DNA of 64,000 nt from Sporomusa sp. KB1 (GTDB lineage: Bacteria > Bacillota > Negativicutes > Sporomusales > Sporomusaceae): positions 62,001 through 126,000 of the forward strand of contig NZ_VLKC01000001.1 in assembly GCF_007830295.1 (NCBI RefSeq), in the 5' to 3' direction. Under the pieces are notes generated by a model. The model saw nothing but the letters and a program-made list of their open reading frames with translations. It had not been told where the DNA came from and searched no databases. Shown here piece by piece: positions 1 to 64,000 of this stretch. Every line of letters starts with the position of its first letter. Positions within the stretch are counted from its first letter, which is position 1. A program made the position numbers and the translations under genes.

Positions 1-3000
1 GACGTCAACATATCTGTTAATTCTAGCACAAGTGTAACTGCAGGCGGTCTTGTCGGGAGTATGAGCAGCGGCGGTGCCATCACCAATAGCTACAGCACAG
101 GTACAGTCGACGTTACCGCTACAGGGAACTGGACCAGCGTGGGCGGCTTGGTAGGGAGTAGTGGTGGTACGATCACAAATTCCTACAGCACCGGGGCGCT
201 AACCCTTACCGATGCTGCCGGATTTAATTTTATTGGTGGTTTAGTCGGAATTGACTCGAGCATATCTACATTCAATAACTGCTATACTACGAGTCCGGTC
301 ACAATGAATGGCGACAGTAGTTACGTTGGCGGTTTTGGCGGACTCGTCCTTGGCACTATCACAAATTCCTACAGTACAGGTTCGATAACCAATAACGGCA
401 GCAACACTTTCGGTGGTTTTCTAGGGAGCAACGGAAGTGCTTTTGGGTTGAACGCTACTATCGCCGGTTCCTACTGGGATACCGAGACTTCAGGCATAAG
501 CGATACAACCAAAGGCGTTGGCGACGCCGCTAATGCCAGCGGCGTCACCGGTTTGACAACAATCCAGGCAAGGGACAAGACCACCTTGACAAACCTTGGT
601 TTTGACTTTACCAACACCTGGTTCATGATCGACGGTTATACCCGTCCCTTCCTGCGGTCCGAATTATATAGTTCCACCATCAGTAACGCCCACCAATTGC
701 AGTTAATCGCCGCAACTGAGAACCTGAACGACAGTTATACTCTTAGCCGCAACCTCGACCTGAGCGGGCTGTTCACTGACGCCGCCGGTATGTGGAACAC
801 AGCTACCGGCTTCGTCCCCATCGGCAGTGCTACCACGCCGTTTACCGGTTCTTTTGACGGCAACGGATACTCAATCAGCGGCCTTACCATCACCAACCCG
901 TCAGTTTCGGCCATCGGTCTGTTCGGTTATATCAGCGGCGCAACCATCAGCGATGTCGGCCTGACCGGTCTGGTCATCACCGGCGGCGCCAATAACACGT
1001 ATGTCGGCGGCCTGGTTGGCTATAATGACGGCGGTACCATTGCCGATGTGTACACTACAGGCGCGGTAAACGGCGGTACCAATGCCGGCGGCCTGGTCGG
1101 TTTTAACAACGGCACTGTGAAACAATCCTATAGCATGGCTACCGTCAGCGGCGCCGGCAATGTCGGCGGCCTGACCGGGACCAATACCGGCACCATTACC
1201 AACAGTTATTTTGATGCTGCCGGCGTGGTCTCCGGTGGCACCGCCAGCAAGACGGGCGGCATCGCCGGCGTTAACAGCGGTACTATTTCCACTTCCTACA
1301 GCGCTGGCGCGGTAAGCGGCGGTACAGCCGGCGGCCTGGTCGGCGACGGCAGCGGCGGCACAGTTGCAGCCTCAGTGTGGGATACCACCACTTCCGGCCA
1401 GACAAGCGGCGTCGGCAGTGATTCGTCCGCCACCGGTGTCACCGGACTGACCACTGCCCAAATGGGCAACAGCGCCAACTATCCCAGCGGCTGGGATTTT
1501 ACCAATACCTGGTCTTTATCCGGGGCACGGCCCCTCCTGCAGTGGGAATTAAACGGCAGCACCATCATCACCACGCTTGATCAACTCCTGGCCCTAAGCA
1601 ACAATCTGAGTGGTACGTATATTCTGGCCGCTGATATCGACCTGACTGGCACGGCGTGGACACCCATCGGCGACAGTGCTACAACTTCCTTTACCGGTAT
1701 CCTGAAGGGCAACGGCTATACCATCAGCGGGCTGACCATCACGGACTCTGCCGCTTCCGCCCTCGGCCTGTTCGGCTATACCAAGGGCGCCTCCCTCAGC
1801 AGCATCAACCTGACCAACGTCAATATCGTGGCCGGCGCAAATAACCTGTATGTCGGCAGCCTGGTCGGCTACAGTGGGATCGGCACCAGCATCACCGGTT
1901 CCTCCAGTGCCGGTAAAATTATTGCCAGCGGCACCGGCAACACCGTCGGTGGCCTGGTCGGCTACAACGCCGGCAGTATCGAGAGTTCTGCCAACACAGC
2001 CGCTGTTACCGCCACCGGCGCCAGCAGCCTAGTGGGCGGCCTGGCGGGCTGGAATGCAATTGATGGCGTCATCACCGGGTCCAACAATGCCGGCATGGTA
2101 ACCGCCAGCGGCGCCAACAGCATAGTCGGCGGCCTGACGGGAACAAACGCGGGCACTATTGAAAGCTCCTATGTCGACACTGCCGTTACCGTCACCAGTG
2201 ATGCCGACAGCAACTCAGCCGGCGGCCTGGTTGGCGAAAACGACGGCAGCATCAGCAGTTCCTACAATAAGGGCGGGGTGAAAACAACTGCGAGCGCCAC
2301 CAATAATAAGGTCGGCGGTCTGGCCGGGGTAAACAATGCCAGCAGCACTATTACCGGTTCCTACAATAGCGGCGCGATAACCGCCAATGGTGCTGCCAGT
2401 GACGTTGGCGGCCTGATCGGAACTAATAATAGTAACATTACCAGCCTTTACAATGCCGGCGCAGTGACCAGCACCGCCGACAACAGCATCGTTGGCGGCC
2501 TTGTGGGCAGAAACAATAGCACGATCAGCAATTCCTATAATTCCGCCAGAGTAACCGCCAGCGGTGCCACCAGCACAGCCGGCGGCCTGGTCGGGATAAA
2601 CACCTCCACCGGCGCCATCACCGGCTCCTACGATACCAGCGCGGTCACCGTCAGCGGCGCCGCCAGCACAGCCGGCGGCCTGGTGGGAGAAAATGACGGC
2701 AGCATCACCAACTCCTACAGCATGATCAAGACCTCCGGCACCGGCGCCGGCAGCACCATCGGCGGCCTGGCCGGGATAAACAACGGCACCATCGCCACTT
2801 CCTTCAGCGTCGGCGCCACCACCGGCACTGACAGCACAGTCGGTGGTCTGGTCGGCGTGAACAATGGCACCATTACCGACGCAGTTTGGTGTACAACAAC
2901 CTCCGGGCAAACCACCGGGATCGGTTCCGGTTCCGGCACTGCCACCAATGTCCAGGGCTTGATGTGGGCCAATATGTTAAAAAGCAGCAATTTCTCCACA

Positions 3001-4188
3001 TGGGATACCAGCAAATGGGGAATTACCAACGGTTTCCTCCCCTACCTCCAGTGGCAGTATGACGGTACGCCAACACAAAGTTTCACCGGTACAGTCCAGG
3101 GAGGCACCGGCGAAACGATTAATGTTGTATTTACGAACTATTCGGGAATAACTCAAACAGCTGCGCAAGCTTATGAATTCGGTGTTGATGGTTTCTATTA
3201 TGGCATGGGCACGACATCAGTGCCTACCAACAGAGCAGTATTGCTCTACGTCGCAGGCGACGCCAACTATAAGGCTAACAGCATCTACCGCGCCACCAGC
3301 AACGGCCTGACAGGCAGCAAGCTGATCAAAGATACACTGTTCATCGATAACAGTGGCGCAACATCGGATACAGATCCAAGTATATGGAATGTATTTACAA
3401 CCTACCAGTCACCCGATGAAATTCTTTATACATTCGGCACTCTGAATGGCGTCTCCGGGCTTATAGTAAACGGCAACCTCATAGCCAATGATATTTCACT
3501 TGGTAATAGCACCAATAGCATAATCGCCACCGGCTCCATTACCATTACCACCCCCGGCGATATTATGTTCAATAACAACTTTCATGCAAATAATCTTGAT
3601 TCATTCGATTTAGGCAATCAGCAACTTGTCGCCCTCGGCGGCGACATTACCATAACCGCCGGCGGCAACATCATCCTGCGCCACGGAGCAACCAATACTA
3701 CCGAGCTTACCGCCAGCGGCGACGTTACCCTGGTGGCCGGTACCGGCTTCCTCAATGACAGCGGCGCCAACGCCATCGTGGCCGGCGGACGCTGGCTGGT
3801 ATATGCCCCCGATCAGCTCATTTATTCGTCCAACACTGCGTTATACTATGACGCCAGAACTTATGACAAACTGTCCCGGATGACCAGCAAGGTGGACAGC
3901 CCCAGCAGCGAGCTCATCTATGACGCCCGAGGCGGGCTGACTGGTGACTTTGTCCTATGGGATGGCCAATCAGCGCCAGCTACTGGCAGCGGCTTTATCT
4001 TCACAGCAGCCAATCCGTTAACCCGTCCCCTGACACCGGCCCAGTTACAACGTAACGCGGCCATTACCGAAGCCCTCATCTCCAATGCCAGGTTAGGCTC
4101 GATAGTTACACCAGCCGCTGATCTGGCGGTAAGTTCAGAGACTTTGCCGTTCCTGACCATCGTCGGTGAAGGTGTGGCAATTCAATAG
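1..4188 (+). CDS. GLUG-repeat filamentous-haemagglutinin-type exoprotein, 5' end outside window
   Basis: The reading frame is open from base 1, so the true start lies upstream and about 1,395 residues are visible. The first 1,000 residues are tandem GLUG-type repeats of the form GGLVGxNxGxI..SYSxGxV, interrupted about every 250-300 residues by blocks ending in GxWDTxTSGxTxG and a following L-x-L-x-x-D-I/L-D-L strand motif. The last 350 residues change to beta-helix-like sequence rich in GDITITAGGNI and VAGGRWLVYAPD, typical of the C-terminal region of two-partner-secretion exoproteins. The family forms long secreted beta-helices used for adhesion. No TpsB transporter is visible here; it may lie upstream. 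The next gene follows after a 165-base gap containing an inverted repeat. Family assignment is firm; the ligand is unknown. Confidence 0.85.
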   Translation, partial: DVNISVNSSTSVTAGGLVGSMSSGGAITNSYSTGTVDVTATGNWTSVGGLVGSSGGTITNSYSTGALTLTDAAGFNFIGGLVGIDSSISTFNNCYTTSPVTMNGDSSYVGGFGGLVLGTITNSYSTGSITNNGSNTFGGFLGSNGSAFGLNATIAGSYWDTETSGISDTTKGVGDAANASGVTGLTTIQARDKTTLTNLGFDFTNTWFMIDGYTRPFLRSELYSSTISNAHQLQLIAATENLNDSYTLSRNLDLSGLFTDAAGMWNTATGFVPIGSATTPFTGSFDGNGYSISGLTITNPSVSAIGLFGYISGATISDVGLTGLVITGGANNTYVGGLVGYNDGGTIADVYTTGAVNGGTNAGGLVGFNNGTVKQSYSMATVSGAGNVGGLTGTNTGTITNSYFDAAGVVSGGTASKTGGIAGVNSGTISTSYSAGAVSGGTAGGLVGDGSGGTVAASVWDTTTSGQTSGVGSDSSATGVTGLTTAQMGNSANYPSGWDFTNTWSLSGARPLLQWELNGSTIITTLDQLLALSNNLSGTYILAADIDLTGTAWTPIGDSATTSFTGILKGNGYTISGLTITDSAASALGLFGYTKGASLSSINLTNVNIVAGANNLYVGSLVGYSGIGTSITGSSSAGKIIASGTGNTVGGLVGYNAGSIESSANTAAVTATGASSLVGGLAGWNAIDGVITGSNNAGMVTASGANSIVGGLTGTNAGTIESSYVDTAVTVTSDADSNSAGGLVGENDGSISSSYNKGGVKTTASATNNKVGGLAGVNNASSTITGSYNSGAITANGAASDVGGLIGTNNSNITSLYNAGAVTSTADNSIVGGLVGRNNSTISNSYNSARVTASGATSTAGGLVGINTSTGAITGSYDTSAVTVSGAASTAGGLVGENDGSITNSYSMIKTSGTGAGSTIGGLAGINNGTIATSFSVGATTGTDSTVGGLVGVNNGTITDAVWCTTTSGQTTGIGSGSGTATNVQGLMWANMLKSSNFSTWDTSKWGITNGFLPYLQWQYDGTPTQSFTGTVQGGTGETINVVFTNYSGITQTAAQAYEFGVDGFYYGMGTTSVPTNRAVLLYVAGDANYKANSIYRATSNGLTGSKLIKDTLFIDNSGATSDTDPSIWNVFTTYQSPDEILYTFGTLNGVSGLIVNGNLIANDISLGNSTNSIIATGSITITTPGDIMFNNNFHANNLDSFDLGNQQLVALGGDITITAGGNIILRHGATNTTELTASGDVTLVAGTGFLNDSGANAIVAGGRWLVYAPDQLIYSSNTALYYDARTYDKLSRMTSKVDSPSSELIYDARGGLTGDFVLWDGQSAPATGSGFIFTAANPLTRPLTPAQLQRNAAITEALISNARLGSIVTPAADLAVSSETLPFLTIVGEGVAIQ

Positions 4189-4213
4189 TCTTGTCTTAGG
4201 AATAGTAAATCTA

Positions 4214-4320
4214 TTAACCGCAGAGACGCAGAGATCACAAAGGGGTATACGGATTTATTGGCAGAAAAGAGTCCCTTTTGTCGAAAATCCCTCTGCGCCC
4301 TCTGTGCCCTCTGTGGTTAA
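4214..4320. repeat. Imperfect long inverted repeat, CGCAGAG type (copy 1)
   Basis: The left arm starts TTAACCGCAGAGACGCAGAG and the right arm ends CTCTGTGCCCTCTGTGGTTAA, enclosing about 55 bases. It is one of five related intergenic inverted repeats in the window (others at 4621, 6891, 7528, 19390). Such CGCAGAG/CCGCCAAG palindromes resemble small non-autonomous palindromic elements found in many genomes. Confidence 0.8.
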
Positions 4321-4353
4321 AATATTTCAACATCTGGTACAGGAGGAATAGTA

Positions 4354-4605
4354 ATGAACATTCAAGAAATCTTCGCCGACGGAATTAGCGGCATCCACAT
4401 TACCAACAACACCATCCGGGTGGATTTAATGACACTGCAGCCTCATCTTAAAAGTGAGAATGGCCAGCCAGTATTTAACATCAACCACCGTCTCATCCTG
4501 CCGCTGGAAGGCTTTGTCCAGGGGTTCGGCCTGCAGCAGCAAATCCTCAAACAATTAGCCGACGCCGGGGTGATAAAGAAGCAGGAAGATAATACAGCCG
4601 ACTAA
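4354..4605 (+). CDS. Small hypothetical protein, 83 aa
   Basis: I do not recognise this protein. It starts at an ATG preceded by AGGAGGA with good spacing, so translation is likely. It has no signal peptide or membrane segment. The N-terminal half alternates hydrophobic and polar residues (GIHITNNTIRVDL), suggesting beta strands, and the C-terminal part (QQQILKQLADAGVIKKQ) suggests a helix. It lies between the exoprotein gene and the TonB receptor gene, with inverted repeats on both sides. Co-transcription with the exoprotein is plausible but unproven, and no function can be assigned. Confidence 0.6.
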   Translation: MNIQEIFADGISGIHITNNTIRVDLMTLQPHLKSENGQPVFNINHRLILPLEGFVQGFGLQQQILKQLADAGVIKKQEDNTAD

Positions 4606-4620
4606 GAGTAAAAAATAGTT

Positions 4621-4734
4621 AGCTGCCAAGAACGCCACAAGCTCGCCAAGAACAGACACCGGAAAAATCACCAGCTAACCACCCACAATAATACATTTGG
4701 CGTCCTCAGCGTTCTTGGCGTCTTTGGCGGTTAA
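4621..4734. repeat. Imperfect long inverted repeat, CCGCCAAG type (copy 2)
   Basis: The left arm contains GCCAAGAACGCCACAAG and the right arm CGTTCTTGGCGTCTTTGGCGG, about 50 bases apart. It belongs to the same intergenic family as the copy at 6891, in the gap directly before the TonB receptor gene. Confidence 0.75.
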
Positions 4735-4774
4735 TCCATCATGTTTATCCAATATCGTAAAGGGGAGAAAAGTC

Positions 4775-6874
4775 ATGAAAAAAAAGAAACTGGCGTTTTT
4801 AGCCAGTTGCCTGCTGCTGTATTCCAGTTTTCCACTGGCGGTGACGGCGGCCGAAGAAGCCAATACCGGGGGCGACACCGAGGTGGAAGAGGTGGTGGTA
4901 ACCGCTGCCGCTTTCAAACAGCTTAACCCGGTTAAGTTTACCGTCATTACCGAGGACGAGATCAAGTCCAAAGGAGCACAAAACGCGGCCGACGCCCTGA
5001 AAGACGTAACCGGCTTATATATTACCAGCAGCAATACCAAAGGCAAGGCTATTGCCCAGTTCCGCGGCAGCGACGCCGATAACACCAAGATCTTTATTGA
5101 CGGCGTGCCGCTCAGTCCGGTCGGCGACGGCAAGGTGGATTTACGCAACATCCCGGCCGACAATATTGAAAAAATTGAGATCATCAAAGGCGCCGTGCCG
5201 GTTATTTACGGCACCGACGCTCCCGGCGGGGTTATCTATATCACCACCAAGAAAGCCACTCAAAAAATGGCCGAATCACTGACCATCACCTCCGGCAGCA
5301 ACAATACGCAGCGATATTTTGCCTCAGTCGGCGGTGATACCGGCAAGTTCAATTATAATTTCACCGCCAAGAAGGAAGATACCGACGGCTATACCGCTCA
5401 TTCCAAGTTATCGGCCGACTACTACAGCGGCAAGATGAGCTGGGATATCAACAACAAATCCTCGCTCACCCTGTTCGGTTCCTATTCTGAGCGCCAGGAA
5501 GAGCAACCCAACCGTATCGACCCGGCTACCGGCCTGATTGTCTTAAACAGCGGCCGGAGCGGTGCCACGACCGGCAAAAGCAGCTACTGGTCCAATAGTT
5601 ATGACTGGGAATATGACCCGATTAAAAACTCATACACCGGCGCGTTATACAACCAAAAACTCAACGCCAACAGCGAGCTTAGTTTCAAGGTGTACCGTTC
5701 TAAGGAAAACAGCCATCTGCTGGCTGCCCTGCTCAACACGACCGACAAGTTAAATCTGTGGTGGGATGGTACGGTTAAAGGCTACGAATTACAAAATACC
5801 ATCAGAACAAGCAAGGTCAATACCGCAACCTGGGGTTACTCCTATGAAACCAGAAGCTTTACCGAGCAATCCAACAGCGGTCATTCTTATTATGATTACA
5901 CCGGCAAAAGCTTTTATCTGCAAAATGTCACCAATCTCGGCAAACTGGCAACAAGTTTCGGCTACCGGCATTACGAAAACTCCGACAATGCCAACATCCG
6001 GACAATCGCCTATAACTCACCGGCGACGCAATACGGCAAAGGCACGGCCGACGATCCGGTCTTCAGCCTCAACTATGCGCTTAGTGACAAAACTAATCTA
6101 CATGGTTCTATCGGCAAAAGCTACCGCTGGCCAAACGCCAAAGAACGGTCCGGACCGGGCGGCATCTATCCCTACAGCGACACGCAAACCTATCTAACCA
6201 ACTCTGACGGATCGGTAACTTATTATTATGTAATGGCTGATGGCTCACTATCTCAAGGCACAGTCTGCGACTACCTGTTGCCGGAAACAGCCATCAACCG
6301 CGAATTGGGACTGGGTTACTCGCTGCACGGGTTTAAATTCGATATTACCTACTTCAACAAAGACATCACCAATATGATCAAAGGCCAGGGGTTCGGCCAG
6401 CAGCATACCCAGTATTACAACATCCCCCATGTCGATATGCATGGTTTTGAAGTGGAAATTAACAAAAAAATTGCCGACCATGTCAAAGGCTTCCTGAACT
6501 ACACCTACACCAATGCTTTTGACACGCTGTTGCAATTGCAAGTGCGCGACATCCCGTACCGCAAATTCTCTTTGGGCCTCAACTACACCGGCCAGGACGG
6601 CCTAAATGCCAATCTGGCCCTAAACTATATCGGCTCCTGCACCAGCGCCTTCAGCAACGGCAACGGCAACGGCAGCGGCGATTCTCCCACCAGAATGCTT
6701 GTTCAGAAATTGCCCAGCTACTCCACTGTTGATCTGAAAGTCAGCAAGACAGTCGATAACCGGGATTATTACATTAAAATCAGCAACCTGTTTGACAAGA
6801 AGTACTACGCAGGCGCCTATCTTGCGGCCCCTGATAGGTATATAGAAACAGGCGTAACGGTTAAATTTCAGTAA
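4775..6874 (+). CDS. TonB-dependent outer-membrane receptor
   Basis: 699-residue TonB-dependent receptor. The chosen ATG follows GGGGAGAAAAGTC and opens a clean signal peptide (MKKKKLAFLASCLLLY, cleavage near VTAAEE); the longer frame from 4697 has no such signal. Residues about 30-45 (VEEVVVTAA) look like a TonB box, followed by a plug domain (FTVITEDEIKSKGAQNA, FRGSDADNTKIFIDGVPL, EKIEIIKGAVPVIYGTDAPG, GGVIYIT) to about residue 165, then a 22-strand-type barrel ending in VTVKFQ. The family imports siderophores, cobalamin or metal chelates using TonB energy. The substrate cannot be read from sequence. No TonB/ExbBD genes are in the window. It stands alone between two inverted repeats. Confidence 0.93.
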   Translation: MKKKKLAFLASCLLLYSSFPLAVTAAEEANTGGDTEVEEVVVTAAAFKQLNPVKFTVITEDEIKSKGAQNAADALKDVTGLYITSSNTKGKAIAQFRGSDADNTKIFIDGVPLSPVGDGKVDLRNIPADNIEKIEIIKGAVPVIYGTDAPGGVIYITTKKATQKMAESLTITSGSNNTQRYFASVGGDTGKFNYNFTAKKEDTDGYTAHSKLSADYYSGKMSWDINNKSSLTLFGSYSERQEEQPNRIDPATGLIVLNSGRSGATTGKSSYWSNSYDWEYDPIKNSYTGALYNQKLNANSELSFKVYRSKENSHLLAALLNTTDKLNLWWDGTVKGYELQNTIRTSKVNTATWGYSYETRSFTEQSNSGHSYYDYTGKSFYLQNVTNLGKLATSFGYRHYENSDNANIRTIAYNSPATQYGKGTADDPVFSLNYALSDKTNLHGSIGKSYRWPNAKERSGPGGIYPYSDTQTYLTNSDGSVTYYYVMADGSLSQGTVCDYLLPETAINRELGLGYSLHGFKFDITYFNKDITNMIKGQGFGQQHTQYYNIPHVDMHGFEVEINKKIADHVKGFLNYTYTNAFDTLLQLQVRDIPYRKFSLGLNYTGQDGLNANLALNYIGSCTSAFSNGNGNGSGDSPTRMLVQKLPSYSTVDLKVSKTVDNRDYYIKISNLFDKKYYAGAYLAAPDRYIETGVTVKFQ

Positions 6875-6890
6875 TATTTGAGGAATTGTG

Positions 6891-6999
6891 TTAAACCGCC
6901 AAGGACGCCAAGGATAACATAAGCTATAAAATTACCTACTCACAATAAGTTAAAATCCCTTGGCGCCCTTAGCGTTCCCTGGTGTCCTTGGCGGTAAAA
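6891..6999. repeat. Imperfect long inverted repeat, CCGCCAAG type (copy 3)
   Basis: Left arm TTAAACCGCCAAGGACGCC; right arm GGTGTCCTTGGCGGTAA. It lies between the TonB receptor and the OmpH gene and could act as a transcript-end hairpin as well as a repeat element. Confidence 0.8.
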
Positions 7000-7035
7000 A
7001 TTATGCCTTGAACGGCAGGAAAGAAGGTAACTACT

Positions 7036-7497
7036 ATGTCTATATTTAATGAAGCAAAAAAAATCAGCGCATTATCGCTTACATTGCTTTTTCTTGGATT
7101 ATTCGGGATCATTATGACCCCACCCGGCACAGCTTATGCCGCACCAGCAGCTTCGGCGGTCGGCACCGTTGACTACGACCTGCTGATCAACCAGCATCCA
7201 GATACCCAGAAAGCCAATGAAATTTATCGCACTGAAACCGAACAGGCCAAAAAGGAATATGACGCCAAAGCGGCCGGCCTGAGCGACAAGGAAAAACAGG
7301 ATCTCAACCTCCAGCTCATGCAGCGGGTGGAACAAAAGCGCCAGGAGCTATTGAAAGCCATCACCGACAAAATCAACGCCGCCGTCAAGGAAGTGGCCAC
7401 TGCCCAAGGCCTGACAATGATTGTGTCCAAAACTTTTGTCATTTACGGCGGACCGGATATCACCAATGATGTCCAAAAGAAGATAACCGGCAAGTAA
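7036..7497 (+). CDS. OmpH/Skp-family periplasmic protein
   Basis: 153-residue protein with an N-terminal signal anchor (about residues 15-35, ending TAYAAPAASA) followed by the OmpH/Skp pattern: a strand (VGTVDYDLLINQHP), a long charged helix (residues 60-110, rich in E, K and Q) and a returning helix with a conserved tail (AQGLTMIVSKTFVIYGGPDIT). Skp-family chaperones trimerise in the periplasm and hold unfolded outer-membrane proteins. A role in handling the neighbouring receptor and exoprotein is inferred. It is separated from both neighbours by inverted repeats, so it is probably its own transcript. Confidence 0.85.
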   Translation: MSIFNEAKKISALSLTLLFLGLFGIIMTPPGTAYAAPAASAVGTVDYDLLINQHPDTQKANEIYRTETEQAKKEYDAKAAGLSDKEKQDLNLQLMQRVEQKRQELLKAITDKINAAVKEVATAQGLTMIVSKTFVIYGGPDITNDVQKKITGK

Positions 7498-7527
7498 GTT
7501 AAAAAAAGCGCTATCGTGGGATTGTAT

Positions 7528-7604
7528 AACCACAGAGACGCAGAGTACGCAGAGGGAAATGCATGTCAAGCCGTTCCCCCTGTGTACTCTGCGTCTCTGT
7601 GGTT
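7528..7604. repeat. Near-perfect inverted repeat, CGCAGAG type (copy 4)
   Basis: The arms AACCACAGAGACGCAGAG.. and ..CTCTGCGTCTCTGTGGTT are almost perfectly complementary over about 28 bases with an 18-base centre. This is the most symmetrical of the five copies and nearly identical in its arms to the copy at 19390. Confidence 0.85.
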
Positions 7605-7630
7605 CAATAAACTTAACTTTCTTTCCGTAT

Positions 7631-7671
7631 AAAGTTTACGCCCCGGCCACATTGGCCGGGGCGTAAGCTTT
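7631..7671 (-). terminator. Intrinsic terminator, probably bidirectional
   Basis: A perfect GC-rich stem (ACGCCCCGGCCA / TGGCCGGGGCGT) extended by AAAGTTT/AAGCTTT flanks, immediately after the stop of the minus-strand secreted FN3 protein. Confidence 0.85.
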
Positions 7672-7684
7672 ATTGATGTTCTAA

Positions 7685-8998
7685 TTAGAGAGCACTTGCC
7701 GTGGAGATGGATAAGCCTACCGGCTGCGTATTGCCGCTGTTGGTGGGCTGAACGCGGACCCAATAGGTGTGGCCTGAGGTCAGACCGGTAATGGAATAGG
7801 ACATCGGCGAGCTAAGCGTATTGGTGATAACACTGCCGTTTGCTTTGGTCCAGGAACCAATGCTGGCATATTTGCCGTCAGCGTTGGAAGCATCGATATA
7901 ATAGACATTAAACCCATACGGAGCCGGAGTAATCGAATAAGTTTGGTTGACAGGCCATGACACGGTAATTTGGCTGGTGCTGTCGCGGGTGGCCGTCAGA
8001 TTGACGAGGGGATTGCCAGTATTCTCCCAGCCGGCGTAATCAGTAGAAGCTGTAGAGAAATTGAAAGCGGTAATGCCCGTGGAGTTATCTTTGGAATTTG
8101 TAAAAGTAGTGTAAGTATGAGAAGCGGTATCAGTGAAGCTCGGCAGATACAGGGTATAATTGTGGCCGGCAGTCCGGTTATAAACTGTCGTGCTATTGCC
8201 TTGTTTGGTCATGGGGAAGTAGAAGGTGGTGTTCACACTACCGTAGTCATTGGAGATCGCATTATGACTCTGACTCCCCGGTACGGTTGTACTACCCGTG
8301 GTGTCCTTGAAGCCAACACCGGCGCTAGAACTGTTCAGAGTACTTAAATAGGTCGAAAGCGAGCCGGAAGCAAGTGGCCGGTCAAAAATGAGTATTGTAT
8401 TGGACTCTACCGGTACACCAGAGGTACTGTCAGGGTCCCCCACCACAAAAGTGACATACGGATTATGATCTGCATAGTTTCCCAAAGCATTAGGGGTCCT
8501 GAAGGTGAATGTCAAGTCTTTTGCTTTCGTATAATTACCTACGCTAAGACCGTTTTGATCCTCCAAGACGCCATGAATAACCACGTCATAAAGCGTGTCG
8601 GCACTCAGCGAAGATGTCGTGATGGTCGCTTTGGTGCCTTTGCTTAGGTTGGTGTCAGTGGTGCCGCTATACTGGCCGCCGGTGCCGCCCGAGCTAACCG
8701 AAACCGAGCTGACCTTATCGCCGCTACTACCGTGCGGTATGACGTCAAACAGTTCTGCCGTAATGGTTTCACCCGGACTGCCTGTTTGTTTGTCAAAGAA
8801 CACCGCAATATGGGTGCTGTCCACATACTGATAGCCACTAAAGCTTATTGGCTTGTTGCCGCTGCCTGACCCAGTCTGGGTGCCGCTATAGTTCAGCGCA
8901 AAGGCGCTGGACCCGACTGCCACAGTAAATGCCAGGGCAAGCGCGGCCATATTGGCTAACTTACTACTTTTTTTACCAGCTTTCTTAAACGTAAACAT
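7685..8998 (-). CDS. Secreted protein with Ig-like N-terminal region and C-terminal fibronectin type III domain
   Basis: 437 residues. A long signal peptide (KKAGKKSSKLANMAALALAFTV.. to about residue 34, split here by its AxA site) exports it. Residues about 45-160 resemble a bacterial Ig-like/SbsA-type domain (IAVFFDKQTGSPGETITAEL, then LTFTFRTPN). Residues about 165-330 are Ser/Thr-rich beta sequence. Residues about 335-430 form an FN3 domain (LTATRDSTSQITVSWP, YGFNVYYIDAS, YSITGLTSGHTYWVRV). There is no anchoring motif or SLH domain. The start ATG is preceded by GGAGGCAAACAAA. It is transcribed towards the terminator at 7631 and is alone on its strand. Function unknown; a surface or extracellular structural role is likely. 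Confidence 0.8.
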   Translation of the reverse strand: MFTFKKAGKKSSKLANMAALALAFTVAVGSSAFALNYSGTQTGSGSGNKPISFSGYQYVDSTHIAVFFDKQTGSPGETITAELFDVIPHGSSGDKVSSVSVSSGGTGGQYSGTTDTNLSKGTKATITTSSLSADTLYDVVIHGVLEDQNGLSVGNYTKAKDLTFTFRTPNALGNYADHNPYVTFVVGDPDSTSGVPVESNTILIFDRPLASGSLSTYLSTLNSSSAGVGFKDTTGSTTVPGSQSHNAISNDYGSVNTTFYFPMTKQGNSTTVYNRTAGHNYTLYLPSFTDTASHTYTTFTNSKDNSTGITAFNFSTASTDYAGWENTGNPLVNLTATRDSTSQITVSWPVNQTYSITPAPYGFNVYYIDASNADGKYASIGSWTKANGSVITNTLSSPMSYSITGLTSGHTYWVRVQPTNSGNTQPVGLSISTASAL

Positions 8999-9000
8999 TT

Positions 9001-9516
9001 TGTTTGCCTCCTTAATTTTTTTTGGCGGATTTGACCAAGGTATTGTAACTCTGCATTACTCAGTCATCAATCACCCCTCATCCCCTTTTAGATTTAAAAA
9101 GTCGGAATGTAAAAGATCACCCCGGCTGGGCCGACAATCTTTTCCACACTGGGAGGCATCGTTTGTGACACTAAGGCTTGTCCACACCATATATCCAGGA
9201 AAGCCCGGTGTCCAACAGCAATTTTCACCAACCTTATTAAACAAAACAAATAAAAACGGTTATAACAAATGATAACAAAATATAACTGATATTGGTATTT
9301 TTTCTATTTGCTGTGTTAATTTGATTATATTTGTTCATATACATTTTTGTCAAGCATACTCTCAATATCTAATTTGTTTATGTTAGTTTATTTTTGTTTA
9401 TCTTTGTTTATTTTTGTTTACTTTTGTTTATTTCGCAAATTATGACATTTTTTTCATTATTGGTTGGTTTATAATGGCAACAATAATTGCTATTTATTAT
9501 GTAGGGGTGATTTGGT
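9001..9516. other. AT-rich intergenic region with tandem TTTGTTTA repeats
   Basis: This 516-base gap separates divergent genes. At 9373-9431 the octamer TTTGTTTA recurs about six times with small variations, and at 9255-9290 ATAACAAA-like units recur. Around 9105-9175 an imperfect hairpin has AAAAGAT/ATCTTTT arms. I see no supported gene. The AT-rich tandem block lies directly upstream of the glycosylation operon and may be its promoter or a regulator-binding array. Confidence 0.5.
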
Positions 9517-10431
9517 TTGGAGACGCATGGAATATTAGAAAAACGAGTTATTCAGAACCTCTTCTACAGTCAAGCCTCTAACTATATTAAATGTTTAAGA
9601 CCGAAGCAGTGGAGCAAAAATCTGTTAGTGCTTGGTGCACTGCTATTTTCATTTTCCACCGTTACTCTGACACAGGTCTTTGAAGGTCTAACTGCATTTA
9701 TATTGTTTTGTTTAGGCTCAGGCAGCATCTACATTCTAAATGATTTTGTCGACCGCGAAGCTGACAGGCTGCATCCGCAGAAGTGCCGGCGTCCAATGGC
9801 TTCTGGCGAACTAAATCCCTATGCGGGTCTATTACTGGGAATTGTCCTGGCCCTCGGCACCTGTATTTACGCCTTTATATTAAGAGAGTCTTTCGGGTTA
9901 GTGCTAGTAACCTATTTAGTAATAAATATCGCCTATTCTTTTAAGCTCAAGAACGTTGTGCTGCTGGATATTATGGCAATCGCCTTCGGATTTGTCCTGC
10001 GGGCAGTTGGCGGCGGATTGGCAATCGGTGTTCAGCTGACGCCGTGGTTTTTATTATGCACCTTGTTATTAGCCCTGTTTTTGGCGATTGGCAAAAGGCG
10101 TCATGAGCTGCACTTGCTGGCGGACAGCAAAGGTGTGCACCGCCCAGTGCTGATGCATTATTCAACCGAACTATTGGACAAGCTCAGCGGCATTGTTACT
10201 ACGGCTACCATTATGAGTTATGCGCTGTATACATTTACCTCCGGCAAGCCAGTTGAGCTTATGCTGACTATTCCCTTAGTTATCTATGGTATTTTCCGTT
10301 ATCTGTATTTAATACACATTAAAGGCCAAGGAGGTGCTCCGGAAAAAATCTTGTTAGAAGACAAACCTATCCTATTCACGGTTCTGTTGTATGGGGCCAC
10401 AGTATTAGTAATTCTCAATACTTTTAGCTAA
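9517..10431 (+). CDS. UbiA-family prenyltransferase, decaprenyl-phosphate phosphoribosyltransferase-like
   Basis: 304 residues, about eight membrane segments. The family signature NDFVDREADRLHPQKCRRP (residues 75-93, NDxxDxxxD plus HPxKxxRP) and the N-terminal YIKCLRPKQWSKNLLVL are characteristic of the UbiA branch that transfers phosphoribose from PRPP to polyprenyl phosphate, as in mycobacterial DPPR synthase, rather than quinone-forming members. The product would be polyprenyl-phosphoryl-5-phosphoribose. The start is a TTG placed six bases after AGGGGTGA. It is the first gene of a nine-gene operon with GT-C-like glycosyltransferases, which fits a lipid-linked pentose donor pathway. The DprE1/DprE2 epimerase partners are not in this window. 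Confidence 0.8.
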   Translation: METHGILEKRVIQNLFYSQASNYIKCLRPKQWSKNLLVLGALLFSFSTVTLTQVFEGLTAFILFCLGSGSIYILNDFVDREADRLHPQKCRRPMASGELNPYAGLLLGIVLALGTCIYAFILRESFGLVLVTYLVINIAYSFKLKNVVLLDIMAIAFGFVLRAVGGGLAIGVQLTPWFLLCTLLLALFLAIGKRRHELHLLADSKGVHRPVLMHYSTELLDKLSGIVTTATIMSYALYTFTSGKPVELMLTIPLVIYGIFRYLYLIHIKGQGGAPEKILLEDKPILFTVLLYGATVLVILNTFS

Positions 10432-10442
10432 GGACTGATACA

Positions 10443-11636
10443 ATGTACTATTTGCGCAGTTTAAAACTATTGCTATTGTTGTTACGCCTGCAGCGTAACT
10501 TGCACTCTGGGCAGTTAGTAAATTCCCTGGGCGAATTTCATGGCTTTCCCCAAAAGTTAGGTCAGCATTTAACGTTATATGAGGGAGAAGCGTCACAAGT
10601 CCTGCAAACTCTTTGCAATCAAGGGACAAGCGAATTCTGTGACATAAGCGGTATTTTAGCAGAGCTTGGTGTATCCCCTATCACTGCGCCCCAAAACATA
10701 TCTCAGGCTTCCATCGGACAAGTATTTAAGGTGCAAACCAGGGAATATGGCGATATTGCCGTGAAGCTTAAATATCCCCATATCGCCAGAAAGCTTGGCA
10801 GTGATATTAAGGTACTAAGGGCCGTGACCTATTTAGCTAAGCCCTTCCTTCCCAGTGGTAATTATCTGCGGGATACGATTGCCTTTATTTCAGGAAAGTT
10901 GCTGGAGGAATGCGATTACCACGAGGAACTGCATACGCAAACCAGGGTTTTTCAGACCTTTGCGGCAGGCTCCCACATCCATGTACCCCGGCCAATCACT
11001 GCCTTATGTAATTCGGAAGTGCTTGTCAGTCAGTGGGTGAACGGAGTGTTTTTGGATGAGGCGTTAGCAAACGCTGCCTATGACCAAAAGCTACAAATGT
11101 ACGATTTACTGTGGAATTTTGAACTTCAGCTTTTTTGGCGGTTAGGTATGATCCATGCCGATCCGCATCAGGGGAATTTCCTTGTTACCGGCACCAGGCA
11201 GACACCTGAGCTGACAATTTTGGACTTTGGCAGCAAACTGGAATTTACTACTGAGCAGCGAAACTGCCTGGCAGCTATTGTAATGCGGGCTTGTGATCTG
11301 GGACAATTAAAAAAGCACCTCAGGGTGCTGGGGTTTGGGGACGAGGTATTGGCAGAATATCAGCCGGTACTTGGCGATATCATTACCGTTATGTTTGAGC
11401 CGTTTTATGCAGATGCTGATTATGATTTTCGTAATTGGCGGCTGGCTTATAAAATCAATACTATTTTATCGTCTGCCAATTTTCATCAACCCTTTACCCT
11501 TCCTCCCGTCCTGTTAACTTTTTTACGGATGGTGCATGGCTTATACTATTACGCGCAAAAGCACCGTCTGGCCTATAACTGGCGTCGTAATATGCTTAAG
11601 ATTACTGATAACTCTGGGGGCTATGCAAATGAGTAA
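10443..11636 (+). CDS. UbiB/ABC1-family atypical kinase-like protein
   Basis: 397 residues. Recognisable ABC1/UbiB motifs: ISQASIGQVFKV (Ala-rich nucleotide loop), AVKLKYP (Lys), EECDYHEEL, IHADPHQGNFLV (catalytic loop) and TILDFGS (DFG-like). It lacks the C-terminal hydrophobic anchor of classical UbiB. Family members are ATPases/kinases that help handle isoprenoid lipids. Next to a polyprenyl-phosphate-acting UbiA homologue, the lipid here may be polyprenyl phosphate rather than quinone (inference). It starts 12 bases after the previous stop, and its 3' end overlaps the DUF362 gene. Confidence 0.85.
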   Translation: MYYLRSLKLLLLLLRLQRNLHSGQLVNSLGEFHGFPQKLGQHLTLYEGEASQVLQTLCNQGTSEFCDISGILAELGVSPITAPQNISQASIGQVFKVQTREYGDIAVKLKYPHIARKLGSDIKVLRAVTYLAKPFLPSGNYLRDTIAFISGKLLEECDYHEELHTQTRVFQTFAAGSHIHVPRPITALCNSEVLVSQWVNGVFLDEALANAAYDQKLQMYDLLWNFELQLFWRLGMIHADPHQGNFLVTGTRQTPELTILDFGSKLEFTTEQRNCLAAIVMRACDLGQLKKHLRVLGFGDEVLAEYQPVLGDIITVMFEPFYADADYDFRNWRLAYKINTILSSANFHQPFTLPPVLLTFLRMVHGLYYYAQKHRLAYNWRRNMLKITDNSGGYANE

Positions 11637-12711
11637 AGTATTTGTAATGAAGACTAAGCCAAAAACAGTACTTAACGATTATCAACAATTACTAAGAAAA
11701 GCAAATGTTAACGGTATTCTCGACCCTACAGTTCCAACAATTTTAAAGGATAACATCTCCTGGCATTTCCCCTACCTCAGTGCCAATTCCACGCCCTGGC
11801 AGTTGGAAGGAACCATTCTTGGACTCAAGCAGCAGGGTTTTAAGAAAATTTCGTGTGTTCAAAACGAGACTGTGGTAACAAATGCTTTTAAAGGCGAAAA
11901 GCTGAACAAATATCTTCCTATATTCAAGAAATATAATATTCCGGTGCTGTATAACTTCAAAGATGCTGATATGAAATGGGTATTCCATCAACCCAAGAAA
12001 AAATTGCTGGTGTTGCCTGAAGTTTTCCCTGAAGGTATTCGTATTCCCGACTACTTTTATGGCAAAAACGTTGTGCATTTGCCGACAGTTAAATGTCACA
12101 TTTATACAACTACCACCGGCGCCATGAAAAACGCGTTCGGCGGGCTGCTAAACACTAAACGGCATTATACTCACAGCGTCATTCACGAGACCTTGGTTGA
12201 TTTGCTGCAAATTCAACAAGAGATCCATCCGGGGGTCTTTGCCGTGATGGATGGCACAGTTTGCGGCAATGGCCCGGGACCACGCACTATGATTCCGATT
12301 GAGAAGGACTATATTCTCGCCAGCGCTGATCAGGTGGCGATTGATGCAGTTGCCAGTAAAATGATGGGCTTTGAACCGCTGGACATTCCCTACATTCGCC
12401 TGGCGCATGAACGCGGTTTGGGTATTGGCGACTTTCGGCAGATCGAAGTAATTGGTGAAGATGTGGAAAAGGTGAACTTTCAATTCAGGGTCGGGGATAA
12501 TTTGGCTTCCCGCTTTGGCGATGCGGTGTGGTTTGGACCGCTGAGATCATTACAAAACCTGTTGTTCAGAACGCCGCTGGTGAATTTGTTCATCTTTGGC
12601 TCATTTTTCTATCACGACTACTTGTGGTGGCCTTTCAAAGGCAAGCGTAAGATGGAACATTTCAAAAAAAATACGCGATGGGGGCAGTTATTTGAACGCT
12701 ATGAGGGATGA
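11629..12711 (+). CDS. DUF362 family protein
   Basis: 360 residues from the ATG at 11629, which overlaps the preceding stop and has GGGGG eight bases upstream; the longer upstream frame lies inside the UbiB gene and is unlikely. It fits the DUF362 pattern (VVHLPTVKCHIYTTTTGAMKNAFGGL, FAVMDGTVCGNGPGPRTM, ILASADQVAIDAVASKMMG, YIRLAHERGLGIGD). DUF362 proteins are of unknown activity; some carry Fe-S ferredoxin domains, but no 4Fe-4S cluster motif is seen here. It overlaps the next gene by 11 bases, so translation is probably coupled. Its role in the operon is unknown. Confidence 0.75.
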   Translation: MSKVFVMKTKPKTVLNDYQQLLRKANVNGILDPTVPTILKDNISWHFPYLSANSTPWQLEGTILGLKQQGFKKISCVQNETVVTNAFKGEKLNKYLPIFKKYNIPVLYNFKDADMKWVFHQPKKKLLVLPEVFPEGIRIPDYFYGKNVVHLPTVKCHIYTTTTGAMKNAFGGLLNTKRHYTHSVIHETLVDLLQIQQEIHPGVFAVMDGTVCGNGPGPRTMIPIEKDYILASADQVAIDAVASKMMGFEPLDIPYIRLAHERGLGIGDFRQIEVIGEDVEKVNFQFRVGDNLASRFGDAVWFGPLRSLQNLLFRTPLVNLFIFGSFFYHDYLWWPFKGKRKMEHFKKNTRWGQLFERYEG

Positions 12712-13672
12712 AACCAGCATTACTATTAAAAGCCTGCAAAACAAGCTGATCATTGGTTTAGTCCTGGGGCTTATCATCTCAACCAGCTTGGCGCTGTGGG
12801 GCGATGTCGGGCAAATTGGCAATGCGGTCAAAGGCTTTGGCTGGCATTATGCACCACAAATTCTGGCGTTTGTAGTGATGGGTTACCTGGGGAGATTTCT
12901 AAAATGGCAGCTTTATCTTGAAGAACTGGACATCAAGATAGGCTGGCAGGATAGTGCCCGGGTTTTCTTCTCCGGCTTGTGCATGGCAGTTACGCCAGGA
13001 AAGGTCGGGGAGGTTTTAAAATCGTACCTGTTGTTGAAGCAGCACAAAGTCAGTTTTTGCCGTAGCGCACCAACGGTAATTGCAGAACGGCTGACAGACT
13101 TAATTGCCATGCTGATCTTGGCAAGTCTGGCGGCTAATTTCGTTACTTATGGCCAAACAGTTATCGTCATGGGGCTGCTCATGTCATTAGGTCTCATCTG
13201 TGTATTACAATGGCGCCGGCTAGCAACGACTTTAATCAAGGGGCTTGAACATATTCCTTTTGTAAAACCCAAAGCCCAGCTATTAAATGCTATGTATGAA
13301 AGCGCTTATATTTTAAGTGGGGGTAGTTTACTGTTTAAAGCACTACTAATTAGTGTCATAGCCTGGCTGTGCGAATGTATCGCCTTGTATTATATATTGT
13401 TGGGTTTTGGTACTGCTGCTTCTTTACAGGTAGCAATGTTTGTGTTTTCGCTGGGTTCTATCGCCGGTGGGCTTTCCATGCTCCCGGGCGGTTTAGGTGT
13501 CGCCGAGGGCAGTATGATCGGTCTGCTGCTCAGTTGCGGGATAGACTTTACCGGCGCTGCCGGGGCGACGCTATTTGCGAGATTTGGCACATTATGGTTC
13601 GGCGTATTCTTAGGGCTATTGACCCTGCTGCTCAATTGGCGCAGGTTTAACCTTAACGCAAGGTCTGACTAG
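12701..13672 (+). CDS. UPF0104/LPG-synthase-TM-like flippase-type membrane protein
   Basis: 323 residues from the ATG overlapping the DUF362 stop. It has about eight membrane helices and the family core MAVTPGKVGEVLKSYLL...APTVIAERLTDLIAML and a later GGLSMLPGGLGVAEGSM, as in the YbhN/AglD/MprF-membrane family. Members are proposed to flip or transfer lipid-linked groups. In this operon it could flip a polyprenyl-phosphate sugar to the outer face for the GT-C enzymes downstream (inference). It ends two bases before the PHP gene. Confidence 0.8.
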   Translation: MRDETSITIKSLQNKLIIGLVLGLIISTSLALWGDVGQIGNAVKGFGWHYAPQILAFVVMGYLGRFLKWQLYLEELDIKIGWQDSARVFFSGLCMAVTPGKVGEVLKSYLLLKQHKVSFCRSAPTVIAERLTDLIAMLILASLAANFVTYGQTVIVMGLLMSLGLICVLQWRRLATTLIKGLEHIPFVKPKAQLLNAMYESAYILSGGSLLFKALLISVIAWLCECIALYYILLGFGTAASLQVAMFVFSLGSIAGGLSMLPGGLGVAEGSMIGLLLSCGIDFTGAAGATLFARFGTLWFGVFLGLLTLLLNWRRFNLNARSD

Positions 13673-13673
13673 C

Positions 13674-14336
13674 ATGAAGCGAATCAATATGGATTGTCAT
13701 GTACATACGTCCTATTCCCGGGACTGTGGTATCAAAATTGCCGATTTGCTCCGGCTTTGCCCGGCAAGAGGGCTGGACGCCGTAGCCATTACTGATCACA
13801 ACACCATTAGGGGCGCGCTGGAATTACGTGAACAGGCTCCCTTTAAAGTAGTCGTCGGTGAAGAAATAAACACCCTACAAGGCGAAATAATCGGGTATTT
13901 TCTCCAGCAGGAAATTCCCCCAGGACTATCTGCGCTGGCAACAGTGCAGGCCATCAGGGAACAAGGCGGTTTGGTGTGTGTGCCCCATCCTTTTGACCGC
14001 TGGCGCAAGTCGGCGATAGGTTACGAGACCTTGACGCAAATCATCGGCTATGTTGACATTATTGAGGCCTATAATGCCCGGAATGTTTTTAATCAGGATA
14101 ATAAAAAAGCCGCCAGGTTTGCCAGCCAGCAGCATAAGCCAATCTCGGTCGGCAGCGATTGTCATACGGCTTGGGAAATCGGCTGTAGTTATGTAGTAAT
14201 CGGCGACTTTAGCGACGCAGCCACATTCTTGGGGAATTTAGCTAATTCACTCATAAAGTTTACCAAGAGTAGTATTATGGTGCATTGCTATACTAAGCTG
14301 TTTAAAGCGAAGTGCGCCATCGGCTTACCAAAATAG
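13674..14336 (+). CDS. PHP-domain phosphoesterase
   Basis: 220 residues with the full set of PHP metal-binding motifs: MDCHVHTSYSRDCG near the N-terminus, AITDHNT, a Glu after VVGEE, VPHPFDRWRKS and GSDCHTAWEIG. PHP-domain proteins hydrolyse phosphate esters with a polynuclear metal centre. One possibility in this operon is removal of the 5-phosphate from a polyprenyl-phosphoryl-ribose-5-phosphate, the step after DPPR synthase; this is inference. It is tightly spaced with both neighbours, so operon membership is clear. Confidence 0.85.
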   Translation: MKRINMDCHVHTSYSRDCGIKIADLLRLCPARGLDAVAITDHNTIRGALELREQAPFKVVVGEEINTLQGEIIGYFLQQEIPPGLSALATVQAIREQGGLVCVPHPFDRWRKSAIGYETLTQIIGYVDIIEAYNARNVFNQDNKKAARFASQQHKPISVGSDCHTAWEIGCSYVVIGDFSDAATFLGNLANSLIKFTKSSIMVHCYTKLFKAKCAIGLPK

Positions 14337-14356
14337 ACAAAGGAGTTATTGGCAAC

Positions 14357-15547
14357 ATGACACTGTTAAACGCAACTACCATTCGTTATTGTTCCTGGGG
14401 GTTCATTTTAGCTTATATAGTTACTTTTAGTATTTGGGTATTTACCGGGTCGGGTATGATCGACAGGAACGAAAGAGTCATTGGCGGCGACTTCATTTGT
14501 TTTTACGCGGCTTCCCATAAACTGTTGTCCGGAGACGTATTAGGCATCTATGATGGCAAAGATTTATGCGCGGTTGAACAGCAAATTACCGGGCGAACTA
14601 ACACTGTGGGCTGGTATTATCCGCCAACGTTTTTGTTACTGGTGACCTATTTCGCCACTCTACCTTATTTAGCAGCTTTATTCTCCTGGCTTGCTATCAC
14701 TCTTGCCGGATATATCATGGTTGTGCGCAAAATTGCCCCTCATCCCACTACTGTGGTACTTACTTTGGCCTTTCCCGGAACATTCCAGAATTTCATTTGC
14801 GGCCAGAATGGCTTTTTGAGTGCCTTGCTGCTCGGTCAGGGACTGTTATTGCTTGAGCAACAACCTGTACTTTCCGGTATAATACTTGGGTTACTGGTAT
14901 ATAAGCCTCACCTGGCGTTTTTAGCAGTGATTGCCTTAGTTGCCGCGAGAAAATGGCAGGCACTTATCGCCGCCTGCGCATCAGCAGCAGCCTTAATCAT
15001 AGTTAGTATAGCTGTATATGGGATTGCCAGCTGGGAAACGTTCTATCATACCCTGCCTGTGGCCCAATACTTATTAGAAATAGGCTCTTTACCCTGGTAC
15101 CAAATGACAACAGTTTTTGCTATGGCGCGTTCCTTCGGATTTTCCGTTCCTTTCGCTTACGGACTACAAGCAGTGTTTACGGCTGTTGCCGTTATCGCTG
15201 TGGCTTGGGTGTGGTACAAGCGAATCTTCCCGCTGGCCTATATTATCCTGACAGTCAGCATTTTCCTTGCTACTCCTTACGCCTACCAATATGATCTTAC
15301 TATTTTAGGTCTTAGCATCGCTTGGTACGGTTGGGAGGGGCTTAACCAGGGCTGGTTACCCTATGAAAAGATAGTCCTGTTACTTGCCTGGTTTATGCCG
15401 TTGGTAAATTCGCCGATTGCCCGCTTAACTAACCTTCATATAATACCTATTATCTTATTAACATTGTTAGTTTTGGCCCTAAGGCGCAGTATATTGGGGC
15501 TAAGGTTACCAGCCGGACCGAAAAACAAATTAATTTTAGGGAGATGA
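14357..15547 (+). CDS. DUF2029/GT87-family membrane glycosyltransferase-like protein
   Basis: 396 residues, about ten membrane helices. The first extracellular loop carries IGGDFICFYAASHKLLSGD, matching the GT87 pattern of an acidic residue followed by F-x-x-F/Y-x-x-A, and later WYYPPTFLLLV, GQNGFLSALLLG and VYKPHLAFL are typical of this family. GT87 enzymes use polyprenyl-phosphate sugars as donors on the outer face of the membrane. I chose the ATG at 14357, which follows AAAGGAG; the longer frame begins within the PHP gene. It overlaps or abuts the next gene. The sugar and acceptor are unknown. Confidence 0.8.
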   Translation: MTLLNATTIRYCSWGFILAYIVTFSIWVFTGSGMIDRNERVIGGDFICFYAASHKLLSGDVLGIYDGKDLCAVEQQITGRTNTVGWYYPPTFLLLVTYFATLPYLAALFSWLAITLAGYIMVVRKIAPHPTTVVLTLAFPGTFQNFICGQNGFLSALLLGQGLLLLEQQPVLSGIILGLLVYKPHLAFLAVIALVAARKWQALIAACASAAALIIVSIAVYGIASWETFYHTLPVAQYLLEIGSLPWYQMTTVFAMARSFGFSVPFAYGLQAVFTAVAVIAVAWVWYKRIFPLAYIILTVSIFLATPYAYQYDLTILGLSIAWYGWEGLNQGWLPYEKIVLLLAWFMPLVNSPIARLTNLHIIPIILLTLLVLALRRSILGLRLPAGPKNKLILGR

Positions 15548-15549
15548 GT

Positions 15550-17118
15550 ATGATGATTAATATAAAAACAAAAGCACTGTATATTAATATTGTCATGTTA
15601 TCGGTCATCTACTTGGCAGAATTGGTGTATATTCTGTACCTGAATTCCGGCGTTTTTTCCTATACGTTGGATGATCCCTATATCCACATGGCCTTGGCAA
15701 AAAATATTGCTGCCGGTCACTATGGGATAAATTTAACTGAATACTCCGCGCCCTCATCCAGTATCATCTGGCCCTTCATTTTAGCAGTTTTTTCCGGTGC
15801 CGGTTGGTTTGATTATGTGCCACTGATTATTAATTTTATTTGTAGTCTCGGCACGGTTTACCTGTATACCCAACTATTCAGTATGCTGTTTACCGCAGCT
15901 AATGCCCAGCGGCAAACGTTGCTAACAATAATAGCAACAATGGCTATCGTATTTATTACCAATATAATTGGTCTTGCTTTTACCGGGATGGAGCACTCGC
16001 TCCAGGTCTATATTTCACTACTGGCAGTGTATGGGGTAATAATTTCGCTCCGGGAACAGCGAGTTCCCTGGTGGCTGGTGCTGGCCGTAATAGCGGGGCC
16101 GCTGGTACGGTATGAAAATCTAGCTCTGTCCTTGCCCGCCATAGTCTATCTTGTTGCCCAGAGATACTGGCTAGCAGCGGTTAGCAGTGGTTTACTACTG
16201 GTTGCGTCAGTCAGTGGTTTTTCGGCTTATCTACATACATTAGGTCTGGGGTATTGGCCCAGTTCGATCATCGCCAAATCTGCTTTGCTGGAAAAGGGAC
16301 ATTTAGCCGCTGTCATTGATACTATGCTTAGTCATTTAGCATTTGTACCTGTTAGTATTTTTTTAATTTCCGTATTAATGCTAGCACTTTATAACTGCTT
16401 CAATACCAAAGCAGCAGATAAATATCTTGCTTTAATTATTGGTACAGCGATAATTGCGCATATGCTGTTCGGTTATTCCGGGTGGTATTATCGTTATGAT
16501 ATGTACATTGTAAGTGCAGCTACCATGGGTATCATTTACAGCTTCAGAGGTGCTTTATCGAAAATCTATAATGCCCTCTACAAGGAACTTGATGAAAGCT
16601 CACCAGTTACCTATACTCTGGTTTTGCTGATCATATGTTGCGGGGTTGGATTCAATTCCTGGAAAACTACCGCAACAACAGCAATTGCCGCCAATAATAT
16701 TTTTGAGCAACAATATCAAATGCACCGATTTGTCAACGATTATTATAAAGCACCTGTTGCCATTAATGATCTGGGTTGGGTTGCTTATGAGAATCCCAAT
16801 TATGTATTAGACTTATGGGGGCTGGCTTCACTAGAAGCACTCAAATCCAGACAAACCGCAACAGATTCCGCCTGGATGGATAAGCTCGCCAGCAAGCACA
16901 ATGTAAAATTAGCCATTATTTACGATTCCTGGTTTAGAAATAAACCTTTCACCTGGCGACCGGTGGCCGTAATGGAACTAGGGAAGGAAAGGATCACGCC
17001 CGCTTCTAACTACGTAACCTTTTATGCTTTAGATAGCAATTCATATGAAAAGGTCAAACCTATGCTGTTGCAGTTTAAAGATAGTTTACCTAACGGTGTC
17101 AAGTTAACAGTATATTGA
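15550..17118 (+). CDS. GT-C-type polytopic membrane glycosyltransferase-like protein
   Basis: About 522 residues with 10-12 membrane segments and a soluble C-terminal domain (residues about 390-520). After the first helix the loop reads YTLDDPYIHMALAKNIAAGHYG, the acidic-pair arrangement of GT-C enzymes; the following Glu/Ser/Trp segment (EYSAPSSSIIWPF) recalls terminal arabinofuranosyltransferases of the AftB type. A polyprenyl-phosphate pentose donor would fit the DPPR-synthase-like enzyme at the head of the operon (inference). AGGGAG directly abuts an ATG at 15544, so the ATG at 15550 is preferred. Confidence 0.7.
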   Translation: MMINIKTKALYINIVMLSVIYLAELVYILYLNSGVFSYTLDDPYIHMALAKNIAAGHYGINLTEYSAPSSSIIWPFILAVFSGAGWFDYVPLIINFICSLGTVYLYTQLFSMLFTAANAQRQTLLTIIATMAIVFITNIIGLAFTGMEHSLQVYISLLAVYGVIISLREQRVPWWLVLAVIAGPLVRYENLALSLPAIVYLVAQRYWLAAVSSGLLLVASVSGFSAYLHTLGLGYWPSSIIAKSALLEKGHLAAVIDTMLSHLAFVPVSIFLISVLMLALYNCFNTKAADKYLALIIGTAIIAHMLFGYSGWYYRYDMYIVSAATMGIIYSFRGALSKIYNALYKELDESSPVTYTLVLLIICCGVGFNSWKTTATTAIAANNIFEQQYQMHRFVNDYYKAPVAINDLGWVAYENPNYVLDLWGLASLEALKSRQTATDSAWMDKLASKHNVKLAIIYDSWFRNKPFTWRPVAVMELGKERITPASNYVTFYALDSNSYEKVKPMLLQFKDSLPNGVKLTVY

Positions 17119-17254
17119 CCTTAACTATAACCAAAATCGCAGTTAAAGGAGGCTTGCCTAGACGATTAGTCCTATGGAAGTTGGTCTTAAGTCATAACCG
17201 CTGCAGCAGATGCTCTGTACGTTTGCTATTCACTAATAGAAATGAGGTGAGTAA

Positions 17255-18439
17255 TTGGTTTTGCAACATTGCCAGAGGACAACTTTCTGCATATTCATTT
17301 TGGGTTTATTACTTTTTATCATACCATTTGTTGCTTTTGCGGCACTGCCGGATGCTGGCTCACCGCCACCCACGGCCACTCCGGCAGCGTCAGCTACACC
17401 GGGAACTCCAGCATCTAACCCTGCGGGACAAGCTCCGCCGAATGCTGGCTCATCTACGCCCACTGCAACTGCACCAGTTGCAGCTGCACCGAATAATCCC
17501 GCGTCTAACCACGCAGGACAGCCTACTCCGACTGCGCCGCAAAATGTGCCGGAACCCACCCCCGATGCCTTGGCAGCTGTCGGGTTATCGCCTTTGGTTG
17601 TGCGGTTGGAATATGTAAAAGCAGATCAAGTCAAACTTATGCTCGCCACGCTGTTTCCCGATAACCGAATCAGGGTAGACATTGTAAATAAGACGCTGAT
17701 TGTCACAGGCAGTGACGATGACTGTGCCGCTGTTAAAGCTATGCTAGCAAAGCTTGATGCCCCACCACGCCAGGTTATATTTGAAGCCGAAGCAGTCGAA
17801 ATATCTCGTGACAACCTGCGAAATCTCGGCATCAACTGGGGAACTGTCAACGGGCTGACAGAAACCGCGCTTACCGACAGCAGTGCTTTTCGCATCACCC
17901 TCGGTATTCCAAATCATCCGGAATACGGCATCAATCTCAAGGGTACTCTTAATCGTCTGATAGAAAACAAAAGAGGCCATTTGTTGGCCAGTCCCCGCAT
18001 CGCTGCCTTGGATGGTGAAACCGCCAAAATTCTCATCGGTGACAAGTTAGCGGTGGAAAGCACGCAAATTTCCAGCGGCACTACAGTCACCACAGTAACT
18101 TACGTTGAGGTCGGCATCAAACTGGAGATAACCCCCACCGTCCACACTGATGGTACCATAACTGCCATTATTAAACCGGAAGTCAGTAACAAAACAGACA
18201 CTACCACCAGTGGCAACCCGAATATCCGGACCCGTCAGGCTGAAACAACGCTGCGGGTAAAAAACGGCGAGACAATTGTCCTCGGCGGTTTAATCCAACG
18301 GCAAAAAACCAGTGATACGATCAAATTCCCCCTGTTAGGTGATTTACCCTTAGTTGGGATGTTCTTTCGCTCAACAAATAGGGAAGTCACAGAAAGCGAA
18401 TTGATTATCCTAATTACCCCCAAACTGATTGATCTATGA
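17255..18439 (+). CDS. Secretin-domain outer-membrane protein (GspD/PilQ-like, short)
   Basis: 394 residues starting at TTG after GAGGTGAG. Signal peptide (about residues 10-28), then a Pro/Ala/Thr-rich linker to about residue 95, one N1-type domain (VVRLEYVKADQVKLMLATLF ... TLIVTGSDDDCAAVKAMLAKL) and a secretin domain (GHLLASPRIAALDGETAKI, VEVGIKLEITPTV, LRVKNGETIVLGGLI, PLLGDLPLVGMFF, ELIILITPKLI). Secretins form large outer-membrane channels for type II/IV systems, but no ATPase, pilin or inner-membrane partner is nearby. It is much shorter than typical secretins. Its place in a glycosylation operon is unusual; it may export a product or be a stand-alone channel. Confidence 0.82.
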   Translation: MVLQHCQRTTFCIFILGLLLFIIPFVAFAALPDAGSPPPTATPAASATPGTPASNPAGQAPPNAGSSTPTATAPVAAAPNNPASNHAGQPTPTAPQNVPEPTPDALAAVGLSPLVVRLEYVKADQVKLMLATLFPDNRIRVDIVNKTLIVTGSDDDCAAVKAMLAKLDAPPRQVIFEAEAVEISRDNLRNLGINWGTVNGLTETALTDSSAFRITLGIPNHPEYGINLKGTLNRLIENKRGHLLASPRIAALDGETAKILIGDKLAVESTQISSGTTVTTVTYVEVGIKLEITPTVHTDGTITAIIKPEVSNKTDTTTSGNPNIRTRQAETTLRVKNGETIVLGGLIQRQKTSDTIKFPLLGDLPLVGMFFRSTNREVTESELIILITPKLIDL

Positions 18440-18449
18440 GGAAGGTGCT

Positions 18450-19298
18450 ATGACTATGCAACGCGCTCTGATGACAGCATTATTCCTACTAGTATTGCTT
18501 ATTACCCCAGTACAGGCTGGCGCTACAAGTGAAACTGCCGTGATTTTGCGGTGGGCGCCGGTTATTCATCAGCAGGATAACGACCAAAACCCGCTGTCGC
18601 GGGAAAATATCTTTACTGTAGCTAACTTTGACCTTGATTGGCGAATGAATAACAATTGGGGAAACCTGCCATACTACCCTCCCGGCGCAGCTGTGTACTA
18701 TTCTCTGGTGGAAAGTGACACGCATTATTTTATCGGCTATTACCTTTACTATCCTCGCCATATTGGTAAAGTCCAGCATGAGCATGACATGGCCGGGGTA
18801 TTGGCTGTGGTGCAAAAAGGCTCTGAGCAGTTAGAATTACTGTTGACTTATAATCATAACGAGTTTCTGAAATGGAACGGTTCCCATGTGCGGCTCGAAG
18901 CTGGACATCCCAGTTTGGTAGTCAGTGCTGGTACTCATGAAATATCGCTAGTTAAGACTTACGAAGCAGCGCCAGGTCCTGGCGGGATTTTCCCGCTCCC
19001 TCCGGAAAAACAAGTACCGGCAACAGGTGGTCAAACCGGTACAGCGTCAAGTGCCGTCTACCGGTTAGTTGACTTGAAAGAATTATGGCAACGTTGTAAC
19101 GACATCGGCCAAAGCCGTACTTTTAGCCGCTGGGGTTACTTCGATAGTTATTATTATTTTGATGCAGCTGTGCCGTGGATGTGGGAATATAACCGGATCA
19201 ACTGGCTGGCTAAACCGGCTGAACTGGTAAGGCGTATTCATGGAAATGACCGCCAACCAATAACGTACCTTAAGAATCCATATGCAGGCATCCGCTAG
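18450..19298 (+). CDS. Exported protein of unknown function
   Basis: 282 residues with a signal peptide (QRALMTALFLLVLLITPVQA), starting at the ATG after GAGGAAGG; the TTG at 18429 would lie inside the secretin gene. The mature part is Tyr/Trp-rich (YYLYYPRHIG, WGYFDSYYYFDAAVPWMWEY) and includes KVQHEHDMAGVLAVVQK, which resembles in layout the H-x-H-D-x-x-G motif of NPP1/VPS62-like proteins; that resemblance is weak. It is the last gene of the operon, followed by a strong terminator. Function unknown; periplasmic or surface location likely. Confidence 0.65.
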   Translation: MTMQRALMTALFLLVLLITPVQAGATSETAVILRWAPVIHQQDNDQNPLSRENIFTVANFDLDWRMNNNWGNLPYYPPGAAVYYSLVESDTHYFIGYYLYYPRHIGKVQHEHDMAGVLAVVQKGSEQLELLLTYNHNEFLKWNGSHVRLEAGHPSLVVSAGTHEISLVKTYEAAPGPGGIFPLPPEKQVPATGGQTGTASSAVYRLVDLKELWQRCNDIGQSRTFSRWGYFDSYYYFDAAVPWMWEYNRINWLAKPAELVRRIHGNDRQPITYLKNPYAGIR

Positions 19299-19317
19299 CG
19301 GCATAAGTAATTTTAAA

Positions 19318-19349
19318 AAACTGGCGTCACTCTAAAGTGACGCCAGTTT
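19318..19349 (+). terminator. Intrinsic terminator after the glycosylation operon
   Basis: A perfect stem AACTGGCGTCAC / GTGACGCCAGTT with a TCTAAA loop, 20 bases after the last stop of the 9.5-19.3 kb operon, preceded by an A-run and followed by TT. Confidence 0.85.
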
Positions 19350-19389
19350 GGCGTAGTATCTTATAAGATAAGAAATTATATGTTTTTTG

Positions 19390-19460
19390 AACCGCAGAGA
19401 CGCAGAGTACGCAGAGGGAATGTCTCGATATACATCTCCTCTCTGTGTACTCTGCGGTTA
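19390..19460. repeat. Imperfect inverted repeat, CGCAGAG type (copy 5)
   Basis: Left arm AACCGCAGAGACGCAGAG.. and right arm ..GTGTACTCTGCGGTTA; the left arm is the same as in copy 4 apart from one base. It lies in the convergent gap between the glycosylation operon and the CstA gene. Confidence 0.8.
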
Positions 19461-19536
19461 GAGCCGTATCCTCAAGGGCACGATAGCACTTTTTTATACG
19501 ACAACCATATAATTTAATTTCTAGTCCTTTTTCGTC

Positions 19537-21222
19537 TTACCGAACAGATACGTTATTAGCAGAAGAATCAACTAATTTTCTAAAACTTGTAGATGCAATC
19601 AGCATTGCCAATGTAATCAACGCAATAGCCACAATTAACTGCAAACCATCGGTCAGGAAAGAAAAGCCGCCAGTGTAGATGATTTTATGAACGATACCAT
19701 AAATTGACATACCCAGCGAAATCAACGTAACTACTAACATAAAGCACATTGGAATGTAAAGCATTTTCCCCTGACGTCCGGTGACTTTCATGAAGACAGC
19801 CAACGCAATCAGAACCAACGCAGCACACAGTTGATTTGCTGCGCCGAATAATGGCCAAACATTCATATATCCGCCCAGACAAAGCAAATAACCAGAAAAC
19901 AGTGTTATTACGGTAGCAACGTATTTATTTGTCAACACACGCTGCATTGGCGACATTTTTGCCGGATCAGTCGTATCACCGGTAAACAATTCCTGGAAAC
20001 ACATCCGTCCGATACGCCCGACAGAATCCAGCGTAGTCAGTGCCAGTGCAGATACGCACATAGTGACGACACAGGTCGCTACAAAGCTGGACATACCAAA
20101 CATGGACAGAAAATTGCCGACAGAAGCGGAGAATATCTGGAATGGCGTACCTTTCGGCATCACACCGCCAGTAGCGGCAGCGCCAACAACGATCAAAGCA
20201 ACGACAGCCAGGATGGTCTCAACCATCATGGAACCATAGCCCACAAACAACATATCTTTTTCATTGGAAATTGTTTTGGAAGAAGTACCGGAAGAAACTA
20301 AGCTATGAAAACCGGAAACGGCGCCACAGGCAATGGTAATAAAGAGGATTGGAAACATCGGCTTGCCATTTACTTCAAAGCCAACAAAGGCCGGCAATTC
20401 AATCGTAGGATTGGTAAAAACAACGCCGATAACACCACTCGCAATCATACCGAGCAGTAAGAATGAACTCAAATAGTCACGCGGCTCCATCAGCAGCCAC
20501 ATTGGCATAACAGCAGCCATAAACATATAGGCAAAAACAACATAGATCCATGTTGTCTTGTCAAAATAAAGCGGATAAGCGATACCTGCTGCCAGCATAC
20601 CAATAATCAAAAGAATACCAACTGCCAGTTTAGGCTTTTCTGACAGGGGAAATTTTTCTAGAAAAAGTCCGAAGAAAATAGCAACAACGATATACAACAT
20701 CGAAATCGACGCAGCAGCGGCATTAGGGGTAGCCAGTGAACCATTGGGACTAAAACCATTAAACGTGCTGGCAACAATGTCCGCAAAAGCGGCTGTTACT
20801 AACAGAGTGAACAACCAGGAAAAGAGCAAAAACATTTGTTTCCCGGTTTTACCGATATATTTTTCAATCAGCATTCCCATAGACTTGCCTTCATTTTTGA
20901 CAGAAGCGTACAGTGCTGTAAAATCCTGAACAGCACCAAAGAAAATCCCACCGATCATCAACCAGAGCATAACTGGTAACCAACCGAACATCGCAGCAAT
21001 AATCGGCCCGGTGACTGGGCCTGCGCCGGTAATAGAAGAAAATTGATGCGCAAATACAGTGAATTTTGAAGAAGGAACATAGTCATTACCGTCTTCTAAA
21101 CGATAAGCCGGCGTTTTAGCATCAGGATCAATACCCCATACCTTTGTCAGCCAGCGGCCGTAAATAAAATAACCGCTTGCACAGACAAGTAACGCAATAC
21201 CTAATAAAGTTAAGCCAGTCAT
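19537..21222 (-). CDS. CstA-family carbon starvation transporter
   Basis: 561 residues, about 14-16 membrane helices. CstA signatures: SSITGAGPVTGPIIAAMFGWLPVMLWLMIG, GAVQDFTALYASVKNEGKSMG, GFHSLVSSGTSSKTI and ALTTLDSVGRIGR. Family members (CstA, BtsT) import pyruvate or peptides under nutrient limitation. At this length it belongs to the shorter Firmicute group and lacks the C-terminal extension of E. coli CstA. It is preceded by a 360-base leader with an attenuator-like terminator, described separately. Monocistronic by context. Confidence 0.92.
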   Translation of the reverse strand: MTGLTLLGIALLVCASGYFIYGRWLTKVWGIDPDAKTPAYRLEDGNDYVPSSKFTVFAHQFSSITGAGPVTGPIIAAMFGWLPVMLWLMIGGIFFGAVQDFTALYASVKNEGKSMGMLIEKYIGKTGKQMFLLFSWLFTLLVTAAFADIVASTFNGFSPNGSLATPNAAAASISMLYIVVAIFFGLFLEKFPLSEKPKLAVGILLIIGMLAAGIAYPLYFDKTTWIYVVFAYMFMAAVMPMWLLMEPRDYLSSFLLLGMIASGVIGVVFTNPTIELPAFVGFEVNGKPMFPILFITIACGAVSGFHSLVSSGTSSKTISNEKDMLFVGYGSMMVETILAVVALIVVGAAATGGVMPKGTPFQIFSASVGNFLSMFGMSSFVATCVVTMCVSALALTTLDSVGRIGRMCFQELFTGDTTDPAKMSPMQRVLTNKYVATVITLFSGYLLCLGGYMNVWPLFGAANQLCAALVLIALAVFMKVTGRQGKMLYIPMCFMLVVTLISLGMSIYGIVHKIIYTGGFSFLTDGLQLIVAIALITLAMLIASTSFRKLVDSSANNVSVR

Positions 21223-21369
21223 AAATTTTTAATTCCTTTCCATTTTTATGCTGCGTCTGCAATCCTGTGTCGCAGTAATGACGACTGCAGTCTGGCATTT
21301 TTTCAGAATATCCGGCATTTCTTTGCAAAACCCCAAAAGGCAATTCAGATGTTCTTCTGATCGCAAAAA

Positions 21370-21617
21370 ATAAACAAAAAATCCTTCGTCTTCCTCATGC
21401 ATTAACGCATGGAAGACGAAAGATACTCCTCCACATTACCATTTCATTTGCTGATTGCGCAGCCACCCTCTGCCATATCAGAGAAATTTCAATTTTTTAC
21501 CGTCTTCCACTCTCTTGACGTCTCTCTGCAGGAAGAACTTTCCATTACGGAGTTTGGCTCATTGTTTCCAGATATTCTGTTGGGGTATAATATATCACTA
21601 TTTTTTTTTATTGTCAA
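21370..21617 (-). promoter_or_regulatory. Promoter and attenuator-type leader of the CstA gene
   Basis: Minus-strand promoter: TTGACA (21612-21617), 17-base spacer, TATATT (21589-21594). About 170 bases downstream lies a terminator hairpin (21382-21423; arms CGTCTTCC/GGAAGACG with a 16-18 base loop) followed by a T-rich run. An upstream segment at 21501-21509 reads TGGAAGACG on the minus strand and is exactly complementary to the terminator's 5' arm (CGTCTTCCA), providing an alternative antiterminator pairing. I do not recognise the leader as a known riboswitch or T-box. Confidence 0.6.
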
Positions 21618-21691
21618 CAAGTTATTAACAATCTAACTTAATCGATTTCTTGCTGTATCCAATCTATATACAACGCGTTAAAGATTTTTGC

Positions 21692-21726
21692 AGGCGGGTG
21701 GTGTGTTGGCAATACACCACCCGCCT
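21692..21726 (-). terminator. GC-rich hairpin at the end of the acyl-CoA ligase transcript
   Basis: A stem AGGCGGGTGGTGT/ACACCACCCGCCT around GTTGGCAAT, 120 bases after the ligase stop. The minus-strand sequence after it is A-rich rather than T-rich, so it may be a transcript-stabilising hairpin rather than a classical terminator. Confidence 0.5.
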
Positions 21727-21846
21727 GGGCCTGTAAACTTCTTTACCGCGGAATATACACAGGTCTATAGTTTGCCCATCAAATCTTCAGGTGAGGACTC
21801 AGCCCCACCTGAGATAATGCCGCCGATAAACCCCTTGTCCATATTT

Positions 21847-23481
21847 TCAATTCTCGCTTTGAACTGCAACCAGGTTTCCTGCGCTGTATTTTTCCCGCAG
21901 TTTCGGTTTTTCAATTTTTCCAGTGGGGTTGCGCGGAACCATATCAAATATAATCTTGCGCGGGCGTTTGTAACGCGGCAGGGAAGAACAGAATGTCATT
22001 ATTTCATTTTCAGTGCATTGGCCATCTGGCTTTAGTTCGATGATGGCTGCGGAAATTTCGCCAAGACGTTGATCTGGCAGGCCAATCACTGCTACATCTT
22101 TAATCGCATCATGCTGATGAAGAAAATCCTCAATCTGTACCGGATACAAATTCTCTCCGCCACAAATAATAACATCTTTTTTCCGATCAACCAAATAAAT
22201 AAAACCGTCTTTATCCATGCGTGCCATATCGCCGGTAAAAAGCCAACCATCTTTTAATACAGCCGCCGTCGCTTTCGGATCATTATAGTAACATTTCATC
22301 ACACCTGGGCCTTTTACGACAAGTTCTCCCACGTTTCCCTGCGCAACAGGGTGGCCCGATTCACCGATAATCATTGCTTCCCATCTAAACCCTGGTTTGC
22401 CGATTGCCCCGACCTTGTGAATGTTTTCTATACCAAGATGAACACAGCCTGGGCCAATTGATTCGCTCAAACCGTAATTAGTATCATAGAGATGGTCGGG
22501 AAAATATTTTTTCCAGCGCTGAATCAGGCTGGGTGGAACTGGCTGAGCGCCAATATGCATCAACCGCCACTGGTCAAGCTTATAATCCCCGAGCTTCACT
22601 GCTCCGCTTTCAATCGCGTCAAGAATGTCCTGCGCCCAGGGAACAAGCAGCCAAACGATTGTGACCTTTTCTTCAGAAATAGCTTTTAGTATCCATTCGG
22701 GTTTAACTCCGCGAAGCAAAACGGCTTTGCCCCCTACCAAAAAGCTGCCAAACCAATGCATCTTGGCACCGGTATGATACAACGGCGGAATGCAGAGAAA
22801 ATTATCATCCCGCGTCTGCTTGTGATGATTTTGTTCGGTATAGCAGGAAGATGCCAGGCTACGGTGATTATGAAGAATCGCTTTGGGAAAGCCTGTGGTT
22901 CCAGAGGAAAAATATATTGCTGCGTCATCTTCATCTGTAAGATTAATTTGAGGCGCTTCAGCGGAGCAAGCTGCTGCCAGCTTGTCATAGCTACCAGCAA
23001 AGGAAGGGCAATCTTCGCCTACAAAGAAGTACCTTTTGCCACTAGAAATTTTATCGATAATTGTTCCCATACGGTCAATAAATTCTGATCCGAAGACCAA
23101 CGTAGTAGCTTCCGCTAACTCCAGGCAATATTTTATTTCCTCCGAAGTATAGCGATAGTTCAACGGTACTGCCACAGCGCCGATTTTAAGAATCCCTAAA
23201 TAAATCGGCAGCCATTCGATACAATTCATTAACAGTATCGCAACTTTATCTCCCTTATTTATACCACTGCGTAGCAGAAGATTGGCAAATCTGTTCGCTT
23301 TGTCGTCAAATTCACGCCATGTCATCTCCCGCCGAAAACTCACCGCCGGATTTGTTTCAATCAGTTCGTATTCACGCCATGAAACTACATGTTTTTCCTG
23401 TAATTCCGGATTGATTTCAACCAGGCTGGTATCATCACCATACATAATAGCATTGCGAGAAAGTATTTCCGTTATTAACAC
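21847..23481 (-). CDS. Acyl-CoA synthetase (AMP-forming, class I adenylate-forming enzyme)
   Basis: 544 residues from a GTG that follows AGGGGGA by nine bases; the ATG at 23556 lies directly against the leader terminator and is unlikely. All adenylation motifs are present: IYFSSGTTGFPKAIL (phosphate-binding loop), YGLSES, GWLFTGDMARMD, DRKKDVIICGGENLYP and the C-terminal NPTGKIEKPKL with the catalytic Lys. The enzyme activates a carboxylic acid as acyl-AMP and forms its CoA thioester; the acid is not evident. A T-box leader with a Tyr specifier precedes it, hinting that the substrate or pathway is linked to tyrosine or an aromatic acid derived from it. No other catabolic genes are adjacent. 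Confidence 0.88.
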   Translation of the reverse strand: MLITEILSRNAIMYGDDTSLVEINPELQEKHVVSWREYELIETNPAVSFRREMTWREFDDKANRFANLLLRSGINKGDKVAILLMNCIEWLPIYLGILKIGAVAVPLNYRYTSEEIKYCLELAEATTLVFGSEFIDRMGTIIDKISSGKRYFFVGEDCPSFAGSYDKLAAACSAEAPQINLTDEDDAAIYFSSGTTGFPKAILHNHRSLASSCYTEQNHHKQTRDDNFLCIPPLYHTGAKMHWFGSFLVGGKAVLLRGVKPEWILKAISEEKVTIVWLLVPWAQDILDAIESGAVKLGDYKLDQWRLMHIGAQPVPPSLIQRWKKYFPDHLYDTNYGLSESIGPGCVHLGIENIHKVGAIGKPGFRWEAMIIGESGHPVAQGNVGELVVKGPGVMKCYYNDPKATAAVLKDGWLFTGDMARMDKDGFIYLVDRKKDVIICGGENLYPVQIEDFLHQHDAIKDVAVIGLPDQRLGEISAAIIELKPDGQCTENEIMTFCSSLPRYKRPRKIIFDMVPRNPTGKIEKPKLREKYSAGNLVAVQSEN

Positions 23482-23558
23482 GTTATTTGTTCCCCCTAAT
23501 ACACCTTTACTAAAGAAAGTGCAACTGATTTCTTCTATAAAATATTTAACAAACATAA

Positions 23559-23870
23559 AAATCCCGTCTCTGTATTCCTACAGGGACGGGATTAACAATC
23601 CGTGGTACCACCCTGCTTGCTTATAGCAAGCCGCTCTTTTAGGTACAGGAACTCCAGGTCCGATACCCTAGCCTTGGTAACGGTGGCACACCGGCACAGT
23701 CTACTCATTTCTTTTCAACCTGCTGCTCATGAGTGTATTTCAGTTAATCTGCTTACCGGTTCGCACCCTCCACCGACTCTCTGCCAAGCACAAAAAACCT
23801 ACTTTTCTCAATCATTGCATTTATCTTTTGCTGCTAATCGTAATTATAACACAAAATTCCTTTATGTCAA
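23559..23870 (-). promoter_or_regulatory. T-box leader with promoter, predicted tyrosine specifier (UAC)
   Basis: Promoter TTGACA (23865-23870), 16-base spacer, TATAAT (23843-23848). Stem I contains the conserved AGAGAG followed by a distal hairpin (CGGTGG..GGTGCGAACCGGTA). The specifier loop on its 3' side reads GAAATACA, the same GAA-x-codon-A layout as in the glyQS T-box, so the codon is TAC (23735-23737). The T-box sequence AGGGTGGTACCACGG is at 23600-23614, and the terminator AATCCCGTC..GACGGGATTTTT spans 23559-23594. T-boxes read the charging of the matching tRNA; low Tyr-tRNA charging would allow expression of the acyl-CoA ligase. Confidence 0.88.
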
Positions 23871-23913
23871 TAATAGAAGAAACGCAGTCAAAACTTCAAC
23901 AGCTAAATAGTAA

Positions 23914-24117
23914 TCAATTACTTCCTTCCTGAGCCGGTTCCAAAATAATACGATGGTCAACTAGGTTCAATTCTTTAATTCTAGCCGCGATAGTTGTTCT
24001 CTGTCCCCAAATGCTTTCGAGATAGATTTCACCATTTTGAGGCACTACCCTATCAACCCTTTCCATCAATAACTCTTCTTTATTATCCTTAAGAAGATAT
24101 GCATTAGCCTCGCACAT
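23914..24117 (-). CDS. cooT: CooT-family nickel-binding protein
   Basis: 67 residues. The sequence starts MCEANAYLLKDNKEELLMERV, with the Cys at position 2 that forms the Ni site in CooT dimers, and contains the family tail NLVDHRIILE. CooT is a small nickel protein linked to carbon monoxide dehydrogenase maturation. I chose the ATG at 24117, nine bases after GGAGGG, because the longer frame adds seven residues before the conserved MCEAN. It is second in a two-gene unit with the DUF3842 gene, four bases downstream of it, behind leader L1. Confidence 0.88.
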   Translation of the reverse strand: MCEANAYLLKDNKEELLMERVDRVVPQNGEIYLESIWGQRTTIAARIKELNLVDHRIILEPAQEGSN

Positions 24118-24121
24118 AGGA

Positions 24122-24547
24122 CTATTCCCTCCCTTCACTCACTATATATTGTTTCATTTGTATTAACATAGCCTCCACCATGTGAGGTAATGGCTCTGAG
24201 TGTATACCAATTAGATCAATGTTGTTGCGATGAATTGGTAAAAGAATCTTTCTTGCCTTGCTGGTAACCACTCGCTTAGCCATTTTGGCTGTTAGCTCAC
24301 CCTTCATTGAGTTAGGCAAGATTATACTAAGTGGGCCAAGTACTAAATCCACTTCATCAATATTACAAATAACTGCATTCTCGCCAGTAGCACCTTCATT
24401 TGCCCCAGCCCGTAACATAACAGAAGTAGCCTGAGAATTCGTCCCAATAGCCAAAATTTCAACGTTATTACGAAATTCGTTTCGAACTCTATCAATTATG
24501 ACCCTGCCAATTCCGCCTCCCTGACCATCTACAACAGCAATGTACAC
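24122..24547 (-). CDS. DUF3842 family protein
   Basis: 141 residues starting at GTG after GGGGGGATTTT. The N-terminus YIAVVDGQGGGIGRVII is a Gly-rich Rossmann-like loop, followed by EILAIGTNSQATSVMLRAGAN and a C-terminal ILLPIHRNNIDLIGI. DUF3842 proteins have no established activity; the pairing with CooT points to nickel handling. The gene lies immediately upstream of cooT and both are transcribed from the promoter of leader L1. Confidence 0.85.
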   Translation of the reverse strand: MYIAVVDGQGGGIGRVIIDRVRNEFRNNVEILAIGTNSQATSVMLRAGANEGATGENAVICNIDEVDLVLGPLSIILPNSMKGELTAKMAKRVVTSKARKILLPIHRNNIDLIGIHSEPLPHMVEAMLIQMKQYIVSEGRE

Positions 24548-24682
24548 AAAATCCCCCCAGCATTACAAAATCAGTTCTAAGATCAACCTCTATCACGCTG
24601 CACCTATTTTATATCAGCATTTTGTACATTACTATTTTATCCCTTCCCATAGTAGCCAAAAGCGTAAGCAGCGGCACATAAA

Positions 24683-24853
24683 AACGAAAAAGCCATGAAA
24701 ATATCGCTTCACACGAAACCTTCATGGTTATTATCTTCATTACAAGAGCTATTTTCAAGTCATTCAATAAACCGACCGTACTTCATACGGTATTCGGCAG
24801 CTTCAGCTACCTTCTTTGCATTAATTGTACCAAAGTTCACTTTTAAATGTCAA
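24683..24853 (-). promoter_or_regulatory. Leader L1 (DUF3842-cooT): promoter, NYGAA hairpins, terminator
   Basis: Promoter TTGACA (24848-24853), 18-base spacer, TACAAT (24824-24829). Hairpins on the minus strand: GGTAGC/GCTGCC with a TGAA loop (24796-24811), ACCGTA/TACGGT with a TGAAG loop (24775-24791), and AACC/GGTT with ATGAA (24717-24729). The last shares its 5' arm and loop with the terminator CCATGAA...TTTCATGG-CTTTTT (24683-24727), so the two cannot coexist. Confidence 0.7.
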
Positions 24854-24901
24854 TACATAGTATAAATTATCTACAATATATTCTTTACTCAGAAATACTC
24901 A

Positions 24902-25019
24902 TTGACAAGTTTGCTACAATTACGAGATAATATATTTATAAAATTACACATATTTTGAAATTAAAGGTATGAAGCCTTGTTGGAGACGCAGTCCCCTTCA
25001 CTTTTTCATACCTTTTTTT
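24902..25019 (+). promoter_or_regulatory. Leader L2 (FmdE-ABC operon): promoter, NYGAA hairpin, terminator
   Basis: Promoter TTGACA (24902-24907), 18-base spacer, GATAAT (24926-24931). Hairpin AAGGT[ATGAA]GCCTT at 24964-24978 overlaps the terminator, in which GGTATGAA pairs with TTCATACC followed by seven T (24966-25019). A first hairpin is weak or absent here. The start codon of the FmdE gene is 35 bases after the T-run. The element is divergent from L1. Confidence 0.7.
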
Positions 25020-25054
25020 AATTTGTAAAATAAAAAATTATTGGAGGTATTATC

Positions 25055-25663
25055 ATGAACAATCGTTCTGCTGACTATCAAAAGGCTATTGACTTTCATG
25101 GACACTGCTGTCCTGGGCTGACTATTGGCTACCTTGCTGCCAAAGCTGCCTTGGCCCACCTCAAAGTAGAACGCGCCGCCGATGAAGAGCTTGTCACTAT
25201 TGTCGAGTCGGACGGCTGCGGCATTGATGCTGTGCAAGTGCTATTAGGATGCACCATTGGTAAAGGCAACCTGATCTACAAAGACCATGGCAAACAAGCT
25301 TATACCATTGGCAACCGCAGCACAGGCCAAGCCGTGCGAATTGTTATGACTGGTGACATGGTGCCGCTGACAACAGAACAGGAAACCATCAAGGCGGCCG
25401 TATTCAGCGGACAGGCCACGCCTCAGCAGGAAGAAGCCTGGCATAAACTTCAGTCTGAACGCACTGCCCGTCTGCTAGCTGCTCCGTTTGAAGAAATATT
25501 CAAAATTCAGGATGTTGAACTTAAACTTCCCTCAGAAGCCAAAATCTTTAACTCGGTCATCTGTGAGTACTGCGGCGAAAAAGTCATGGAAGCCCGTGCC
25601 CGTTTGAAAAATGGCAAAATTGCCTGCCTGGCCTGTACCGAAGAATATAGCCGGGGATGGTAA
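25055..25663 (+). CDS. FmdE-family protein with C-terminal zinc ribbon
   Basis: 202 residues. The N-terminal FmdE domain has DFHGHCCPGLTIGYLAAKAAL and ESDGCGIDAVQVLLGCTIGKGNLIY, including the conserved His-Cys and Cys residues that bind metal. The C-terminus carries a zinc-ribbon-like CEYCGEKVMEAR...CLACTEEY. FmdE-like proteins occur with molybdenum/tungsten enzymes and, in many Firmicutes and delta-proteobacteria, beside metal ABC transporters; their biochemistry is not settled. The ATG follows TTGGAGGT. It is first in an operon with a complete peptide/nickel-type ABC transporter and overlaps the binding-protein gene by seven bases. A metal-chaperone or sensor role is inferred. Confidence 0.87.
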   Translation: MNNRSADYQKAIDFHGHCCPGLTIGYLAAKAALAHLKVERAADEELVTIVESDGCGIDAVQVLLGCTIGKGNLIYKDHGKQAYTIGNRSTGQAVRIVMTGDMVPLTTEQETIKAAVFSGQATPQQEEAWHKLQSERTARLLAAPFEEIFKIQDVELKLPSEAKIFNSVICEYCGEKVMEARARLKNGKIACLACTEEYSRGW

Positions 25664-27264
25664 ACCTGACCAGAAATAAACATATATTGGTGGCGACCCT
25701 GCTGGCTGTGTGCCTTACCCTGCTGGTGCTCGGCTGCGGTGGATCAGCAGGGCCGGACTCCCTAGTAGCCCAAGATCAAGTCTATACCATTGCTGATGCC
25801 ACCGGTGATTACGGCTTTCCCTCACCTTTTGCTCATTATTCCCGCGGCCCCGGTTATATCCGCATGAGTATGATTTTTGATACCTTACTATGGAAAGACG
25901 CTGACGGCTATGTTCCGGCATTGGCAGCTAAGTGGGACTATCTCGCAAGCGAAAACGCTTACCTTTTCCATCTGAACAATACAGCTACTTGGCATGATGG
26001 TAAAAAAGTGACTGTAGATGATGTCTTATTTACGTTTGATTATCTGAAAAAATTCCCCTATCAAACAACCAATATTAGTATGATTAAAACCGTTGAAGCC
26101 ATCGACAGCTCTACTGTGAAAATTACATTATCCCACCCGCACGCGCCATTTTTAGATCAAGTTGCCGGCACCATCCCGATTCTGCCCAGGCATATCTGGC
26201 AAAATATTACCAATCCTGCTCAATTCCGGCAACCAGAGGCACTCATTGGTTCCGGCCCGTTTAAACTTGTTGACTATAACAAAGAACAGGGTTCGTACTT
26301 ATATGAAGCTTATGAAGGCTATTATCAGGGTAACCCCAAATTCAAGCAGCTCAAATTCATAAAAATGAATGTCGAAATGGCAACAGCTGCTTTGAAGCAG
26401 CACCAAATTGACATCACCCAGATTCCGCCGGAGTTAGTCAAGCCTCTGGAACAGACAGGTCTTAAAATTTTGACCATGCCACACGACTGGATTGCCAAAC
26501 TAGTTATTAACCACCAACAAGAACCGTTTAATAGCACCGAATTCCGGCAGGCGTTAGCGTACGCTATTGACCGTAAGGCACTAATTGACACCACACTGCG
26601 AGGTCAGGCACTTCCTGGTAACCCTGGTCTCATCCCGCCTGACAGCCAGTGGTATAACCCGGCATTAGCCGAAATGTACCTTTATAGTCCGGACAGTGCT
26701 GGTAAACTTCTGGCCAAACTAGGCTATAACAAGTCAGGCAGTTATTGGGAAAAGAACGGACAGCCGCTGGAGATCGAACTACTTGTTACCGCCAAAGCCG
26801 GTATCCCTGGCTCCCCTGGTGAGCGCCAGGGGGAATTTATCAAAGTGCAACTGGAGCAATTCGGTATCAAGGTCAACCTAAAAGCCCTGGAAGGTAAAAC
26901 ACTGGACAACCGCATTAATGAGGGAGAATTTGAATTGGCTTTAAATGGCCACGGCGGTTTGGGGGCTGACCCCGATTTCCTGACAAATATGATTGTTGGC
27001 AAAGGATTCAACAGCGCTCACTACCATCAGAACCAAACCCTTACTACCTTACTCGCCAAACAAGCTTCTCTTATGGATAACGCCGCCCGCAAACAACTTT
27101 TTGCCGAAATCCAGACTGTCTTTGCTGCCGATGTACCGGCCTTGGCCTTGTACTATCCTACCTGGTACTATGCCTACAGCAACCGGGCCAACCTGTACTT
27201 TACTAAGCAAGGCATTGGCTCCGGAGCTCCTATCCCCCTTAATAAAATGTCATTTGTCAAATAG
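25657..27264 (+). CDS. Peptide/nickel ABC transporter substrate-binding lipoprotein (SBP family 5)
   Basis: 535 residues with a lipobox ending LVLGC (Cys27). SBP_bac_5 features: AATWDYL...NTATWHDGKKVTVDDVLFTFDYL, ALIGSGPFKLVDY, FRQALAYAIDRKALIDTTLRGQA and PALALYYPTWYYAYS. It is a close paralogue of the protein at 32723-34333 (shared TIADxTGDxGFPSPFAHY). The family binds peptides, nickel-chelates or haem-like ligands; with FmdE and nickel genes around it, a metal chelate is likely but unproven. Start overlaps the FmdE stop; followed by two permeases and a fused ATPase. Confidence 0.88.
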   Translation: MVNLTRNKHILVATLLAVCLTLLVLGCGGSAGPDSLVAQDQVYTIADATGDYGFPSPFAHYSRGPGYIRMSMIFDTLLWKDADGYVPALAAKWDYLASENAYLFHLNNTATWHDGKKVTVDDVLFTFDYLKKFPYQTTNISMIKTVEAIDSSTVKITLSHPHAPFLDQVAGTIPILPRHIWQNITNPAQFRQPEALIGSGPFKLVDYNKEQGSYLYEAYEGYYQGNPKFKQLKFIKMNVEMATAALKQHQIDITQIPPELVKPLEQTGLKILTMPHDWIAKLVINHQQEPFNSTEFRQALAYAIDRKALIDTTLRGQALPGNPGLIPPDSQWYNPALAEMYLYSPDSAGKLLAKLGYNKSGSYWEKNGQPLEIELLVTAKAGIPGSPGERQGEFIKVQLEQFGIKVNLKALEGKTLDNRINEGEFELALNGHGGLGADPDFLTNMIVGKGFNSAHYHQNQTLTTLLAKQASLMDNAARKQLFAEIQTVFAADVPALALYYPTWYYAYSNRANLYFTKQGIGSGAPIPLNKMSFVK

Positions 27265-27272
27265 AGGTTACT

Positions 27273-28280
27273 ATGCCTACCACCAAAACAGCCGTTGACT
27301 ACGCAATTGCGTTAACAGCTATTCTCATTCTTAACTTCATATTGCCACGACTGCTGCCAGGCGACCCGCTACAAGCCATTTATGGCGATGAAGCCTTAAT
27401 GGTCATGACACCGGCAATGCAAGCCGAGCTTATTCATCGTTTTGCCCTTGACCAGACCTGGTCAGAACAATTTGTTGCCTACATACAGGCACTCTTACGC
27501 GCTGACCTAGGGTATTCATACTTTTACCACACTTCTGTCGTCAGTGTAATTGCCGGGGTACTGCCCTGGACACTACTGTTGACTGGTTTAGCTTTTGTAC
27601 TTTCCACACTGCTTGGCAGTTTGCTAGGAATAGAATCTGGCTACCAGCGGGGTAGTAGACAAGATGGTCATTTGCTGGGAATCATGATGCTTATCAGCGG
27701 TTTTCCCGACTTTTTTGCTGGGATATTGTTGTTGCTTACTTTTGGTGTTATCTTGGCCTGGATGCCTTTGTCCGGCGCGTTTACTCCCTATAGCGGATTC
27801 ACAGGTTTAAAGCTGGTTGCTGATATTGCGCAGCATCTAACGCTGCCATTGACAGCACTAGTGCTTGTCCGCCTGACTGCCGCCTACTTATTTTCCCGTA
27901 GTGCCATGGTTGGCGTTATGGGAGAACACTTTATCCGGACAGCACGTGCTAAAGGCTGTCCGGACATAGCCATTCGCTATCGCCACGCGGCGCGTTCAGC
28001 GCTGCTGGCAATAGTTACCGCCGCCGGCCTCAGCTTCACTCATGTGATAAGCGGTGTTTTATTTATTGAGACCGTCTTTTCCTACCCCGGACTTGGCTCT
28101 TTACTCTACAAAGCCGTTCTTACCCGTGACTACCCGCTGCTACAAGGAATTTTACTGCTGGCCGCTGTGCTGGTGCTTCTTGTTAACTTTGTCACCGACC
28201 TGCTCTGCGCCAGATTTGACCCTCGCTTATCAGCACCATCGCCAAAAGCAAGGAGAGACAATCATGCATATCCGGTATGA
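27273..28280 (+). CDS. ABC transporter permease, DppB/NikB type
   Basis: 335 residues, about six membrane helices, with the binding-protein-dependent-transport inner-membrane motif FIRTARAKGCPDIAIRYRHAARSALLAIV (EAA loop) and the DppB-type N-terminus (FILPRLLPGDPLQAIYGDEA, LGYSYFYHTSVV). It pairs with the next gene to form the channel. The ATG follows AGAGGTTACT, eight bases after the binding-protein stop. The 3' end overlaps the next permease by 17 bases. Confidence 0.9.
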   Translation: MPTTKTAVDYAIALTAILILNFILPRLLPGDPLQAIYGDEALMVMTPAMQAELIHRFALDQTWSEQFVAYIQALLRADLGYSYFYHTSVVSVIAGVLPWTLLLTGLAFVLSTLLGSLLGIESGYQRGSRQDGHLLGIMMLISGFPDFFAGILLLLTFGVILAWMPLSGAFTPYSGFTGLKLVADIAQHLTLPLTALVLVRLTAAYLFSRSAMVGVMGEHFIRTARAKGCPDIAIRYRHAARSALLAIVTAAGLSFTHVISGVLFIETVFSYPGLGSLLYKAVLTRDYPLLQGILLLAAVLVLLVNFVTDLLCARFDPRLSAPSPKARRDNHAYPV

Positions 28281-29106
28281 TATTGAGCTGACAGACAGTA
28301 ACTTTGGCCGTTTAGGTTTGTCGCTGCTTTTTACGGCATTCATCGCCGCCCTGCTGGCGCCAGTTCTTGCTAACTATAGTCCTACCGCTTATACAGGCGA
28401 TATTTTTCACCCGCCCTGTACCAGATACTGGCTGGGAACCAATGAGGTTGGACAGGATATCTGGACTCAACTCATTTATGGTGCCCGTACCTCACTTAGT
28501 ATTGCCGGGGGTACGGCATTTATGGCGGTAGCCTTAAGCCTGCTGGCTGGCGGCCTGGCCGCTCTCTACGGCGGCCTTTGTGATCGAACCATTATGCGCA
28601 TTGTTGATATATGGCTGGTTATTCCACCTATTATTGTCATTATTTTGTTTGCCGCTTATTTACACCCAAGCATAGTTTTACTAATAACGCTATTAGCTGC
28701 CTTTATGTGGCCTGACGGAACCCGGATTGTGCGGGCTCAAACACTGGCCCTAAAGGCCAAAGCCAGTTATGCTGCCGCCACTACTTTTGGCGCTACTAAG
28801 CAATACCGGCTCAGAAAACACGTCCTCCCCGATCTTGGGCCTACGCTCATAGCACTGTTTATTCACTATGCCCGCCGCGCCATTTTTATGGAAGCCGGGT
28901 TGTCTTTCCTGGGTATCAGCGACCCCAGTCTTATCAGTTGGGGAAAAATGCTGCAGCAGGCCCTGGCATTCACCTACCTAGACGTGTGGCAATGGTGGCT
29001 GATACCGCCCGGTTTGGCAGTATCACTCACCATTGTCGGGCTGGCCTTTACCGGTCTGGCACTTGAAACCGCCCTTGATCCCCGGCTGCGTCCAGAAAAG
29101 AGGTAA
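28264..29106 (+). CDS. ABC transporter permease, DppC/NikC type
   Basis: 280 residues from the ATG after AAGGAGAGACAATC; an upstream in-frame ATG at 28054 lies inside the preceding gene and is rejected. DppC-type features: ANYSPTAYTGDIFHPPCTRYWLGTNEVGQDIWTQLIYGARTSL near the N-terminus, EAA loop AKASYAAATTFGATKQYRLRKHVLPDLG and GLSFLGISDPSLISWGKML. It forms the heterodimeric channel with the preceding permease. Confidence 0.9.
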   Translation: MHIRYDIELTDSNFGRLGLSLLFTAFIAALLAPVLANYSPTAYTGDIFHPPCTRYWLGTNEVGQDIWTQLIYGARTSLSIAGGTAFMAVALSLLAGGLAALYGGLCDRTIMRIVDIWLVIPPIIVIILFAAYLHPSIVLLITLLAAFMWPDGTRIVRAQTLALKAKASYAAATTFGATKQYRLRKHVLPDLGPTLIALFIHYARRAIFMEAGLSFLGISDPSLISWGKMLQQALAFTYLDVWQWWLIPPGLAVSLTIVGLAFTGLALETALDPRLRPEKR

Positions 29107-29108
29107 TC

Positions 29109-30785
29109 ATGGAACAAGAAAAGACCATACTTGACATTCAAAGTCTCTATGTCAGTTATGAAGGAACCGACATACTCAAAGATATTAATCTAACTCTGAA
29201 AACCAACCAAACGCTGGCTGTCATTGGTGAATCCGGCGCAGGCAAAAGTTCACTCGCACTTGCCATTGCCGGACTTTGTGCCGGTAGCACCACAGGCACA
29301 GTACTGTTTCAAAATAAGAACTTGCTCGCAGCCACCGAGGCTGAGCTGCGTCACATTAGAGGCAAAGACATTTCCCTGGTTTTCCAAAATACCGACAATG
29401 CCTTACACCCTTTATACACGGCAGCCGAACAAATAACAGAAGCCATTATCCTGCACAAGGATATCGCAAAACCTTCCGCCTATCAGTTAGCCTTACAAGC
29501 CTTGGCCGAAATCGGACTGACCGGCAAGCTGGCCACTGCGTATCCACATGAATTAAGCGGTGGGCAGCAGCAGCGAACGCTCATTGCTATGGCTCTTGTC
29601 AACAACCCTGAGCTATTGCTGCTGGATGAACCTACTGCGTCCCTTGACCCGCTTACCAAACAAGAGATTACCACTCTCCTACAGCAATCAGCCGCCGGAC
29701 GCGCAGTTATCCTTATTACCCATGACATTACCACCGCCGCTGAACTGGCTGATACTGTTGCCGTGCTGTATGGCGGCCGGATTATTGAACTAGGCCCGGC
29801 CAGAGCAATATTGGAAACTCCCCGCCACCCGTATACACGCGGTCTTCTCCGAGCCTACCCCAACATGACGACAGTCAAAGACTTCCAGGGCATTCCCGGC
29901 ACCATGCAACATAATCTTCCTGGCTGTCCTTTTCAGCCGCGCTGTACCCAACGGCTGACTAGCTGCAACGCCAGCATGCCAGAGCTTGCCTTGACTGACG
30001 GGCGCATGCTCGCCTGTCACCGTGGCGGCATTGTGCCTGTGCTTCAGGTAACAAACCTAACCAAAGCCTGGGATGAACACCAGGCTGTACAAGATCTAAC
30101 ACTTACTTTGTATGAAGGTGAAACATTGGCCATTGTCGGCGAAAGCGGTTCAGGAAAAACCACACTGGCGAAAACCATTATGGGCCTTACACCCCCGACC
30201 TCAGGTAATATCTACCTTAACGGAGTCAACATCACGGAACGCAGCCGAGATTTTTATAAACAAATCCAACTGGTCTTCCAGAATCCCAAAGAGGCGCTCA
30301 GTCACCGCCTGACTGTCTGCCAGCTAATCAAAGAACCGCTTGACATTCAAAAAATTGGTACTGAAACAGACAGACTAGTTGCTGTCAAAAAATTGCTTAC
30401 CGAAGTTGAACTGCCAACAAATGATGCCTTGCTCCATAAATACCCGCACCAGCTAAGCGGCGGAGAAGCTCAACGGGTAGTCATTGCCCGCGCCTTAGCC
30501 TTAAACCCGAAAATACTTATTGCTGATGAACCAACCTCAGCACTGGACGCCAGCATCCAAGCCAAAGTAATCAAGTTATTGCTCAATCTTCAGGAAGATC
30601 GCGGCCTGTCCATGTTATTTATTACCCACGACATTGCTTTGGCCAGAAAAATCAGTGACCGCCTGGCTGTTATGAAAAATGGCAAAATCGTGGAAGAGGG
30701 ACTAACCCATCTATTAATTGCCGCCCCGACGCACCAATATACCCAAAAACTGCTGGCTGTGGCAGCCCGCATCAGCTGGCGGTAA
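29109..30785 (+). CDS. Fused dual ATPase of a peptide/nickel ABC transporter
   Basis: 558 residues with two complete ATPase domains. First: VIGESGAGKSS (Walker A), LSGGQQQR, LLLLDEPTASLD, plus the Cys-rich oligopeptide-transporter tail CPFQPRCTQRLTSC (about residues 275-290). Second (from about residue 310): IVGESGSGKTT, LSGGEAQR, ILIADEPTSALD. This combines NikD- and NikE-type subunits in one chain, as in GsiA-type systems; the Cys-rich tail is kept only after the first domain. It starts two bases after the permease stop. A weak hairpin at 30812-30844 follows. Confidence 0.9.
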   Translation: MEQEKTILDIQSLYVSYEGTDILKDINLTLKTNQTLAVIGESGAGKSSLALAIAGLCAGSTTGTVLFQNKNLLAATEAELRHIRGKDISLVFQNTDNALHPLYTAAEQITEAIILHKDIAKPSAYQLALQALAEIGLTGKLATAYPHELSGGQQQRTLIAMALVNNPELLLLDEPTASLDPLTKQEITTLLQQSAAGRAVILITHDITTAAELADTVAVLYGGRIIELGPARAILETPRHPYTRGLLRAYPNMTTVKDFQGIPGTMQHNLPGCPFQPRCTQRLTSCNASMPELALTDGRMLACHRGGIVPVLQVTNLTKAWDEHQAVQDLTLTLYEGETLAIVGESGSGKTTLAKTIMGLTPPTSGNIYLNGVNITERSRDFYKQIQLVFQNPKEALSHRLTVCQLIKEPLDIQKIGTETDRLVAVKKLLTEVELPTNDALLHKYPHQLSGGEAQRVVIARALALNPKILIADEPTSALDASIQAKVIKLLLNLQEDRGLSMLFITHDIALARKISDRLAVMKNGKIVEEGLTHLLIAAPTHQYTQKLLAVAARISWR

Positions 30786-30811
30786 GACTAAAGAAGGCTA
30801 ATGTGGTGGAA

Positions 30812-30844
30812 AGTAAAATCGTCCTTTTTACGATTCGTTTTACT
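30812..30844 (+). terminator. Weak hairpin after the FmdE-ABC operon
   Basis: AGTAAAA/TTTTACT and TCGT/ACGA form an imperfect stem with a T-rich loop, 27 bases after the ATPase stop; no long T-run follows. Read-through into the YraQ-type permease is possible. Confidence 0.4.
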
Positions 30845-30918
30845 ATTATTTAAGAATATTCTTGTTTACCGGCCATATACTATTACCAATTGATTACCAA
30901 TTCGCAGGAGGGTCCGGT

Positions 30919-31851
30919 ATGCAGGATTTTAACACAATTTTTCTTAGTATTATTATTGAAGCACTCCCGCTGGTACTTGTGGGAGTGTTTGTTTCTGCCT
31001 TTATTCACTTGTTTGTTCCGGCAGAATGGATTCAACGGATATTACCCCGAAAACGCCTAACAGGCATTATCGCCGCCAGTTTTCTTGGTTTATTTTTACC
31101 GCTCTGCGAATGCGGAATGGTACCTATCATACGCCGGTTAATTCACAAAGGGATACCACCCTATATCGCCATAGCCTTTATGCTATCTGCTCCCATCATC
31201 AACCCGCTTGTCGCCTGGTCTACTTACCTGGCTTTTTCTGCATTTCCGTCTATGGTCCTCTATCGGTTAATTGGAGCTTTTATCGCTGTTGTTATTATTG
31301 CCTTCATCATTAGTACCAGCCATGACCGCCAGATGCTTTCCAGCGGCGAAGCGGCAGCTACCTCCGACTGCTGCGGGCATCATACTCACCGGCCTCCCGA
31401 CTCAAATTCCAACTTTCAAAGTACCCTGCGCGCTATGCTCTATCATGCCTGTGACGATTTTTTTGACATGGGCCGGTTTCTGCTCATAGGTTCTTTCCTG
31501 GCCGCTTTAATTCAGACAACTGTACCGCGCCTGACGCTCTTATCTTTTGGCCAAGATCCTGGTTATTCTGTCGGCGGCATGATGCTTTTTGCTTTTCTGA
31601 TCTCAGTATGTTCCCAAGCCGATGCTTTTATTGTTGCCCCCTTCCTGGAGCATTTCAGTACCGGATCACTGGCAGCCTTTCTGATCTTCGGGCCAATGCT
31701 TGATATCAAAAACACCGCTATGCTGCTTACTATTTTCAAGCCGCTATTCACCCTTAAGCTTATCTTGCTCATTACAGCAACTGTATTTGGCATAAGCTTA
31801 TCTATGGTTTACTTTCCTCAACTATGGGAGGTGATTTGTTTTGTTCATTAA
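30919..31851 (+). CDS. YraQ/DUF318-type permease
   Basis: 310 residues, about eight membrane helices, starting at the ATG after AGGAGGGTCCGGT. The family signature LPLCECGMVPIIRRLIHKGIPPYIAIAFMLSAPIINPL is present, with SQADAFIVAPFL later. A cytosolic loop of about 40 residues (SDCCGHHTHRPPD) is Cys/His-rich and could bind metal. Members are putative permeases (arsenic-type or metal-linked); the ligand is unproven. It overlaps the TIGR03943 gene, a pairing also seen in Bacillus ycgR-ycgQ. Confidence 0.85.
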   Translation: MQDFNTIFLSIIIEALPLVLVGVFVSAFIHLFVPAEWIQRILPRKRLTGIIAASFLGLFLPLCECGMVPIIRRLIHKGIPPYIAIAFMLSAPIINPLVAWSTYLAFSAFPSMVLYRLIGAFIAVVIIAFIISTSHDRQMLSSGEAAATSDCCGHHTHRPPDSNSNFQSTLRAMLYHACDDFFDMGRFLLIGSFLAALIQTTVPRLTLLSFGQDPGYSVGGMMLFAFLISVCSQADAFIVAPFLEHFSTGSLAAFLIFGPMLDIKNTAMLLTIFKPLFTLKLILLITATVFGISLSMVYFPQLWEVICFVH

Positions 31852-32596
31852 GCTATCAGGACAAAATCTGTTAAAGCTCCTTGTGCTCATGGGGTTTTGC
31901 CTGCTATTTTACAATACGCTAACAACACCGGGCTTATCCCAAGTAATCAATCCACAATTCATCTGGAATACCAAACTAGGATTTACGTTGCTTTTGGTAC
32001 TAGCAATAATTCAAATGTTCAAAACATTCGACTGGCGTCATAACATGGCCTGCGGTTGTCACCATAAAACCGGTCAGCTAGCTTATATTGTATTTGTTGG
32101 TACACTGATTCTAGGCCTACTTGTTCCTATCAGCCCACTTGGCTCGGCAACCGCCTCACAAAAAGGTGTAAAGTTCATGCAAACCGGCACCAGCGTACCG
32201 GTCAGCTTACCTGTATTACCGGCAGATAGCCAGCCTGAATTGGGAATAACTGCTGAAAATCATGTCAAATATATAACTGCTTTCTATGAAAACAGTACGG
32301 CATTTATTGGGAAAAACATCAGCCTAAAAGGTTTTGTTTACCGTCCAGACCAAACACCAGCCCAGCATTTTTTTGTCGCCCGGTTTGAAATATCCTGCTG
32401 CGCTGCCGATGCCGTTCCCAGTGGACTTTTTATTGAATGGGATGACAGTCAGAGCATAAACAGTGACAGTTGGGTAGAGATCCATGGTAAATTAGCTACC
32501 TTTAATTATCTAGGAAATAAATTACCAGTTGTTAAAGCTACACAAGTTATCCCTATCAAACCATTGGCAACTCCTTATGTGTATGTCAACAACTAA
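31841..32596 (+). CDS. TIGR03943/DUF1980 family membrane protein
   Basis: 251 residues beginning at TTG six bases after GGGAGGTGA and overlapping the permease stop by 11 bases. Two or three N-terminal membrane helices with an internal ACGCHHKTG metal-like motif, then a soluble domain with GKNISLKGFVYRPDQTPAQ and FEISCCAADAVPSGLFIEW, the SCCAADA motif being the family hallmark. The family accompanies DUF318 permeases and is thought to form part of that transport complex. Function otherwise unknown. Confidence 0.87.
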   Translation: MFIKLSGQNLLKLLVLMGFCLLFYNTLTTPGLSQVINPQFIWNTKLGFTLLLVLAIIQMFKTFDWRHNMACGCHHKTGQLAYIVFVGTLILGLLVPISPLGSATASQKGVKFMQTGTSVPVSLPVLPADSQPELGITAENHVKYITAFYENSTAFIGKNISLKGFVYRPDQTPAQHFFVARFEISCCAADAVPSGLFIEWDDSQSINSDSWVEIHGKLATFNYLGNKLPVVKATQVIPIKPLATPYVYVNN

Positions 32597-32599
32597 ATT

Positions 32600-32712
32600 T
32601 TAGAAGCCAATCTTTATTTTGCTTTCCCATGGAAAGCCTTGTTTATTGTCAATATTGCCAATGGCATTGGCCTGCGCAAAATCAAATGCTAATTCTTTAG
32701 TAGGACCATAGC
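32600..32712 (-). pseudogene. C-terminal remnant of a beta-barrel outer-membrane porin
   Basis: On the minus strand, 10 bases downstream of the binding-protein stop, a frame without a start reads SYGPTKELAFDFAQANAI.. and ends ..WESKIKIGF-stop. Alternating strand residues and a terminal Phe are typical of the last strands of outer-membrane barrels. The intact Nik-type operons at 45.6 and 53.2 kb each include a porin, so this is probably what is left of a third one. Confidence 0.6.
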
Positions 32713-32722
32713 TAATAAGCAG

Positions 32723-34333
32723 CTATTTGATAAAGAACATTTTATTCAAAGGAATGGGTACGCCCAACCCGATGCCTTGTTTAGTAATGAATAAAGATAT
32801 TTTAGGGCTATAGGCATAGTACCTCGTAGGATAATATAATGGCACAGCAGGTACTTCATCGGCGTACTCTGCCTGTATTTTATCAATTAGCTGCCTACGC
32901 TCAGTTTTATCTAAAATAGAAACCTGCTGGTTAAGTAACTTAGCTAAAGTCTCGTTGTCCTGAAAACGGGCGCTGTTAAAGTTTTTACCCATAATCTCGT
33001 TTTTCAAATAATCCGGATCAGCCCCTAAACCGCCATGACTATTTAATGCTAAATCAAAATTCCACTCATTGATACGGCTGTCGGCGGTTTTGGATTCTAA
33101 AATACACAGATTTACTTTTATTCCCACTTCCTCTAATTGCGACTTAATAAACTCTCCGTGGCGTTCACCTGGTTCATCAACGCCGCCACTGCCGCCGCTA
33201 TTGCCAGCCAGTAATTCCAGTTCCAGTATTTGACCATTCTTCTCCCAATACGGGCCATTTTTCACATAGCCTAGACTGCTTAAAATACTTTCAGTCTTAG
33301 CTGGGTCATAGGCATACAAATCTTTAAGCGCGGGATTGAACCATTCATTATCAGCAGGTACTAACCCGGGATTTCCTGCAATTCCCTCACCCCGTAATGT
33401 TGTTTCAATAAGTGCTTTTCGGTCAATTGCATAGGCCAAAGCCCGGCGAAATTCTTTGTTATTGAAAGGTTCCCTGCGATGGTTGATAACCAGATTGGCA
33501 ACCCAATCATGAGGCATCGCCATTACTTTTATCCCCGCTTGTTCTAAGGGTTTTACTAACTCTGGCGGTATCTGAGCCATGTCAATCTGCTTTTGCTTAA
33601 GCGCTGCTGCAACCATTTCCACATTCATCTTAACCATTTTGATCTGTTGAAACTTAGGCTTACCCTGATAATATTCATTGTAGGCTTCATATAAATAAGT
33701 ACCATTTTCTTTACTGTAATCAACTAACCGGAAAGGCCCTGTACCAATTAAAGCTTCTTTTTGCCGAAAGTTACTGGGATCTGTTACCCCTTTCCAGATA
33801 TGTTCAGGCAGGATTGGTATAGTACCGGCAATGGTATCCAAAAAAGGAGCATAAAGACGATCTAAATAAAATTTGACTTCATATTCATTCAGGGCTTCTA
33901 CTTGTTTAATCATACTGATGTTAGTGGTATAGTAGGGATGTTGCTTTAAATATTCAAATGTAAATATCACATCTTTGGCCGTAAATTTTGGGCCGTCATG
34001 CCAAGTGGCTTTTTTTTGCAAATGAAACACGTAAGAGTTTTCCTCTTTATTGTACTCCCAACTTTCCGCCAATGCAGGAATGTAGCCTTTATCATCCTTC
34101 CATATCAAGGCATCAAAAATAAAGCTCATACGCAGATAACCGGGACCGCGAAAGTAGTGGGCAAACGGTGAAGGAAAGCCATGATCTCCCGTATGGTCAG
34201 CGATGGTAAAAACCATATCTTTTGCGTCAGTTAAAACTGGTTGTTTAGAACTGCTGCACCCCCAAAGCAAAGCCGCAACCACAATTATACAAAAAATGAC
34301 TCGTATTGATTGCCGCAGGTAACTTAATTTCAC
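32723..34333 (-). CDS. Peptide/nickel ABC transporter substrate-binding lipoprotein (SBP family 5), paralogue
   Basis: 536 residues, GTG start after GGAGG, lipobox LLWGC (Cys26). Very similar to the protein at 25657-27264 throughout (FTIADHTGDHGFPSPFAHYF, GTGPFRLVDYSKENGTYLYEAY, RRALAYAIDRKALIETTLRGEG, VPLYYPTRYYAYS). No permease or ATPase is in its own operon, so it may feed the transporter at 27.3-30.8 kb. It is preceded by the DUF401 gene (21-base gap) and followed by the porin remnant. Confidence 0.88.
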   Translation of the reverse strand: MKLSYLRQSIRVIFCIIVVAALLWGCSSSKQPVLTDAKDMVFTIADHTGDHGFPSPFAHYFRGPGYLRMSFIFDALIWKDDKGYIPALAESWEYNKEENSYVFHLQKKATWHDGPKFTAKDVIFTFEYLKQHPYYTTNISMIKQVEALNEYEVKFYLDRLYAPFLDTIAGTIPILPEHIWKGVTDPSNFRQKEALIGTGPFRLVDYSKENGTYLYEAYNEYYQGKPKFQQIKMVKMNVEMVAAALKQKQIDMAQIPPELVKPLEQAGIKVMAMPHDWVANLVINHRREPFNNKEFRRALAYAIDRKALIETTLRGEGIAGNPGLVPADNEWFNPALKDLYAYDPAKTESILSSLGYVKNGPYWEKNGQILELELLAGNSGGSGGVDEPGERHGEFIKSQLEEVGIKVNLCILESKTADSRINEWNFDLALNSHGGLGADPDYLKNEIMGKNFNSARFQDNETLAKLLNQQVSILDKTERRQLIDKIQAEYADEVPAVPLYYPTRYYAYSPKISLFITKQGIGLGVPIPLNKMFFIK

Positions 34334-34354
34334 TCTGTATTCCTCCAGTCTATT

Positions 34355-35563
34355 TTAGAATGTCATTTTTATTGATAAAGTTAGCAATATAACTATTTCC
34401 ATAAGCATAATCGGGCGTAACGACTTAAAAAAATCAGCTTTAAAATACTCTAAGGTCACCAAAAGGCATAAGTGTGCGGGTGACAACATCTGTCCGGCAA
34501 CACCAGCCACATAACCGACTACAGCCATAGCAATATTACCACTAGAAATTGCTGCGACAAAAGGAAATGCGATCGCCACAAAACCCGGGGAACTACCTGT
34601 AAGTATTCCTGCAAGAAATGCAATACTACCAATCATTACCACTATGGGGATACCCATGCTTTCTAATACTAAAGCAACATCTGCAATAATACCTGTTTGC
34701 TTCAAGATGGCTTGAAAAAAAAGAATGCCAATGAGTCCCCATAGTAATTTCCGATCAAATGCATGTTGGCACATGGTAATAATATTCTTCAGTTTCATCT
34801 GCAACAATAATGTCATACTTACAACCACTAGCAGCATTGACATCGCCGGACCAAAATCAAACCCAACGACCAGTAGAAAATTGGCAACTATCGGCCCGGC
34901 CGATAGAAACAGGTACTGGTAGTTATTTTTCCCTTCCGAACAGGAAGCAGTTATCATCTGATTTTCAATATTATTGGGCAACGGTGAAATGTAGACAAAC
35001 CATCCTCCCACCAAACCTATAACTGCGACCCAAAGCATATTGATAATTAGCGCACTTACAGGAACTTGTGCAATTTGGCTGGCTAATAACAAGGAAGGCA
35101 GTATTGGATTGGTACACTCCCACACGTGCCGGAACCAAAGATTAATTGATGTTTTTTGGTCAGGGGAAAGATTATACTGCTTTCCGGCTTCCTCCACTAA
35201 AGGTGCGGAAAAAATAGCACCACCCAAGGAAGGTAAGAAACCAAGAAAGGCTGGCATTAAAGCCAATAACATTCTGTCACTTTTAAAAAATGCCCGGGAT
35301 ACGGTCATTAGACCATTGACAATTCCGCTTGTTCGCAACTGATATTCTAAACACATAACCAGAAATACAGCCAGCAAAATCTCCCACGTACTTGAACTAT
35401 ATAATAACTCTCTTCCTGCCGACTCAAATGTACTCCATTGAGGTGAACACATTAGAAAGACCAGCCCGGCACCAATCATCATGGTATTGCCCAGCAGGAA
35501 TCTCTTTTGCATTAAGAAAACTATTACTGTTAAAGTTAACAGCACCTTAAGCATTACGATCAT
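34355..35563 (-). CDS. DUF401 family membrane transporter-like protein
   Basis: About 403 residues, around ten membrane helices. The central AFLGFLPSLGGAIFSAPLVEEAGKQYNLSPDQKTSINLWFRHVWE and C-terminal GSSPGFVAIAFPFVAAI match DUF401, a family with the overall plan of gluconate/citrate-type ion symporters. I prefer the ATG at 35563, positioned after AAGGTGATG; in-frame ATGs at 35569 and 35641 are less well placed. It is first in a unit with the orphan binding protein. The substrate is unknown; context suggests an organic acid or metal chelate. Confidence 0.75.
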   Translation of the reverse strand: MIVMLKVLLTLTVIVFLMQKRFLLGNTMMIGAGLVFLMCSPQWSTFESAGRELLYSSSTWEILLAVFLVMCLEYQLRTSGIVNGLMTVSRAFFKSDRMLLALMPAFLGFLPSLGGAIFSAPLVEEAGKQYNLSPDQKTSINLWFRHVWECTNPILPSLLLASQIAQVPVSALIINMLWVAVIGLVGGWFVYISPLPNNIENQMITASCSEGKNNYQYLFLSAGPIVANFLLVVGFDFGPAMSMLLVVVSMTLLLQMKLKNIITMCQHAFDRKLLWGLIGILFFQAILKQTGIIADVALVLESMGIPIVVMIGSIAFLAGILTGSSPGFVAIAFPFVAAISSGNIAMAVVGYVAGVAGQMLSPAHLCLLVTLEYFKADFFKSLRPIMLMEIVILLTLSIKMTF

Positions 35564-35908
35564 AATCATCACCTTACCTTGTTTCGTCGTTATATTAACC
35601 AAACAATATATAAAGCTTAATTCCAAGCTGATTTGAACCAAATTTTTGAAAGCTACTAATGGTTTAGTGAACTCGTTTCAGCATAGCTGAAACATTGGGA
35701 ATTCAGGTGGAGAGTCTACTCCACCTGAATTAACCCGCCAATAGAGGCGGGAGTCTTGACTCGTATCCAAGATAAATTAATACTTTCCATAAAACCATTG
35801 TTACAGCTAAAAATTAATGTTAATTAAAAAACATGAATTAATATATAACTCACATTTCAAAATAAGTTTCTGTGTATACTAGAAATCGACTTTTGATTAT
35901 ATAGCAAA
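35564..35908 (-). other. Structured intergenic region, possible IS200/IS605-type end remnant
   Basis: Three strong hairpins follow one another at 35675-35693 (GTTTCAGC/GCTGAAAC), 35700-35731 (ATTCAGGTGGA/TCCACCTGAAT) and 35734-35751 (CCCGCC/GGCGGG), then GAGTCTTGACTCGTATCC. The arrangement resembles the structured end of IS200/IS605 elements, but no transposase is present. At 35853-35872 a bulged minus-strand hairpin with a TTGAA loop (ACTTATT/ATGTGAGT) may be a degenerate form of the metal-leader hairpins. Confidence 0.4.
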
Positions 35909-36934
35909 TTACATTGCTTGATGCGGATAGATATTTTCATTAATAACATCAAAACAAGAACTACTTAATTTACTATGGGTATAAAGTACTGCTGGACACC
36001 CATTCCTACACGAATCCCAGTTTTCACATGTTTTGCATTGGGTAGTGGCACTATTTCTTACGTTTTCAAAAAAAGAGCTAGTCCATGCATCTAAAAGAGA
36101 ATCTCGATAAATATTATAACGACTTTCTTTTGGGAAATAGCTACAGGGTATAATACTTCCATTAGCAGCTACATAAAGTGCCGAATGGCTGCAAACACAA
36201 GCAATATTTGGAGAAACGACGAATCCTTTGCAGCGAGGGAGATAATTGCACATAACTGTTATAATAGGATTCATCTTATTCTGCGGCAAAATTTTAACAG
36301 CATCGTTGAATGCTTTTTCTAATAACAGATGTTCAGACATAAGTTCAAAGTCTGAACGACCGATGGGAAGAACAGCTTTAAGTTCGATTGTGGACACGCT
36401 CAAATCTGCTAACAATTGAATAATTGGATTAATTGTATTAATATTTTCATTGGTTACTGTAATTCGGATGTATGTTTTAAGACTAGTGTTTGTTGCTAAT
36501 TTTATATTCTTCAAAACCGTTGAAAGTGAGCCACCTCTAACCTTTTTGAATAGATTGGCATCTATAGAGTCCAACGAAATTTTTACTTCATCTAAACCAG
36601 TTGCCAGTAATTGATCAATGTATTTTTCGAGGAGAAGCCCATTAGTACTCAAGCCAGATGTAATTTTGAGTGACTTGCAAGTTGAAATAATTTTTAAAAC
36701 CGTATCCTTTTCTAAAAGCGGCTCTCCTCCTGTTATCCATACGGATTTAAGATCTACATACGGAGAATTAGCATTTGAGTAAATAACGAGATCTTTTATA
36801 GTCCTACATGCTATTTCAGGATTTAATTTGTCACACGATGTTTCTTCACCATTAAAACAGAATTTACAAGACATATTACAGGAAGTTGTAAGCTGAAATT
36901 CAATCTTTTCAATCTTCTTTTTATTTCTTTCCAT
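35909..36934 (-). CDS. Radical SAM protein with SPASM-type C-terminal domain
   Basis: 341 residues, ATG after AGGAGGGGAA. Cluster motif CxxxCxxC at residues 19, 23 and 26 (SCNMSCKFC), followed by VWITGGEPLLEK and LSTNGLLLEKYID typical of the SAM-binding barrel. The C-terminal quarter has many Cys (CVCSHSALYVAANGSIIPCSYF, CKTCENWDSCRNGCPA), fitting auxiliary Fe-S clusters of SPASM/twitch enzymes. These modify peptides or small amino-acid-derived substrates. It lies 90 bases downstream of a ThrRS-like gene on the same strand and behind leader L4. No obvious precursor peptide was found other than the small secreted ORF at 38655. Confidence 0.88.
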   Translation of the reverse strand: MERNKKKIEKIEFQLTTSCNMSCKFCFNGEETSCDKLNPEIACRTIKDLVIYSNANSPYVDLKSVWITGGEPLLEKDTVLKIISTCKSLKITSGLSTNGLLLEKYIDQLLATGLDEVKISLDSIDANLFKKVRGGSLSTVLKNIKLATNTSLKTYIRITVTNENINTINPIIQLLADLSVSTIELKAVLPIGRSDFELMSEHLLLEKAFNDAVKILPQNKMNPIITVMCNYLPRCKGFVVSPNIACVCSHSALYVAANGSIIPCSYFPKESRYNIYRDSLLDAWTSSFFENVRNSATTQCKTCENWDSCRNGCPAVLYTHSKLSSSCFDVINENIYPHQAM

Positions 36935-37024
36935 TCAAATTCCCCTCCTAGACATTTTTCAAGTATATAGTTCGCGCTTGCCTAATAATTCGCAAAATTG
37001 GTAGTTTCAAGACTACTAATACGC

Positions 37025-38323
37025 TCAAAAATATCCTGGCCATTGTGAAAGTCTATGGGGGTATGTGGCCCTCATGAAAGGCTTCCCTTTCGTTTCTAAC
37101 TTGACTTGTTCAGTGAATTCTTTCAATCTAAAATCAGTATAATTATAAAATGAAGGCGCTTGCAAAATTGACGCATTTTCCGCACGTACATGTACAATAA
37201 CTGGTATCATGCTCTCCTTTGCCAATGCATATCTTTGCTCCGTAGAACACTGCAGTTGATCATCAATAGTTACTCTTAATGATTCCTTATTCAGCATGGA
37301 AGCATATTTTATACATAATTCTAAATCATCCACAGAGTCAGGAATGAGTCTTACTTGCTCAGGTGCTAACCACATTGGAAAGCAGCCCCCATCAATAATC
37401 CTTGATAAAATTGCATACATAAATCTTTCAATTGAACCAACAATATTAGCATGTAATACAATGGGATTTGAGCCATCTTCTTTCAAAATGCCAAATTTTA
37501 TAGGATTGTCATAATCTAACTGAAAGGCTGATACTTCAAGTGGATTCCCTTCACCTACATCAAAATGATATTCAACATTAATTGGTCTTCCTTTTCGAGG
37601 GTTAGCTTCCAGAAGCAACGCTTCCCTTTCATGCAAACGAACCAATTGTAATATCCATTCCAAATTTTTTTCTAAAAAGTCGTTGGTAACTTTGTATGTA
37701 CAATAGAAATCCAGGTTAAATTCGGCTGCAAGCTCAAGTATCTTTTTATGTATCTGAAGACTTTCGTCAAGTGATTCATTCAGGTTATTAAATAATTCAT
37801 GCATATCTATCATGGTAAACTCACACGCTCTACGTAATGGGCTATATTTTTCCTCAAGCCTACAGCATTTGGTCATCTCAAAAAGCTTTAGTGGTAGATG
37901 GCTGGAAGATAAACCATTTTTACCAACTAATCCCATCTGAGAATAAAGCACTCCTATTTTTGTAACAAGATGTCTTCCTGAAGAATTTGTATGATACGTG
38001 TTCTCTCCTGATTGCTCAACATGATTTACAACAGCTAAATTCTCGAAATCTGTAAGCACAGGTGTCTCTATATAAAAACATTCTAGATCAGCATATAGAC
38101 CATAGATATATTCCTTAATGAGATTGAATAAAATTGCACCTCTTGGCAGGAAGATATAATGTCCTTCTCCAGATGTAGAGTCCTGCGTTACGATTTTCAA
38201 TTTTTCTATATTTAAGTCATATTTATTAACAAAATCATCCTCTTGTTTTTCTCCTGCAAGCTTGTTCAATATTTTTGTAGTAGTAGTAGTAGTAATCGTT
38301 CCATCAATATTTAATATTCTCAT
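37025..38323 (-). CDS. Threonyl-tRNA synthetase-like protein lacking the editing domain
   Basis: 432 residues, ATG after AGGAGGGATTAGG. Class II core: GHYIFLPRGAILFNLIKEYI, motif 2-like FEMTKCCRLEEKYSPLRRACEFTMIDMHELF, motif 3-like HANIVGSIERFMYAIL. The C-terminal anticodon-binding domain (FPMWLAPEQVRLIPDS...IPVIVHVRAENA) matches archaeal-type ThrRS. The N-terminal TGS/editing domains are absent and there is no clear CPxH zinc motif. Residues 10-16 are Ile plus six Thr in a row. It looks like a free-standing paralogue that could aminoacylate a tRNA or a small acceptor, working with the downstream radical SAM enzyme. A housekeeping ThrRS role is unlikely in this setting. Confidence 0.8.
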   Translation of the reverse strand: MRILNIDGTITTTTTTKILNKLAGEKQEDDFVNKYDLNIEKLKIVTQDSTSGEGHYIFLPRGAILFNLIKEYIYGLYADLECFYIETPVLTDFENLAVVNHVEQSGENTYHTNSSGRHLVTKIGVLYSQMGLVGKNGLSSSHLPLKLFEMTKCCRLEEKYSPLRRACEFTMIDMHELFNNLNESLDESLQIHKKILELAAEFNLDFYCTYKVTNDFLEKNLEWILQLVRLHEREALLLEANPRKGRPINVEYHFDVGEGNPLEVSAFQLDYDNPIKFGILKEDGSNPIVLHANIVGSIERFMYAILSRIIDGGCFPMWLAPEQVRLIPDSVDDLELCIKYASMLNKESLRVTIDDQLQCSTEQRYALAKESMIPVIVHVRAENASILQAPSFYNYTDFRLKEFTEQVKLETKGKPFMRATYPHRLSQWPGYF

Positions 38324-38534
38324 TACCTAATCCCTCCTGTAATCATCCATTAATAATTCGCTCATCCTTATAAGCACCCATAAGCCACCCCTTCTTTGCC
38401 GATTACACAGTCTCGCAATAGACACACTGACGCTCTCGAACTGCTACCTTATTAAAAACTTAACTATCAACACCTCCTTTATTAAATATAACTATTGGAT
38501 TGAACGACCGATGAGTTTCATTTAACTCAGAATA

Positions 38535-38644
38535 CAAAAAAGCCATCGTAACCTTCTGCTGGGCATTACATGCCACGGAAGGATAGCAATGACCTTCAAG
38601 TCAAAATATTACACTTCGCTATGGTAAATCTCTTCAAGAGATTT
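38535..38644 (-). promoter_or_regulatory. Leader L4 (ThrRS-like/radical SAM): NYGAA hairpins and terminator
   Basis: Minus strand: perfect hairpin AAATCTC[TTGAA]GAGATTT (38626-38644), then TGAC[TTGAAG]GTCA (38590-38603), then a terminator with GCTATC/GATGGC and CTTC/GAAG pairs and TTTTTT (38535-38587). Here the second hairpin abuts the terminator rather than overlapping it. No clear promoter lies between this and the small ORF upstream, so transcription may come from L3. The gene start is 211 bases downstream. Confidence 0.65.
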
Positions 38645-38654
38645 GCTCAAACTT

Positions 38655-38876
38655 TTAAATTTTTAATCTTAACATATTAGTCAGCACCACAACCTCCGTC
38701 GGCTTGCTTCCCATCAAGTGCCAAGCTTCTTTGTCCGCCTGTTCGACAGTATTATGCCAAAAAGTATAGTTAGTCGGAGCTTCGGCGGCGCAAACTGCGC
38801 CTACCTGACAAACAAGGAGTATACAGAAAACTAGATTAAATCTCCTTTTTTGAATTAAAGATGAATACCCGTTCAT
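38655..38876 (-). CDS. Small exported protein, 73 aa, unknown
   Basis: I do not recognise it. It has a convincing signal peptide (residues 12-30, FNLVFCILLVCQVGAVCAAE with cleavage after CAA). The mature part is about 42 residues with two Trp and His (NYTFWHNTVEQADKEAWHLMG). It lies between leader L3 and leader L4 on the minus strand, so its expression is probably under the same control as the metal genes. It may be a complete small periplasmic protein or the N-terminal stump of a longer one; the sequence after its stop is taken up by leader L4. No Shine-Dalgarno is obvious, so confidence is moderate. Confidence 0.5.
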   Translation of the reverse strand: MNGYSSLIQKRRFNLVFCILLVCQVGAVCAAEAPTNYTFWHNTVEQADKEAWHLMGSKPTEVVVLTNMLRLKI

Positions 38877-38926
38877 TAGGCATAAGTAGCCATATCAGTA
38901 GTAAATTCTATAACGCCACTATAAAT

Positions 38927-39047
38927 AAAAAAGGTATGAGCGAATAAAGGACCTATTCACGTCCTTTACCGGCTTCATACCTTGAGTTACGTTATATCTG
39001 TATTTACATTTCCATATGACTAAATTTGTAATGAGTTTTCACAACTC
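38927..39047 (-). promoter_or_regulatory. Leader L3 (small exported protein): NYGAA hairpins and terminator
   Basis: Minus strand: GAGTT[GTGAA]AACTC (39033-39047), then AAGGT[ATGAA]GCC (38971-38983), overlapping a terminator with GGTATGA/TCATACC plus an inner AAAGGAC/GTCCTTT stem and TTTTTT (38927-38983). The conserved 11-mer GGTATGAAGCC is shared with L2, L7 and L10. Confidence 0.7.
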
Positions 39048-39229
39048 TATTCACATATATTTTACACTATTTTAGTATTTTTGTAAATAAATGTTTTTTT
39101 GAGAAGGGCACGCTCCACTCCTTTTTCCGCCACATAGCGGCAGGTGATATGTGTAGCAGGAAAAGCAAACCATAAACCCGAAATATCTGTTCTAGTCTAA
39201 ACAATATTTTTAAGATAGGAGCTCATGTC

Positions 39230-39994
39230 ATGCAGTATGACCTACTCAACAAAGTCGCCGTTATTACTGGAGGAACCTCCGGCATCGGTTTATCTACCGC
39301 TGAACTATTTTTATCCAGCGGTGCAAAGGTTGTTATCGTTGGTCGTGATTCTATAAAGGGTCATGCCGCAAAGCAATCCCTTGCTACAATTTCAAACACC
39401 ATTGATTATGTGCAGGGAGACATTTCTCGTCCTGCAGACTGCGTTAACATAATAAAACAAGCAACCGCCAGCTTGGGAAAACTTGATATTTTGGTGAATT
39501 CAGCCGGTATCTATCAAGAAAATTTAATCTCTGATGTCAGTGAAGAAGATTATAATACTATTATGGATGTCAATGTAAAAGGTGTTTATTTCATGTGCAA
39601 ATCCGCTTTGCCTGAACTGCGTAAAGCCGGTGGAGGCTCTATCATCAACCTCGCTTCTGACGCAGGCATCAATGGCAATCTCTTGTGTACAGCCTACTGC
39701 GCTTCTAAAGGAGCAGTCATTGCTCTTACCAAGGCATTAGCTTTAGAATGCGCCCCTTATAATATCCGCGCCAATTGTGTATGCCCTGGCGATGTGGCTA
39801 CACCGCTGCTGGACCGTCAGCTTACCGCTCCCAATAACATCTGCACTCTATCAGATATGGCAAATTTATACCCGCTTGGCCGCATTGCGCAGCCTTCAGA
39901 AGTTGCCCACGTTATTTCCTTTTTAGCCTCTGACGCTGCCTCCTTTGTCACTGGTGCAGTGTGGACAGTCGATGGCGGATTAACTGCCTGCTAG
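39230..39994 (+). CDS. Short-chain dehydrogenase/reductase (SDR, classical)
   Basis: 254 residues, ATG after TAGGAGCTCATGTC. Classical SDR motifs: TGGTSGIGLS (cofactor loop, residues 13-20), NSAGIY, the catalytic Ser in INLASDAG, YCASK (Tyr/Lys), and CPGDVATP. GRD after the second strand suggests NADP(H) use. The substrate is not evident; its position among metal-uptake genes would allow a role in making or reducing a metallophore-like compound, but this is speculative. It converges with the GNAT gene, overlapping it by 15 bases. Confidence 0.88.
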   Translation: MQYDLLNKVAVITGGTSGIGLSTAELFLSSGAKVVIVGRDSIKGHAAKQSLATISNTIDYVQGDISRPADCVNIIKQATASLGKLDILVNSAGIYQENLISDVSEEDYNTIMDVNVKGVYFMCKSALPELRKAGGGSIINLASDAGINGNLLCTAYCASKGAVIALTKALALECAPYNIRANCVCPGDVATPLLDRQLTAPNNICTLSDMANLYPLGRIAQPSEVAHVISFLASDAASFVTGAVWTVDGGLTAC

Positions 39995-40534
39995 TTCAAA
40001 AATAAGTGAACATTGCTGAGTTAACCGTTTATCCATATATACAATCTCAAGGTCTTCCGGTTTCTCACTTTGGATTTTATAACCCTGACTTAGCCAAAAG
40101 GGAAAACCACCTGGCAGAAACTTATGGGTATGCAGACAAATAGTCTCATAACCATAATTACGGCAATCGTCTTGAATGGCTGCCACTAACCGGCCGGCAA
40201 GTCCTTGGCGGCGCAGTGAGTTTTTTACATAACAACGGGATAATTCGGCAGTGGCTGACACATCATAGCAACCGCGAACCGCCTCAATCCTATCATCATA
40301 AGGTCTGATGGCGACCGTTCCAACAACTTGTCCGCTGCCATCAAAGGCAGCAAACATGACTGAGTTATCAGGTATAACATAAGCTTCTTCCATATTTGCA
40401 AGGTCCCAGCGTAAGGCTACATCAGGTATAGTAGGATACACCTCTTTCAGCATAGGAATGATAAAATCAAGTGCAGGTACAATATCTTCTGCTGTAATCT
40501 TGCGAATAGTACAATCTTTATGTTTAATTTCCAT
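39980..40534 (-). CDS. GNAT-family N-acetyltransferase
   Basis: 184 residues, ATG after AAAGGAGCGGGATTC. GNAT motif A is LSRCYVKNSLRRQGLAGRLVAAI (the R-x-x-G-x-G/A acetyl-CoA loop), followed by GYETICLHTHKFLPGGFPFW. Last gene of the porin-NikABCDE operon, 21 bases after nikE. Acetylation of a metal-chelating molecule or of a cytosolic amine is possible; the family alone does not tell. Confidence 0.85.
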   Translation of the reverse strand: MEIKHKDCTIRKITAEDIVPALDFIIPMLKEVYPTIPDVALRWDLANMEEAYVIPDNSVMFAAFDGSGQVVGTVAIRPYDDRIEAVRGCYDVSATAELSRCYVKNSLRRQGLAGRLVAAIQDDCRNYGYETICLHTHKFLPGGFPFWLSQGYKIQSEKPEDLEIVYMDKRLTQQCSLIFELAGS

Positions 40535-40555
40535 ACGAATCCCGCTCCTTTTTTT

Positions 40556-41323
40556 TCAACTAAAGGGAATAACCGAAGCCAGCAGTGATTTTGCATACTC
40601 GTTCTGCGCATTGGCCAAATCCCCGCTCATAAGTTCTTCGACTATTTCACCTCTGTACAAAAATACCATCTTATTACACAAATGAGCCACAGCCTGTAAA
40701 TCATGAGCCACAAAAAGATACGTCATCTTCATTTCAAGCCGAAGTTTATGCAGCAGTTTCAGTACCTGAATTTGAACAGAAACGTCCAGGGAACTGATGG
40801 CTTCGTCCAAGACAATACATCGGGGATTAGTAGAAATGGCTCTGGCAATACAAACACGTTGAACCTGGCCGCCGCTAAGTTCATGCGGATAGCGGTCTTT
40901 CAGGTCTGGCGACAGACTTACTTTATCTAAAAGAACATCAATTTTGCCAGCTAAGTTTCCCGTGTGCCCCATAGCACGCAGAGGTTCCTCAATGGTCTCC
41001 CGGACAGTGTACTGCGGATTGATCGAAGATGCATAATCCTGAAAAACCACACTCATTTTCCCCTGATTCGCTTTTATCCACTGACGCACAGGCTGGCCCT
41101 CAATTAAAATAGTACCATTGCCTTTATCAGGCTTTTCAAGACCTAAAATCAGCCGCGTCAGCGTACTTTTGCCACTGCCGCTTTCGCCGATAAGACCAAC
41201 GCAAAGGCCTTCTTCAATAGTCAAGGTTACACCCTTTAATACCTTGACTTTGGTGTCGCCAAAATTGCTGCCGGCCTTCAAATAGCTTTTTTCAATATTT
41301 TTAATCTCAATCAAATTAGGCAC
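40556..41323 (-). CDS. nikE: Nickel/peptide ABC transporter ATPase, NikE type
   Basis: 255 residues, GTG start after GAGGGGAAG. Walker A GLIGESGSGKST, signature LSGGQVQR, Walker B CIVLDEAISSLD (Ala in place of the usual Pro), His switch FVAHDL. Works with NikD to power the NikBC channel. It overlaps nikD by eight bases. It is short for the group, lacking the Cys-rich C-terminal extension, as expected for NikE. Confidence 0.87.
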   Translation of the reverse strand: MPNLIEIKNIEKSYLKAGSNFGDTKVKVLKGVTLTIEEGLCVGLIGESGSGKSTLTRLILGLEKPDKGNGTILIEGQPVRQWIKANQGKMSVVFQDYASSINPQYTVRETIEEPLRAMGHTGNLAGKIDVLLDKVSLSPDLKDRYPHELSGGQVQRVCIARAISTNPRCIVLDEAISSLDVSVQIQVLKLLHKLRLEMKMTYLFVAHDLQAVAHLCNKMVFLYRGEIVEELMSGDLANAQNEYAKSLLASVIPFS

Positions 41324-42149
41324 TGACTTCCCCTCGTTTCATTGCCTTTTGAAACGACTTGGACATTTCGAGCCGGCTGTCAATCAAATACTTCGTATAT
41401 TCATGCTGAGGAGTCTTGAAAATCGACCGGGCTTCGCCGTATTCTACCGGCTCACCGCAGCGCATAACCAAAAGCTGGTCGGCAAGATGCTGCACCACAC
41501 CCAGATCATGGGAAATAAAAATCAAAGCAGTTCCCATTTCCTGCCTGAGCAGCTTAAACTCTTCCACCACCAGCCGCTGATTGATAGAATCCAAAGCAGT
41601 TGTAGGTTCATCGGCCACAATAATATCAGGTTTCATAGCCAACGCCGTCGCCACCATACAGCGCTGCAACATCCCACCGGAAAGCTGGTGGGAATATTTT
41701 TTCAACACTTGCTCCGGTTCAGGCATATTTATCATCTGCAAAGCTTCCACCACCATGTTCATGGCCTCGGATCGGCAAATTCCTTTATTCTCGATAAAGG
41801 TTTCAGACATCTGACTGCCGATCCTCTCCAGAGGGTCAAATGCCGACATGGCATCCTGCAGAATCATACAAATACGCTGTCCCCGAATCGACCGTAACGT
41901 ACTTTCATCCTGTTGCAGCAAATCCAGAACGCCGTGCCCATCTGACAACTCAGCCGTTCCTTCACTGCATAGCCAAGGATTAGTTAGACCCAATATTGCT
42001 TTGGCCGTCATGGATTTACCGCTGCCGCTTTCTCCCACAATTCCCAGACAACTGTTCTTTTTTAGCTCAAAGCTGACGCCGTGAATAATTTCAGCTTGGG
42101 TTCGCAGGTCAGTGACCTTTAAATTCCGTACAGTTAATAAATTACTCAT
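41316..42149 (-). CDS. nikD: Nickel/peptide ABC transporter ATPase, NikD type
   Basis: 277 residues. The ATG overlaps the nikC stop (TGATG). Walker A GIVGESGSGKSM, signature LSGGMLQR, Walker B IIVADEPTTALD, His switch FISHDLG. The order after NikBC and before NikE fits the classic nikABCDE arrangement. Cytosolic, membrane-associated through the NikBC permeases. Confidence 0.87.
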   Translation of the reverse strand: MSNLLTVRNLKVTDLRTQAEIIHGVSFELKKNSCLGIVGESGSGKSMTAKAILGLTNPWLCSEGTAELSDGHGVLDLLQQDESTLRSIRGQRICMILQDAMSAFDPLERIGSQMSETFIENKGICRSEAMNMVVEALQMINMPEPEQVLKKYSHQLSGGMLQRCMVATALAMKPDIIVADEPTTALDSINQRLVVEEFKLLRQEMGTALIFISHDLGVVQHLADQLLVMRCGEPVEYGEARSIFKTPQHEYTKYLIDSRLEMSKSFQKAMKRGEVSA

Positions 42150-43027
42150 CAAGCCACCGCCTTCTTGCGTCTGAAAATGGACAGTCGTTTCTTCATGCTT
42201 TTATCCAGTTGTGGATCCAACGCTTCCTGAATACTGTCTCCCAGAAAATTAAAGGCAGCAACAACCAGAAAAATGGCAAAACCCGGCGGCAGCATTTGCC
42301 AAGGGTTTATACTCAAAACCTTTTTAGCCTCATTGAGCATCATTCCCCATTCCGCGGTTGGCGGCTGAACACCCAAACCCAAAAAGGACAAGGCGGAAAT
42401 ATTCAAAATGATGCTGCCTGCATCCAGCGTAGCCAACACACAGATTTCTCCCATAGCGCTGGGGAGCAGATGTTTGTTAATAATATGCCGGGCACTACAG
42501 CCAGACACCCGGGCAAAACAAATGTAATTTTTATCCATAAACTGAATGACAATGGAACGGATCATCCGGACATACCAGGCCCATTTGGCGATAACCATTG
42601 CGAGAAGAATATTGAGAATTCCGGTTCCCATTACACCAATAATCGCCAAAATCAGCACCTCATTGGGAAAAGACAGCATAATATCACAGACACGCATAAT
42701 GACTTCATCTACCCAGCCTCGGAAATAGCCGGCAACAACACCTAACAGAATACCAATACCGATTGTACAAAACATAGTGGCAAGCGACCAAAGCACTGTT
42801 ATTTGACCGCCCCACAAAATTCGGGACAACATATCCCGCCCCAGTTGATCTGTTCCTAGTAAATGTTCGGCTGAAGGCGGGGCAAACTTATTGGCAATAT
42901 CCTGGTGAGCCGGATGATAGGGAGCTATTAGCGGTGCCAAAAGCGATAGCAATATGACAATACCTAAAAAAACAGCCATAGCAAGCGCCATTTTATCTGC
43001 TTTAAACCTTGTCCAAAAACCTGCCAT
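42149..43027 (-). CDS. nikC: Nickel/peptide ABC transporter permease, NikC type
   Basis: 292 residues, ATG after AGGAGGACTAACG. About six helices; N-terminal APYHPAHQDIANKFAPPSAEHLLGTDQLGRDMLSRILWG and EAA loop YICFARVSGCSARHIINKHLLPSAM, with LSFLGLGVQPPTAEWGMML near the end. Forms the inner-membrane nickel-chelate channel with NikB, two bases downstream of it. Confidence 0.88.
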   Translation of the reverse strand: MAGFWTRFKADKMALAMAVFLGIVILLSLLAPLIAPYHPAHQDIANKFAPPSAEHLLGTDQLGRDMLSRILWGGQITVLWSLATMFCTIGIGILLGVVAGYFRGWVDEVIMRVCDIMLSFPNEVLILAIIGVMGTGILNILLAMVIAKWAWYVRMIRSIVIQFMDKNYICFARVSGCSARHIINKHLLPSAMGEICVLATLDAGSIILNISALSFLGLGVQPPTAEWGMMLNEAKKVLSINPWQMLPPGFAIFLVVAAFNFLGDSIQEALDPQLDKSMKKRLSIFRRKKAVA

Positions 43028-43029
43028 CG

Positions 43030-43962
43030 TTAGTCCTCCTCCTTCCTCATTCTTGGATCAATAACAGCCACGCCAATGTCTACCAGCAGATTGCAGACTA
43101 CAAACAATATGGCCATAATTAACACATAAGCCTGAATAGTGGGGAAATCCCGGTCAAAAATCGCGGTAACACAAAGACGGCCAACCCCGGGCCAGGCAAA
43201 AATATTTTCAATGACAACAGTACCGGCAATGAGCTTGGGAATGGACATTCCCAAAGCAGTCAATGAAGTATTCAGTGAATTTTTAAAAATATGCTTTGTA
43301 ATGGTGCTGTTTTTCAAACCCCTGACTTTGCCATATAAAACAAAATTAGCATGCTGATTTTGAATCATGGTGTTCCGGATTAAACGCACATAAGTGGCAA
43401 TGTACCCGAGAGCTAACGTCACTGCCGGCAAAGCAACTGAATCCGGCGTTCTCATACCGCTGGTCGGGAAAATAGGAATTTCTACAGCTAACAGCCACAT
43501 CAGCAAAATTCCGACCCAGAAGGACGGTATGGCTGTCCCCACAAACACAAGGCCGCGAATAAGTATATCGCCGGCACTGCCTTCCTGTAATGCACAGAAT
43601 ACGCCGGCAGCCACCGATACTGTCAGGGTGATAATCAAGGCTACGCCAGCCAGATACAACGTAGCGGGAATGGCATCGGCAAATTCACTGACAACAGGTT
43701 TTTGGGTAATATACGATTTGCCAAAATTGCCGTGCAAAGCATTGGTTACCCACTCAATATAGCGGGTCATAAAGGGCTTATCCAAACCAAGTTCCTGCCG
43801 CATCTCAGCCACATTTTCCTCGGTAGGCGTAATACCTGTCACCCTAATAGCCACCTCGGCCGGGTCACTGGGACTTACATTAATAAGAATGAACGAAAAG
43901 AAGGAGATTCCGATAAAAATCGGAATCATCCAAAGAATTCGTTTGATGATATAAATTTTCAT
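43030..43962 (-). CDS. nikB: Nickel/peptide ABC transporter permease, NikB type
   Basis: 310 residues, six helices. NikB-type N-terminus (FILINVSPSDPAEVAIRVTGITPTEENVAEMRQELGLDKPFMTRYIEWV), an EAA loop (FVLYGKVRGLKNSTITKHIFKNSL) and a C-terminal FAWPGVGRLCVTAIFDRDFPTIQAYVLIM. The phrase on the order of ..RxTGITPTEE.. is typical of nickel-specific members rather than general dipeptide permeases. It follows nikA by 50 bases. Confidence 0.88.
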   Translation of the reverse strand: MKIYIIKRILWMIPIFIGISFFSFILINVSPSDPAEVAIRVTGITPTEENVAEMRQELGLDKPFMTRYIEWVTNALHGNFGKSYITQKPVVSEFADAIPATLYLAGVALIITLTVSVAAGVFCALQEGSAGDILIRGLVFVGTAIPSFWVGILLMWLLAVEIPIFPTSGMRTPDSVALPAVTLALGYIATYVRLIRNTMIQNQHANFVLYGKVRGLKNSTITKHIFKNSLNTSLTALGMSIPKLIAGTVVIENIFAWPGVGRLCVTAIFDRDFPTIQAYVLIMAILFVVCNLLVDIGVAVIDPRMRKEED

Positions 43963-44012
43963 CGGCTTGCTCCATTCCAGAATACTTGCTCATTATAGCA
44001 TCAGTAGGTCGA

Positions 44013-45611
44013 TTATTTGCCAAAATACATCTTTTCAAAGGGAATTTCATATTGAGAATCGTTGAATGTAACCCCCTGCAATCCTTTGATGCCAACGGCC
44101 TTGGTTTTGGAGTAAGAAATCGGTATGTACACACACTGGTCATTGACGTAAGTCAAAATTTCTTTGTATTGTTCTGCCCGTTTACTCGCATCAGCTTCAA
44201 TCATAATTTTAGTGATGGTATCATCCAGCCACTGTTTTCTTTCGAGACCTTTTTGCGCCTGACAATCCCCATGAGCAGGAATTCTCCAGGAAGATACATA
44301 AGACTGCGGGTCATATGGCGTTCCCCAGGATAAAGAATATTGCAGGTCAAAATCACCGGTTCTCTGTCTATCCAGAAAAGCCTGTTTTTCCTCAGCCAAA
44401 ATATTCATTTTAACGCCTACAGCTGCCAAATCAGCCTGCATGGACTCGGCAATGGTGCCTTCCTGCGCATTCTTGGCGTTGTAAGAAAAAGTCACCTCGC
44501 ATTTCTTGCCGTCTTTGACACGGATGCCGTCGGCGCCCTTAATCCAGCCGGCTTCATCCAGCAGTTTGTTGGCCTCTGCCGGATCATAAGCAAATGTTTG
44601 TAAAGCAATATCACAAAACGGCACGGTTTTAGCCATCAAGGTGTCGGCCTGCTCTTCAGAGCCGTTTAATATTCCCTTAATGATATTTTGCTTATTGATA
44701 GCATGTTCAAAGGCTTTACGAACCTTCAAGTCCTTGGTAACAGGTGCTTGGGTATTTAACAAAATAGCACGGGAGGCAATAGGTGGACTGAGATACGTTT
44801 TATATGCGCCTTCTTTTTCCAGCTTCTTATAAGAATCCAGGTCAATCTGGTCGCCGTCAGCCCCAAACAAGAGGTCAATTTCACCTTTTTGCAGCGCTAA
44901 TAAGATTGTCTGGGGATCAGGCATGACCTTCCAAGTGATTGTAGCGACTTTTGTTTTTTCACCCCAGTAATTTTCGTTACGGATAAAGGTTGCGTACTGA
45001 TTGTTCTCGTGCTTGGACAAAATCCAGGGTCCGGTTCCCGCATAGCCATTGACGCCATTGTGTGTTGCACCGTCAATAAAGCATTTAGGCGAAATGAAAC
45101 GGAAAGGTCTGGTCAGCCCCAGTTCAATCAAAGTCGGATAATACGGATGCTTTAATACCAGTTTAAAGGTATGCTCATCAACAACTACATTTTCCTTAAT
45201 TTCATTGACCATATCTAACCACTGGTGGCGTTTGATGTTGGCCACAATGGCATCCATATTTAATTTGACAGCTTGCGCGTTAAAAGGTTCACCATCAGTA
45301 AAAGTGATGCCTTTGCGCAAATGGAAAGTATATTCCAAACCGTCAGACGAAATTTCCCAGCTTTCCGCCAAAACCGGCACGACTTTACCACCTTCATTTT
45401 TGGTCAAACCTTCAAACACCATATTCTGAGCAGCCATTTCTCCCAGATATAAATGCGGATTGATGTCACGGATATCTTTGGTACTGGCGTAGTTAATTTC
45501 ATTTTTGTTGGCAACAGCCGCATTACCACCAGTACTTTTGCCGCAGCCTGCAAGCAAGCTGGCGCACAGGGCAATTGCCATTATCATTGCTAGAACTTTT
45601 TGGAAATTCAT
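44013..45611 (-). CDS. nikA: Nickel ABC transporter substrate-binding lipoprotein NikA
   Basis: 532 residues, ATG after AAGGAGAGTTC, lipobox LLAGC (Cys23). Strong similarity in layout to E. coli NikA: MVFEGLTKNEGGKVVPVLAESWEIS, LTRPFRFISPK, GTGPWILSKHENNQYATFIRNENYWGEK and DIDLLFG-like EIDLLFGADG; YDPAEANKLLDEAGW follows. NikA binds nickel as a small-molecule chelate such as Ni-(L-His)2. Located in the same operon as an outer-membrane porin, which gives a complete path through both membranes. The substrate is nickel or a close metal chelate by family. Confidence 0.9.
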   Translation of the reverse strand: MNFQKVLAMIMAIALCASLLAGCGKSTGGNAAVANKNEINYASTKDIRDINPHLYLGEMAAQNMVFEGLTKNEGGKVVPVLAESWEISSDGLEYTFHLRKGITFTDGEPFNAQAVKLNMDAIVANIKRHQWLDMVNEIKENVVVDEHTFKLVLKHPYYPTLIELGLTRPFRFISPKCFIDGATHNGVNGYAGTGPWILSKHENNQYATFIRNENYWGEKTKVATITWKVMPDPQTILLALQKGEIDLLFGADGDQIDLDSYKKLEKEGAYKTYLSPPIASRAILLNTQAPVTKDLKVRKAFEHAINKQNIIKGILNGSEEQADTLMAKTVPFCDIALQTFAYDPAEANKLLDEAGWIKGADGIRVKDGKKCEVTFSYNAKNAQEGTIAESMQADLAAVGVKMNILAEEKQAFLDRQRTGDFDLQYSLSWGTPYDPQSYVSSWRIPAHGDCQAQKGLERKQWLDDTITKIMIEADASKRAEQYKEILTYVNDQCVYIPISYSKTKAVGIKGLQGVTFNDSQYEIPFEKMYFGK

Positions 45612-45634
45612 TTGAACTCTCCTTCTTATGGGTT

Positions 45635-46954
45635 TTAGAATTTGTAGTTGGTAATCAAATGATAAGACGGCTTGTATTCATTAAAACCAGCTTTATTTTC
45701 ATCATATGGTTTTAAATTATAATATCTGGCTTCAACATTGGCGTTTTTAGCAAATACATATTGCACGCCAAGGCCAAAGCCCTTGGCTCCTGCACCACCA
45801 ATGCCATTACCGCCGCTTACTACCAAAGTACCTGGGTTGTTAGTTGAATCAACCGCATAATTTCCCAGACTTAGATAATCAAAATTGATGCCATAGGAAC
45901 CAGGCTTGCTGTTGTCGATGCCTTTCCATTGTACCCGGCCCCAGTAGCCATGCTTTTGAGCATCTGACGGCAATTTGTCATGATTGTTTTCTACATATTC
46001 GCCACTAACAGTAACGTCACCGGTTTTTGTTTTAAAACCATAGGCTGTTTGGTTAACATTGTACCCGACAGAATTAGTCATGGTATCCAGATGAGCGACA
46101 GTCAGGTTAGTATTCTGGCCAATTTTTACATCCAGATTAGCTAAGGCTGCATTTGTCGCGGCCCCACTGCCTGTATAGGCGGCTAAATCACCGTAGCCGG
46201 CTGATAGTTGGGCATTGCCAAAATCATAGGTGGCGTAGGCTCCGTCAATTGAGTTGCCATCCCAGATAATTCCCTGGCCCAAAGAGGGCAATATGCGGCC
46301 AAAAGCAACGGTTGTCTGCTTATTTTTCCATTGCAGTTCAGCCCGGTCAAAGGCAGGATTGGCATAAGTTGAACTTTTACTTGAACCATCGACAGCGCGC
46401 TTATTACTGGTATGTGTTGCCACAAGACGGCTATTGAACTTTAAATTATCGGTAACATCTGCCGCAATATTTAGTCTTACTCGCTCTTGTATGCGTGTGT
46501 CGGTGTCTTTAGCGGTATTTTTAGCTTTTTGATCCCAGTTACTCTGGTAACGAATCCGGACATCACCATTGGTGATTTTTATCGGCGACGTATTTTTCTC
46601 TAATTTATCTAAACGGCTGGCAACAGTACTTGTTTCACTCAGGTTAAATTCAGGCGCAAATTCAGCCTTAAGTTTTTCAATAGTGGCTTGGGCTGCCGCA
46701 TCAGCATTAGCTGATTTTGCCATGGCTTTTGCTACAATAGCTGCCATTTCACAACGGGTTAAGATGACATCTTTTTTGTAAGCTCCTCCGCCAAAGCCTT
46801 CGACGAGGCCAGCTTCCGCCAACTGGCTGATCGCATTATAGGTCCAGTGTTTTTCCGGAATTACCGCAAAAAGATTTGCCGGGACGGCCAGTGAAGTACC
46901 AGCCATACTTAAACTGAATACGGCACACAGAGCAATCATAGTTTTCTTTTTCAT
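45635..46954 (-). CDS. SLH-domain outer-membrane porin
   Basis: 439 residues, ATG after AGGAGAAAATTG. Signal peptide (KKKTMIALCAVFSLSMAGTS), one SLH domain (residues about 30-85, IPEKHWTYNAISQLAEAGLVEGFGGGAYKKDVILTRCEMAAIVAKAM), a short coiled coil (ATIEKLKAEF.. SRLDKLEK) and then a beta-barrel ending HLITNYKF. This is the Negativicutes porin plan, with SLH anchoring to polyaminated peptidoglycan. First gene of the nikABCDE operon; probably a diffusion channel for the nickel chelate. Behind leader L5. Confidence 0.92.
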   Translation of the reverse strand: MKKKTMIALCAVFSLSMAGTSLAVPANLFAVIPEKHWTYNAISQLAEAGLVEGFGGGAYKKDVILTRCEMAAIVAKAMAKSANADAAAQATIEKLKAEFAPEFNLSETSTVASRLDKLEKNTSPIKITNGDVRIRYQSNWDQKAKNTAKDTDTRIQERVRLNIAADVTDNLKFNSRLVATHTSNKRAVDGSSKSSTYANPAFDRAELQWKNKQTTVAFGRILPSLGQGIIWDGNSIDGAYATYDFGNAQLSAGYGDLAAYTGSGAATNAALANLDVKIGQNTNLTVAHLDTMTNSVGYNVNQTAYGFKTKTGDVTVSGEYVENNHDKLPSDAQKHGYWGRVQWKGIDNSKPGSYGINFDYLSLGNYAVDSTNNPGTLVVSGGNGIGGAGAKGFGLGVQYVFAKNANVEARYYNLKPYDENKAGFNEYKPSYHLITNYKF

Positions 46955-47020
46955 CAATTTTCTCCTATTCTTTTCCTCGTCAGATAATATATCAGTTCTA
47001 AAAAAGGTTCATATTGAAGA

Positions 47021-47181
47021 TAAAAAATAATAAACCACGATAAGCTCAGCCGTTCTTAGCTGTGCTAACCGTGGTTTCAAACCAACAAATAACAGTTTTT
47101 AATTTTCATAATGTAAAATTCACTTACAGCATTCATTGCTGCATTTGTTCATAGTATAACGTACTATTTATTAGTTTACAA
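47021..47181 (-). promoter_or_regulatory. Leader L5 (porin-nikABCDE-GNAT): promoter, NYGAA hairpins, terminator
   Basis: Promoter TTGTAA (47176-47181), 17-base spacer, TATACT (47153-47158). Hairpins on the minus strand: GCAGCA[ATGAA]TGCTGT (47126-47142) and TGGT[TTGAA]ACCA (47072-47084). The 3' arm of the second starts the terminator, AAACCACGGTTAGC paired with GCTTATCGTGGTTT, then TTATTTTTT (47021-47077). The porin start is 66 bases downstream. Confidence 0.75.
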
Positions 47182-47285
47182 TACCAATGTTGCTAGAATT
47201 TTATTAATTTATGTATTTTTATCTTTTTTATCAAAATAATTGTTTATGCTTTGGATTATTGTCGAATTGATAATACTATCCTGTT

Positions 47286-48053
47286 TTATTTTATCGAACT
47301 CATTGCCATAACATGGGGAACGCCATCACTGGCCAGGTGAATGGCAGCATTCACCTGGTACACCGTCCGGAGCATTTCCGTGGTCAGTACTGCTGCAGGC
47401 TGTCCGGCTGCATACACCTCGCCGTCAAATAAGACAACGATTTCATCGGCATAGCGGGCTGCCATATCCAGCTGATGCAATGTAACAACAGTTATCAGCT
47501 TCCTGGTTATTGTCAGTTTTTTGATTAACTCCAGCATTTCCAGTTCCCGGTGCAAATCCAAACAATTTGTCGGTTCATCCAAGAGTAAAATGCTAGGTTC
47601 GCGCACTAACGCCTGTGCGATAAACACCAGCTGCTTTTGACCGCCACTCAGCTCGCAAATATTCCTGGCAGCTAATTTTTCTATACCTAGTTGCCTGAGA
47701 ATTTTCAAAACATAATTTACCTCGACATCACTGACTTTCAGGGACAGTGAATGTACTCTTCCCAAAAGAACAACCTCGAAAACACTCAAAACAGCTTTTC
47801 CACAACCTTCTTGTGAGAGGTAGCTGATCTGCTTTGCTATGTCCTGTAGCTTAAGAGTACTTAGGTTCTTACCATCCATCAGAATATCACCCTGCCCCCG
47901 CAGAATGCCGCTGATACATTTTAACAACGTAGACTTACCTGTTGCATTGGGGCCAATAACAGCCGTCATTTTTCCTGGCCCAAAGGTAAGATTGACGTTT
48001 TTTAATATTGGCTGTGAGCCATAGTCAAAAGATAAATTACTTATTTTCAGCAT
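47286..48053 (-). CDS. FecE/BtuD-type ABC transporter ATPase
   Basis: 255 residues. The ATG overlaps the permease stop (TGATG). Walker A VIGPNATGKSTLLK (Asn-Ala-Thr variant), signature LSGGQKQLVFIAQAL, Walker B ILLLDEPTNCLDLH. Typical of iron-siderophore/cobalamin importers; the C-terminal extension ends in HVMAMSS. Third gene of the unit with the permease and binding protein behind leader L6. Such systems carry nickel or cobalt chelates in Helicobacter, so a non-iron ligand is possible here. Confidence 0.9.
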   Translation of the reverse strand: MLKISNLSFDYGSQPILKNVNLTFGPGKMTAVIGPNATGKSTLLKCISGILRGQGDILMDGKNLSTLKLQDIAKQISYLSQEGCGKAVLSVFEVVLLGRVHSLSLKVSDVEVNYVLKILRQLGIEKLAARNICELSGGQKQLVFIAQALVREPSILLLDEPTNCLDLHRELEMLELIKKLTITRKLITVVTLHQLDMAARYADEIVVLFDGEVYAAGQPAAVLTTEMLRTVYQVNAAIHLASDGVPHVMAMSSIK

Positions 48054-49099
48054 CACCAGTACCCTCTTTTCTGCGTCAATAGCAAAGAAAAGAAGAATGG
48101 TACGCCGATCAGCGAGGTAACAATTCCTATCGGGAAAATCGCGCCCGGAATAATCATCTTACTGCCAATAGATGCAGTCGAAAGCAGCAGGGCTCCGCCT
48201 AAAGCCGATACAGGCAAAAAAAACCGTTGATCTTCGCCTACCAGCATTCTGGCAATATGAGGTCCGACCAAACCAATAAACCCGATAGTACCTACGAAAC
48301 ACACTGCCGAAGCAGTTAACAACGAAATAAGCACAAATGTCTTGAGCCGCAGCTTTTCGACATTTATTCCCAGGCTTTTGGCCTTTTCATCGCCCAGCTT
48401 CAGGGCTGTAAGCTTCCATGCGTCTTTTACAAGCAGAGGAACGGCAAGGACAAGGACTGTCGCAACTACTCCCACTTTGGCCCAGGTTGCCTTCATTAAG
48501 CTGCCGAAGAGCCAAAATACTATGGCCTGAAGTGCTTCAGCGGAAGCCGTATATTGCAGCAAGGCCAATAAGGCATGAAAGAGAAACAGCAGGCCAATTC
48601 CAGCCAGTACCATGGTTTCAGCGGTAATCGTTCTGACCCTGCCGATGAAGTAAATCAACAGACAGCTTAACAGCGCAAAAACAAAAGCATTGAACGGGAT
48701 AAGATAATCTTCAGGAATTGGTAGCTTACCTGCCCCCACAACAATGGCCAATGCCGCACCAAAACCGGCCCCTGCCGATATCCCCAGGGTATAGGGGCTG
48801 GCCAGTGGATTATCCAGAATGGTCTGCATCTCGGCACCGGCAATACCCAGGGTTGCGCCGACAACCAGGGCCATCAAGGCTGTCGGCAGCCGCAAGGTCC
48901 AGACAATAACCGCTGTTGTCGGCTCAACCAAACCTGTCCCCAAAACTGCATTAATTACATCTGGTACAGCTAACCACGCTGGCCCCACCAAAATATCAAC
49001 AAGCAAGCTCACCGTGCATACCGCAGCGAATAGAAGCAAATATAAATACTTTTTTGCAGTAATACCATGATATATTACTTGTTCTTTTACTAGTTCCAT
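48053..49099 (-). CDS. FecCD-family ABC transporter permease
   Basis: About 348 residues, ten helices. FecCD signatures: LRLPTALMALVVGATLGIAGAEMQTILDNPLASPYTLGISAGAGFGAAL, LGDEKAKSLGI and GFIGLVGPHIARMLVGEDQRFFLPVSALGGALLL. ATG chosen at 49099, seven bases after GAGGAG; the ATG at 49105 is too close to it. Imports metal chelates with the adjacent ATPase and binding protein. Confidence 0.9.
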   Translation of the reverse strand: MELVKEQVIYHGITAKKYLYLLLFAAVCTVSLLVDILVGPAWLAVPDVINAVLGTGLVEPTTAVIVWTLRLPTALMALVVGATLGIAGAEMQTILDNPLASPYTLGISAGAGFGAALAIVVGAGKLPIPEDYLIPFNAFVFALLSCLLIYFIGRVRTITAETMVLAGIGLLFLFHALLALLQYTASAEALQAIVFWLFGSLMKATWAKVGVVATVLVLAVPLLVKDAWKLTALKLGDEKAKSLGINVEKLRLKTFVLISLLTASAVCFVGTIGFIGLVGPHIARMLVGEDQRFFLPVSALGGALLLSTASIGSKMIIPGAIFPIGIVTSLIGVPFFFSLLLTQKRGYW

Positions 49100-49114
49100 A
49101 CCCATTCTCCTCGC

Positions 49115-50269
49115 CTAATTTTGCAAATCCATCATCCAGACACCGCTTAGTTCAACCGGTAAAAACTTCTTGTGGAATTCCTGGAAGCTTTGCAGCGGGT
49201 CTACATCCTTAAACTCTTCGGGATAAAACTTTTTCGCTAGATATTGAATAACCACTGAATCATAGACCTCACGGGAAATAGCATGATGGATGGAAAACAC
49301 TTGCTTATTCTTCACTGCGCTGAGTTCTGCCCAGCCTGTCCGTTTGGTAAAAGACTGAAGTAATTTCTGCGATTCTGCTTGGTCGGCCATGAAGCCCATA
49401 CGCATGGATTCCGTTTTTTTCGGCCAATATGAACCTGTGATAATGATAATATCAGGATTAGCCTTAAGTAAAAACTCAGGATTTATTGGAGCATATTTTT
49501 CAATTTTATCCTTGGTTATATTATTACCGCCGCATTTTTCCACTAAAGCCCCCCACATATAGTTTCCATAACTATTACCATATGTAGCCGGACCTTCTGA
49601 ACCGCACTCCACATAGACTTTAGGCTTAGGCTTATTAATGGCTTGCAACCGTGAGTAGATCTTATTGACCTGCTCCTGGTGATAGGCGGCCAGTTCTTGT
49701 GCCCGCTGCTCTTGTCCAAAAATTTTCCCCAGCAATTGAATGCTTTTCGTATGATTTTCGATACTTTCCAGGTGATAATCAACAAATACAGTAGGTATTC
49801 CCGCTGCTTCCAGTTTTTTTATAATATCCTGGGCTTGTTTCTGCATACTTAGCGGTAAAATAAGTACATCCGGCTTTAAGGCAATAACCTTTTCAACATT
49901 AAAGCTATCCTGATCGAGATTCCCTATATCAGGAATTTTTTCCAATTCCGGCATGGCTTCAGAATACTTTTCCCACATATCGAAGCGGTTGATCTTTAAT
50001 CCATTATCCCAGCCAGCAATCTTTTGCTGTACATTTTTCCCCTCTAGCGCCAGCATGGTAATAAAGCCGCCACCGCTGCCGCTCCACTGCAGCACTACCT
50101 TATTGACCGGCGCTTTGATTTTTACCTCCCGCCCGGCAAGGTCGGTAACCTGTATTTGTTCATCTTTTTTCACTGCTGTTTGCTGTGAGCAGCCTATTAG
50201 TGCGGTAATAGCAACCAAAAATACTAAAACTACTAAGCATAGTTGTTTTAATGACGATTTCCAATTCAT
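49115..50269 (-). CDS. FecB/TroA-like metal-chelate substrate-binding lipoprotein
   Basis: 384 residues, ATG after GGGGGATAGTTAC, lipobox ALIGC (Cys27). Periplasmic-binding-protein fold type III: VTDLAGREVKIKAPVNKVVLQWS, VEKVIALKPDVLILPLS, NPEFLLKANPDIIIITGSYWP, WAELSAVKNKQVFSIHHAIS. Longer than the usual FecB. A MRMGFM segment and two His near 310 could coordinate metal, but the ligand is unknown. First gene of the FecBCD-type unit, behind leader L6. Confidence 0.88.
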   Translation of the reverse strand: MNWKSSLKQLCLVVLVFLVAITALIGCSQQTAVKKDEQIQVTDLAGREVKIKAPVNKVVLQWSGSGGGFITMLALEGKNVQQKIAGWDNGLKINRFDMWEKYSEAMPELEKIPDIGNLDQDSFNVEKVIALKPDVLILPLSMQKQAQDIIKKLEAAGIPTVFVDYHLESIENHTKSIQLLGKIFGQEQRAQELAAYHQEQVNKIYSRLQAINKPKPKVYVECGSEGPATYGNSYGNYMWGALVEKCGGNNITKDKIEKYAPINPEFLLKANPDIIIITGSYWPKKTESMRMGFMADQAESQKLLQSFTKRTGWAELSAVKNKQVFSIHHAISREVYDSVVIQYLAKKFYPEEFKDVDPLQSFQEFHKKFLPVELSGVWMMDLQN

Positions 50270-50311
50270 TGTAACTATCCCCCATTATTTTGTAGTACCC
50301 TCTGAGAAAAT

Positions 50312-50463
50312 AAAAAACCACAAAGGATAGGACTTCTAATCGTCCAAATACCCTTCGTGGATATGTCTTACTTATTCAGCTTTAGATCTGTCCTACTAGC
50401 TAGCTCGCTGACCTTCAAGTCAGCATTTGCTGAAATTATAGCTTATTATAAACAACAATGCAA
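50312..50463 (-). promoter_or_regulatory. Leader L6 (FecBCD-type ABC): promoter, NYGAA hairpins, terminator
   Basis: Promoter TTGCAT (50458-50463), 17-base spacer, TATAAT (50435-50440). Hairpins on the minus strand: GCTGAC[TTGAAG]GTCAGC (50407-50424) and ATATCC[ACGAA]GGGTAT (50348-50364). The second is exclusive with the terminator CCACGAAGG...CCTTTGTGG-TTTTTT (50312-50360). Large blocks (GAGCTAGCTAGTAG; AATAAGTAAGACATATCC) are identical to L9. Confidence 0.75.
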
Positions 50464-50469
50464 TACATT

Positions 50470-50676
50470 CTTGTAAAACTATTCATAAATTACCAAGTTA
50501 TTCGGAAACTAATCATTTTTCTTACATACACCCAAAACGCTCAATTCATATGTTACCTTCGGATAGTCTCACCCGTGTCCAAGCAAGTTCCTTCCAGGGA
50601 AACCATCAAAGCTAAGTACTTTTTCTCATCAGTACCAGTTTTTTCCCTATAGCTCACTAACAACATTTTGCACAAC
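50470..50676 (-). other. Spacer between leaders L7 and L6 with a short unassigned ORF
   Basis: About 200 bases between the two leaders. Immediately after the L7 T-run a short minus-strand frame (about 50663 to 50553) could encode some 37 residues beginning MLLVSYREKTGTDEKKY; no Shine-Dalgarno is seen. It may be a remnant of a gene that L7 once controlled. No other feature is supported. Confidence 0.35.
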
Positions 50677-50749
50677 AAAAAAGTATGAAGCCATTCTTCT
50701 ACACTGAATGGCTTCATACCACATTTTCGTCTAATGTGCTGTTATTATA
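50677..50749 (-). promoter_or_regulatory. Leader L7 (orphan): NYGAA hairpins and terminator
   Basis: Minus strand: -10-like TATAAT (50744-50749); CACATT/AATGTG with loop AGACGAA (50720-50738); TGGT[ATGAA]GCCA (50709-50721) overlapping a terminator formed by GTATGAAGCCATTC/GAATGGCTTCATAC and TTTTTT (50677-50719). No intact gene lies between it and leader L6. Confidence 0.6.
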
Positions 50750-50897
50750 GGTCTAAACAATAACATAACTTCTGTCATATTTGCAAATTTTCTTAAATTC
50801 GCTATTATTATATTAAATGTTACCATTTTCACAGAAAGCTGTAAATATTTTTTGTATAATAACATGGCGTGCTTATGATTATATAAGGAGGTCAACT

Positions 50898-51791
50898 ATG
50901 GATATTGAAGTTTTAAAAACGATGCAAATTTTATCACAAACCAAGAGCTTCTCAAAAACGGCGGAAATACAAAATATTGTCCAATCAACAGTCAGTGCCC
51001 GTATTGCTGAGTTGGAGAAGACACTGGGACAAAAGCTATTTATAAGAGATAATCAGCGTGTGGACCTGACACAGAGCGGTCTCATGTTTCTTCCCTATGC
51101 CCAGCATATATTGGAAGAATTAGAAAACGGCAAAGCCAAATTAAATTCAGCCACCCTATTCGATGACAGTTTAGTCATCGGCAATGTATATTCCATTTTG
51201 CCAAACCTCTTATTCCCGGTTTACCGCGAATATCTGCGCAGCTTTCCCCGTATCTCGGTAAAAGCTGTTGCCGGTCATTCAACTGATATTTTGCAGTCTT
51301 TGGTAGATGGTATCATCGACATTGCGATCGTTTATCAATTACCAAGAATTCGCCGTTTTGCAACATTTTTATGTAATGAAGAAGATTTTGTTTTTATTTG
51401 TCCACCTGATGACCCGCTTGCGGACCGGACAGAAATTCCGGTTAAGGATCTGGAAAAAATCAACTTGCTGTTTCATGACTGGGGAGGAAGTTTCAGCGAT
51501 TGGATTGCCCAATTATTTCCGGGCACACGCTGGTTTCATGCCAATATCGGCAATCCGTCTTTTATCGTTTCTCTTGTTGAGGAAGGTGCCGGGGCAGCCA
51601 TTTTGACCCGTTCTACTGTGCAAAAAGCCCTGGCCAGAAACTCAGTCGTCGAAGTCCCCCTTACCGGCTCACCTTTGCCGCCCCGCTGGCAGACGTATGC
51701 AGTGACCCATCCCAAGCGTCTTGCCCGGCAGCCTGTTCGTGACTGGCTTGATATGATGAGTAAGTATGATCTGACAGCAGTACCTATTTAG
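50898..51791 (+). CDS. LysR-family transcriptional regulator
   Basis: 297 residues from the ATG after AAGGAGGTCAACT. N-terminal winged helix (MDIEVLKTMQILSQTKSFSKTAEIQNIVQSTVSARIAELEKTLGQKLFIRDNQRVDLTQSG) and a C-terminal effector domain (VIGNVYSILPNLLFPVYREYL...IIDIAIVYQLPRI). It is divergent from the FecBCD-type unit (via L7/L6) and convergent with the second porin gene. The target and inducer are unknown; it is the only recognisable DNA-binding regulator in the metal region. Confidence 0.9.
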   Translation: MDIEVLKTMQILSQTKSFSKTAEIQNIVQSTVSARIAELEKTLGQKLFIRDNQRVDLTQSGLMFLPYAQHILEELENGKAKLNSATLFDDSLVIGNVYSILPNLLFPVYREYLRSFPRISVKAVAGHSTDILQSLVDGIIDIAIVYQLPRIRRFATFLCNEEDFVFICPPDDPLADRTEIPVKDLEKINLLFHDWGGSFSDWIAQLFPGTRWFHANIGNPSFIVSLVEEGAGAAILTRSTVQKALARNSVVEVPLTGSPLPPRWQTYAVTHPKRLARQPVRDWLDMMSKYDLTAVPI

Positions 51792-51861
51792 CTGCTACTC
51801 TCTTTTTACCGGCAAAATGATGTTCGAGAAACCGTTTCCTACTGCTATGCCAATAGGCCCT

Positions 51862-53199
51862 TTAATTAAAATACATATCAAAAGCGCCGTAATAGCGATG
51901 GTCATGATCACCGCTTGTTTTATCCTCCAGATTTTGATACTGCAGGGACAACCGCACACCACCTATTACCATATTTTGGTAACCAAGCATAAAGCCTTTA
52001 TGTCCGTTTGTCTTGACTGTTCCAAAGCCGCTAAAATTTCCATAATTTCCCGGTAAGGCGTTTTTCTCAATATCCCGGTAGATTATGGCTAAAGCCTGAT
52101 CGTGTGGTATACGGTTGTTTACAAGACCCTCGTATGAATAAAATCCTGTTTGCCGTTTGCCACTTACCCAGTTGTACGATATTTGTGCAGCCCATGCATC
52201 CGGTGATCCCGGAGCATCGGATTTTGTATAATCGAATACGCCGGTGATCCCCTTTTTCATTTCCCTGGAAAGACCTGCTTCTACATAGTTGGCTGCCGGA
52301 ACACCGGCTTTGGCACTGGCATCGGCAGAAATATAGCTTATATTATATTCAAAGGATTTCTCCGGCGCAAAATTCAAATTTACCCCTCTTACATTGGTAT
52401 TATTTTCCGGGATCACCCAATAGCCATCCAGCCTGGCCTTGCCAAACTGATGTTTAAGTGCAAAGCCGTCAGCATCTCCCTGCAATGCCATGGTAAAATA
52501 GCGCCCAACAGCCAACGGCAGCCGGCCAGCCTGAAACTGGTCAATGCCAAAAAAATCTTTCACTTGGACAAAACTGCGGGTAAAACGCATCTCGTTGGTT
52601 GCACCGCCGCTGGCACTGCTGCCGCTGCCGAATTTGCCGTTGGCCTGAATACGCGATTTATAGCTCACCCGGTCATTGAAGTCAGCATTGATATGCAGCC
52701 GCTGCCGCCAATTATAGGCACTGCTGCCGGCATGTTCCACACTGTCCACATCCATGGCTTCAATTAAGGTCTCGCCGTCAATCATAACCGACGTTTTCTT
52801 GGCTCCGGTTTGTTTTGCCGGCTGAGCCGCCGGCTCTTGCGGGAAGTATTGTGCCGTTTGCACCGTCCGGACGCCAAGCGTATTGAGTTCTACGGCAAAT
52901 TTCTGCGCCAGCCGGTTAATCTTGGCCTTTTGCTGTGTGTCGGCCCGTTCATATTTACTTAGAGCATTGGCTAAAAACCGGGCCATTTCAAAGCGGGTCG
53001 CGATTTTGTTCTTGTCATATACAGACGCATCATAGCCCACAATCAGCTTGTCCTGCACCAAGGCGTCAATTTCTGCGTAAGCCCAATGATTGGGGGGAAC
53101 ATCGGCATAAGGATTCCCTTCCGCCGACACCCCGCCAAGACCTGTCAGCAACATTAAAGAAAGACCTGCAATTATTTGTTTTCTTATTTGTTTTTTCAC
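51862..53199 (-). CDS. SLH-domain outer-membrane porin (second copy)
   Basis: 445 residues, GTG start after GAGGGAGAAACAA. Signal peptide (KKQIRKQIIAGLSLMLLTGL), SLH domain (VPPNHWAYAEIDALVQDKLIVGYDASVYDKNKIATRFEMARFLANAL), a short helix, then a barrel with FGIDQFQAGRLPLAVGRYFTMAL, finishing YYGAFDMYFN. Same architecture as the 45.6-kb porin but clearly diverged. Last gene of the second Nik-type operon, 66 bases after the methyltransferase. It probably admits the chelate that this operon's transporter imports. Confidence 0.9.
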   Translation of the reverse strand: MKKQIRKQIIAGLSLMLLTGLGGVSAEGNPYADVPPNHWAYAEIDALVQDKLIVGYDASVYDKNKIATRFEMARFLANALSKYERADTQQKAKINRLAQKFAVELNTLGVRTVQTAQYFPQEPAAQPAKQTGAKKTSVMIDGETLIEAMDVDSVEHAGSSAYNWRQRLHINADFNDRVSYKSRIQANGKFGSGSSASGGATNEMRFTRSFVQVKDFFGIDQFQAGRLPLAVGRYFTMALQGDADGFALKHQFGKARLDGYWVIPENNTNVRGVNLNFAPEKSFEYNISYISADASAKAGVPAANYVEAGLSREMKKGITGVFDYTKSDAPGSPDAWAAQISYNWVSGKRQTGFYSYEGLVNNRIPHDQALAIIYRDIEKNALPGNYGNFSGFGTVKTNGHKGFMLGYQNMVIGGVRLSLQYQNLEDKTSGDHDHRYYGAFDMYFN

Positions 53200-53265
53200 T
53201 TGTTTCTCCCTCAGCTTCTGTTGTTAGATATCATCTACGAACTCAAAGCAGTACCAGTGATCACA

Positions 53266-54009
53266 CTATTTTTCGACAACCAGCATAAACATTGGCGTCG
53301 AGCGGTATAGTATCTTTTTCTTATCGTCATAAACCCGGTCGCCGATATCAGTTTCGCAATAGATCTTTTTATAACCAAGTTCTATAAGTGTGCCAATATC
53401 CCATTGTGGTCTGATCCGCTGGCACATCGGCATACTTTTTCTGTAATCAATCATTTCCGCAGTAAACTGCGGCGGCTCTTCTCCAAATAACCTCACGTAT
53501 TCTTGTTCGTCCGCCTGGTATTTTTTCATATATTCTTCATTAAATAATCCTATGTTCCAATTCGCATCAAAGATTACGATCTTACCGTCCGGCTTCAAAA
53601 CCCGTTGCCATTCGCTATATGCTTGCCTGGCATCAATTAAAGTCCATGCTACGTTCCGGCTAATAATAAGGTCAAAGCTCTCGTTGTCAAATTCCAGCTT
53701 TTGTCCGTCAGAGACTCTAAAGTCGGCAGTTATACCGGCATTTTTGGCATTGGCCTTTGCTTCCGCAAGCATTGCCTCGGTGCAATCAATGGCCGTCACA
53801 TCATGTCCTGCCTGGGACATGATGATTGCGAAAAAACCTGGTCCGGTGCCTACGTCAAGAATCTTCATCTTTGTGCTTTTCCCAGCGTTTTCAAGGATAA
53901 TATCCGTCCATGCCTGTTTTTTAAAGCAGTTTAACTCTTCTTGGATTATATTGCTATAGTTATTGGAACTGTCTGTCCAGTTTTTAAGCAATTTTTCTTC
54001 TTGATTCAC
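53266..54009 (-). CDS. Class I SAM-dependent methyltransferase, Nik-operon type
   Basis: 247 residues, GTG start after AGAGGTGG. SAM-binding motif I ILDVGTGPGFFAIIMSQAGHDVTAID, motif IV-like DLIISRNVAWTLID and post-motif LKPDGKIVIFDANWNIGL. It is a paralogue of the protein at 61752 (shared DVGTGPGFFAI, SRNV-W-L, LKP-GK--VFDANW, TPMF at the C-terminus). It sits between the binding protein and the porin in the second Nik-type operon. A small-molecule methyltransferase acting on a metal ligand, or a metal-stress-linked enzyme, is inferred from position; the substrate is unknown. Confidence 0.88.
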   Translation of the reverse strand: MNQEEKLLKNWTDSSNNYSNIIQEELNCFKKQAWTDIILENAGKSTKMKILDVGTGPGFFAIIMSQAGHDVTAIDCTEAMLAEAKANAKNAGITADFRVSDGQKLEFDNESFDLIISRNVAWTLIDARQAYSEWQRVLKPDGKIVIFDANWNIGLFNEEYMKKYQADEQEYVRLFGEEPPQFTAEMIDYRKSMPMCQRIRPQWDIGTLIELGYKKIYCETDIGDRVYDDKKKILYRSTPMFMLVVEK

Positions 54010-54087
54010 TTATATCCACCTCTGCATCGTTTTTTAAAATATAGATACGCAGCCAATACGATAACGCATCTGTATTTTATGTGATTA

Positions 54088-55707
54088 TTATTTTACGTCA
54101 AGCTTCTGCCATTCGATTGGTGCATAGTTATTAACGCCAATTTCAAATCCTTTTATTTTATTTGTATTAACAGCGAAGGAAGTAATTGGATAGTAGATAG
54201 GAATAGTCAGCGCTTCTTCACTGATAAATTTGAATACCGTATCGTAATTTTTTTGCCTTTCTGTTTTGTCAAGAGTACATAAGGTTTTTACAATATTGTT
54301 ATATAGCTCTTCGTCATACCATACTTTTGCCGCTTTGCTTGTAGCAAGAATGGAGAACATCTCAAGCGATGAACCGTGCGGTACCCAAGAGTCTGAAGAG
54401 GTTCTCATCAGCGCTATATCAAACGCCTTGGTATTCATGGTTGCATCTTCATAGCCGTTTTTATCCAAAATCTTAAGATTTACTTTTATGCCAACAGCTG
54501 AAAATTCAGCTTGCACAAACTCCGCCATTTGCTTCCATTCAGGAAATTCTCCTGTTGATAATACAAAGTTAAACTCCAGCTTTTTCCCGCTTTTCTCGCG
54601 AATGCCATCACCATCTGTATCAGTATACCCGGCAGCTTCCAGCAATTGTTTGGCCTTTTCTTTGTCATTGGCAAATCCATAATTGTTTTCATTGGTAGTA
54701 TAAGGAATGCCGGGTTGATACAAACCATTAGCGCCTGCCCCAATGTTGTCAAACAGGTTTGCTGCAATGCTGGGCTTGTTAATAGCATAGTTCATGGCCA
54801 AACGGACATTTTTATCTTGAAAGGCTTCTACCTTTTGATTGAAAGCAATAAAATGCGAACACATGGATCCTTTGGTGTATATGTCAAATTTGCCTGTCTT
54901 TTTCAGCTCTATAAGACTCTCCATCGGGATTTTGCCGATAAGATCGCCGCCGAGAATATCAATCTCGCCGCTTTGCAGCGCTAACGATCTCGCTTGCGCA
55001 TCAGTTATTACCTTAAAGGTTATCTTATCCACTTTAGGTTTTTCTCCCCAGTAATAGGGGTTGGGCACAAGGGTAAATTCCTGATCTTTGGTATAGGATT
55101 CGACCATCCAGGGACCTGTGCCAACAGGTTTGACAAATTTGCCTTTATCATTGCCTTCCATTTTGGCGATGGAGGCAGGGCTTAAAAAGCGTACAGGCCG
55201 TGGGTATGTTAACTCAGTCAAAATCGGATAGGCACCGCTCTTAAATACAATTTTAACGGTATAATCATCCAGTGCTTCCATGCTCTCCACATTGGCCGCG
55301 CTTAGGATGGCATGACGGTCATTGTTCACCCATCTTTTCAGGTTGAAGATAATTGCCGCCGCATTAAAGTCAGTGCCATCAGAAAATTTCACTCCTTGCC
55401 GCAGCTTAAAGGTATAGGTTTTTCCGTCCGGAGAAATGTCCCAACTGGTAGCAAGCTGCGGCAGAATTTTTCCCTCGCCGCCATCTTCGACAAAGCCCTC
55501 ATAAAGCATTTTATATAAAAAGTGCGGCCCATTATAGCTGGCAGCATCCAATTCACTCAAGGCACCGTCACGATAGATGGCCACGACGATTTCTTTGGCA
55601 CCTTTTGACTTATTTGCTTCTGGGGAACTGCTTTTGCCGCAGCCGGTAAGGATCAGGCAGGTACATAGCAACAATGCAATAATGGTTGTGAAATAGTTTT
55701 TTTTCAT
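54088..55707 (-). CDS. Nickel/peptide ABC transporter substrate-binding lipoprotein, NikA-like
   Basis: 539 residues, ATG after AGGAGAGAAGAA, lipobox ILTGC (Cys23). NikA-like features: LYEGFVEDGGEGKILPQLATSWDISPDGKTYTFKLRQGVKFSDGTDFNA, TYPRPVRFLSPASI, GTGPWMVESYTKDQEFTLVPNPYYWGEKPKVDKITF and GEIDILGG. It is closer to NikA than to the 25.7/32.7-kb pair. Fifth gene of the order permease-permease-ATPase-ATPase-binding protein, unlike the NikA-first order at 45 kb. Likely ligand: nickel or another metal chelate. Confidence 0.88.
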   Translation of the reverse strand: MKKNYFTTIIALLLCTCLILTGCGKSSSPEANKSKGAKEIVVAIYRDGALSELDAASYNGPHFLYKMLYEGFVEDGGEGKILPQLATSWDISPDGKTYTFKLRQGVKFSDGTDFNAAAIIFNLKRWVNNDRHAILSAANVESMEALDDYTVKIVFKSGAYPILTELTYPRPVRFLSPASIAKMEGNDKGKFVKPVGTGPWMVESYTKDQEFTLVPNPYYWGEKPKVDKITFKVITDAQARSLALQSGEIDILGGDLIGKIPMESLIELKKTGKFDIYTKGSMCSHFIAFNQKVEAFQDKNVRLAMNYAINKPSIAANLFDNIGAGANGLYQPGIPYTTNENNYGFANDKEKAKQLLEAAGYTDTDGDGIREKSGKKLEFNFVLSTGEFPEWKQMAEFVQAEFSAVGIKVNLKILDKNGYEDATMNTKAFDIALMRTSSDSWVPHGSSLEMFSILATSKAAKVWYDEELYNNIVKTLCTLDKTERQKNYDTVFKFISEEALTIPIYYPITSFAVNTNKIKGFEIGVNNYAPIEWQKLDVK

Positions 55708-55728
55708 TTCTTCTCTCCTAACAAAAAA

Positions 55729-56691
55729 TTAGTGATTATAGTAAAAATGACAGGCTATATAATGTTCGCCAGTCTTTGGCACTAAGGATGGCTGCTCAGC
55801 TTTGCAAACTTCTTGCGTATAAAGACAACGATTCTGGAAAACACATCCTCTCTCAGGTATTTTTAATTCTTCTTCATCTTTATACAGCACCATTTTTTTC
55901 TCCCTTTTTTGGGGATCAGGAATAAGGGTTGCCGCCAGCAACGCCTTTGTGTAGGGGTGCTGTACATCGCCATTGATATTGGAAATGATTTCCACGATAT
56001 TGCCAAGATACATGACAACAACCCTGTCACATATCTTGTTGACTGCGGCTATGTCATGGGAAATAAACAAATAGGTAAGAGCAAACTGCTGTTTCAGATC
56101 GGTTAGCAAGGTTAAAATCTGATTTTTCATAGCATAGTCGATGCTGGAAACGGCCTCGTCGCATACGACAAATTCCGGATTCAGGATCAACGCTCTGGCG
56201 ATACCTACCCTTTGCCTTTGACCTCCGGACATTTCGTGGCCGTATCTGGTCAGATAGGTTTGGTCAAGCCCGACTTTCTCCAACATGGCAATGATTTTTT
56301 CTCTTTTTTTCTCAGTTGATTCCTGGCTGTAATTATTGAGGGGTTCACTGATGATTTGTTCGACCGTAAAATACGGATTAAAGGCATTGGCGCTGCCTTG
56401 AAAAATCATTTGCATGCTGTTTCTGATCTTGCGCATTTGATTAAAGGAATAGTCTGTTATATCCTGCTGATTAAATATGATTCTTCCCCTACTGGGCTGC
56501 TCCAGCTTTAACAGCATTTTCCCTAAAGTGCTTTTACCGCAGCCCGACTCGCCGACCAGCCCCAGGATTTCACCTTTTTTAATGGTTAAATTCGTATTAT
56601 ATACAGCGTATACCCGGGGCTTTGCTTTGTTGTTATAGCATTTATAAAGGTTTGTTATTTCAAATAAATTCACACTTTCACCCATTTTCAC
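55729..56691 (-). CDS. Nickel/peptide ABC transporter ATPase, NikE/DppF type
   Basis: About 320 residues. Walker A GLVGESGCGKST, signature MSGGQRQR, Walker B FVVCDEAVSSID (Ala for Pro, as in the 40.6-kb NikE), His switch FISHDIA. The C-terminal Cys-rich oligopeptide-transporter segment CVFQNRCLYTQEVC is present. The start could be GTG at 56691, ATG at 56685 or GTG at 56673; the last begins directly at the conserved NLFEITNLYK. Confidence 0.87.
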   Translation of the reverse strand: MKMGESVNLFEITNLYKCYNNKAKPRVYAVYNTNLTIKKGEILGLVGESGCGKSTLGKMLLKLEQPSRGRIIFNQQDITDYSFNQMRKIRNSMQMIFQGSANAFNPYFTVEQIISEPLNNYSQESTEKKREKIIAMLEKVGLDQTYLTRYGHEMSGGQRQRVGIARALILNPEFVVCDEAVSSIDYAMKNQILTLLTDLKQQFALTYLFISHDIAAVNKICDRVVVMYLGNIVEIISNINGDVQHPYTKALLAATLIPDPQKREKKMVLYKDEEELKIPERGCVFQNRCLYTQEVCKAEQPSLVPKTGEHYIACHFYYNH

Positions 56692-56693
56692 AA

Positions 56694-57482
56694 TTAAAAA
56701 ATTGCAGCAAGCAGAGCTTTTGTATACTCATGCTTTGGCGATTCGAACACGTCGTATACGGTGCCGCTGTCTACTATCTTGCCGTCCTTCAACACATAAA
56801 CATCATCTGCCATTTGGGCAACAACCCCTAAATCATGGGTTATTAACACGATAGCCATACCTCTATTTTTTAAGTGCAGCAGTTCTTCAAGTATGGCAGC
56901 TTGTGTTGTTAAATCCAGTGATGAGGTTGGCTCATCAGCGATTAAGACCTGGGATTGAGCCAGCAGTCCCATCGCTACCATCACTCTTTGGCACATACCG
57001 CCGCTTAGCTCAAAAGAGTAGCTTTCCAGGATTTGATCGGCATTTTTCAAACCAACGCGGGCAAGTACATCCTTGAACAGGCTTACGGCATCTTTATTGC
57101 TTATCGCTTGTTTGCTGTGGGTACGAATTACTTCGAAAAAATGACTTTTCACCTTAAAAACAGGATTCATGGAACTGGTCGGCTCCTGAAAGATCATTGA
57201 TATTTCCTTGCCTCTAATTTTCATAAGCTGTTTTTCCTGCAAATCCCTGAGGTTAACCCCGTTAAGCCATATTTCTCCGTCAATAATTTTTCCCGGATCA
57301 TCAATCAAATTAAGGATGGATAATGACATAACCGACTTGCCGCTGCCGGAGCCGCCGACAATGGCGGTTATTCTGCCTTTGTACACATCAAGACTGACCC
57401 CATCTACGGCTTTTATTACCTGTCCTTCCAAGTAGAAATAGGTTTTAAGGTTCTTTATGGATAAAACCGGCTGCTCAGCCAT
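56694..57482 (-). CDS. Nickel/peptide ABC transporter ATPase, NikD/DppD type
   Basis: 262 residues from the ATG after AAGGAGGGTGACGAGCAAC; the longer frame from 57542 runs inside the permease gene. Walker A AIVGGSGSGKSV, signature LSGGMCQR, Walker B VLIADEPTSSLD, His switch LITHDLG. It overlaps the permease stop by eight bases and ends two bases before the next ATPase. Confidence 0.88.
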   Translation of the reverse strand: MAEQPVLSIKNLKTYFYLEGQVIKAVDGVSLDVYKGRITAIVGGSGSGKSVMSLSILNLIDDPGKIIDGEIWLNGVNLRDLQEKQLMKIRGKEISMIFQEPTSSMNPVFKVKSHFFEVIRTHSKQAISNKDAVSLFKDVLARVGLKNADQILESYSFELSGGMCQRVMVAMGLLAQSQVLIADEPTSSLDLTTQAAILEELLHLKNRGMAIVLITHDLGVVAQMADDVYVLKDGKIVDSGTVYDVFESPKHEYTKALLAAIF

Positions 57483-58356
57483 GTTGCTCGTCACCCTCCT
57501 TGACTGCCGCTCTATAGCCTGAAGTAGGGCTAAGAACATCATTCAGTCCTTCACCAAATACATTGAAGGCAAACACAACAAGCATAATAGCCAGTCCAGG
57601 CCAAAGCAGCATTAATGGCTGTGAGGTTAAATACTGTCTGCTGTCACTCAACATAACACCCCAATCGGCAATGGGCGGCTGTGAGCCAAGCCCAATAAAG
57701 GAAAATCCGGCAACGTGCATAATAACCGCAGCAATTCTAAGCGTTGCCAGTACAATGACCGGAGAAATAACATTCAGGGTGATGTGCCTTAAAATTACGG
57801 ATGTCCGACTGCTGCCTGCAGCAATAGCCGCCATTACAAACTCTTTTTCCTTAAGCTTTATAACCATACTTCGTACAATTCTGGCAAAAGGCGCCCACCA
57901 AAGTACAATAAAAACAATCATGATATTAACAATACTCGGTCCCAGCACACCTACAACCGCTAAAGCAAGCAAGCTTGACGGAAAGGTTGACGCAATATCG
58001 GCCAGACGCATGATGGCATTATCAAGCCATCCGCCCAGATAGCCTGCCATAATGCCGAGAGGAACACCAATCATCAGCATCAGGACTGTAGCCAAAATTG
58101 CGGTAGAGAGGCTTGTCCTAATGCCATAGATCAGTCGTGACAATACACAGCGGCCGAGATGATCGGTTCCCAGCGGGAATTCGGTGCATGGCTTGAGCAA
58201 TTTCTGGTTAAGATCAACCGAATAGGGATCATGGGGAGACAGAACAGGGGCAAAAATACCTGCCAAAACAAAAACGCTTATAATGATGAATCCCAGCATG
58301 GCCAATTTTTGTTTTTTTAATTTAACCAGTAGGCTATTTTTCAAGAGTATGACCAT
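57475..58356 (-). CDS. Nickel/peptide ABC transporter permease, NikC type
   Basis: 293 residues, six helices. N-terminal SPHDPYSVDLNQKLLKPCTEFPLGTDHLGRCVLSRLIYGIRTSL, EAA loop FVMAAIAAGSSRTSVILRHITLNVI, and FSFIGLGSQPPIADWGVMLSDSRQ. AAGGA directly abuts the ATG, so a slightly downstream start (TTG at codon 5) is possible. Forms the channel with the upstream NikB-type protein. Confidence 0.87.
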   Translation of the reverse strand: MVILLKNSLLVKLKKQKLAMLGFIIISVFVLAGIFAPVLSPHDPYSVDLNQKLLKPCTEFPLGTDHLGRCVLSRLIYGIRTSLSTAILATVLMLMIGVPLGIMAGYLGGWLDNAIMRLADIASTFPSSLLALAVVGVLGPSIVNIMIVFIVLWWAPFARIVRSMVIKLKEKEFVMAAIAAGSSRTSVILRHITLNVISPVIVLATLRIAAVIMHVAGFSFIGLGSQPPIADWGVMLSDSRQYLTSQPLMLLWPGLAIMLVVFAFNVFGEGLNDVLSPTSGYRAAVKEGDEQHG

Positions 58357-58378
58357 TCCTTTCTAACCATAAAGCTGG

Positions 58379-59314
58379 TTATTCCATTCTTATTCTAGGG
58401 TCGATATAGAGGTATAAAATATCAAGTAAAAGATTTATGATTATATAAGTTACAGCAACAATGATTATATAGCCCTGTATAACAGGTAAATCTTTCAGAT
58501 TAATACTGTCAACGGCAAATTTCCCTATTCCGTTCCAGGAAAAAATGGTTTCACAAGCAAATTGACCTGCTAAAAGTTTGCCAAAGTCTACGCCGATAAG
58601 GGTTATACAGGGAAGCACTGCATTTTTCAGGCCATGCTTCAGCAAAGCGGCATTTTTGCTAAGACCTCTTGCTCTTGCCGCTCGCACATAGTCGTAACTA
58701 TTTATTTCAATGAGATTATTTCTTAAAATTCTTATATAAATAGCTGCGAAATGTACGCTGAGGGTTACGGCAGGCAACAGTATATTTTGCAGTTTGCTGC
58801 CGGAAATAACCGGAACAAGTTTCAACTGAACGGCAAATATATATAACAGCATTAGACCAAGCCAGAAATCCGGCATGGTTGCACCGGCAGTAGACACAAT
58901 TCTGAAAAAGTGGTCAAGCAGCGAATCCTTGTATCGCGCTGAAATAAGGGCTATCGGTATAGCCAGCAAAATGGAAATAAACATTGCTGCCACAGCCAGC
59001 ATAAAGGTTGCGGGGTATCTTGACAATATTTCGTCGGCAACAGGCTTGTTTGTTTGAAAAGATATTCCAAAATCAAAATGAACTGCTTTCATCAGCCAAT
59101 TTACATACTGGGTAAGCAGCGGTGCATTTAGCCCCAACTCTTCCCGCACAGCGTCAATATTTTTTTTAGTAACTTCCAAGCCCTGACTGCGCAAGGTTAT
59201 CTCTGCCACATCACCAGATGACATATTGCTTAACGCAAAGGCTAAAATAGTTACAATAATTAGCAGAGGAATTATTTGCAACAGCCTTTTAAAAATAAAT
59301 GTGAACTTTTTCAT
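58379..59314 (-). CDS. Nickel/peptide ABC transporter permease, NikB type
   Basis: 311 residues, ATG after AAAAGGT. First gene of the second Nik-type operon. N-terminus FALSNMSSGDVAEITLRSQGLEVTKKNIDAVREELGLNAPLLTQYVNWL is of the nickel-type NikB form; EAA loop YDYVRAARARGLSKNAALLKHGLKNAV and a C-terminal ETIFSWNGIGKFAVDSINLKDLPVIQGYIII. Behind leader L8. Confidence 0.88.
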   Translation of the reverse strand: MKKFTFIFKRLLQIIPLLIIVTILAFALSNMSSGDVAEITLRSQGLEVTKKNIDAVREELGLNAPLLTQYVNWLMKAVHFDFGISFQTNKPVADEILSRYPATFMLAVAAMFISILLAIPIALISARYKDSLLDHFFRIVSTAGATMPDFWLGLMLLYIFAVQLKLVPVISGSKLQNILLPAVTLSVHFAAIYIRILRNNLIEINSYDYVRAARARGLSKNAALLKHGLKNAVLPCITLIGVDFGKLLAGQFACETIFSWNGIGKFAVDSINLKDLPVIQGYIIIVAVTYIIINLLLDILYLYIDPRIRME

Positions 59315-59383
59315 ACCTTTTCAACCTTTCCTGCAACAGCGCCCGCTCTTACCTTCCGTCATAACTTTTTTATGTCGAATCAT

Positions 59384-59516
59384 AAAAAAAGAAGGTCCAA
59401 ACAAGATGCATATAATATATGCATCTTGTTTGGACCTTCATGGCCTGTCGTTTCATAACAATATGATTATTTTATGACATCTACTGAGTAAACGAGACAT
59501 TATTTCATATAATGTC
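59384..59516 (-). promoter_or_regulatory. Leader L8 (second Nik-type operon): NYGAA hairpins and terminator
   Basis: Minus strand: an 8-bp perfect hairpin, GACATTAT with ATAATGTC around ATGAA (59496-59516), and GGCC[ATGAA]GGTC (59433-59445). The 3' half of the second forms the 5' arm of a very strong terminator (AAGGTCCAAACAAGATGCAT and its complement, then TTTTTTT; 59384-59438). The promoter is not clear. The gene start is 70 bases downstream. Confidence 0.75.
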
Positions 59517-59687
59517 ATATTTCTACTTTCTTGTAGAATTTATTGTAGAAAACCAACTGATACCAGTATAAATAAAAAAGTTTATATTTGTAAAATGAAA
59601 CATATCGATAACTGCTATTGATATGTTTAATACACCATCGACGTTCTACTGATCAATTATTTATCAACACATACGATAAAGGACTGA

Positions 59688-60557
59688 CTATGTGCTCGTG
59701 TTTGGCAGTTTTATACTGCCTTTCACAGTCTTTTTCCACGATAAGGCGATGCAGCCGCCAATAATCAGCATACCGCCCGTTACTGTAAGCATGTCCGGAA
59801 CTTCCCGCCAAAACAGGAAGCCCCACAGGGCATTATATACAATTCCGCTGTAACCGACTACATTCACCATCACCACATTGCCGTGAGTGAAAGCCTTGGT
59901 CATGAATACCTGCGCTGCCAAGGAAACCAGACCAATACTAATCAGGTATAGCCATTCGGCCAGGTTGGGAACAACAAAGTCTTGCCACATAAGCGGCACA
60001 GACAGCAGTGTGGTAGCCGCCATAAAGTAAAAAATGATTTCAAAGGTATGATGGCTTTTACTTAAATGCCGGATGGTAATCGATACCCCAGCGCCCAGCA
60101 AAGCGCAGAATACGCCATACAAGGCATCCACAGAATAGCTGGAAAACTGAAACGGCTTTACTGTCAGCACAGCGCCGGTAAAAAACAGCGGCAGAATATA
60201 AACAGCACGTGGCGGCAGTTGTTCCTTAAGAACAACTGCCGAAAGGATCAATACAAATACCGGCGCTAAATTGACCAGTACACTAACGTCCATGAGTGGG
60301 AGCCGGGAAATAGCGTAAAAGTAAACAAGCATATATAAAGCACCCAAAATTCCGCGCAATGTCAGAGCAGATATCCCCTGACGGGAAAAGCAGATATTAC
60401 GATAGCGCATCAGACTGTAAATCACGATTGTCCCGATAATGCTCCGGAAAAACGCAATTTCCGATGACGGAATAGATAGGGCAGTAGCTTTCACCAGAGC
60501 ATTCATCACACTAAATGTCAAAGGCGATAATAAAGCAAAGATCATATCTGTTGGCAT
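59688..60557 (-). CDS. EamA/DMT-family transporter
   Basis: 289 residues, ATG after TTGGAGTTTAAC, ten helices in two EamA repeats (SIPSSEIAFFRSIIGTIVIYSL; LMDVSVLVNLAPVFVLILSAVVLKEQLPPR; VVMVNVVGYSGIVYNALWGFLFWREVPDMLTVTGGMLIIGG). Members export metabolites such as amino acids, and some relatives export metallophores (CntE-like exporters belong to a different family, so this is only an analogy). It follows the methyltransferase pair and a broken small ORF on the same strand. Confidence 0.88.
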   Translation of the reverse strand: MPTDMIFALLSPLTFSVMNALVKATALSIPSSEIAFFRSIIGTIVIYSLMRYRNICFSRQGISALTLRGILGALYMLVYFYAISRLPLMDVSVLVNLAPVFVLILSAVVLKEQLPPRAVYILPLFFTGAVLTVKPFQFSSYSVDALYGVFCALLGAGVSITIRHLSKSHHTFEIIFYFMAATTLLSVPLMWQDFVVPNLAEWLYLISIGLVSLAAQVFMTKAFTHGNVVMVNVVGYSGIVYNALWGFLFWREVPDMLTVTGGMLIIGGCIALSWKKTVKGSIKLPNTST

Positions 60558-60613
60558 TGTTAAACTCCAATCAATTTAGTAAAAGCTCGAATCACCCGGT
60601 TGCTACCTGTGAA

Positions 60614-60812
60614 TTAACGTTGACAGCCTCTGCATGGCGTCGATGCACTGAGCGTTGAGTCTGGCATAAGATAAGAGCGCCAATACTCTAGCAGAATCTT
60701 ACCTACCAGCGGGCTCATCAGCATCGGGAAAAACGCCGCTAGTAAAACACCAAAAACAGCAACTATCCCGATATATACACACGCTGTGCCCGCAAATCGT
60801 CCATTGGTTCAT
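60614..60812 (-). pseudogene. Frameshifted small membrane-protein ORF
   Basis: A well-placed start (GGGAGGATACA then ATG at 60812) opens MNQWTICG, after which the coding-like sequence continues in the +1 frame as GTACVYIGIVAVFGVLLAAFFPMLM.. split into PLVGKILLEYWRSYLMP and a stop at 60614. One membrane segment is predicted. The intact protein would have been about 65 residues. It lies between the methyltransferase and EamA genes. A sequencing error or real decay are both possible. Confidence 0.4.
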
Positions 60813-60870
60813 TGTATCCTCCCGTATTCAGTCATAAATGACATGCGATTTCATGCCCTGGTTCAATTTC

Positions 60871-61563
60871 TTATTTTTCTATTAAAACGAACCGAAATAT
60901 GTAGGCTTGTTCATAGACCGATTTCATCCTGTCAGCAATGCACAAGAAACCTTCGTCCTTAGAGTCCACGCCAATAAATCCCTGGGGACGGCGGCGCTGG
61001 ATTTCTACCTGAAAGCCTTCCTCAGCAAATGTTTTTGTGATGAAATCCAAAGTATGGGGGTTAGACTCAACCAGACTATTTTTGTTGATCCAGTCGGTGA
61101 AATGCTGCAAACTGTCATTATTAGTCAGGTCAGTATAGGTTGCATAATACACCCCGCCTGGTTTTAGCATCTGCTTTACCTTCCAGGCATGAGTTTTCAG
61201 GTCTTTAATCAAATAAATGACAGCCTGGCTGATAGCCAGGTCAAACCGATTGGCAAACTGTTCTGGCGTAGTTGTTGCCACATAGGTAAGCGGTAGGCCG
61301 CCTTTACGAGCATTAGCAACAGTAATTGACTCTTGCGCCAAATCAATACCCATGCCTTCTTTAAACGGCTTAGCCTGATATAGATACCGCAAAAAACCAC
61401 CTTGGTTACAGCCGAAGTCAAGTACCGCCATATCGGATAGATCCTGTTCCTGGATTAAATGGATAACCTCCCGCCAACCTCTTTTATGACGATCCTCCAT
61501 TTGTTGCTCGCCTTCTGTACGGTTTTGCCACCATACATCATACAGCTTATCTTTTTGTAGCAT
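60871..61563 (-). CDS. Class I SAM-dependent methyltransferase
   Basis: 230 residues from the ATG after GGGAGGAAAAGACT; the in-frame ATG at 61614 lacks a ribosome site. Motif I VLDFGCNQGGFLRYLYQ (Asn-Gln variant), GMGIDLAQESI, DLAISQAVIYLIKDL and MLKPGGVYYATYTD. It is not a close paralogue of the other two methyltransferases. Second gene of the unit controlled by leader L9; the substrate is unknown. Confidence 0.85.
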   Translation of the reverse strand: MLQKDKLYDVWWQNRTEGEQQMEDRHKRGWREVIHLIQEQDLSDMAVLDFGCNQGGFLRYLYQAKPFKEGMGIDLAQESITVANARKGGLPLTYVATTTPEQFANRFDLAISQAVIYLIKDLKTHAWKVKQMLKPGGVYYATYTDLTNNDSLQHFTDWINKNSLVESNPHTLDFITKTFAEEGFQVEIQRRRPQGFIGVDSKDEGFLCIADRMKSVYEQAYIFRFVLIEK

Positions 61564-61751
61564 AGTCTTTTCCTCCCATTTTGCAGAAATATTGCCTGAA
61601 AAATATCTATTCATCTTTGCAAGCGACAGTGAAGCAATCTTACGACAACGAGGGGATTGCTCAACTGTATCAGTAGGATATGCCTAAGTCCAAGTGAAAT
61701 GCAAGAGGTAGTAGAAGCAATTTGCAATTGCTTCTACTACCTCTCAACCAG

Positions 61752-62498
61752 TTATTTTGAGGCACAAATGGCAAACATAGGCGTAGGCTTATATAACAAT
61801 TGCTCTATTTCATCATGAACCATGGAACTGATATTGTCTTGAACCTCAACCTGTCGAAAACCGCAATTACGAAAAGCTTGCTCATCCCACAACGGTCGTT
61901 TTTCATAGGTCAATGGCAACTTACGGGCAATAGCCTCATTTTCTTTTCGCTGCATAGGTGAAATATTTTGTTTGTAACCTTTTTCTATTGCCATTTGCAG
62001 ATACTTGTCACATTCGCCCTGAAGAGCCGGGTCACTCAGACCTAAATGCCAATTTGCATCAAAAACCAGTGCTTTTCCTGTTGGTTTTAACAGCCTGTGC
62101 CATTCTTGATAGACTTCCATGGGGTTTGGCAGTAACCAAGTTACGTTTCTAGACACAATTAAATCCAAACTTTCCTTGGGCAAGTCAACATCATGGGCAT
62201 CAGCCTTCAAAAATCGTATGTTCTTTCCGGCTGACACAGCATTTTGCCGCGCTTCTTTCAACATTTCTTCACATTTGTCAATGGCTGTAACCGAATAGTT
62301 CATTCCAGCCAGCAAAATGGCGAAAAATCCCGGCCCGGTCCCCACATCTAACACCGTAAGATTTTCTTGCTCACCCGCGTACTTACGCAGTAACGACTCC
62401 CATGCCTGTTTTTTCTGGCAGACCATTTCCCGTTTTATAAGATCACTATAGCTATCAGCACGTCCATTCCAGTAAGTTTCAATACGTTGTTCCAGCAT
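61752..62498 (-). CDS. Class I SAM-dependent methyltransferase, Nik-operon type
   Basis: 248 residues, ATG after AAAGGAGATAATCGGT. Motif I VLDVGTGPGFFAILLAGMNYSVTAID, DLIVSRNVTWLLPNP, LKPTGKALVFDANWHLGL and C-terminal YKPTPMFAICASK. Paralogous to the 53.3-kb methyltransferase of the second Nik-type operon. It is directly behind leader L9 and divergent from a Nik-type permease gene under leader L10. The recurrence of this enzyme type with Nik transporters suggests it acts on the ligand or is part of the same response. Confidence 0.88.
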   Translation of the reverse strand: MLEQRIETYWNGRADSYSDLIKREMVCQKKQAWESLLRKYAGEQENLTVLDVGTGPGFFAILLAGMNYSVTAIDKCEEMLKEARQNAVSAGKNIRFLKADAHDVDLPKESLDLIVSRNVTWLLPNPMEVYQEWHRLLKPTGKALVFDANWHLGLSDPALQGECDKYLQMAIEKGYKQNISPMQRKENEAIARKLPLTYEKRPLWDEQAFRNCGFRQVEVQDNISSMVHDEIEQLLYKPTPMFAICASK

Positions 62499-62592
62499 AC
62501 CGATTATCTCCTTTATAAAACAAATTTTAACTATACCTTCGCTATATTACTCAACAACTTAGTACTGGTGATATATATCTCCCCCTGAAAAA

Positions 62593-62744
62593 CAAAAACC
62601 ACAAAGGATCGGACTGTAACGTCCAAATACCCTTCGTGGATATGTCTTACTTATTGAGATTTAGATACTAAATCTACTAGCTAGCTCACCGACCTTCAAG
62701 TCAGTATGTGCTAAAATTATAGCTTATTATGATCAACAGTACAA
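62593..62744 (-). promoter_or_regulatory. Leader L9 (methyltransferase unit): promoter, NYGAA hairpins, terminator
   Basis: Promoter TTGTAC (62739-62744), 17-base spacer, TATAAT (62716-62721). Hairpins on the minus strand: ACTGAC[TTGAAG]GTCGGT (62688-62705) and ATATCC[ACGAA]GGGTAT (62627-62643), the latter exclusive with terminator CCACGAAGG...CCTTTGTGG-TTTTT (62593-62639). Compared with L6 the first stem has compensatory changes (A-U for G-C; U-G for U-A) and the variable middle hairpin differs entirely. Confidence 0.75.
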
Positions 62745-62787
62745 TACATTATTGTGAAATATTTTACTATTTTATTGAGTATATATG

Positions 62788-62901
62788 TTGACATAGTTTT
62801 ACAAAAACGTGTATGATTAATACAAATATAAGAATCATGAAGATTCTAAAATCGAGGTATGAAGCCTAGGGGTATTTCCCTTATGCTTTCATACCTTTTT
62901 T
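62788..62901 (+). promoter_or_regulatory. Leader L10 (Nik-type permease): promoter, NYGAA hairpins, terminator
   Basis: Promoter TTGACA (62788-62793), 18-base spacer, TATGAT (62812-62817). Hairpins AGAATC[ATGAA]GATTCT (62831-62847) and AGGT[ATGAA]GCCT (62855-62867); the second shares its 5' half with the terminator GGTATGAAGC...GCTTTCATACC-TTTTTT (62856-62901). The start codon is only 15 bases after the T-run. It is the clearest tandem example. Confidence 0.8.
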
Positions 62902-62916
62902 ATTTATGGTGGTGCA

Positions 62917-63891
62917 ATGGTTAACAATTTACTTTTTCAAAAAGCGGTTCGTTTCCTTATTGCTCTGTTTATTATTTTAACTATCAATTTCTTTCTACCC
63001 CGGCTAATGCCTGGCGACCCAGCAGTCACACTGCTGGGGCAGGATGCGGCGGTTATAACCGGGTCCGATTTTACTGAACTAAGAAGCAAATATGGTTTGG
63101 ACAAACCTCTCTCTGAACAATATCTGGCATACTGGCAAGACTTAGCCCAGGGTGAACTTGGCTACTCTTATCATTACCGCCAGCCTGTCACACAAGCAAT
63201 TAAACAGCACTTAGGGTGGACACTGGCCTTGCTCATTCCCGTGGTAGTGCTTTCGTCGTTATTGGCGATTATTCTCGGTACAATCGCCGGTTGGAAAGCC
63301 GGCTCCAGAGTTGACAGTGCCATAACCTGCAGTTCACTTTTCATGTATTCACTACCACAATTTCTTATTGCCATGCTGCTGCTCAAGGTATTCGCCTTTG
63401 AACTGCGGCTCTTTCCACTTGGCGGTCTGGTTTCAGGCAACAGCAATTCAACCTTCACTTACCTCTTGGATACCGCGTGGCATTTAGTATTGCCGGTACT
63501 GGCCCTGACAGTGTCAGCCACCTCGTCCAAGTTCCTGGTCCTGCGCAACAGTGTTGCTAAAGAGCGGTATGAAGACTATATTACTTACGCCACAGCCAAA
63601 GGACTATCCACCTGGCGCATACTGGCTGTGCATCTACTGCGCAACGCTTGTCTGCCATTGCTAAGTCTAATTGCCTTGAACATCGGTTTTATTGTATCAG
63701 GGGCCTTAGTAGTTGAGATTGTATTTTCCATCAGCGGTATGGGCACAGTTATTTACGAGGCTGCCATTTATCGTGATTATCCACTGTTGCAAGGCTGTTT
63801 TTTGATTCTCACTGTATTCGTGGTTTTGTCCAACACACTGGCTGACTTAGCTTATGGTATTGCTGACCCGCGCATTTCTCGTTCACACTAA
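62917..63891 (+). CDS. Nickel/peptide ABC transporter permease, NikB/DppB type
   Basis: 324 residues, ATG after GGTGGTGCA. Six helices; FFLPRLMPGDPAVTLLGQDAAVITGSDFTELRSKYGLDKPLSEQYLAYW near the N-terminus, LGYSYHYRQPVTQAI, EAA loop YEDYITYATAKGLSTWRILAVHLLRNACLPLL and VFSISGMGTVIYEAAIYRDYPLLQG. First gene of a further Nik-type transporter that continues past the window. Its closest relative here is the permease at 27273. Confidence 0.9.
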   Translation: MVNNLLFQKAVRFLIALFIILTINFFLPRLMPGDPAVTLLGQDAAVITGSDFTELRSKYGLDKPLSEQYLAYWQDLAQGELGYSYHYRQPVTQAIKQHLGWTLALLIPVVVLSSLLAIILGTIAGWKAGSRVDSAITCSSLFMYSLPQFLIAMLLLKVFAFELRLFPLGGLVSGNSNSTFTYLLDTAWHLVLPVLALTVSATSSKFLVLRNSVAKERYEDYITYATAKGLSTWRILAVHLLRNACLPLLSLIALNIGFIVSGALVVEIVFSISGMGTVIYEAAIYRDYPLLQGCFLILTVFVVLSNTLADLAYGIADPRISRSH

Positions 63892-63910
63892 TATCACGGA
63901 GGCTTTTTCT

Positions 63911-64000
63911 ATGCCCTCATACCGACACCTGTCTACGCCGGCGTACTGTGGCCTGTTTTTGTTATTGATACTGATACTTGTCGCGCTACTGGCCCCAATA
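63911..64000 (+). CDS. ABC transporter permease, NikC type, truncated by window end
   Basis: The first 30 residues are visible, starting at the ATG after CACGGAGGC: MPSYRHLSTPAYCGLF, then a hydrophobic helix ending LLAPI. This is the usual beginning of a DppC/NikC permease (short basic tail, helix ending in L-A-P), and its position 19 bases after a NikB-type gene supports that. The remainder lies outside the window. Confidence 0.7.
   Translation, partial: MPSYRHLSTPAYCGLFLLLILILVALLAPI

Follow-up and report, generated by a model that had tools for sequence, protein, structure and literature searches.

Nickel and cobalt supply CO dehydrogenase, hydrogenase, and corrinoid enzymes, which form the core of acetogenesis. 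In the genome of Sporomusa sp. KB1, a 64,000-nucleotide stretch (hereafter the window) contains, between positions 24683 and 62901, ten leaders (L1 to L10) with small hairpins next to intrinsic terminators, which raises the question of whether these leaders belong to one RNA family and, if so, what they control and which factor could operate them. The leaders were located by matching loops, leader by leader, to the list in a first-pass annotation of the same DNA, and their elements are given together with the downstream genes in Table 1.

Table 1. Leader elements and downstream genes in the window
Feature	Positions	Strand	Remark
L1 first hairpin, GGUAGC-UGAA-GCUGCC	24796..24811	-	covaries in 12 homologous leaders
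L1 middle hairpin, ACCGUA-UGAAG-UACGGU	24775..24791	-	
L1 last hairpin, AACC-AUGAA-GGUU	24717..24729	-	overlaps terminator 5' arm
L1 terminator stem	24693..24727	-	
L2 single hairpin, AAGGU-AUGAA-GCCUU	24964..24978	+	
L2 terminator	24963..25015	+	5' arm common to L2 hairpin
L3 first hairpin, GAGUU-GUGAA-AACUC	39033..39048	-	homologues exist
L3 last hairpin, GGU-AUGAA-GCC	38971..38981	-	3 pairs
L3 terminator	38931..38983	-	
L4 first hairpin, AAAUCUC-UUGAA-GAGAUUU	38626..38644	-	
L4 last hairpin, UGAC-UUGAAG-GUCA	38590..38603	-	
L4 terminator	38536..38594	-	
L5 first hairpin, UGCAGCA-AUGAA-UGCUGUA	47125..47143	-	
L5 last hairpin, UGGU-UUGAA-ACCA	47072..47084	-	
L5 terminator	47032..47077	-	
L6 first hairpin, GCUGACU-UGAA-GGUCAGC	50407..50425	-	
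L6 last hairpin, AUAUCC-ACGAA-GGGUAU	50348..50364	-	
L6 terminator	50312..50360	-	
L7 upstream hairpin, CAUU-AGACGAA-AAUG	50722..50736	-	7-nt loop
L7 last hairpin, GUGGU-AUGAA-GCCAU	50708..50722	-	
L7 terminator	50677..50719	-	
L8 first hairpin, GACAUUAU-AUGAA-AUAAUGUC	59496..59516	-	
L8 last hairpin, GGCC-AUGAA-GGUC	59433..59445	-	
L8 terminator	59384..59439	-	
L9 first hairpin, ACUGACU-UGAA-GGUCGGU	62688..62705	-	
L9 last hairpin, AUAUCC-ACGAA-GGGUAU	62627..62643	-	
L9 terminator	62593..62639	-	
L10 first hairpin, AGAAUC-AUGAA-GAUUCU	62831..62847	+	conserved in G003, G005, G008
L10 last hairpin, AGGU-AUGAA-GCCU	62855..62867	+	
L10 terminator	62855..62901	+	
DUF3842 protein (PF12953)	24122..24547	-	first gene 3' of L1
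CooT family protein (PF10133, E 6.7e-26)	23914..24117	-	second gene after L1; candidate regulator
FmdE with C-terminal zinc finger	25055..25663	+	downstream of L2; candidate regulator
Nik/Opp-type ABC transporter (SBP5, two permeases, fused ATPase)	25657..30785	+	
Porin-like gene and NikABCDE-type unit	40556..46957	-	after L5; nickel_nikA 599 bits
FecBCD-type chelate transporter	47286..50269	-	after L7/L6
Nik-type ABC and SAM methyltransferase	53266..59314	-	after L8
SAM methyltransferase	61752..62498	-	downstream of L9
Nik/Opp-type permease	62917..63891	+	downstream of L10

The first-pass annotation had described two hairpins in nearly all leaders, the last of which would use bases of the terminator 5' arm in nine. 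This overlap was found in all ten leaders, and the lowest-energy predicted fold contains the terminator in each of them. In the window, distances between the paired hairpins are 7, 22, 40, 41, 43, 50, and 66 nt, and the stems are unrelated in sequence. A strict test for the dual-hairpin-plus-terminator arrangement was passed by seven leaders (L1, L4, L5, L6, L8, L9, and L10), but L2 and its detected orthologues have a single hairpin, L7 combines one standard hairpin with one that has a 7-nt loop, and the last hairpin of L3 is short. Good promoters, also claimed for most leaders, are apparent at individual sites (TTGACA..TACAAT in the DUF3842 homologues, an 11/12 match before L10, and a 10/12 match before L8), but the total from the promoter scan is hardly above chance, with 49 promoter-like matches in 46900-62950 compared to 37.8 expected (sd 5.9).

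When each of the ten leader segments was dinucleotide-shuffled 200 times, the strict arrangement never arose. When 23 permuted or complementary versions of NYGAA, the loop originally proposed, served as control loops, NYGAA gave 7 dual matches at the 134 predicted terminators of the window versus 1 in total for all controls, and 8 versus 6 for all controls together, with no control loop above 1, in a 464-kb sample of the organism's own genome. Counted per terminator over 820 kb, 37 dual NYGAA-plus-terminator matches were found versus 0-2 per control loop (9 in total). Among 80 named fmdE loci, which include some Sporomusa loci already present in the 820-kb set, there were 11 versus 6 in total for the 23 controls, and 342 kb around the leaders of other genera, selected with a pattern in which the last hairpin is fixed and the first is free, gave 18 versus 2 in total; a few leaders are counted twice. 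In 2 of the 37 and 3 of the 11 matches, the GUGAA "hairpin" is in fact promoter spacer.

Of the proposed loop, the GAA core stands, but its real form is NGAA (4 nt) or NNGAA (5 nt) and the Y is not strict. The loops found are UGAA, AUGAA, ACGAA, AAGAA, and AGGAA, most often closed by a C-G pair, and in L6 and L9, what had been listed as "UUGAAG" actually folds as U-UGAA-G. A test blind to the loop sequence recovered GAA in 57 of 106 strong hairpins located 5' of an overlapping hairpin versus 156 of 2172 before other terminators, with UGAA (19) and AUGAA (18) as the commonest loops. Covarying pairs, which the first-pass annotation had named as a check, are present in the first hairpin, which is kept through compensatory changes in 12 homologous leaders. 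Over 14 pairs, 97.6% of cells are paired compared to 24-42% in slid controls, and none of 500 shuffles matched the paired percentage or the covariation score; the number of pair types shows no excess (13 versus 13.5 in shuffles). In the overlapping hairpin, variation is confined to one side, and covariation of the terminator is not beyond chance.

Of 398 genomes from the phylum, 27 carry one narrow form of the element, and none carries the reversed control. As anticipated for matches ahead of nickel or FmdE-type genes, 24 of the 30 loci read out with this narrow pattern precede nickel/cobalt or metal-chelate genes, namely cbiM (8), cobN (5), SBP5 (2), fmdE (2), DUF3842 (2), and once each fecCD, fecB (~0.5 kb further downstream), DUF364 "heavy-metal chelation", cooT, and a lipoprotein gene in a unit that by inspection includes a CbiM-like protein; the cbiM and cobN calls are based on some members run against Pfam and, for others, on clustering or resemblance. 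The remaining six are not clearly related to metals (L256, L262, L266, and L277 without assignment, L272 with an [FeFe]-hydrogenase, and L282 with an unspecified ABC ATPase). Within the window, every assignable unit had been described as fitting metal or chelate uptake, but the one after L3/L4, which encodes a tRNA-synthetase-like protein, a radical SAM protein, DUF401, and SBP5, has no clear link to metals. The "CooT" label for the L1 unit is right at the level of the unit, because the cooT gene comes second, after DUF3842. The data support a single leader family whose hairpins and terminators exclude each other and which belongs to a metal-uptake regulon in Sporomusa and various related bacteria.

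Our main reading, to which we assign a probability of roughly 0.7, is that the leaders are one RNA family, in which a GAA-loop hairpin has bases in common with an intrinsic terminator and often follows a second hairpin of this kind, and likely function as antitermination switches thrown by a metal-responsive RNA-binding protein when nickel or cobalt is scarce. The mechanism that we infer is antitermination by a metal-sensing protein. Without a bound factor, the nascent RNA would fold into the terminator and transcription would stop. The factor would recognise the hairpins by their GAA loops and not by their stems, which are unrelated in sequence, and by holding the last hairpin closed it would keep the arm out of the terminator and allow the polymerase to pass. 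A protein-stabilised hairpin that overlaps a terminator is also known from the BglG/SacY/LicT antiterminator (RAT) RNAs, which have one conserved imperfect hairpin and act on sugar genes under PTS control.

The hairpins might instead be side products of terminator sequence or of mobile repeats, with no regulatory role, as could be suspected from the clustering of several leaders in one 50-kb region and from the terminator sequences CCACGAAGG... and GGUAUGAAGCC... that recur within the genus. We consider this highly improbable, as the first hairpin is not part of the terminator, it covaries and is found again in other genera, with different stem sequences, ahead of the same gene families, and the rest of the own-genome sample has no dual match at 741 terminators. 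A riboswitch, in which the leader itself binds a metal ion or metal chelate, would fit the cis-acting terminator control of one metabolic theme and the further spacer sequence GGAAAUGUAA common to some leaders (L3, L005, and L022). However, as the stems of the two small hairpins are unrelated and the spacers vary freely, there is no aptamer core that the leaders could share, and some of them have a single hairpin. The comparison with Rfam points in the same direction: no Rfam 15 family reached its gathering score on any leader in the window, in 5 loci searched at E<=5, or in 8 loci searched at E<=1. The sole match in the window was a T-box at 23579-23824, a leader of Caloramator fervidus had a sub-threshold His_leader match (29.2 bits versus 49 needed, E 0.49), and a cobalamin riboswitch is present elsewhere in one fetched locus. 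NiCo and cobalamin riboswitches, which are aptamers with conserved cores in the leaders of nickel/cobalt and corrinoid genes, share the gene theme but gave no cmscan match at these leaders. The TwoAYGGAY RNA is likewise named for the loops of its two hairpins, but these loops have six nucleotides (AYGGAY) instead of four to five with GAA, and cmscan of the loci searched did not report it. Overall, a riboswitch appears improbable.

For a protein factor, four candidate regulators were profiled for co-occurrence with the leaders and none is universal; in the comparisons of 26 leader-bearing with 50 other genomes given here, "negative" genomes are negative for one narrow pattern only (G157, G121, and G075 carry leaders or leader-like hairpins), and the counts ignore kinship. 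The closest known architecture is that of ANTAR target RNAs (EutV/NasR/AmiR), in which likewise the second of two small hairpins and an intrinsic terminator exclude each other, and the loop is conserved while the stem sequence is free. The leaders could thus be variant targets with relaxed loop rules, both hairpins being bound in an EutV-like manner by the conserved response-regulator/ANTAR protein of the order, which is encoded by 26 of 28 genomes from the order and in one copy by Sporomusa sp. KB1. In contrast to the leaders, however, ANTAR targets have hexaloops with A1 and G4, a distinction already drawn in the first-pass annotation that still holds, control ethanolamine or nitrogen genes rather than metal genes, and have a short constrained linker rather than an unconstrained one of 7-66 nt; according to PMC8934654, 20 additional nucleotides in the linker abolish EutV antitermination. 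Unlike ANTAR targets, leaders also occur in genomes without the protein, which is absent from 5 of the 26 leader-bearing genomes (of which G156 and G267 are 99-100% complete) and from C. fervidus and shows no association with the leaders (21/26 versus 32/50, p 0.19). Because of the loops, the variable linkers, and these five genomes, ANTAR was ruled out as the general regulator, and we find the variant-target reading very unlikely. CooT could instead be the RNA-binding factor in place of FmdE, as a nickel-binding dimer whose RNA affinity is lost or gained with nickel. Its homologues are named "(putative/predicted) RNA-binding protein" in several databases, it is encoded behind L1, and it occurs in 24/26 leader-bearing genomes versus 17/50 others. 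It is also present in G157, where FmdE is missing. PMC6006190 describes one nickel per dimer (Kd 9 nM) and a Rhodospirillum rubrum cooT mutant that requires added nickel. CooT is, however, missing in both C. fervidus and G043, a 99% complete genome with leaders, and since its predicted fold matches CooT structures and otherwise, weakly, probably unrelated barrels, its RNA binding has no structural support here. We regard this role for CooT as rather unlikely.

Under the main reading of a metal-responsive antiterminator, the identity of the factor is the weakest step; the first choice would be the zinc-finger FmdE, and CooT the second. FmdE was found in 25 of the 26 leader-bearing genomes versus 18 of the 50 others, and its zinc-finger form in 24 of the 26. 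As FmdE, CooT, and DUF3842 are themselves targets, their co-occurrence is raised by that alone, but target status may not be the only reason for FmdE, because few of its best copies directly follow a leader (clearly in 2 and doubtfully in 2 of the 19 such genomes viewed), although operon control is possible. FmdE was not found in G157 (100% complete, one contig), which has a good dual leader before DUF3842-cooT. According to PMC2954224, the two FmdE structures that include a zinc finger show intertwined dimers, and metal occupies the core in one of these (Zn) and in the one-domain relative (Zn/Ni). A hairpin spacing of 7-66 nt would be odd for one rigid dimer as the reader. We tentatively propose, while considering it doubtful, that zinc-finger FmdE is a nickel/cobalt-sensing RNA-binding antiterminator that reads pairs of GAA-loop hairpins and runs the nickel/cobalt uptake regulon (cbiM, cobN, nik, fec, TonB receptors, and cooT) of Sporomusa, Peptococcaceae, and relatives, replacing or acting beside DNA-binding metal repressors.

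If true, a terminator-based regulon over many genera would explain the control of nickel and cobalt uptake genes, and DUF3842, CooT, and FmdE, which travel with the leaders, would gain a first testable function. It would also mean that tandem-hairpin antitermination is not limited to ANTAR proteins and, should the tentative role of FmdE as the antiterminator be correct, that this would be metal-controlled antitermination of a new kind.

All ten leaders of the window (L1 to L10) were assigned, with loops agreeing with those of the first-pass annotation, which had described paired NYGAA-loop hairpins in nearly all of them. The pairs were recovered in seven (L1, L4, L5, L6, L8, L9, and L10) by a strict rule demanding a terminator, an NYGAA-loop (5 or 6 nt) hairpin of at least four pairs overlapping the terminator 5' arm, and a second NYGAA hairpin of at least five pairs no more than 130 nt upstream. 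L2 and L7 have the overlapping hairpin alone by this rule, and that of L3, with three pairs, falls below the four required. None of 2000 shuffled leaders (200 per leader) passed the dual rule, and the window gave seven strict dual matches for NYGAA versus one summed over 23 control loops. In the own-genome sample (464 kb) minus the window and locus L005, 741 terminators yielded no strict dual match; more copies of the leader sequences lie on the other contig, so the family extends beyond the window region.

The genome comprises 6.06 Mb in two contigs, with the window at G000:C2:62001-126000. Each match seen in contig C2 at 86,966-136,002 was found again at an offset of +701,564, and the end of the contig thus seems to be a copy of its start (an unjoined circle or an assembly overlap); the window lies inside the repeated part. 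Identity to Sporomusa ovata proteins is 94% for CooT and 91% for DUF3842, and the congeneric comparison genomes appear to be Sporomusa.

Counted per terminator, dual matches numbered 37 in an 820-kb set (0–2 for each control loop), 11 at 80 named fmdE loci (6 summed over control loops) and 18 in 342 kb of other genera (2 summed over control loops); the first two sets overlap in some Sporomusa loci, a few leaders are counted twice, and a promoter spacer underlies two of the 37 and three of the 11. Sequence outside the own genome was picked around matches, which biases toward the last hairpin and not the first. When strong hairpins upstream of the overlapping hairpin were collected with the loop sequence left free, GAA occurred in 57 of 106 loops versus 156 of 2172 in the background, with UGAA (19) and AUGAA (18) ranking ahead of AGAA, AAGAA, AGGAA, and ACGAA. 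This excess and these loop types define the signature as (N)NGAA: NYGAA is enriched over control loops, but the earlier definition was too narrow. The closing pair is C-G in half of the first-hairpin pentaloops (14 of 28) and in 56 of the 113 overlapping hairpins.

Covariation was assessed in an alignment, made without structural guidance, of 12 homologous DUF3842 leaders. They include orthologues and paralogues and come from one family: eight genomes, four of which contributed two leaders each. All cells of the first hairpin are paired, with two-sided changes (GC to AU) in two of its five pairs; the middle hairpin, with GAA in most loops, shows two more. The whole structure is 97.6% paired, and neither this share nor its covariation score of 0.297 (shuffled, 0.215) was reached by any of 500 shuffles. 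Against this, pair types showed no excess (13 versus 13.5 in shuffles), changes in the overlapping hairpin were one-sided, and covariation in the terminator did not exceed chance.

In an even sample of 398 genomes across the phylum, the narrow form GCCAYGAAGGN{5,35}TTYRTGGYTTTT had 38 matches, spread over 27 genomes, and the reversed pattern had none. Two genus-type forms were present in 4 of the 12 genomes from the family and in 5 of the 28 from the order, with no matches for the controls. Caloramator fervidus is among the named carriers whose fmdE is preceded by the dual form, while Sporomusa silvacetica and S. malonica have the single form there and the dual form at the divergent neighbour DUF3842. 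Under the NYGAA rule the form is single in Peptococcaceae MAGs, and likewise in Desulfoscipio geothermicus, whose leader becomes dual once AAGAA is permitted. In line with the proposed metal-uptake regulon, 24 of 30 loci read out lie in front of genes linked to Ni/Co or to metal chelates: cbiM (8), cobN (5, including two tandem-leader pairs from two close genomes), SBP5, fmdE, and DUF3842 (2 each), and fecCD, fecB, DUF364 (heavy-metal chelation), cooT, and a lipoprotein gene (1 each), the last counted through a CbiM-like protein in the unit, read from its protein sequence. The other six precede an [FeFe]-hydrogenase (1), an unspecified ABC ATPase (1), or no assigned gene (4). The gene of this [FeFe]-hydrogenase-domain protein (L272, genome G141), lying behind the motif, would fit nickel scarcity, like a switch of hydrogenase type.

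Several further elements were observed (see table). A homologue of the apparent remnant protein between L3 and L4, which by eye resembles an FmdE-like domain, follows the same leader in genome G008 (L068). In that genome, the gene behind a GGUAUGAAGCC leader (L070) looks by eye to encode an HD-domain-like signalling protein. The gene after the L141 repeats is permease-like in appearance, and a UUAC/GUAA helix is possible in the spacer element GGAAAUGUAA.

Features in the window and in fetched loci
Feature	Sequence	Position	Strand	Remarks
T-box leader	window	23579-23824	(-)	Rfam, 125 bits; upstream of AMP-binding enzyme gene 21847-23556
Class II tRNA-synthetase core-domain protein adjoining radical SAM/SPASM protein	window	35909-38323	(-)	behind L4; no obvious metal gene
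Apparent decayed remnant of small exported protein	window	~38700-38840	(-)	between L3 and L4
Conserved spacer element between hairpins	window	38990-39048
Conserved spacer element between hairpins	L005	6030-6150
Conserved spacer element between hairpins	L022
Two near-identical tandem repeats	L141	12886-13100	(+)	each repeat contains GAA-loop hairpins as well as two predicted terminators
Cobalamin riboswitch	L072	538-718	(-)	113 bits; near GAA-loop leader, G008

The terminator is present in the minimum-energy fold of all ten leaders and the first hairpin in that of six (L4, L5, L6, L8, L9, and L10); L2 shows no first hairpin, L3 an alternative fold, and L7 its 7-nt-loop hairpin, while the folded L1 segment was cut within the first hairpin. 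Blocking the terminator 3' arm cost 21.8 kcal/mol in L3 and 18.9 kcal/mol in L9, the two leaders computed. From these folds and costs the default state is predicted to be OFF, the terminator forming unless some factor keeps the last hairpin closed. As the loops are constant and the stems free, the leaders may be recognised by a protein binding the loops, and the functions of the genes suggest that uptake would be switched on when the metal is scarce.

Four candidate regulators were compared between 26 pattern-bearing and 50 other genomes, ignoring phylogeny and with DUF3842, CooT, and FmdE also being targets: ANTAR occurred in 21 versus 32, DUF3842 in 24 versus 24, CooT in 24 versus 17, and FmdE in 25 versus 18. 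The 63% complete G301 is among the genomes without FmdE and those without CooT. Four genomes found through fmdE (G028, G034, G036, and G038), kept separate, have ANTAR in none, DUF3842 in three, CooT in two, and FmdE in all. FmdE, described in PMC2954224 as dimeric with a metal site, a zinc finger, and metal transporters as neighbours, carries the finger in 24 of 26 genomes (exceptions G301 and G312, whose copy is broken at a contig end). The complete genome G157 lacks FmdE and has a dual leader before DUF3842-cooT (GCAAUC-AGGAA-GAUUGC; GACC-AUGAA-GGUC), and G043 and C. fervidus are counter-examples for CooT; given such misses, none of the four is universal among leader-bearing genomes. ANTAR target RNAs, according to two published accounts (PMC3369931, PMC8934654), have A1/G4 hexaloops and a constrained linker, whereas the leaders have (N)NGAA loops. 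The DUF3842, CooT, and FmdE genes adjoin in several genera (L384 in G121, L390 in G350, and L391 in G141), which suggests a single functional module; CooT is described in PMC6006190 and its context in PMC13056359, whose main text names neither DUF3842 nor FmdE.

An Rfam scan of the window at gathering score matched the T-box alone and none of the leaders, and at the loci scanned the family has no match reaching threshold in Rfam 15; it is absent from the literature searched. The leaders form a genuine and widespread RNA family that belongs with the dual-hairpin antiterminators; its loop is new, its regulon concerns metals, and its regulator and metal response are predicted.
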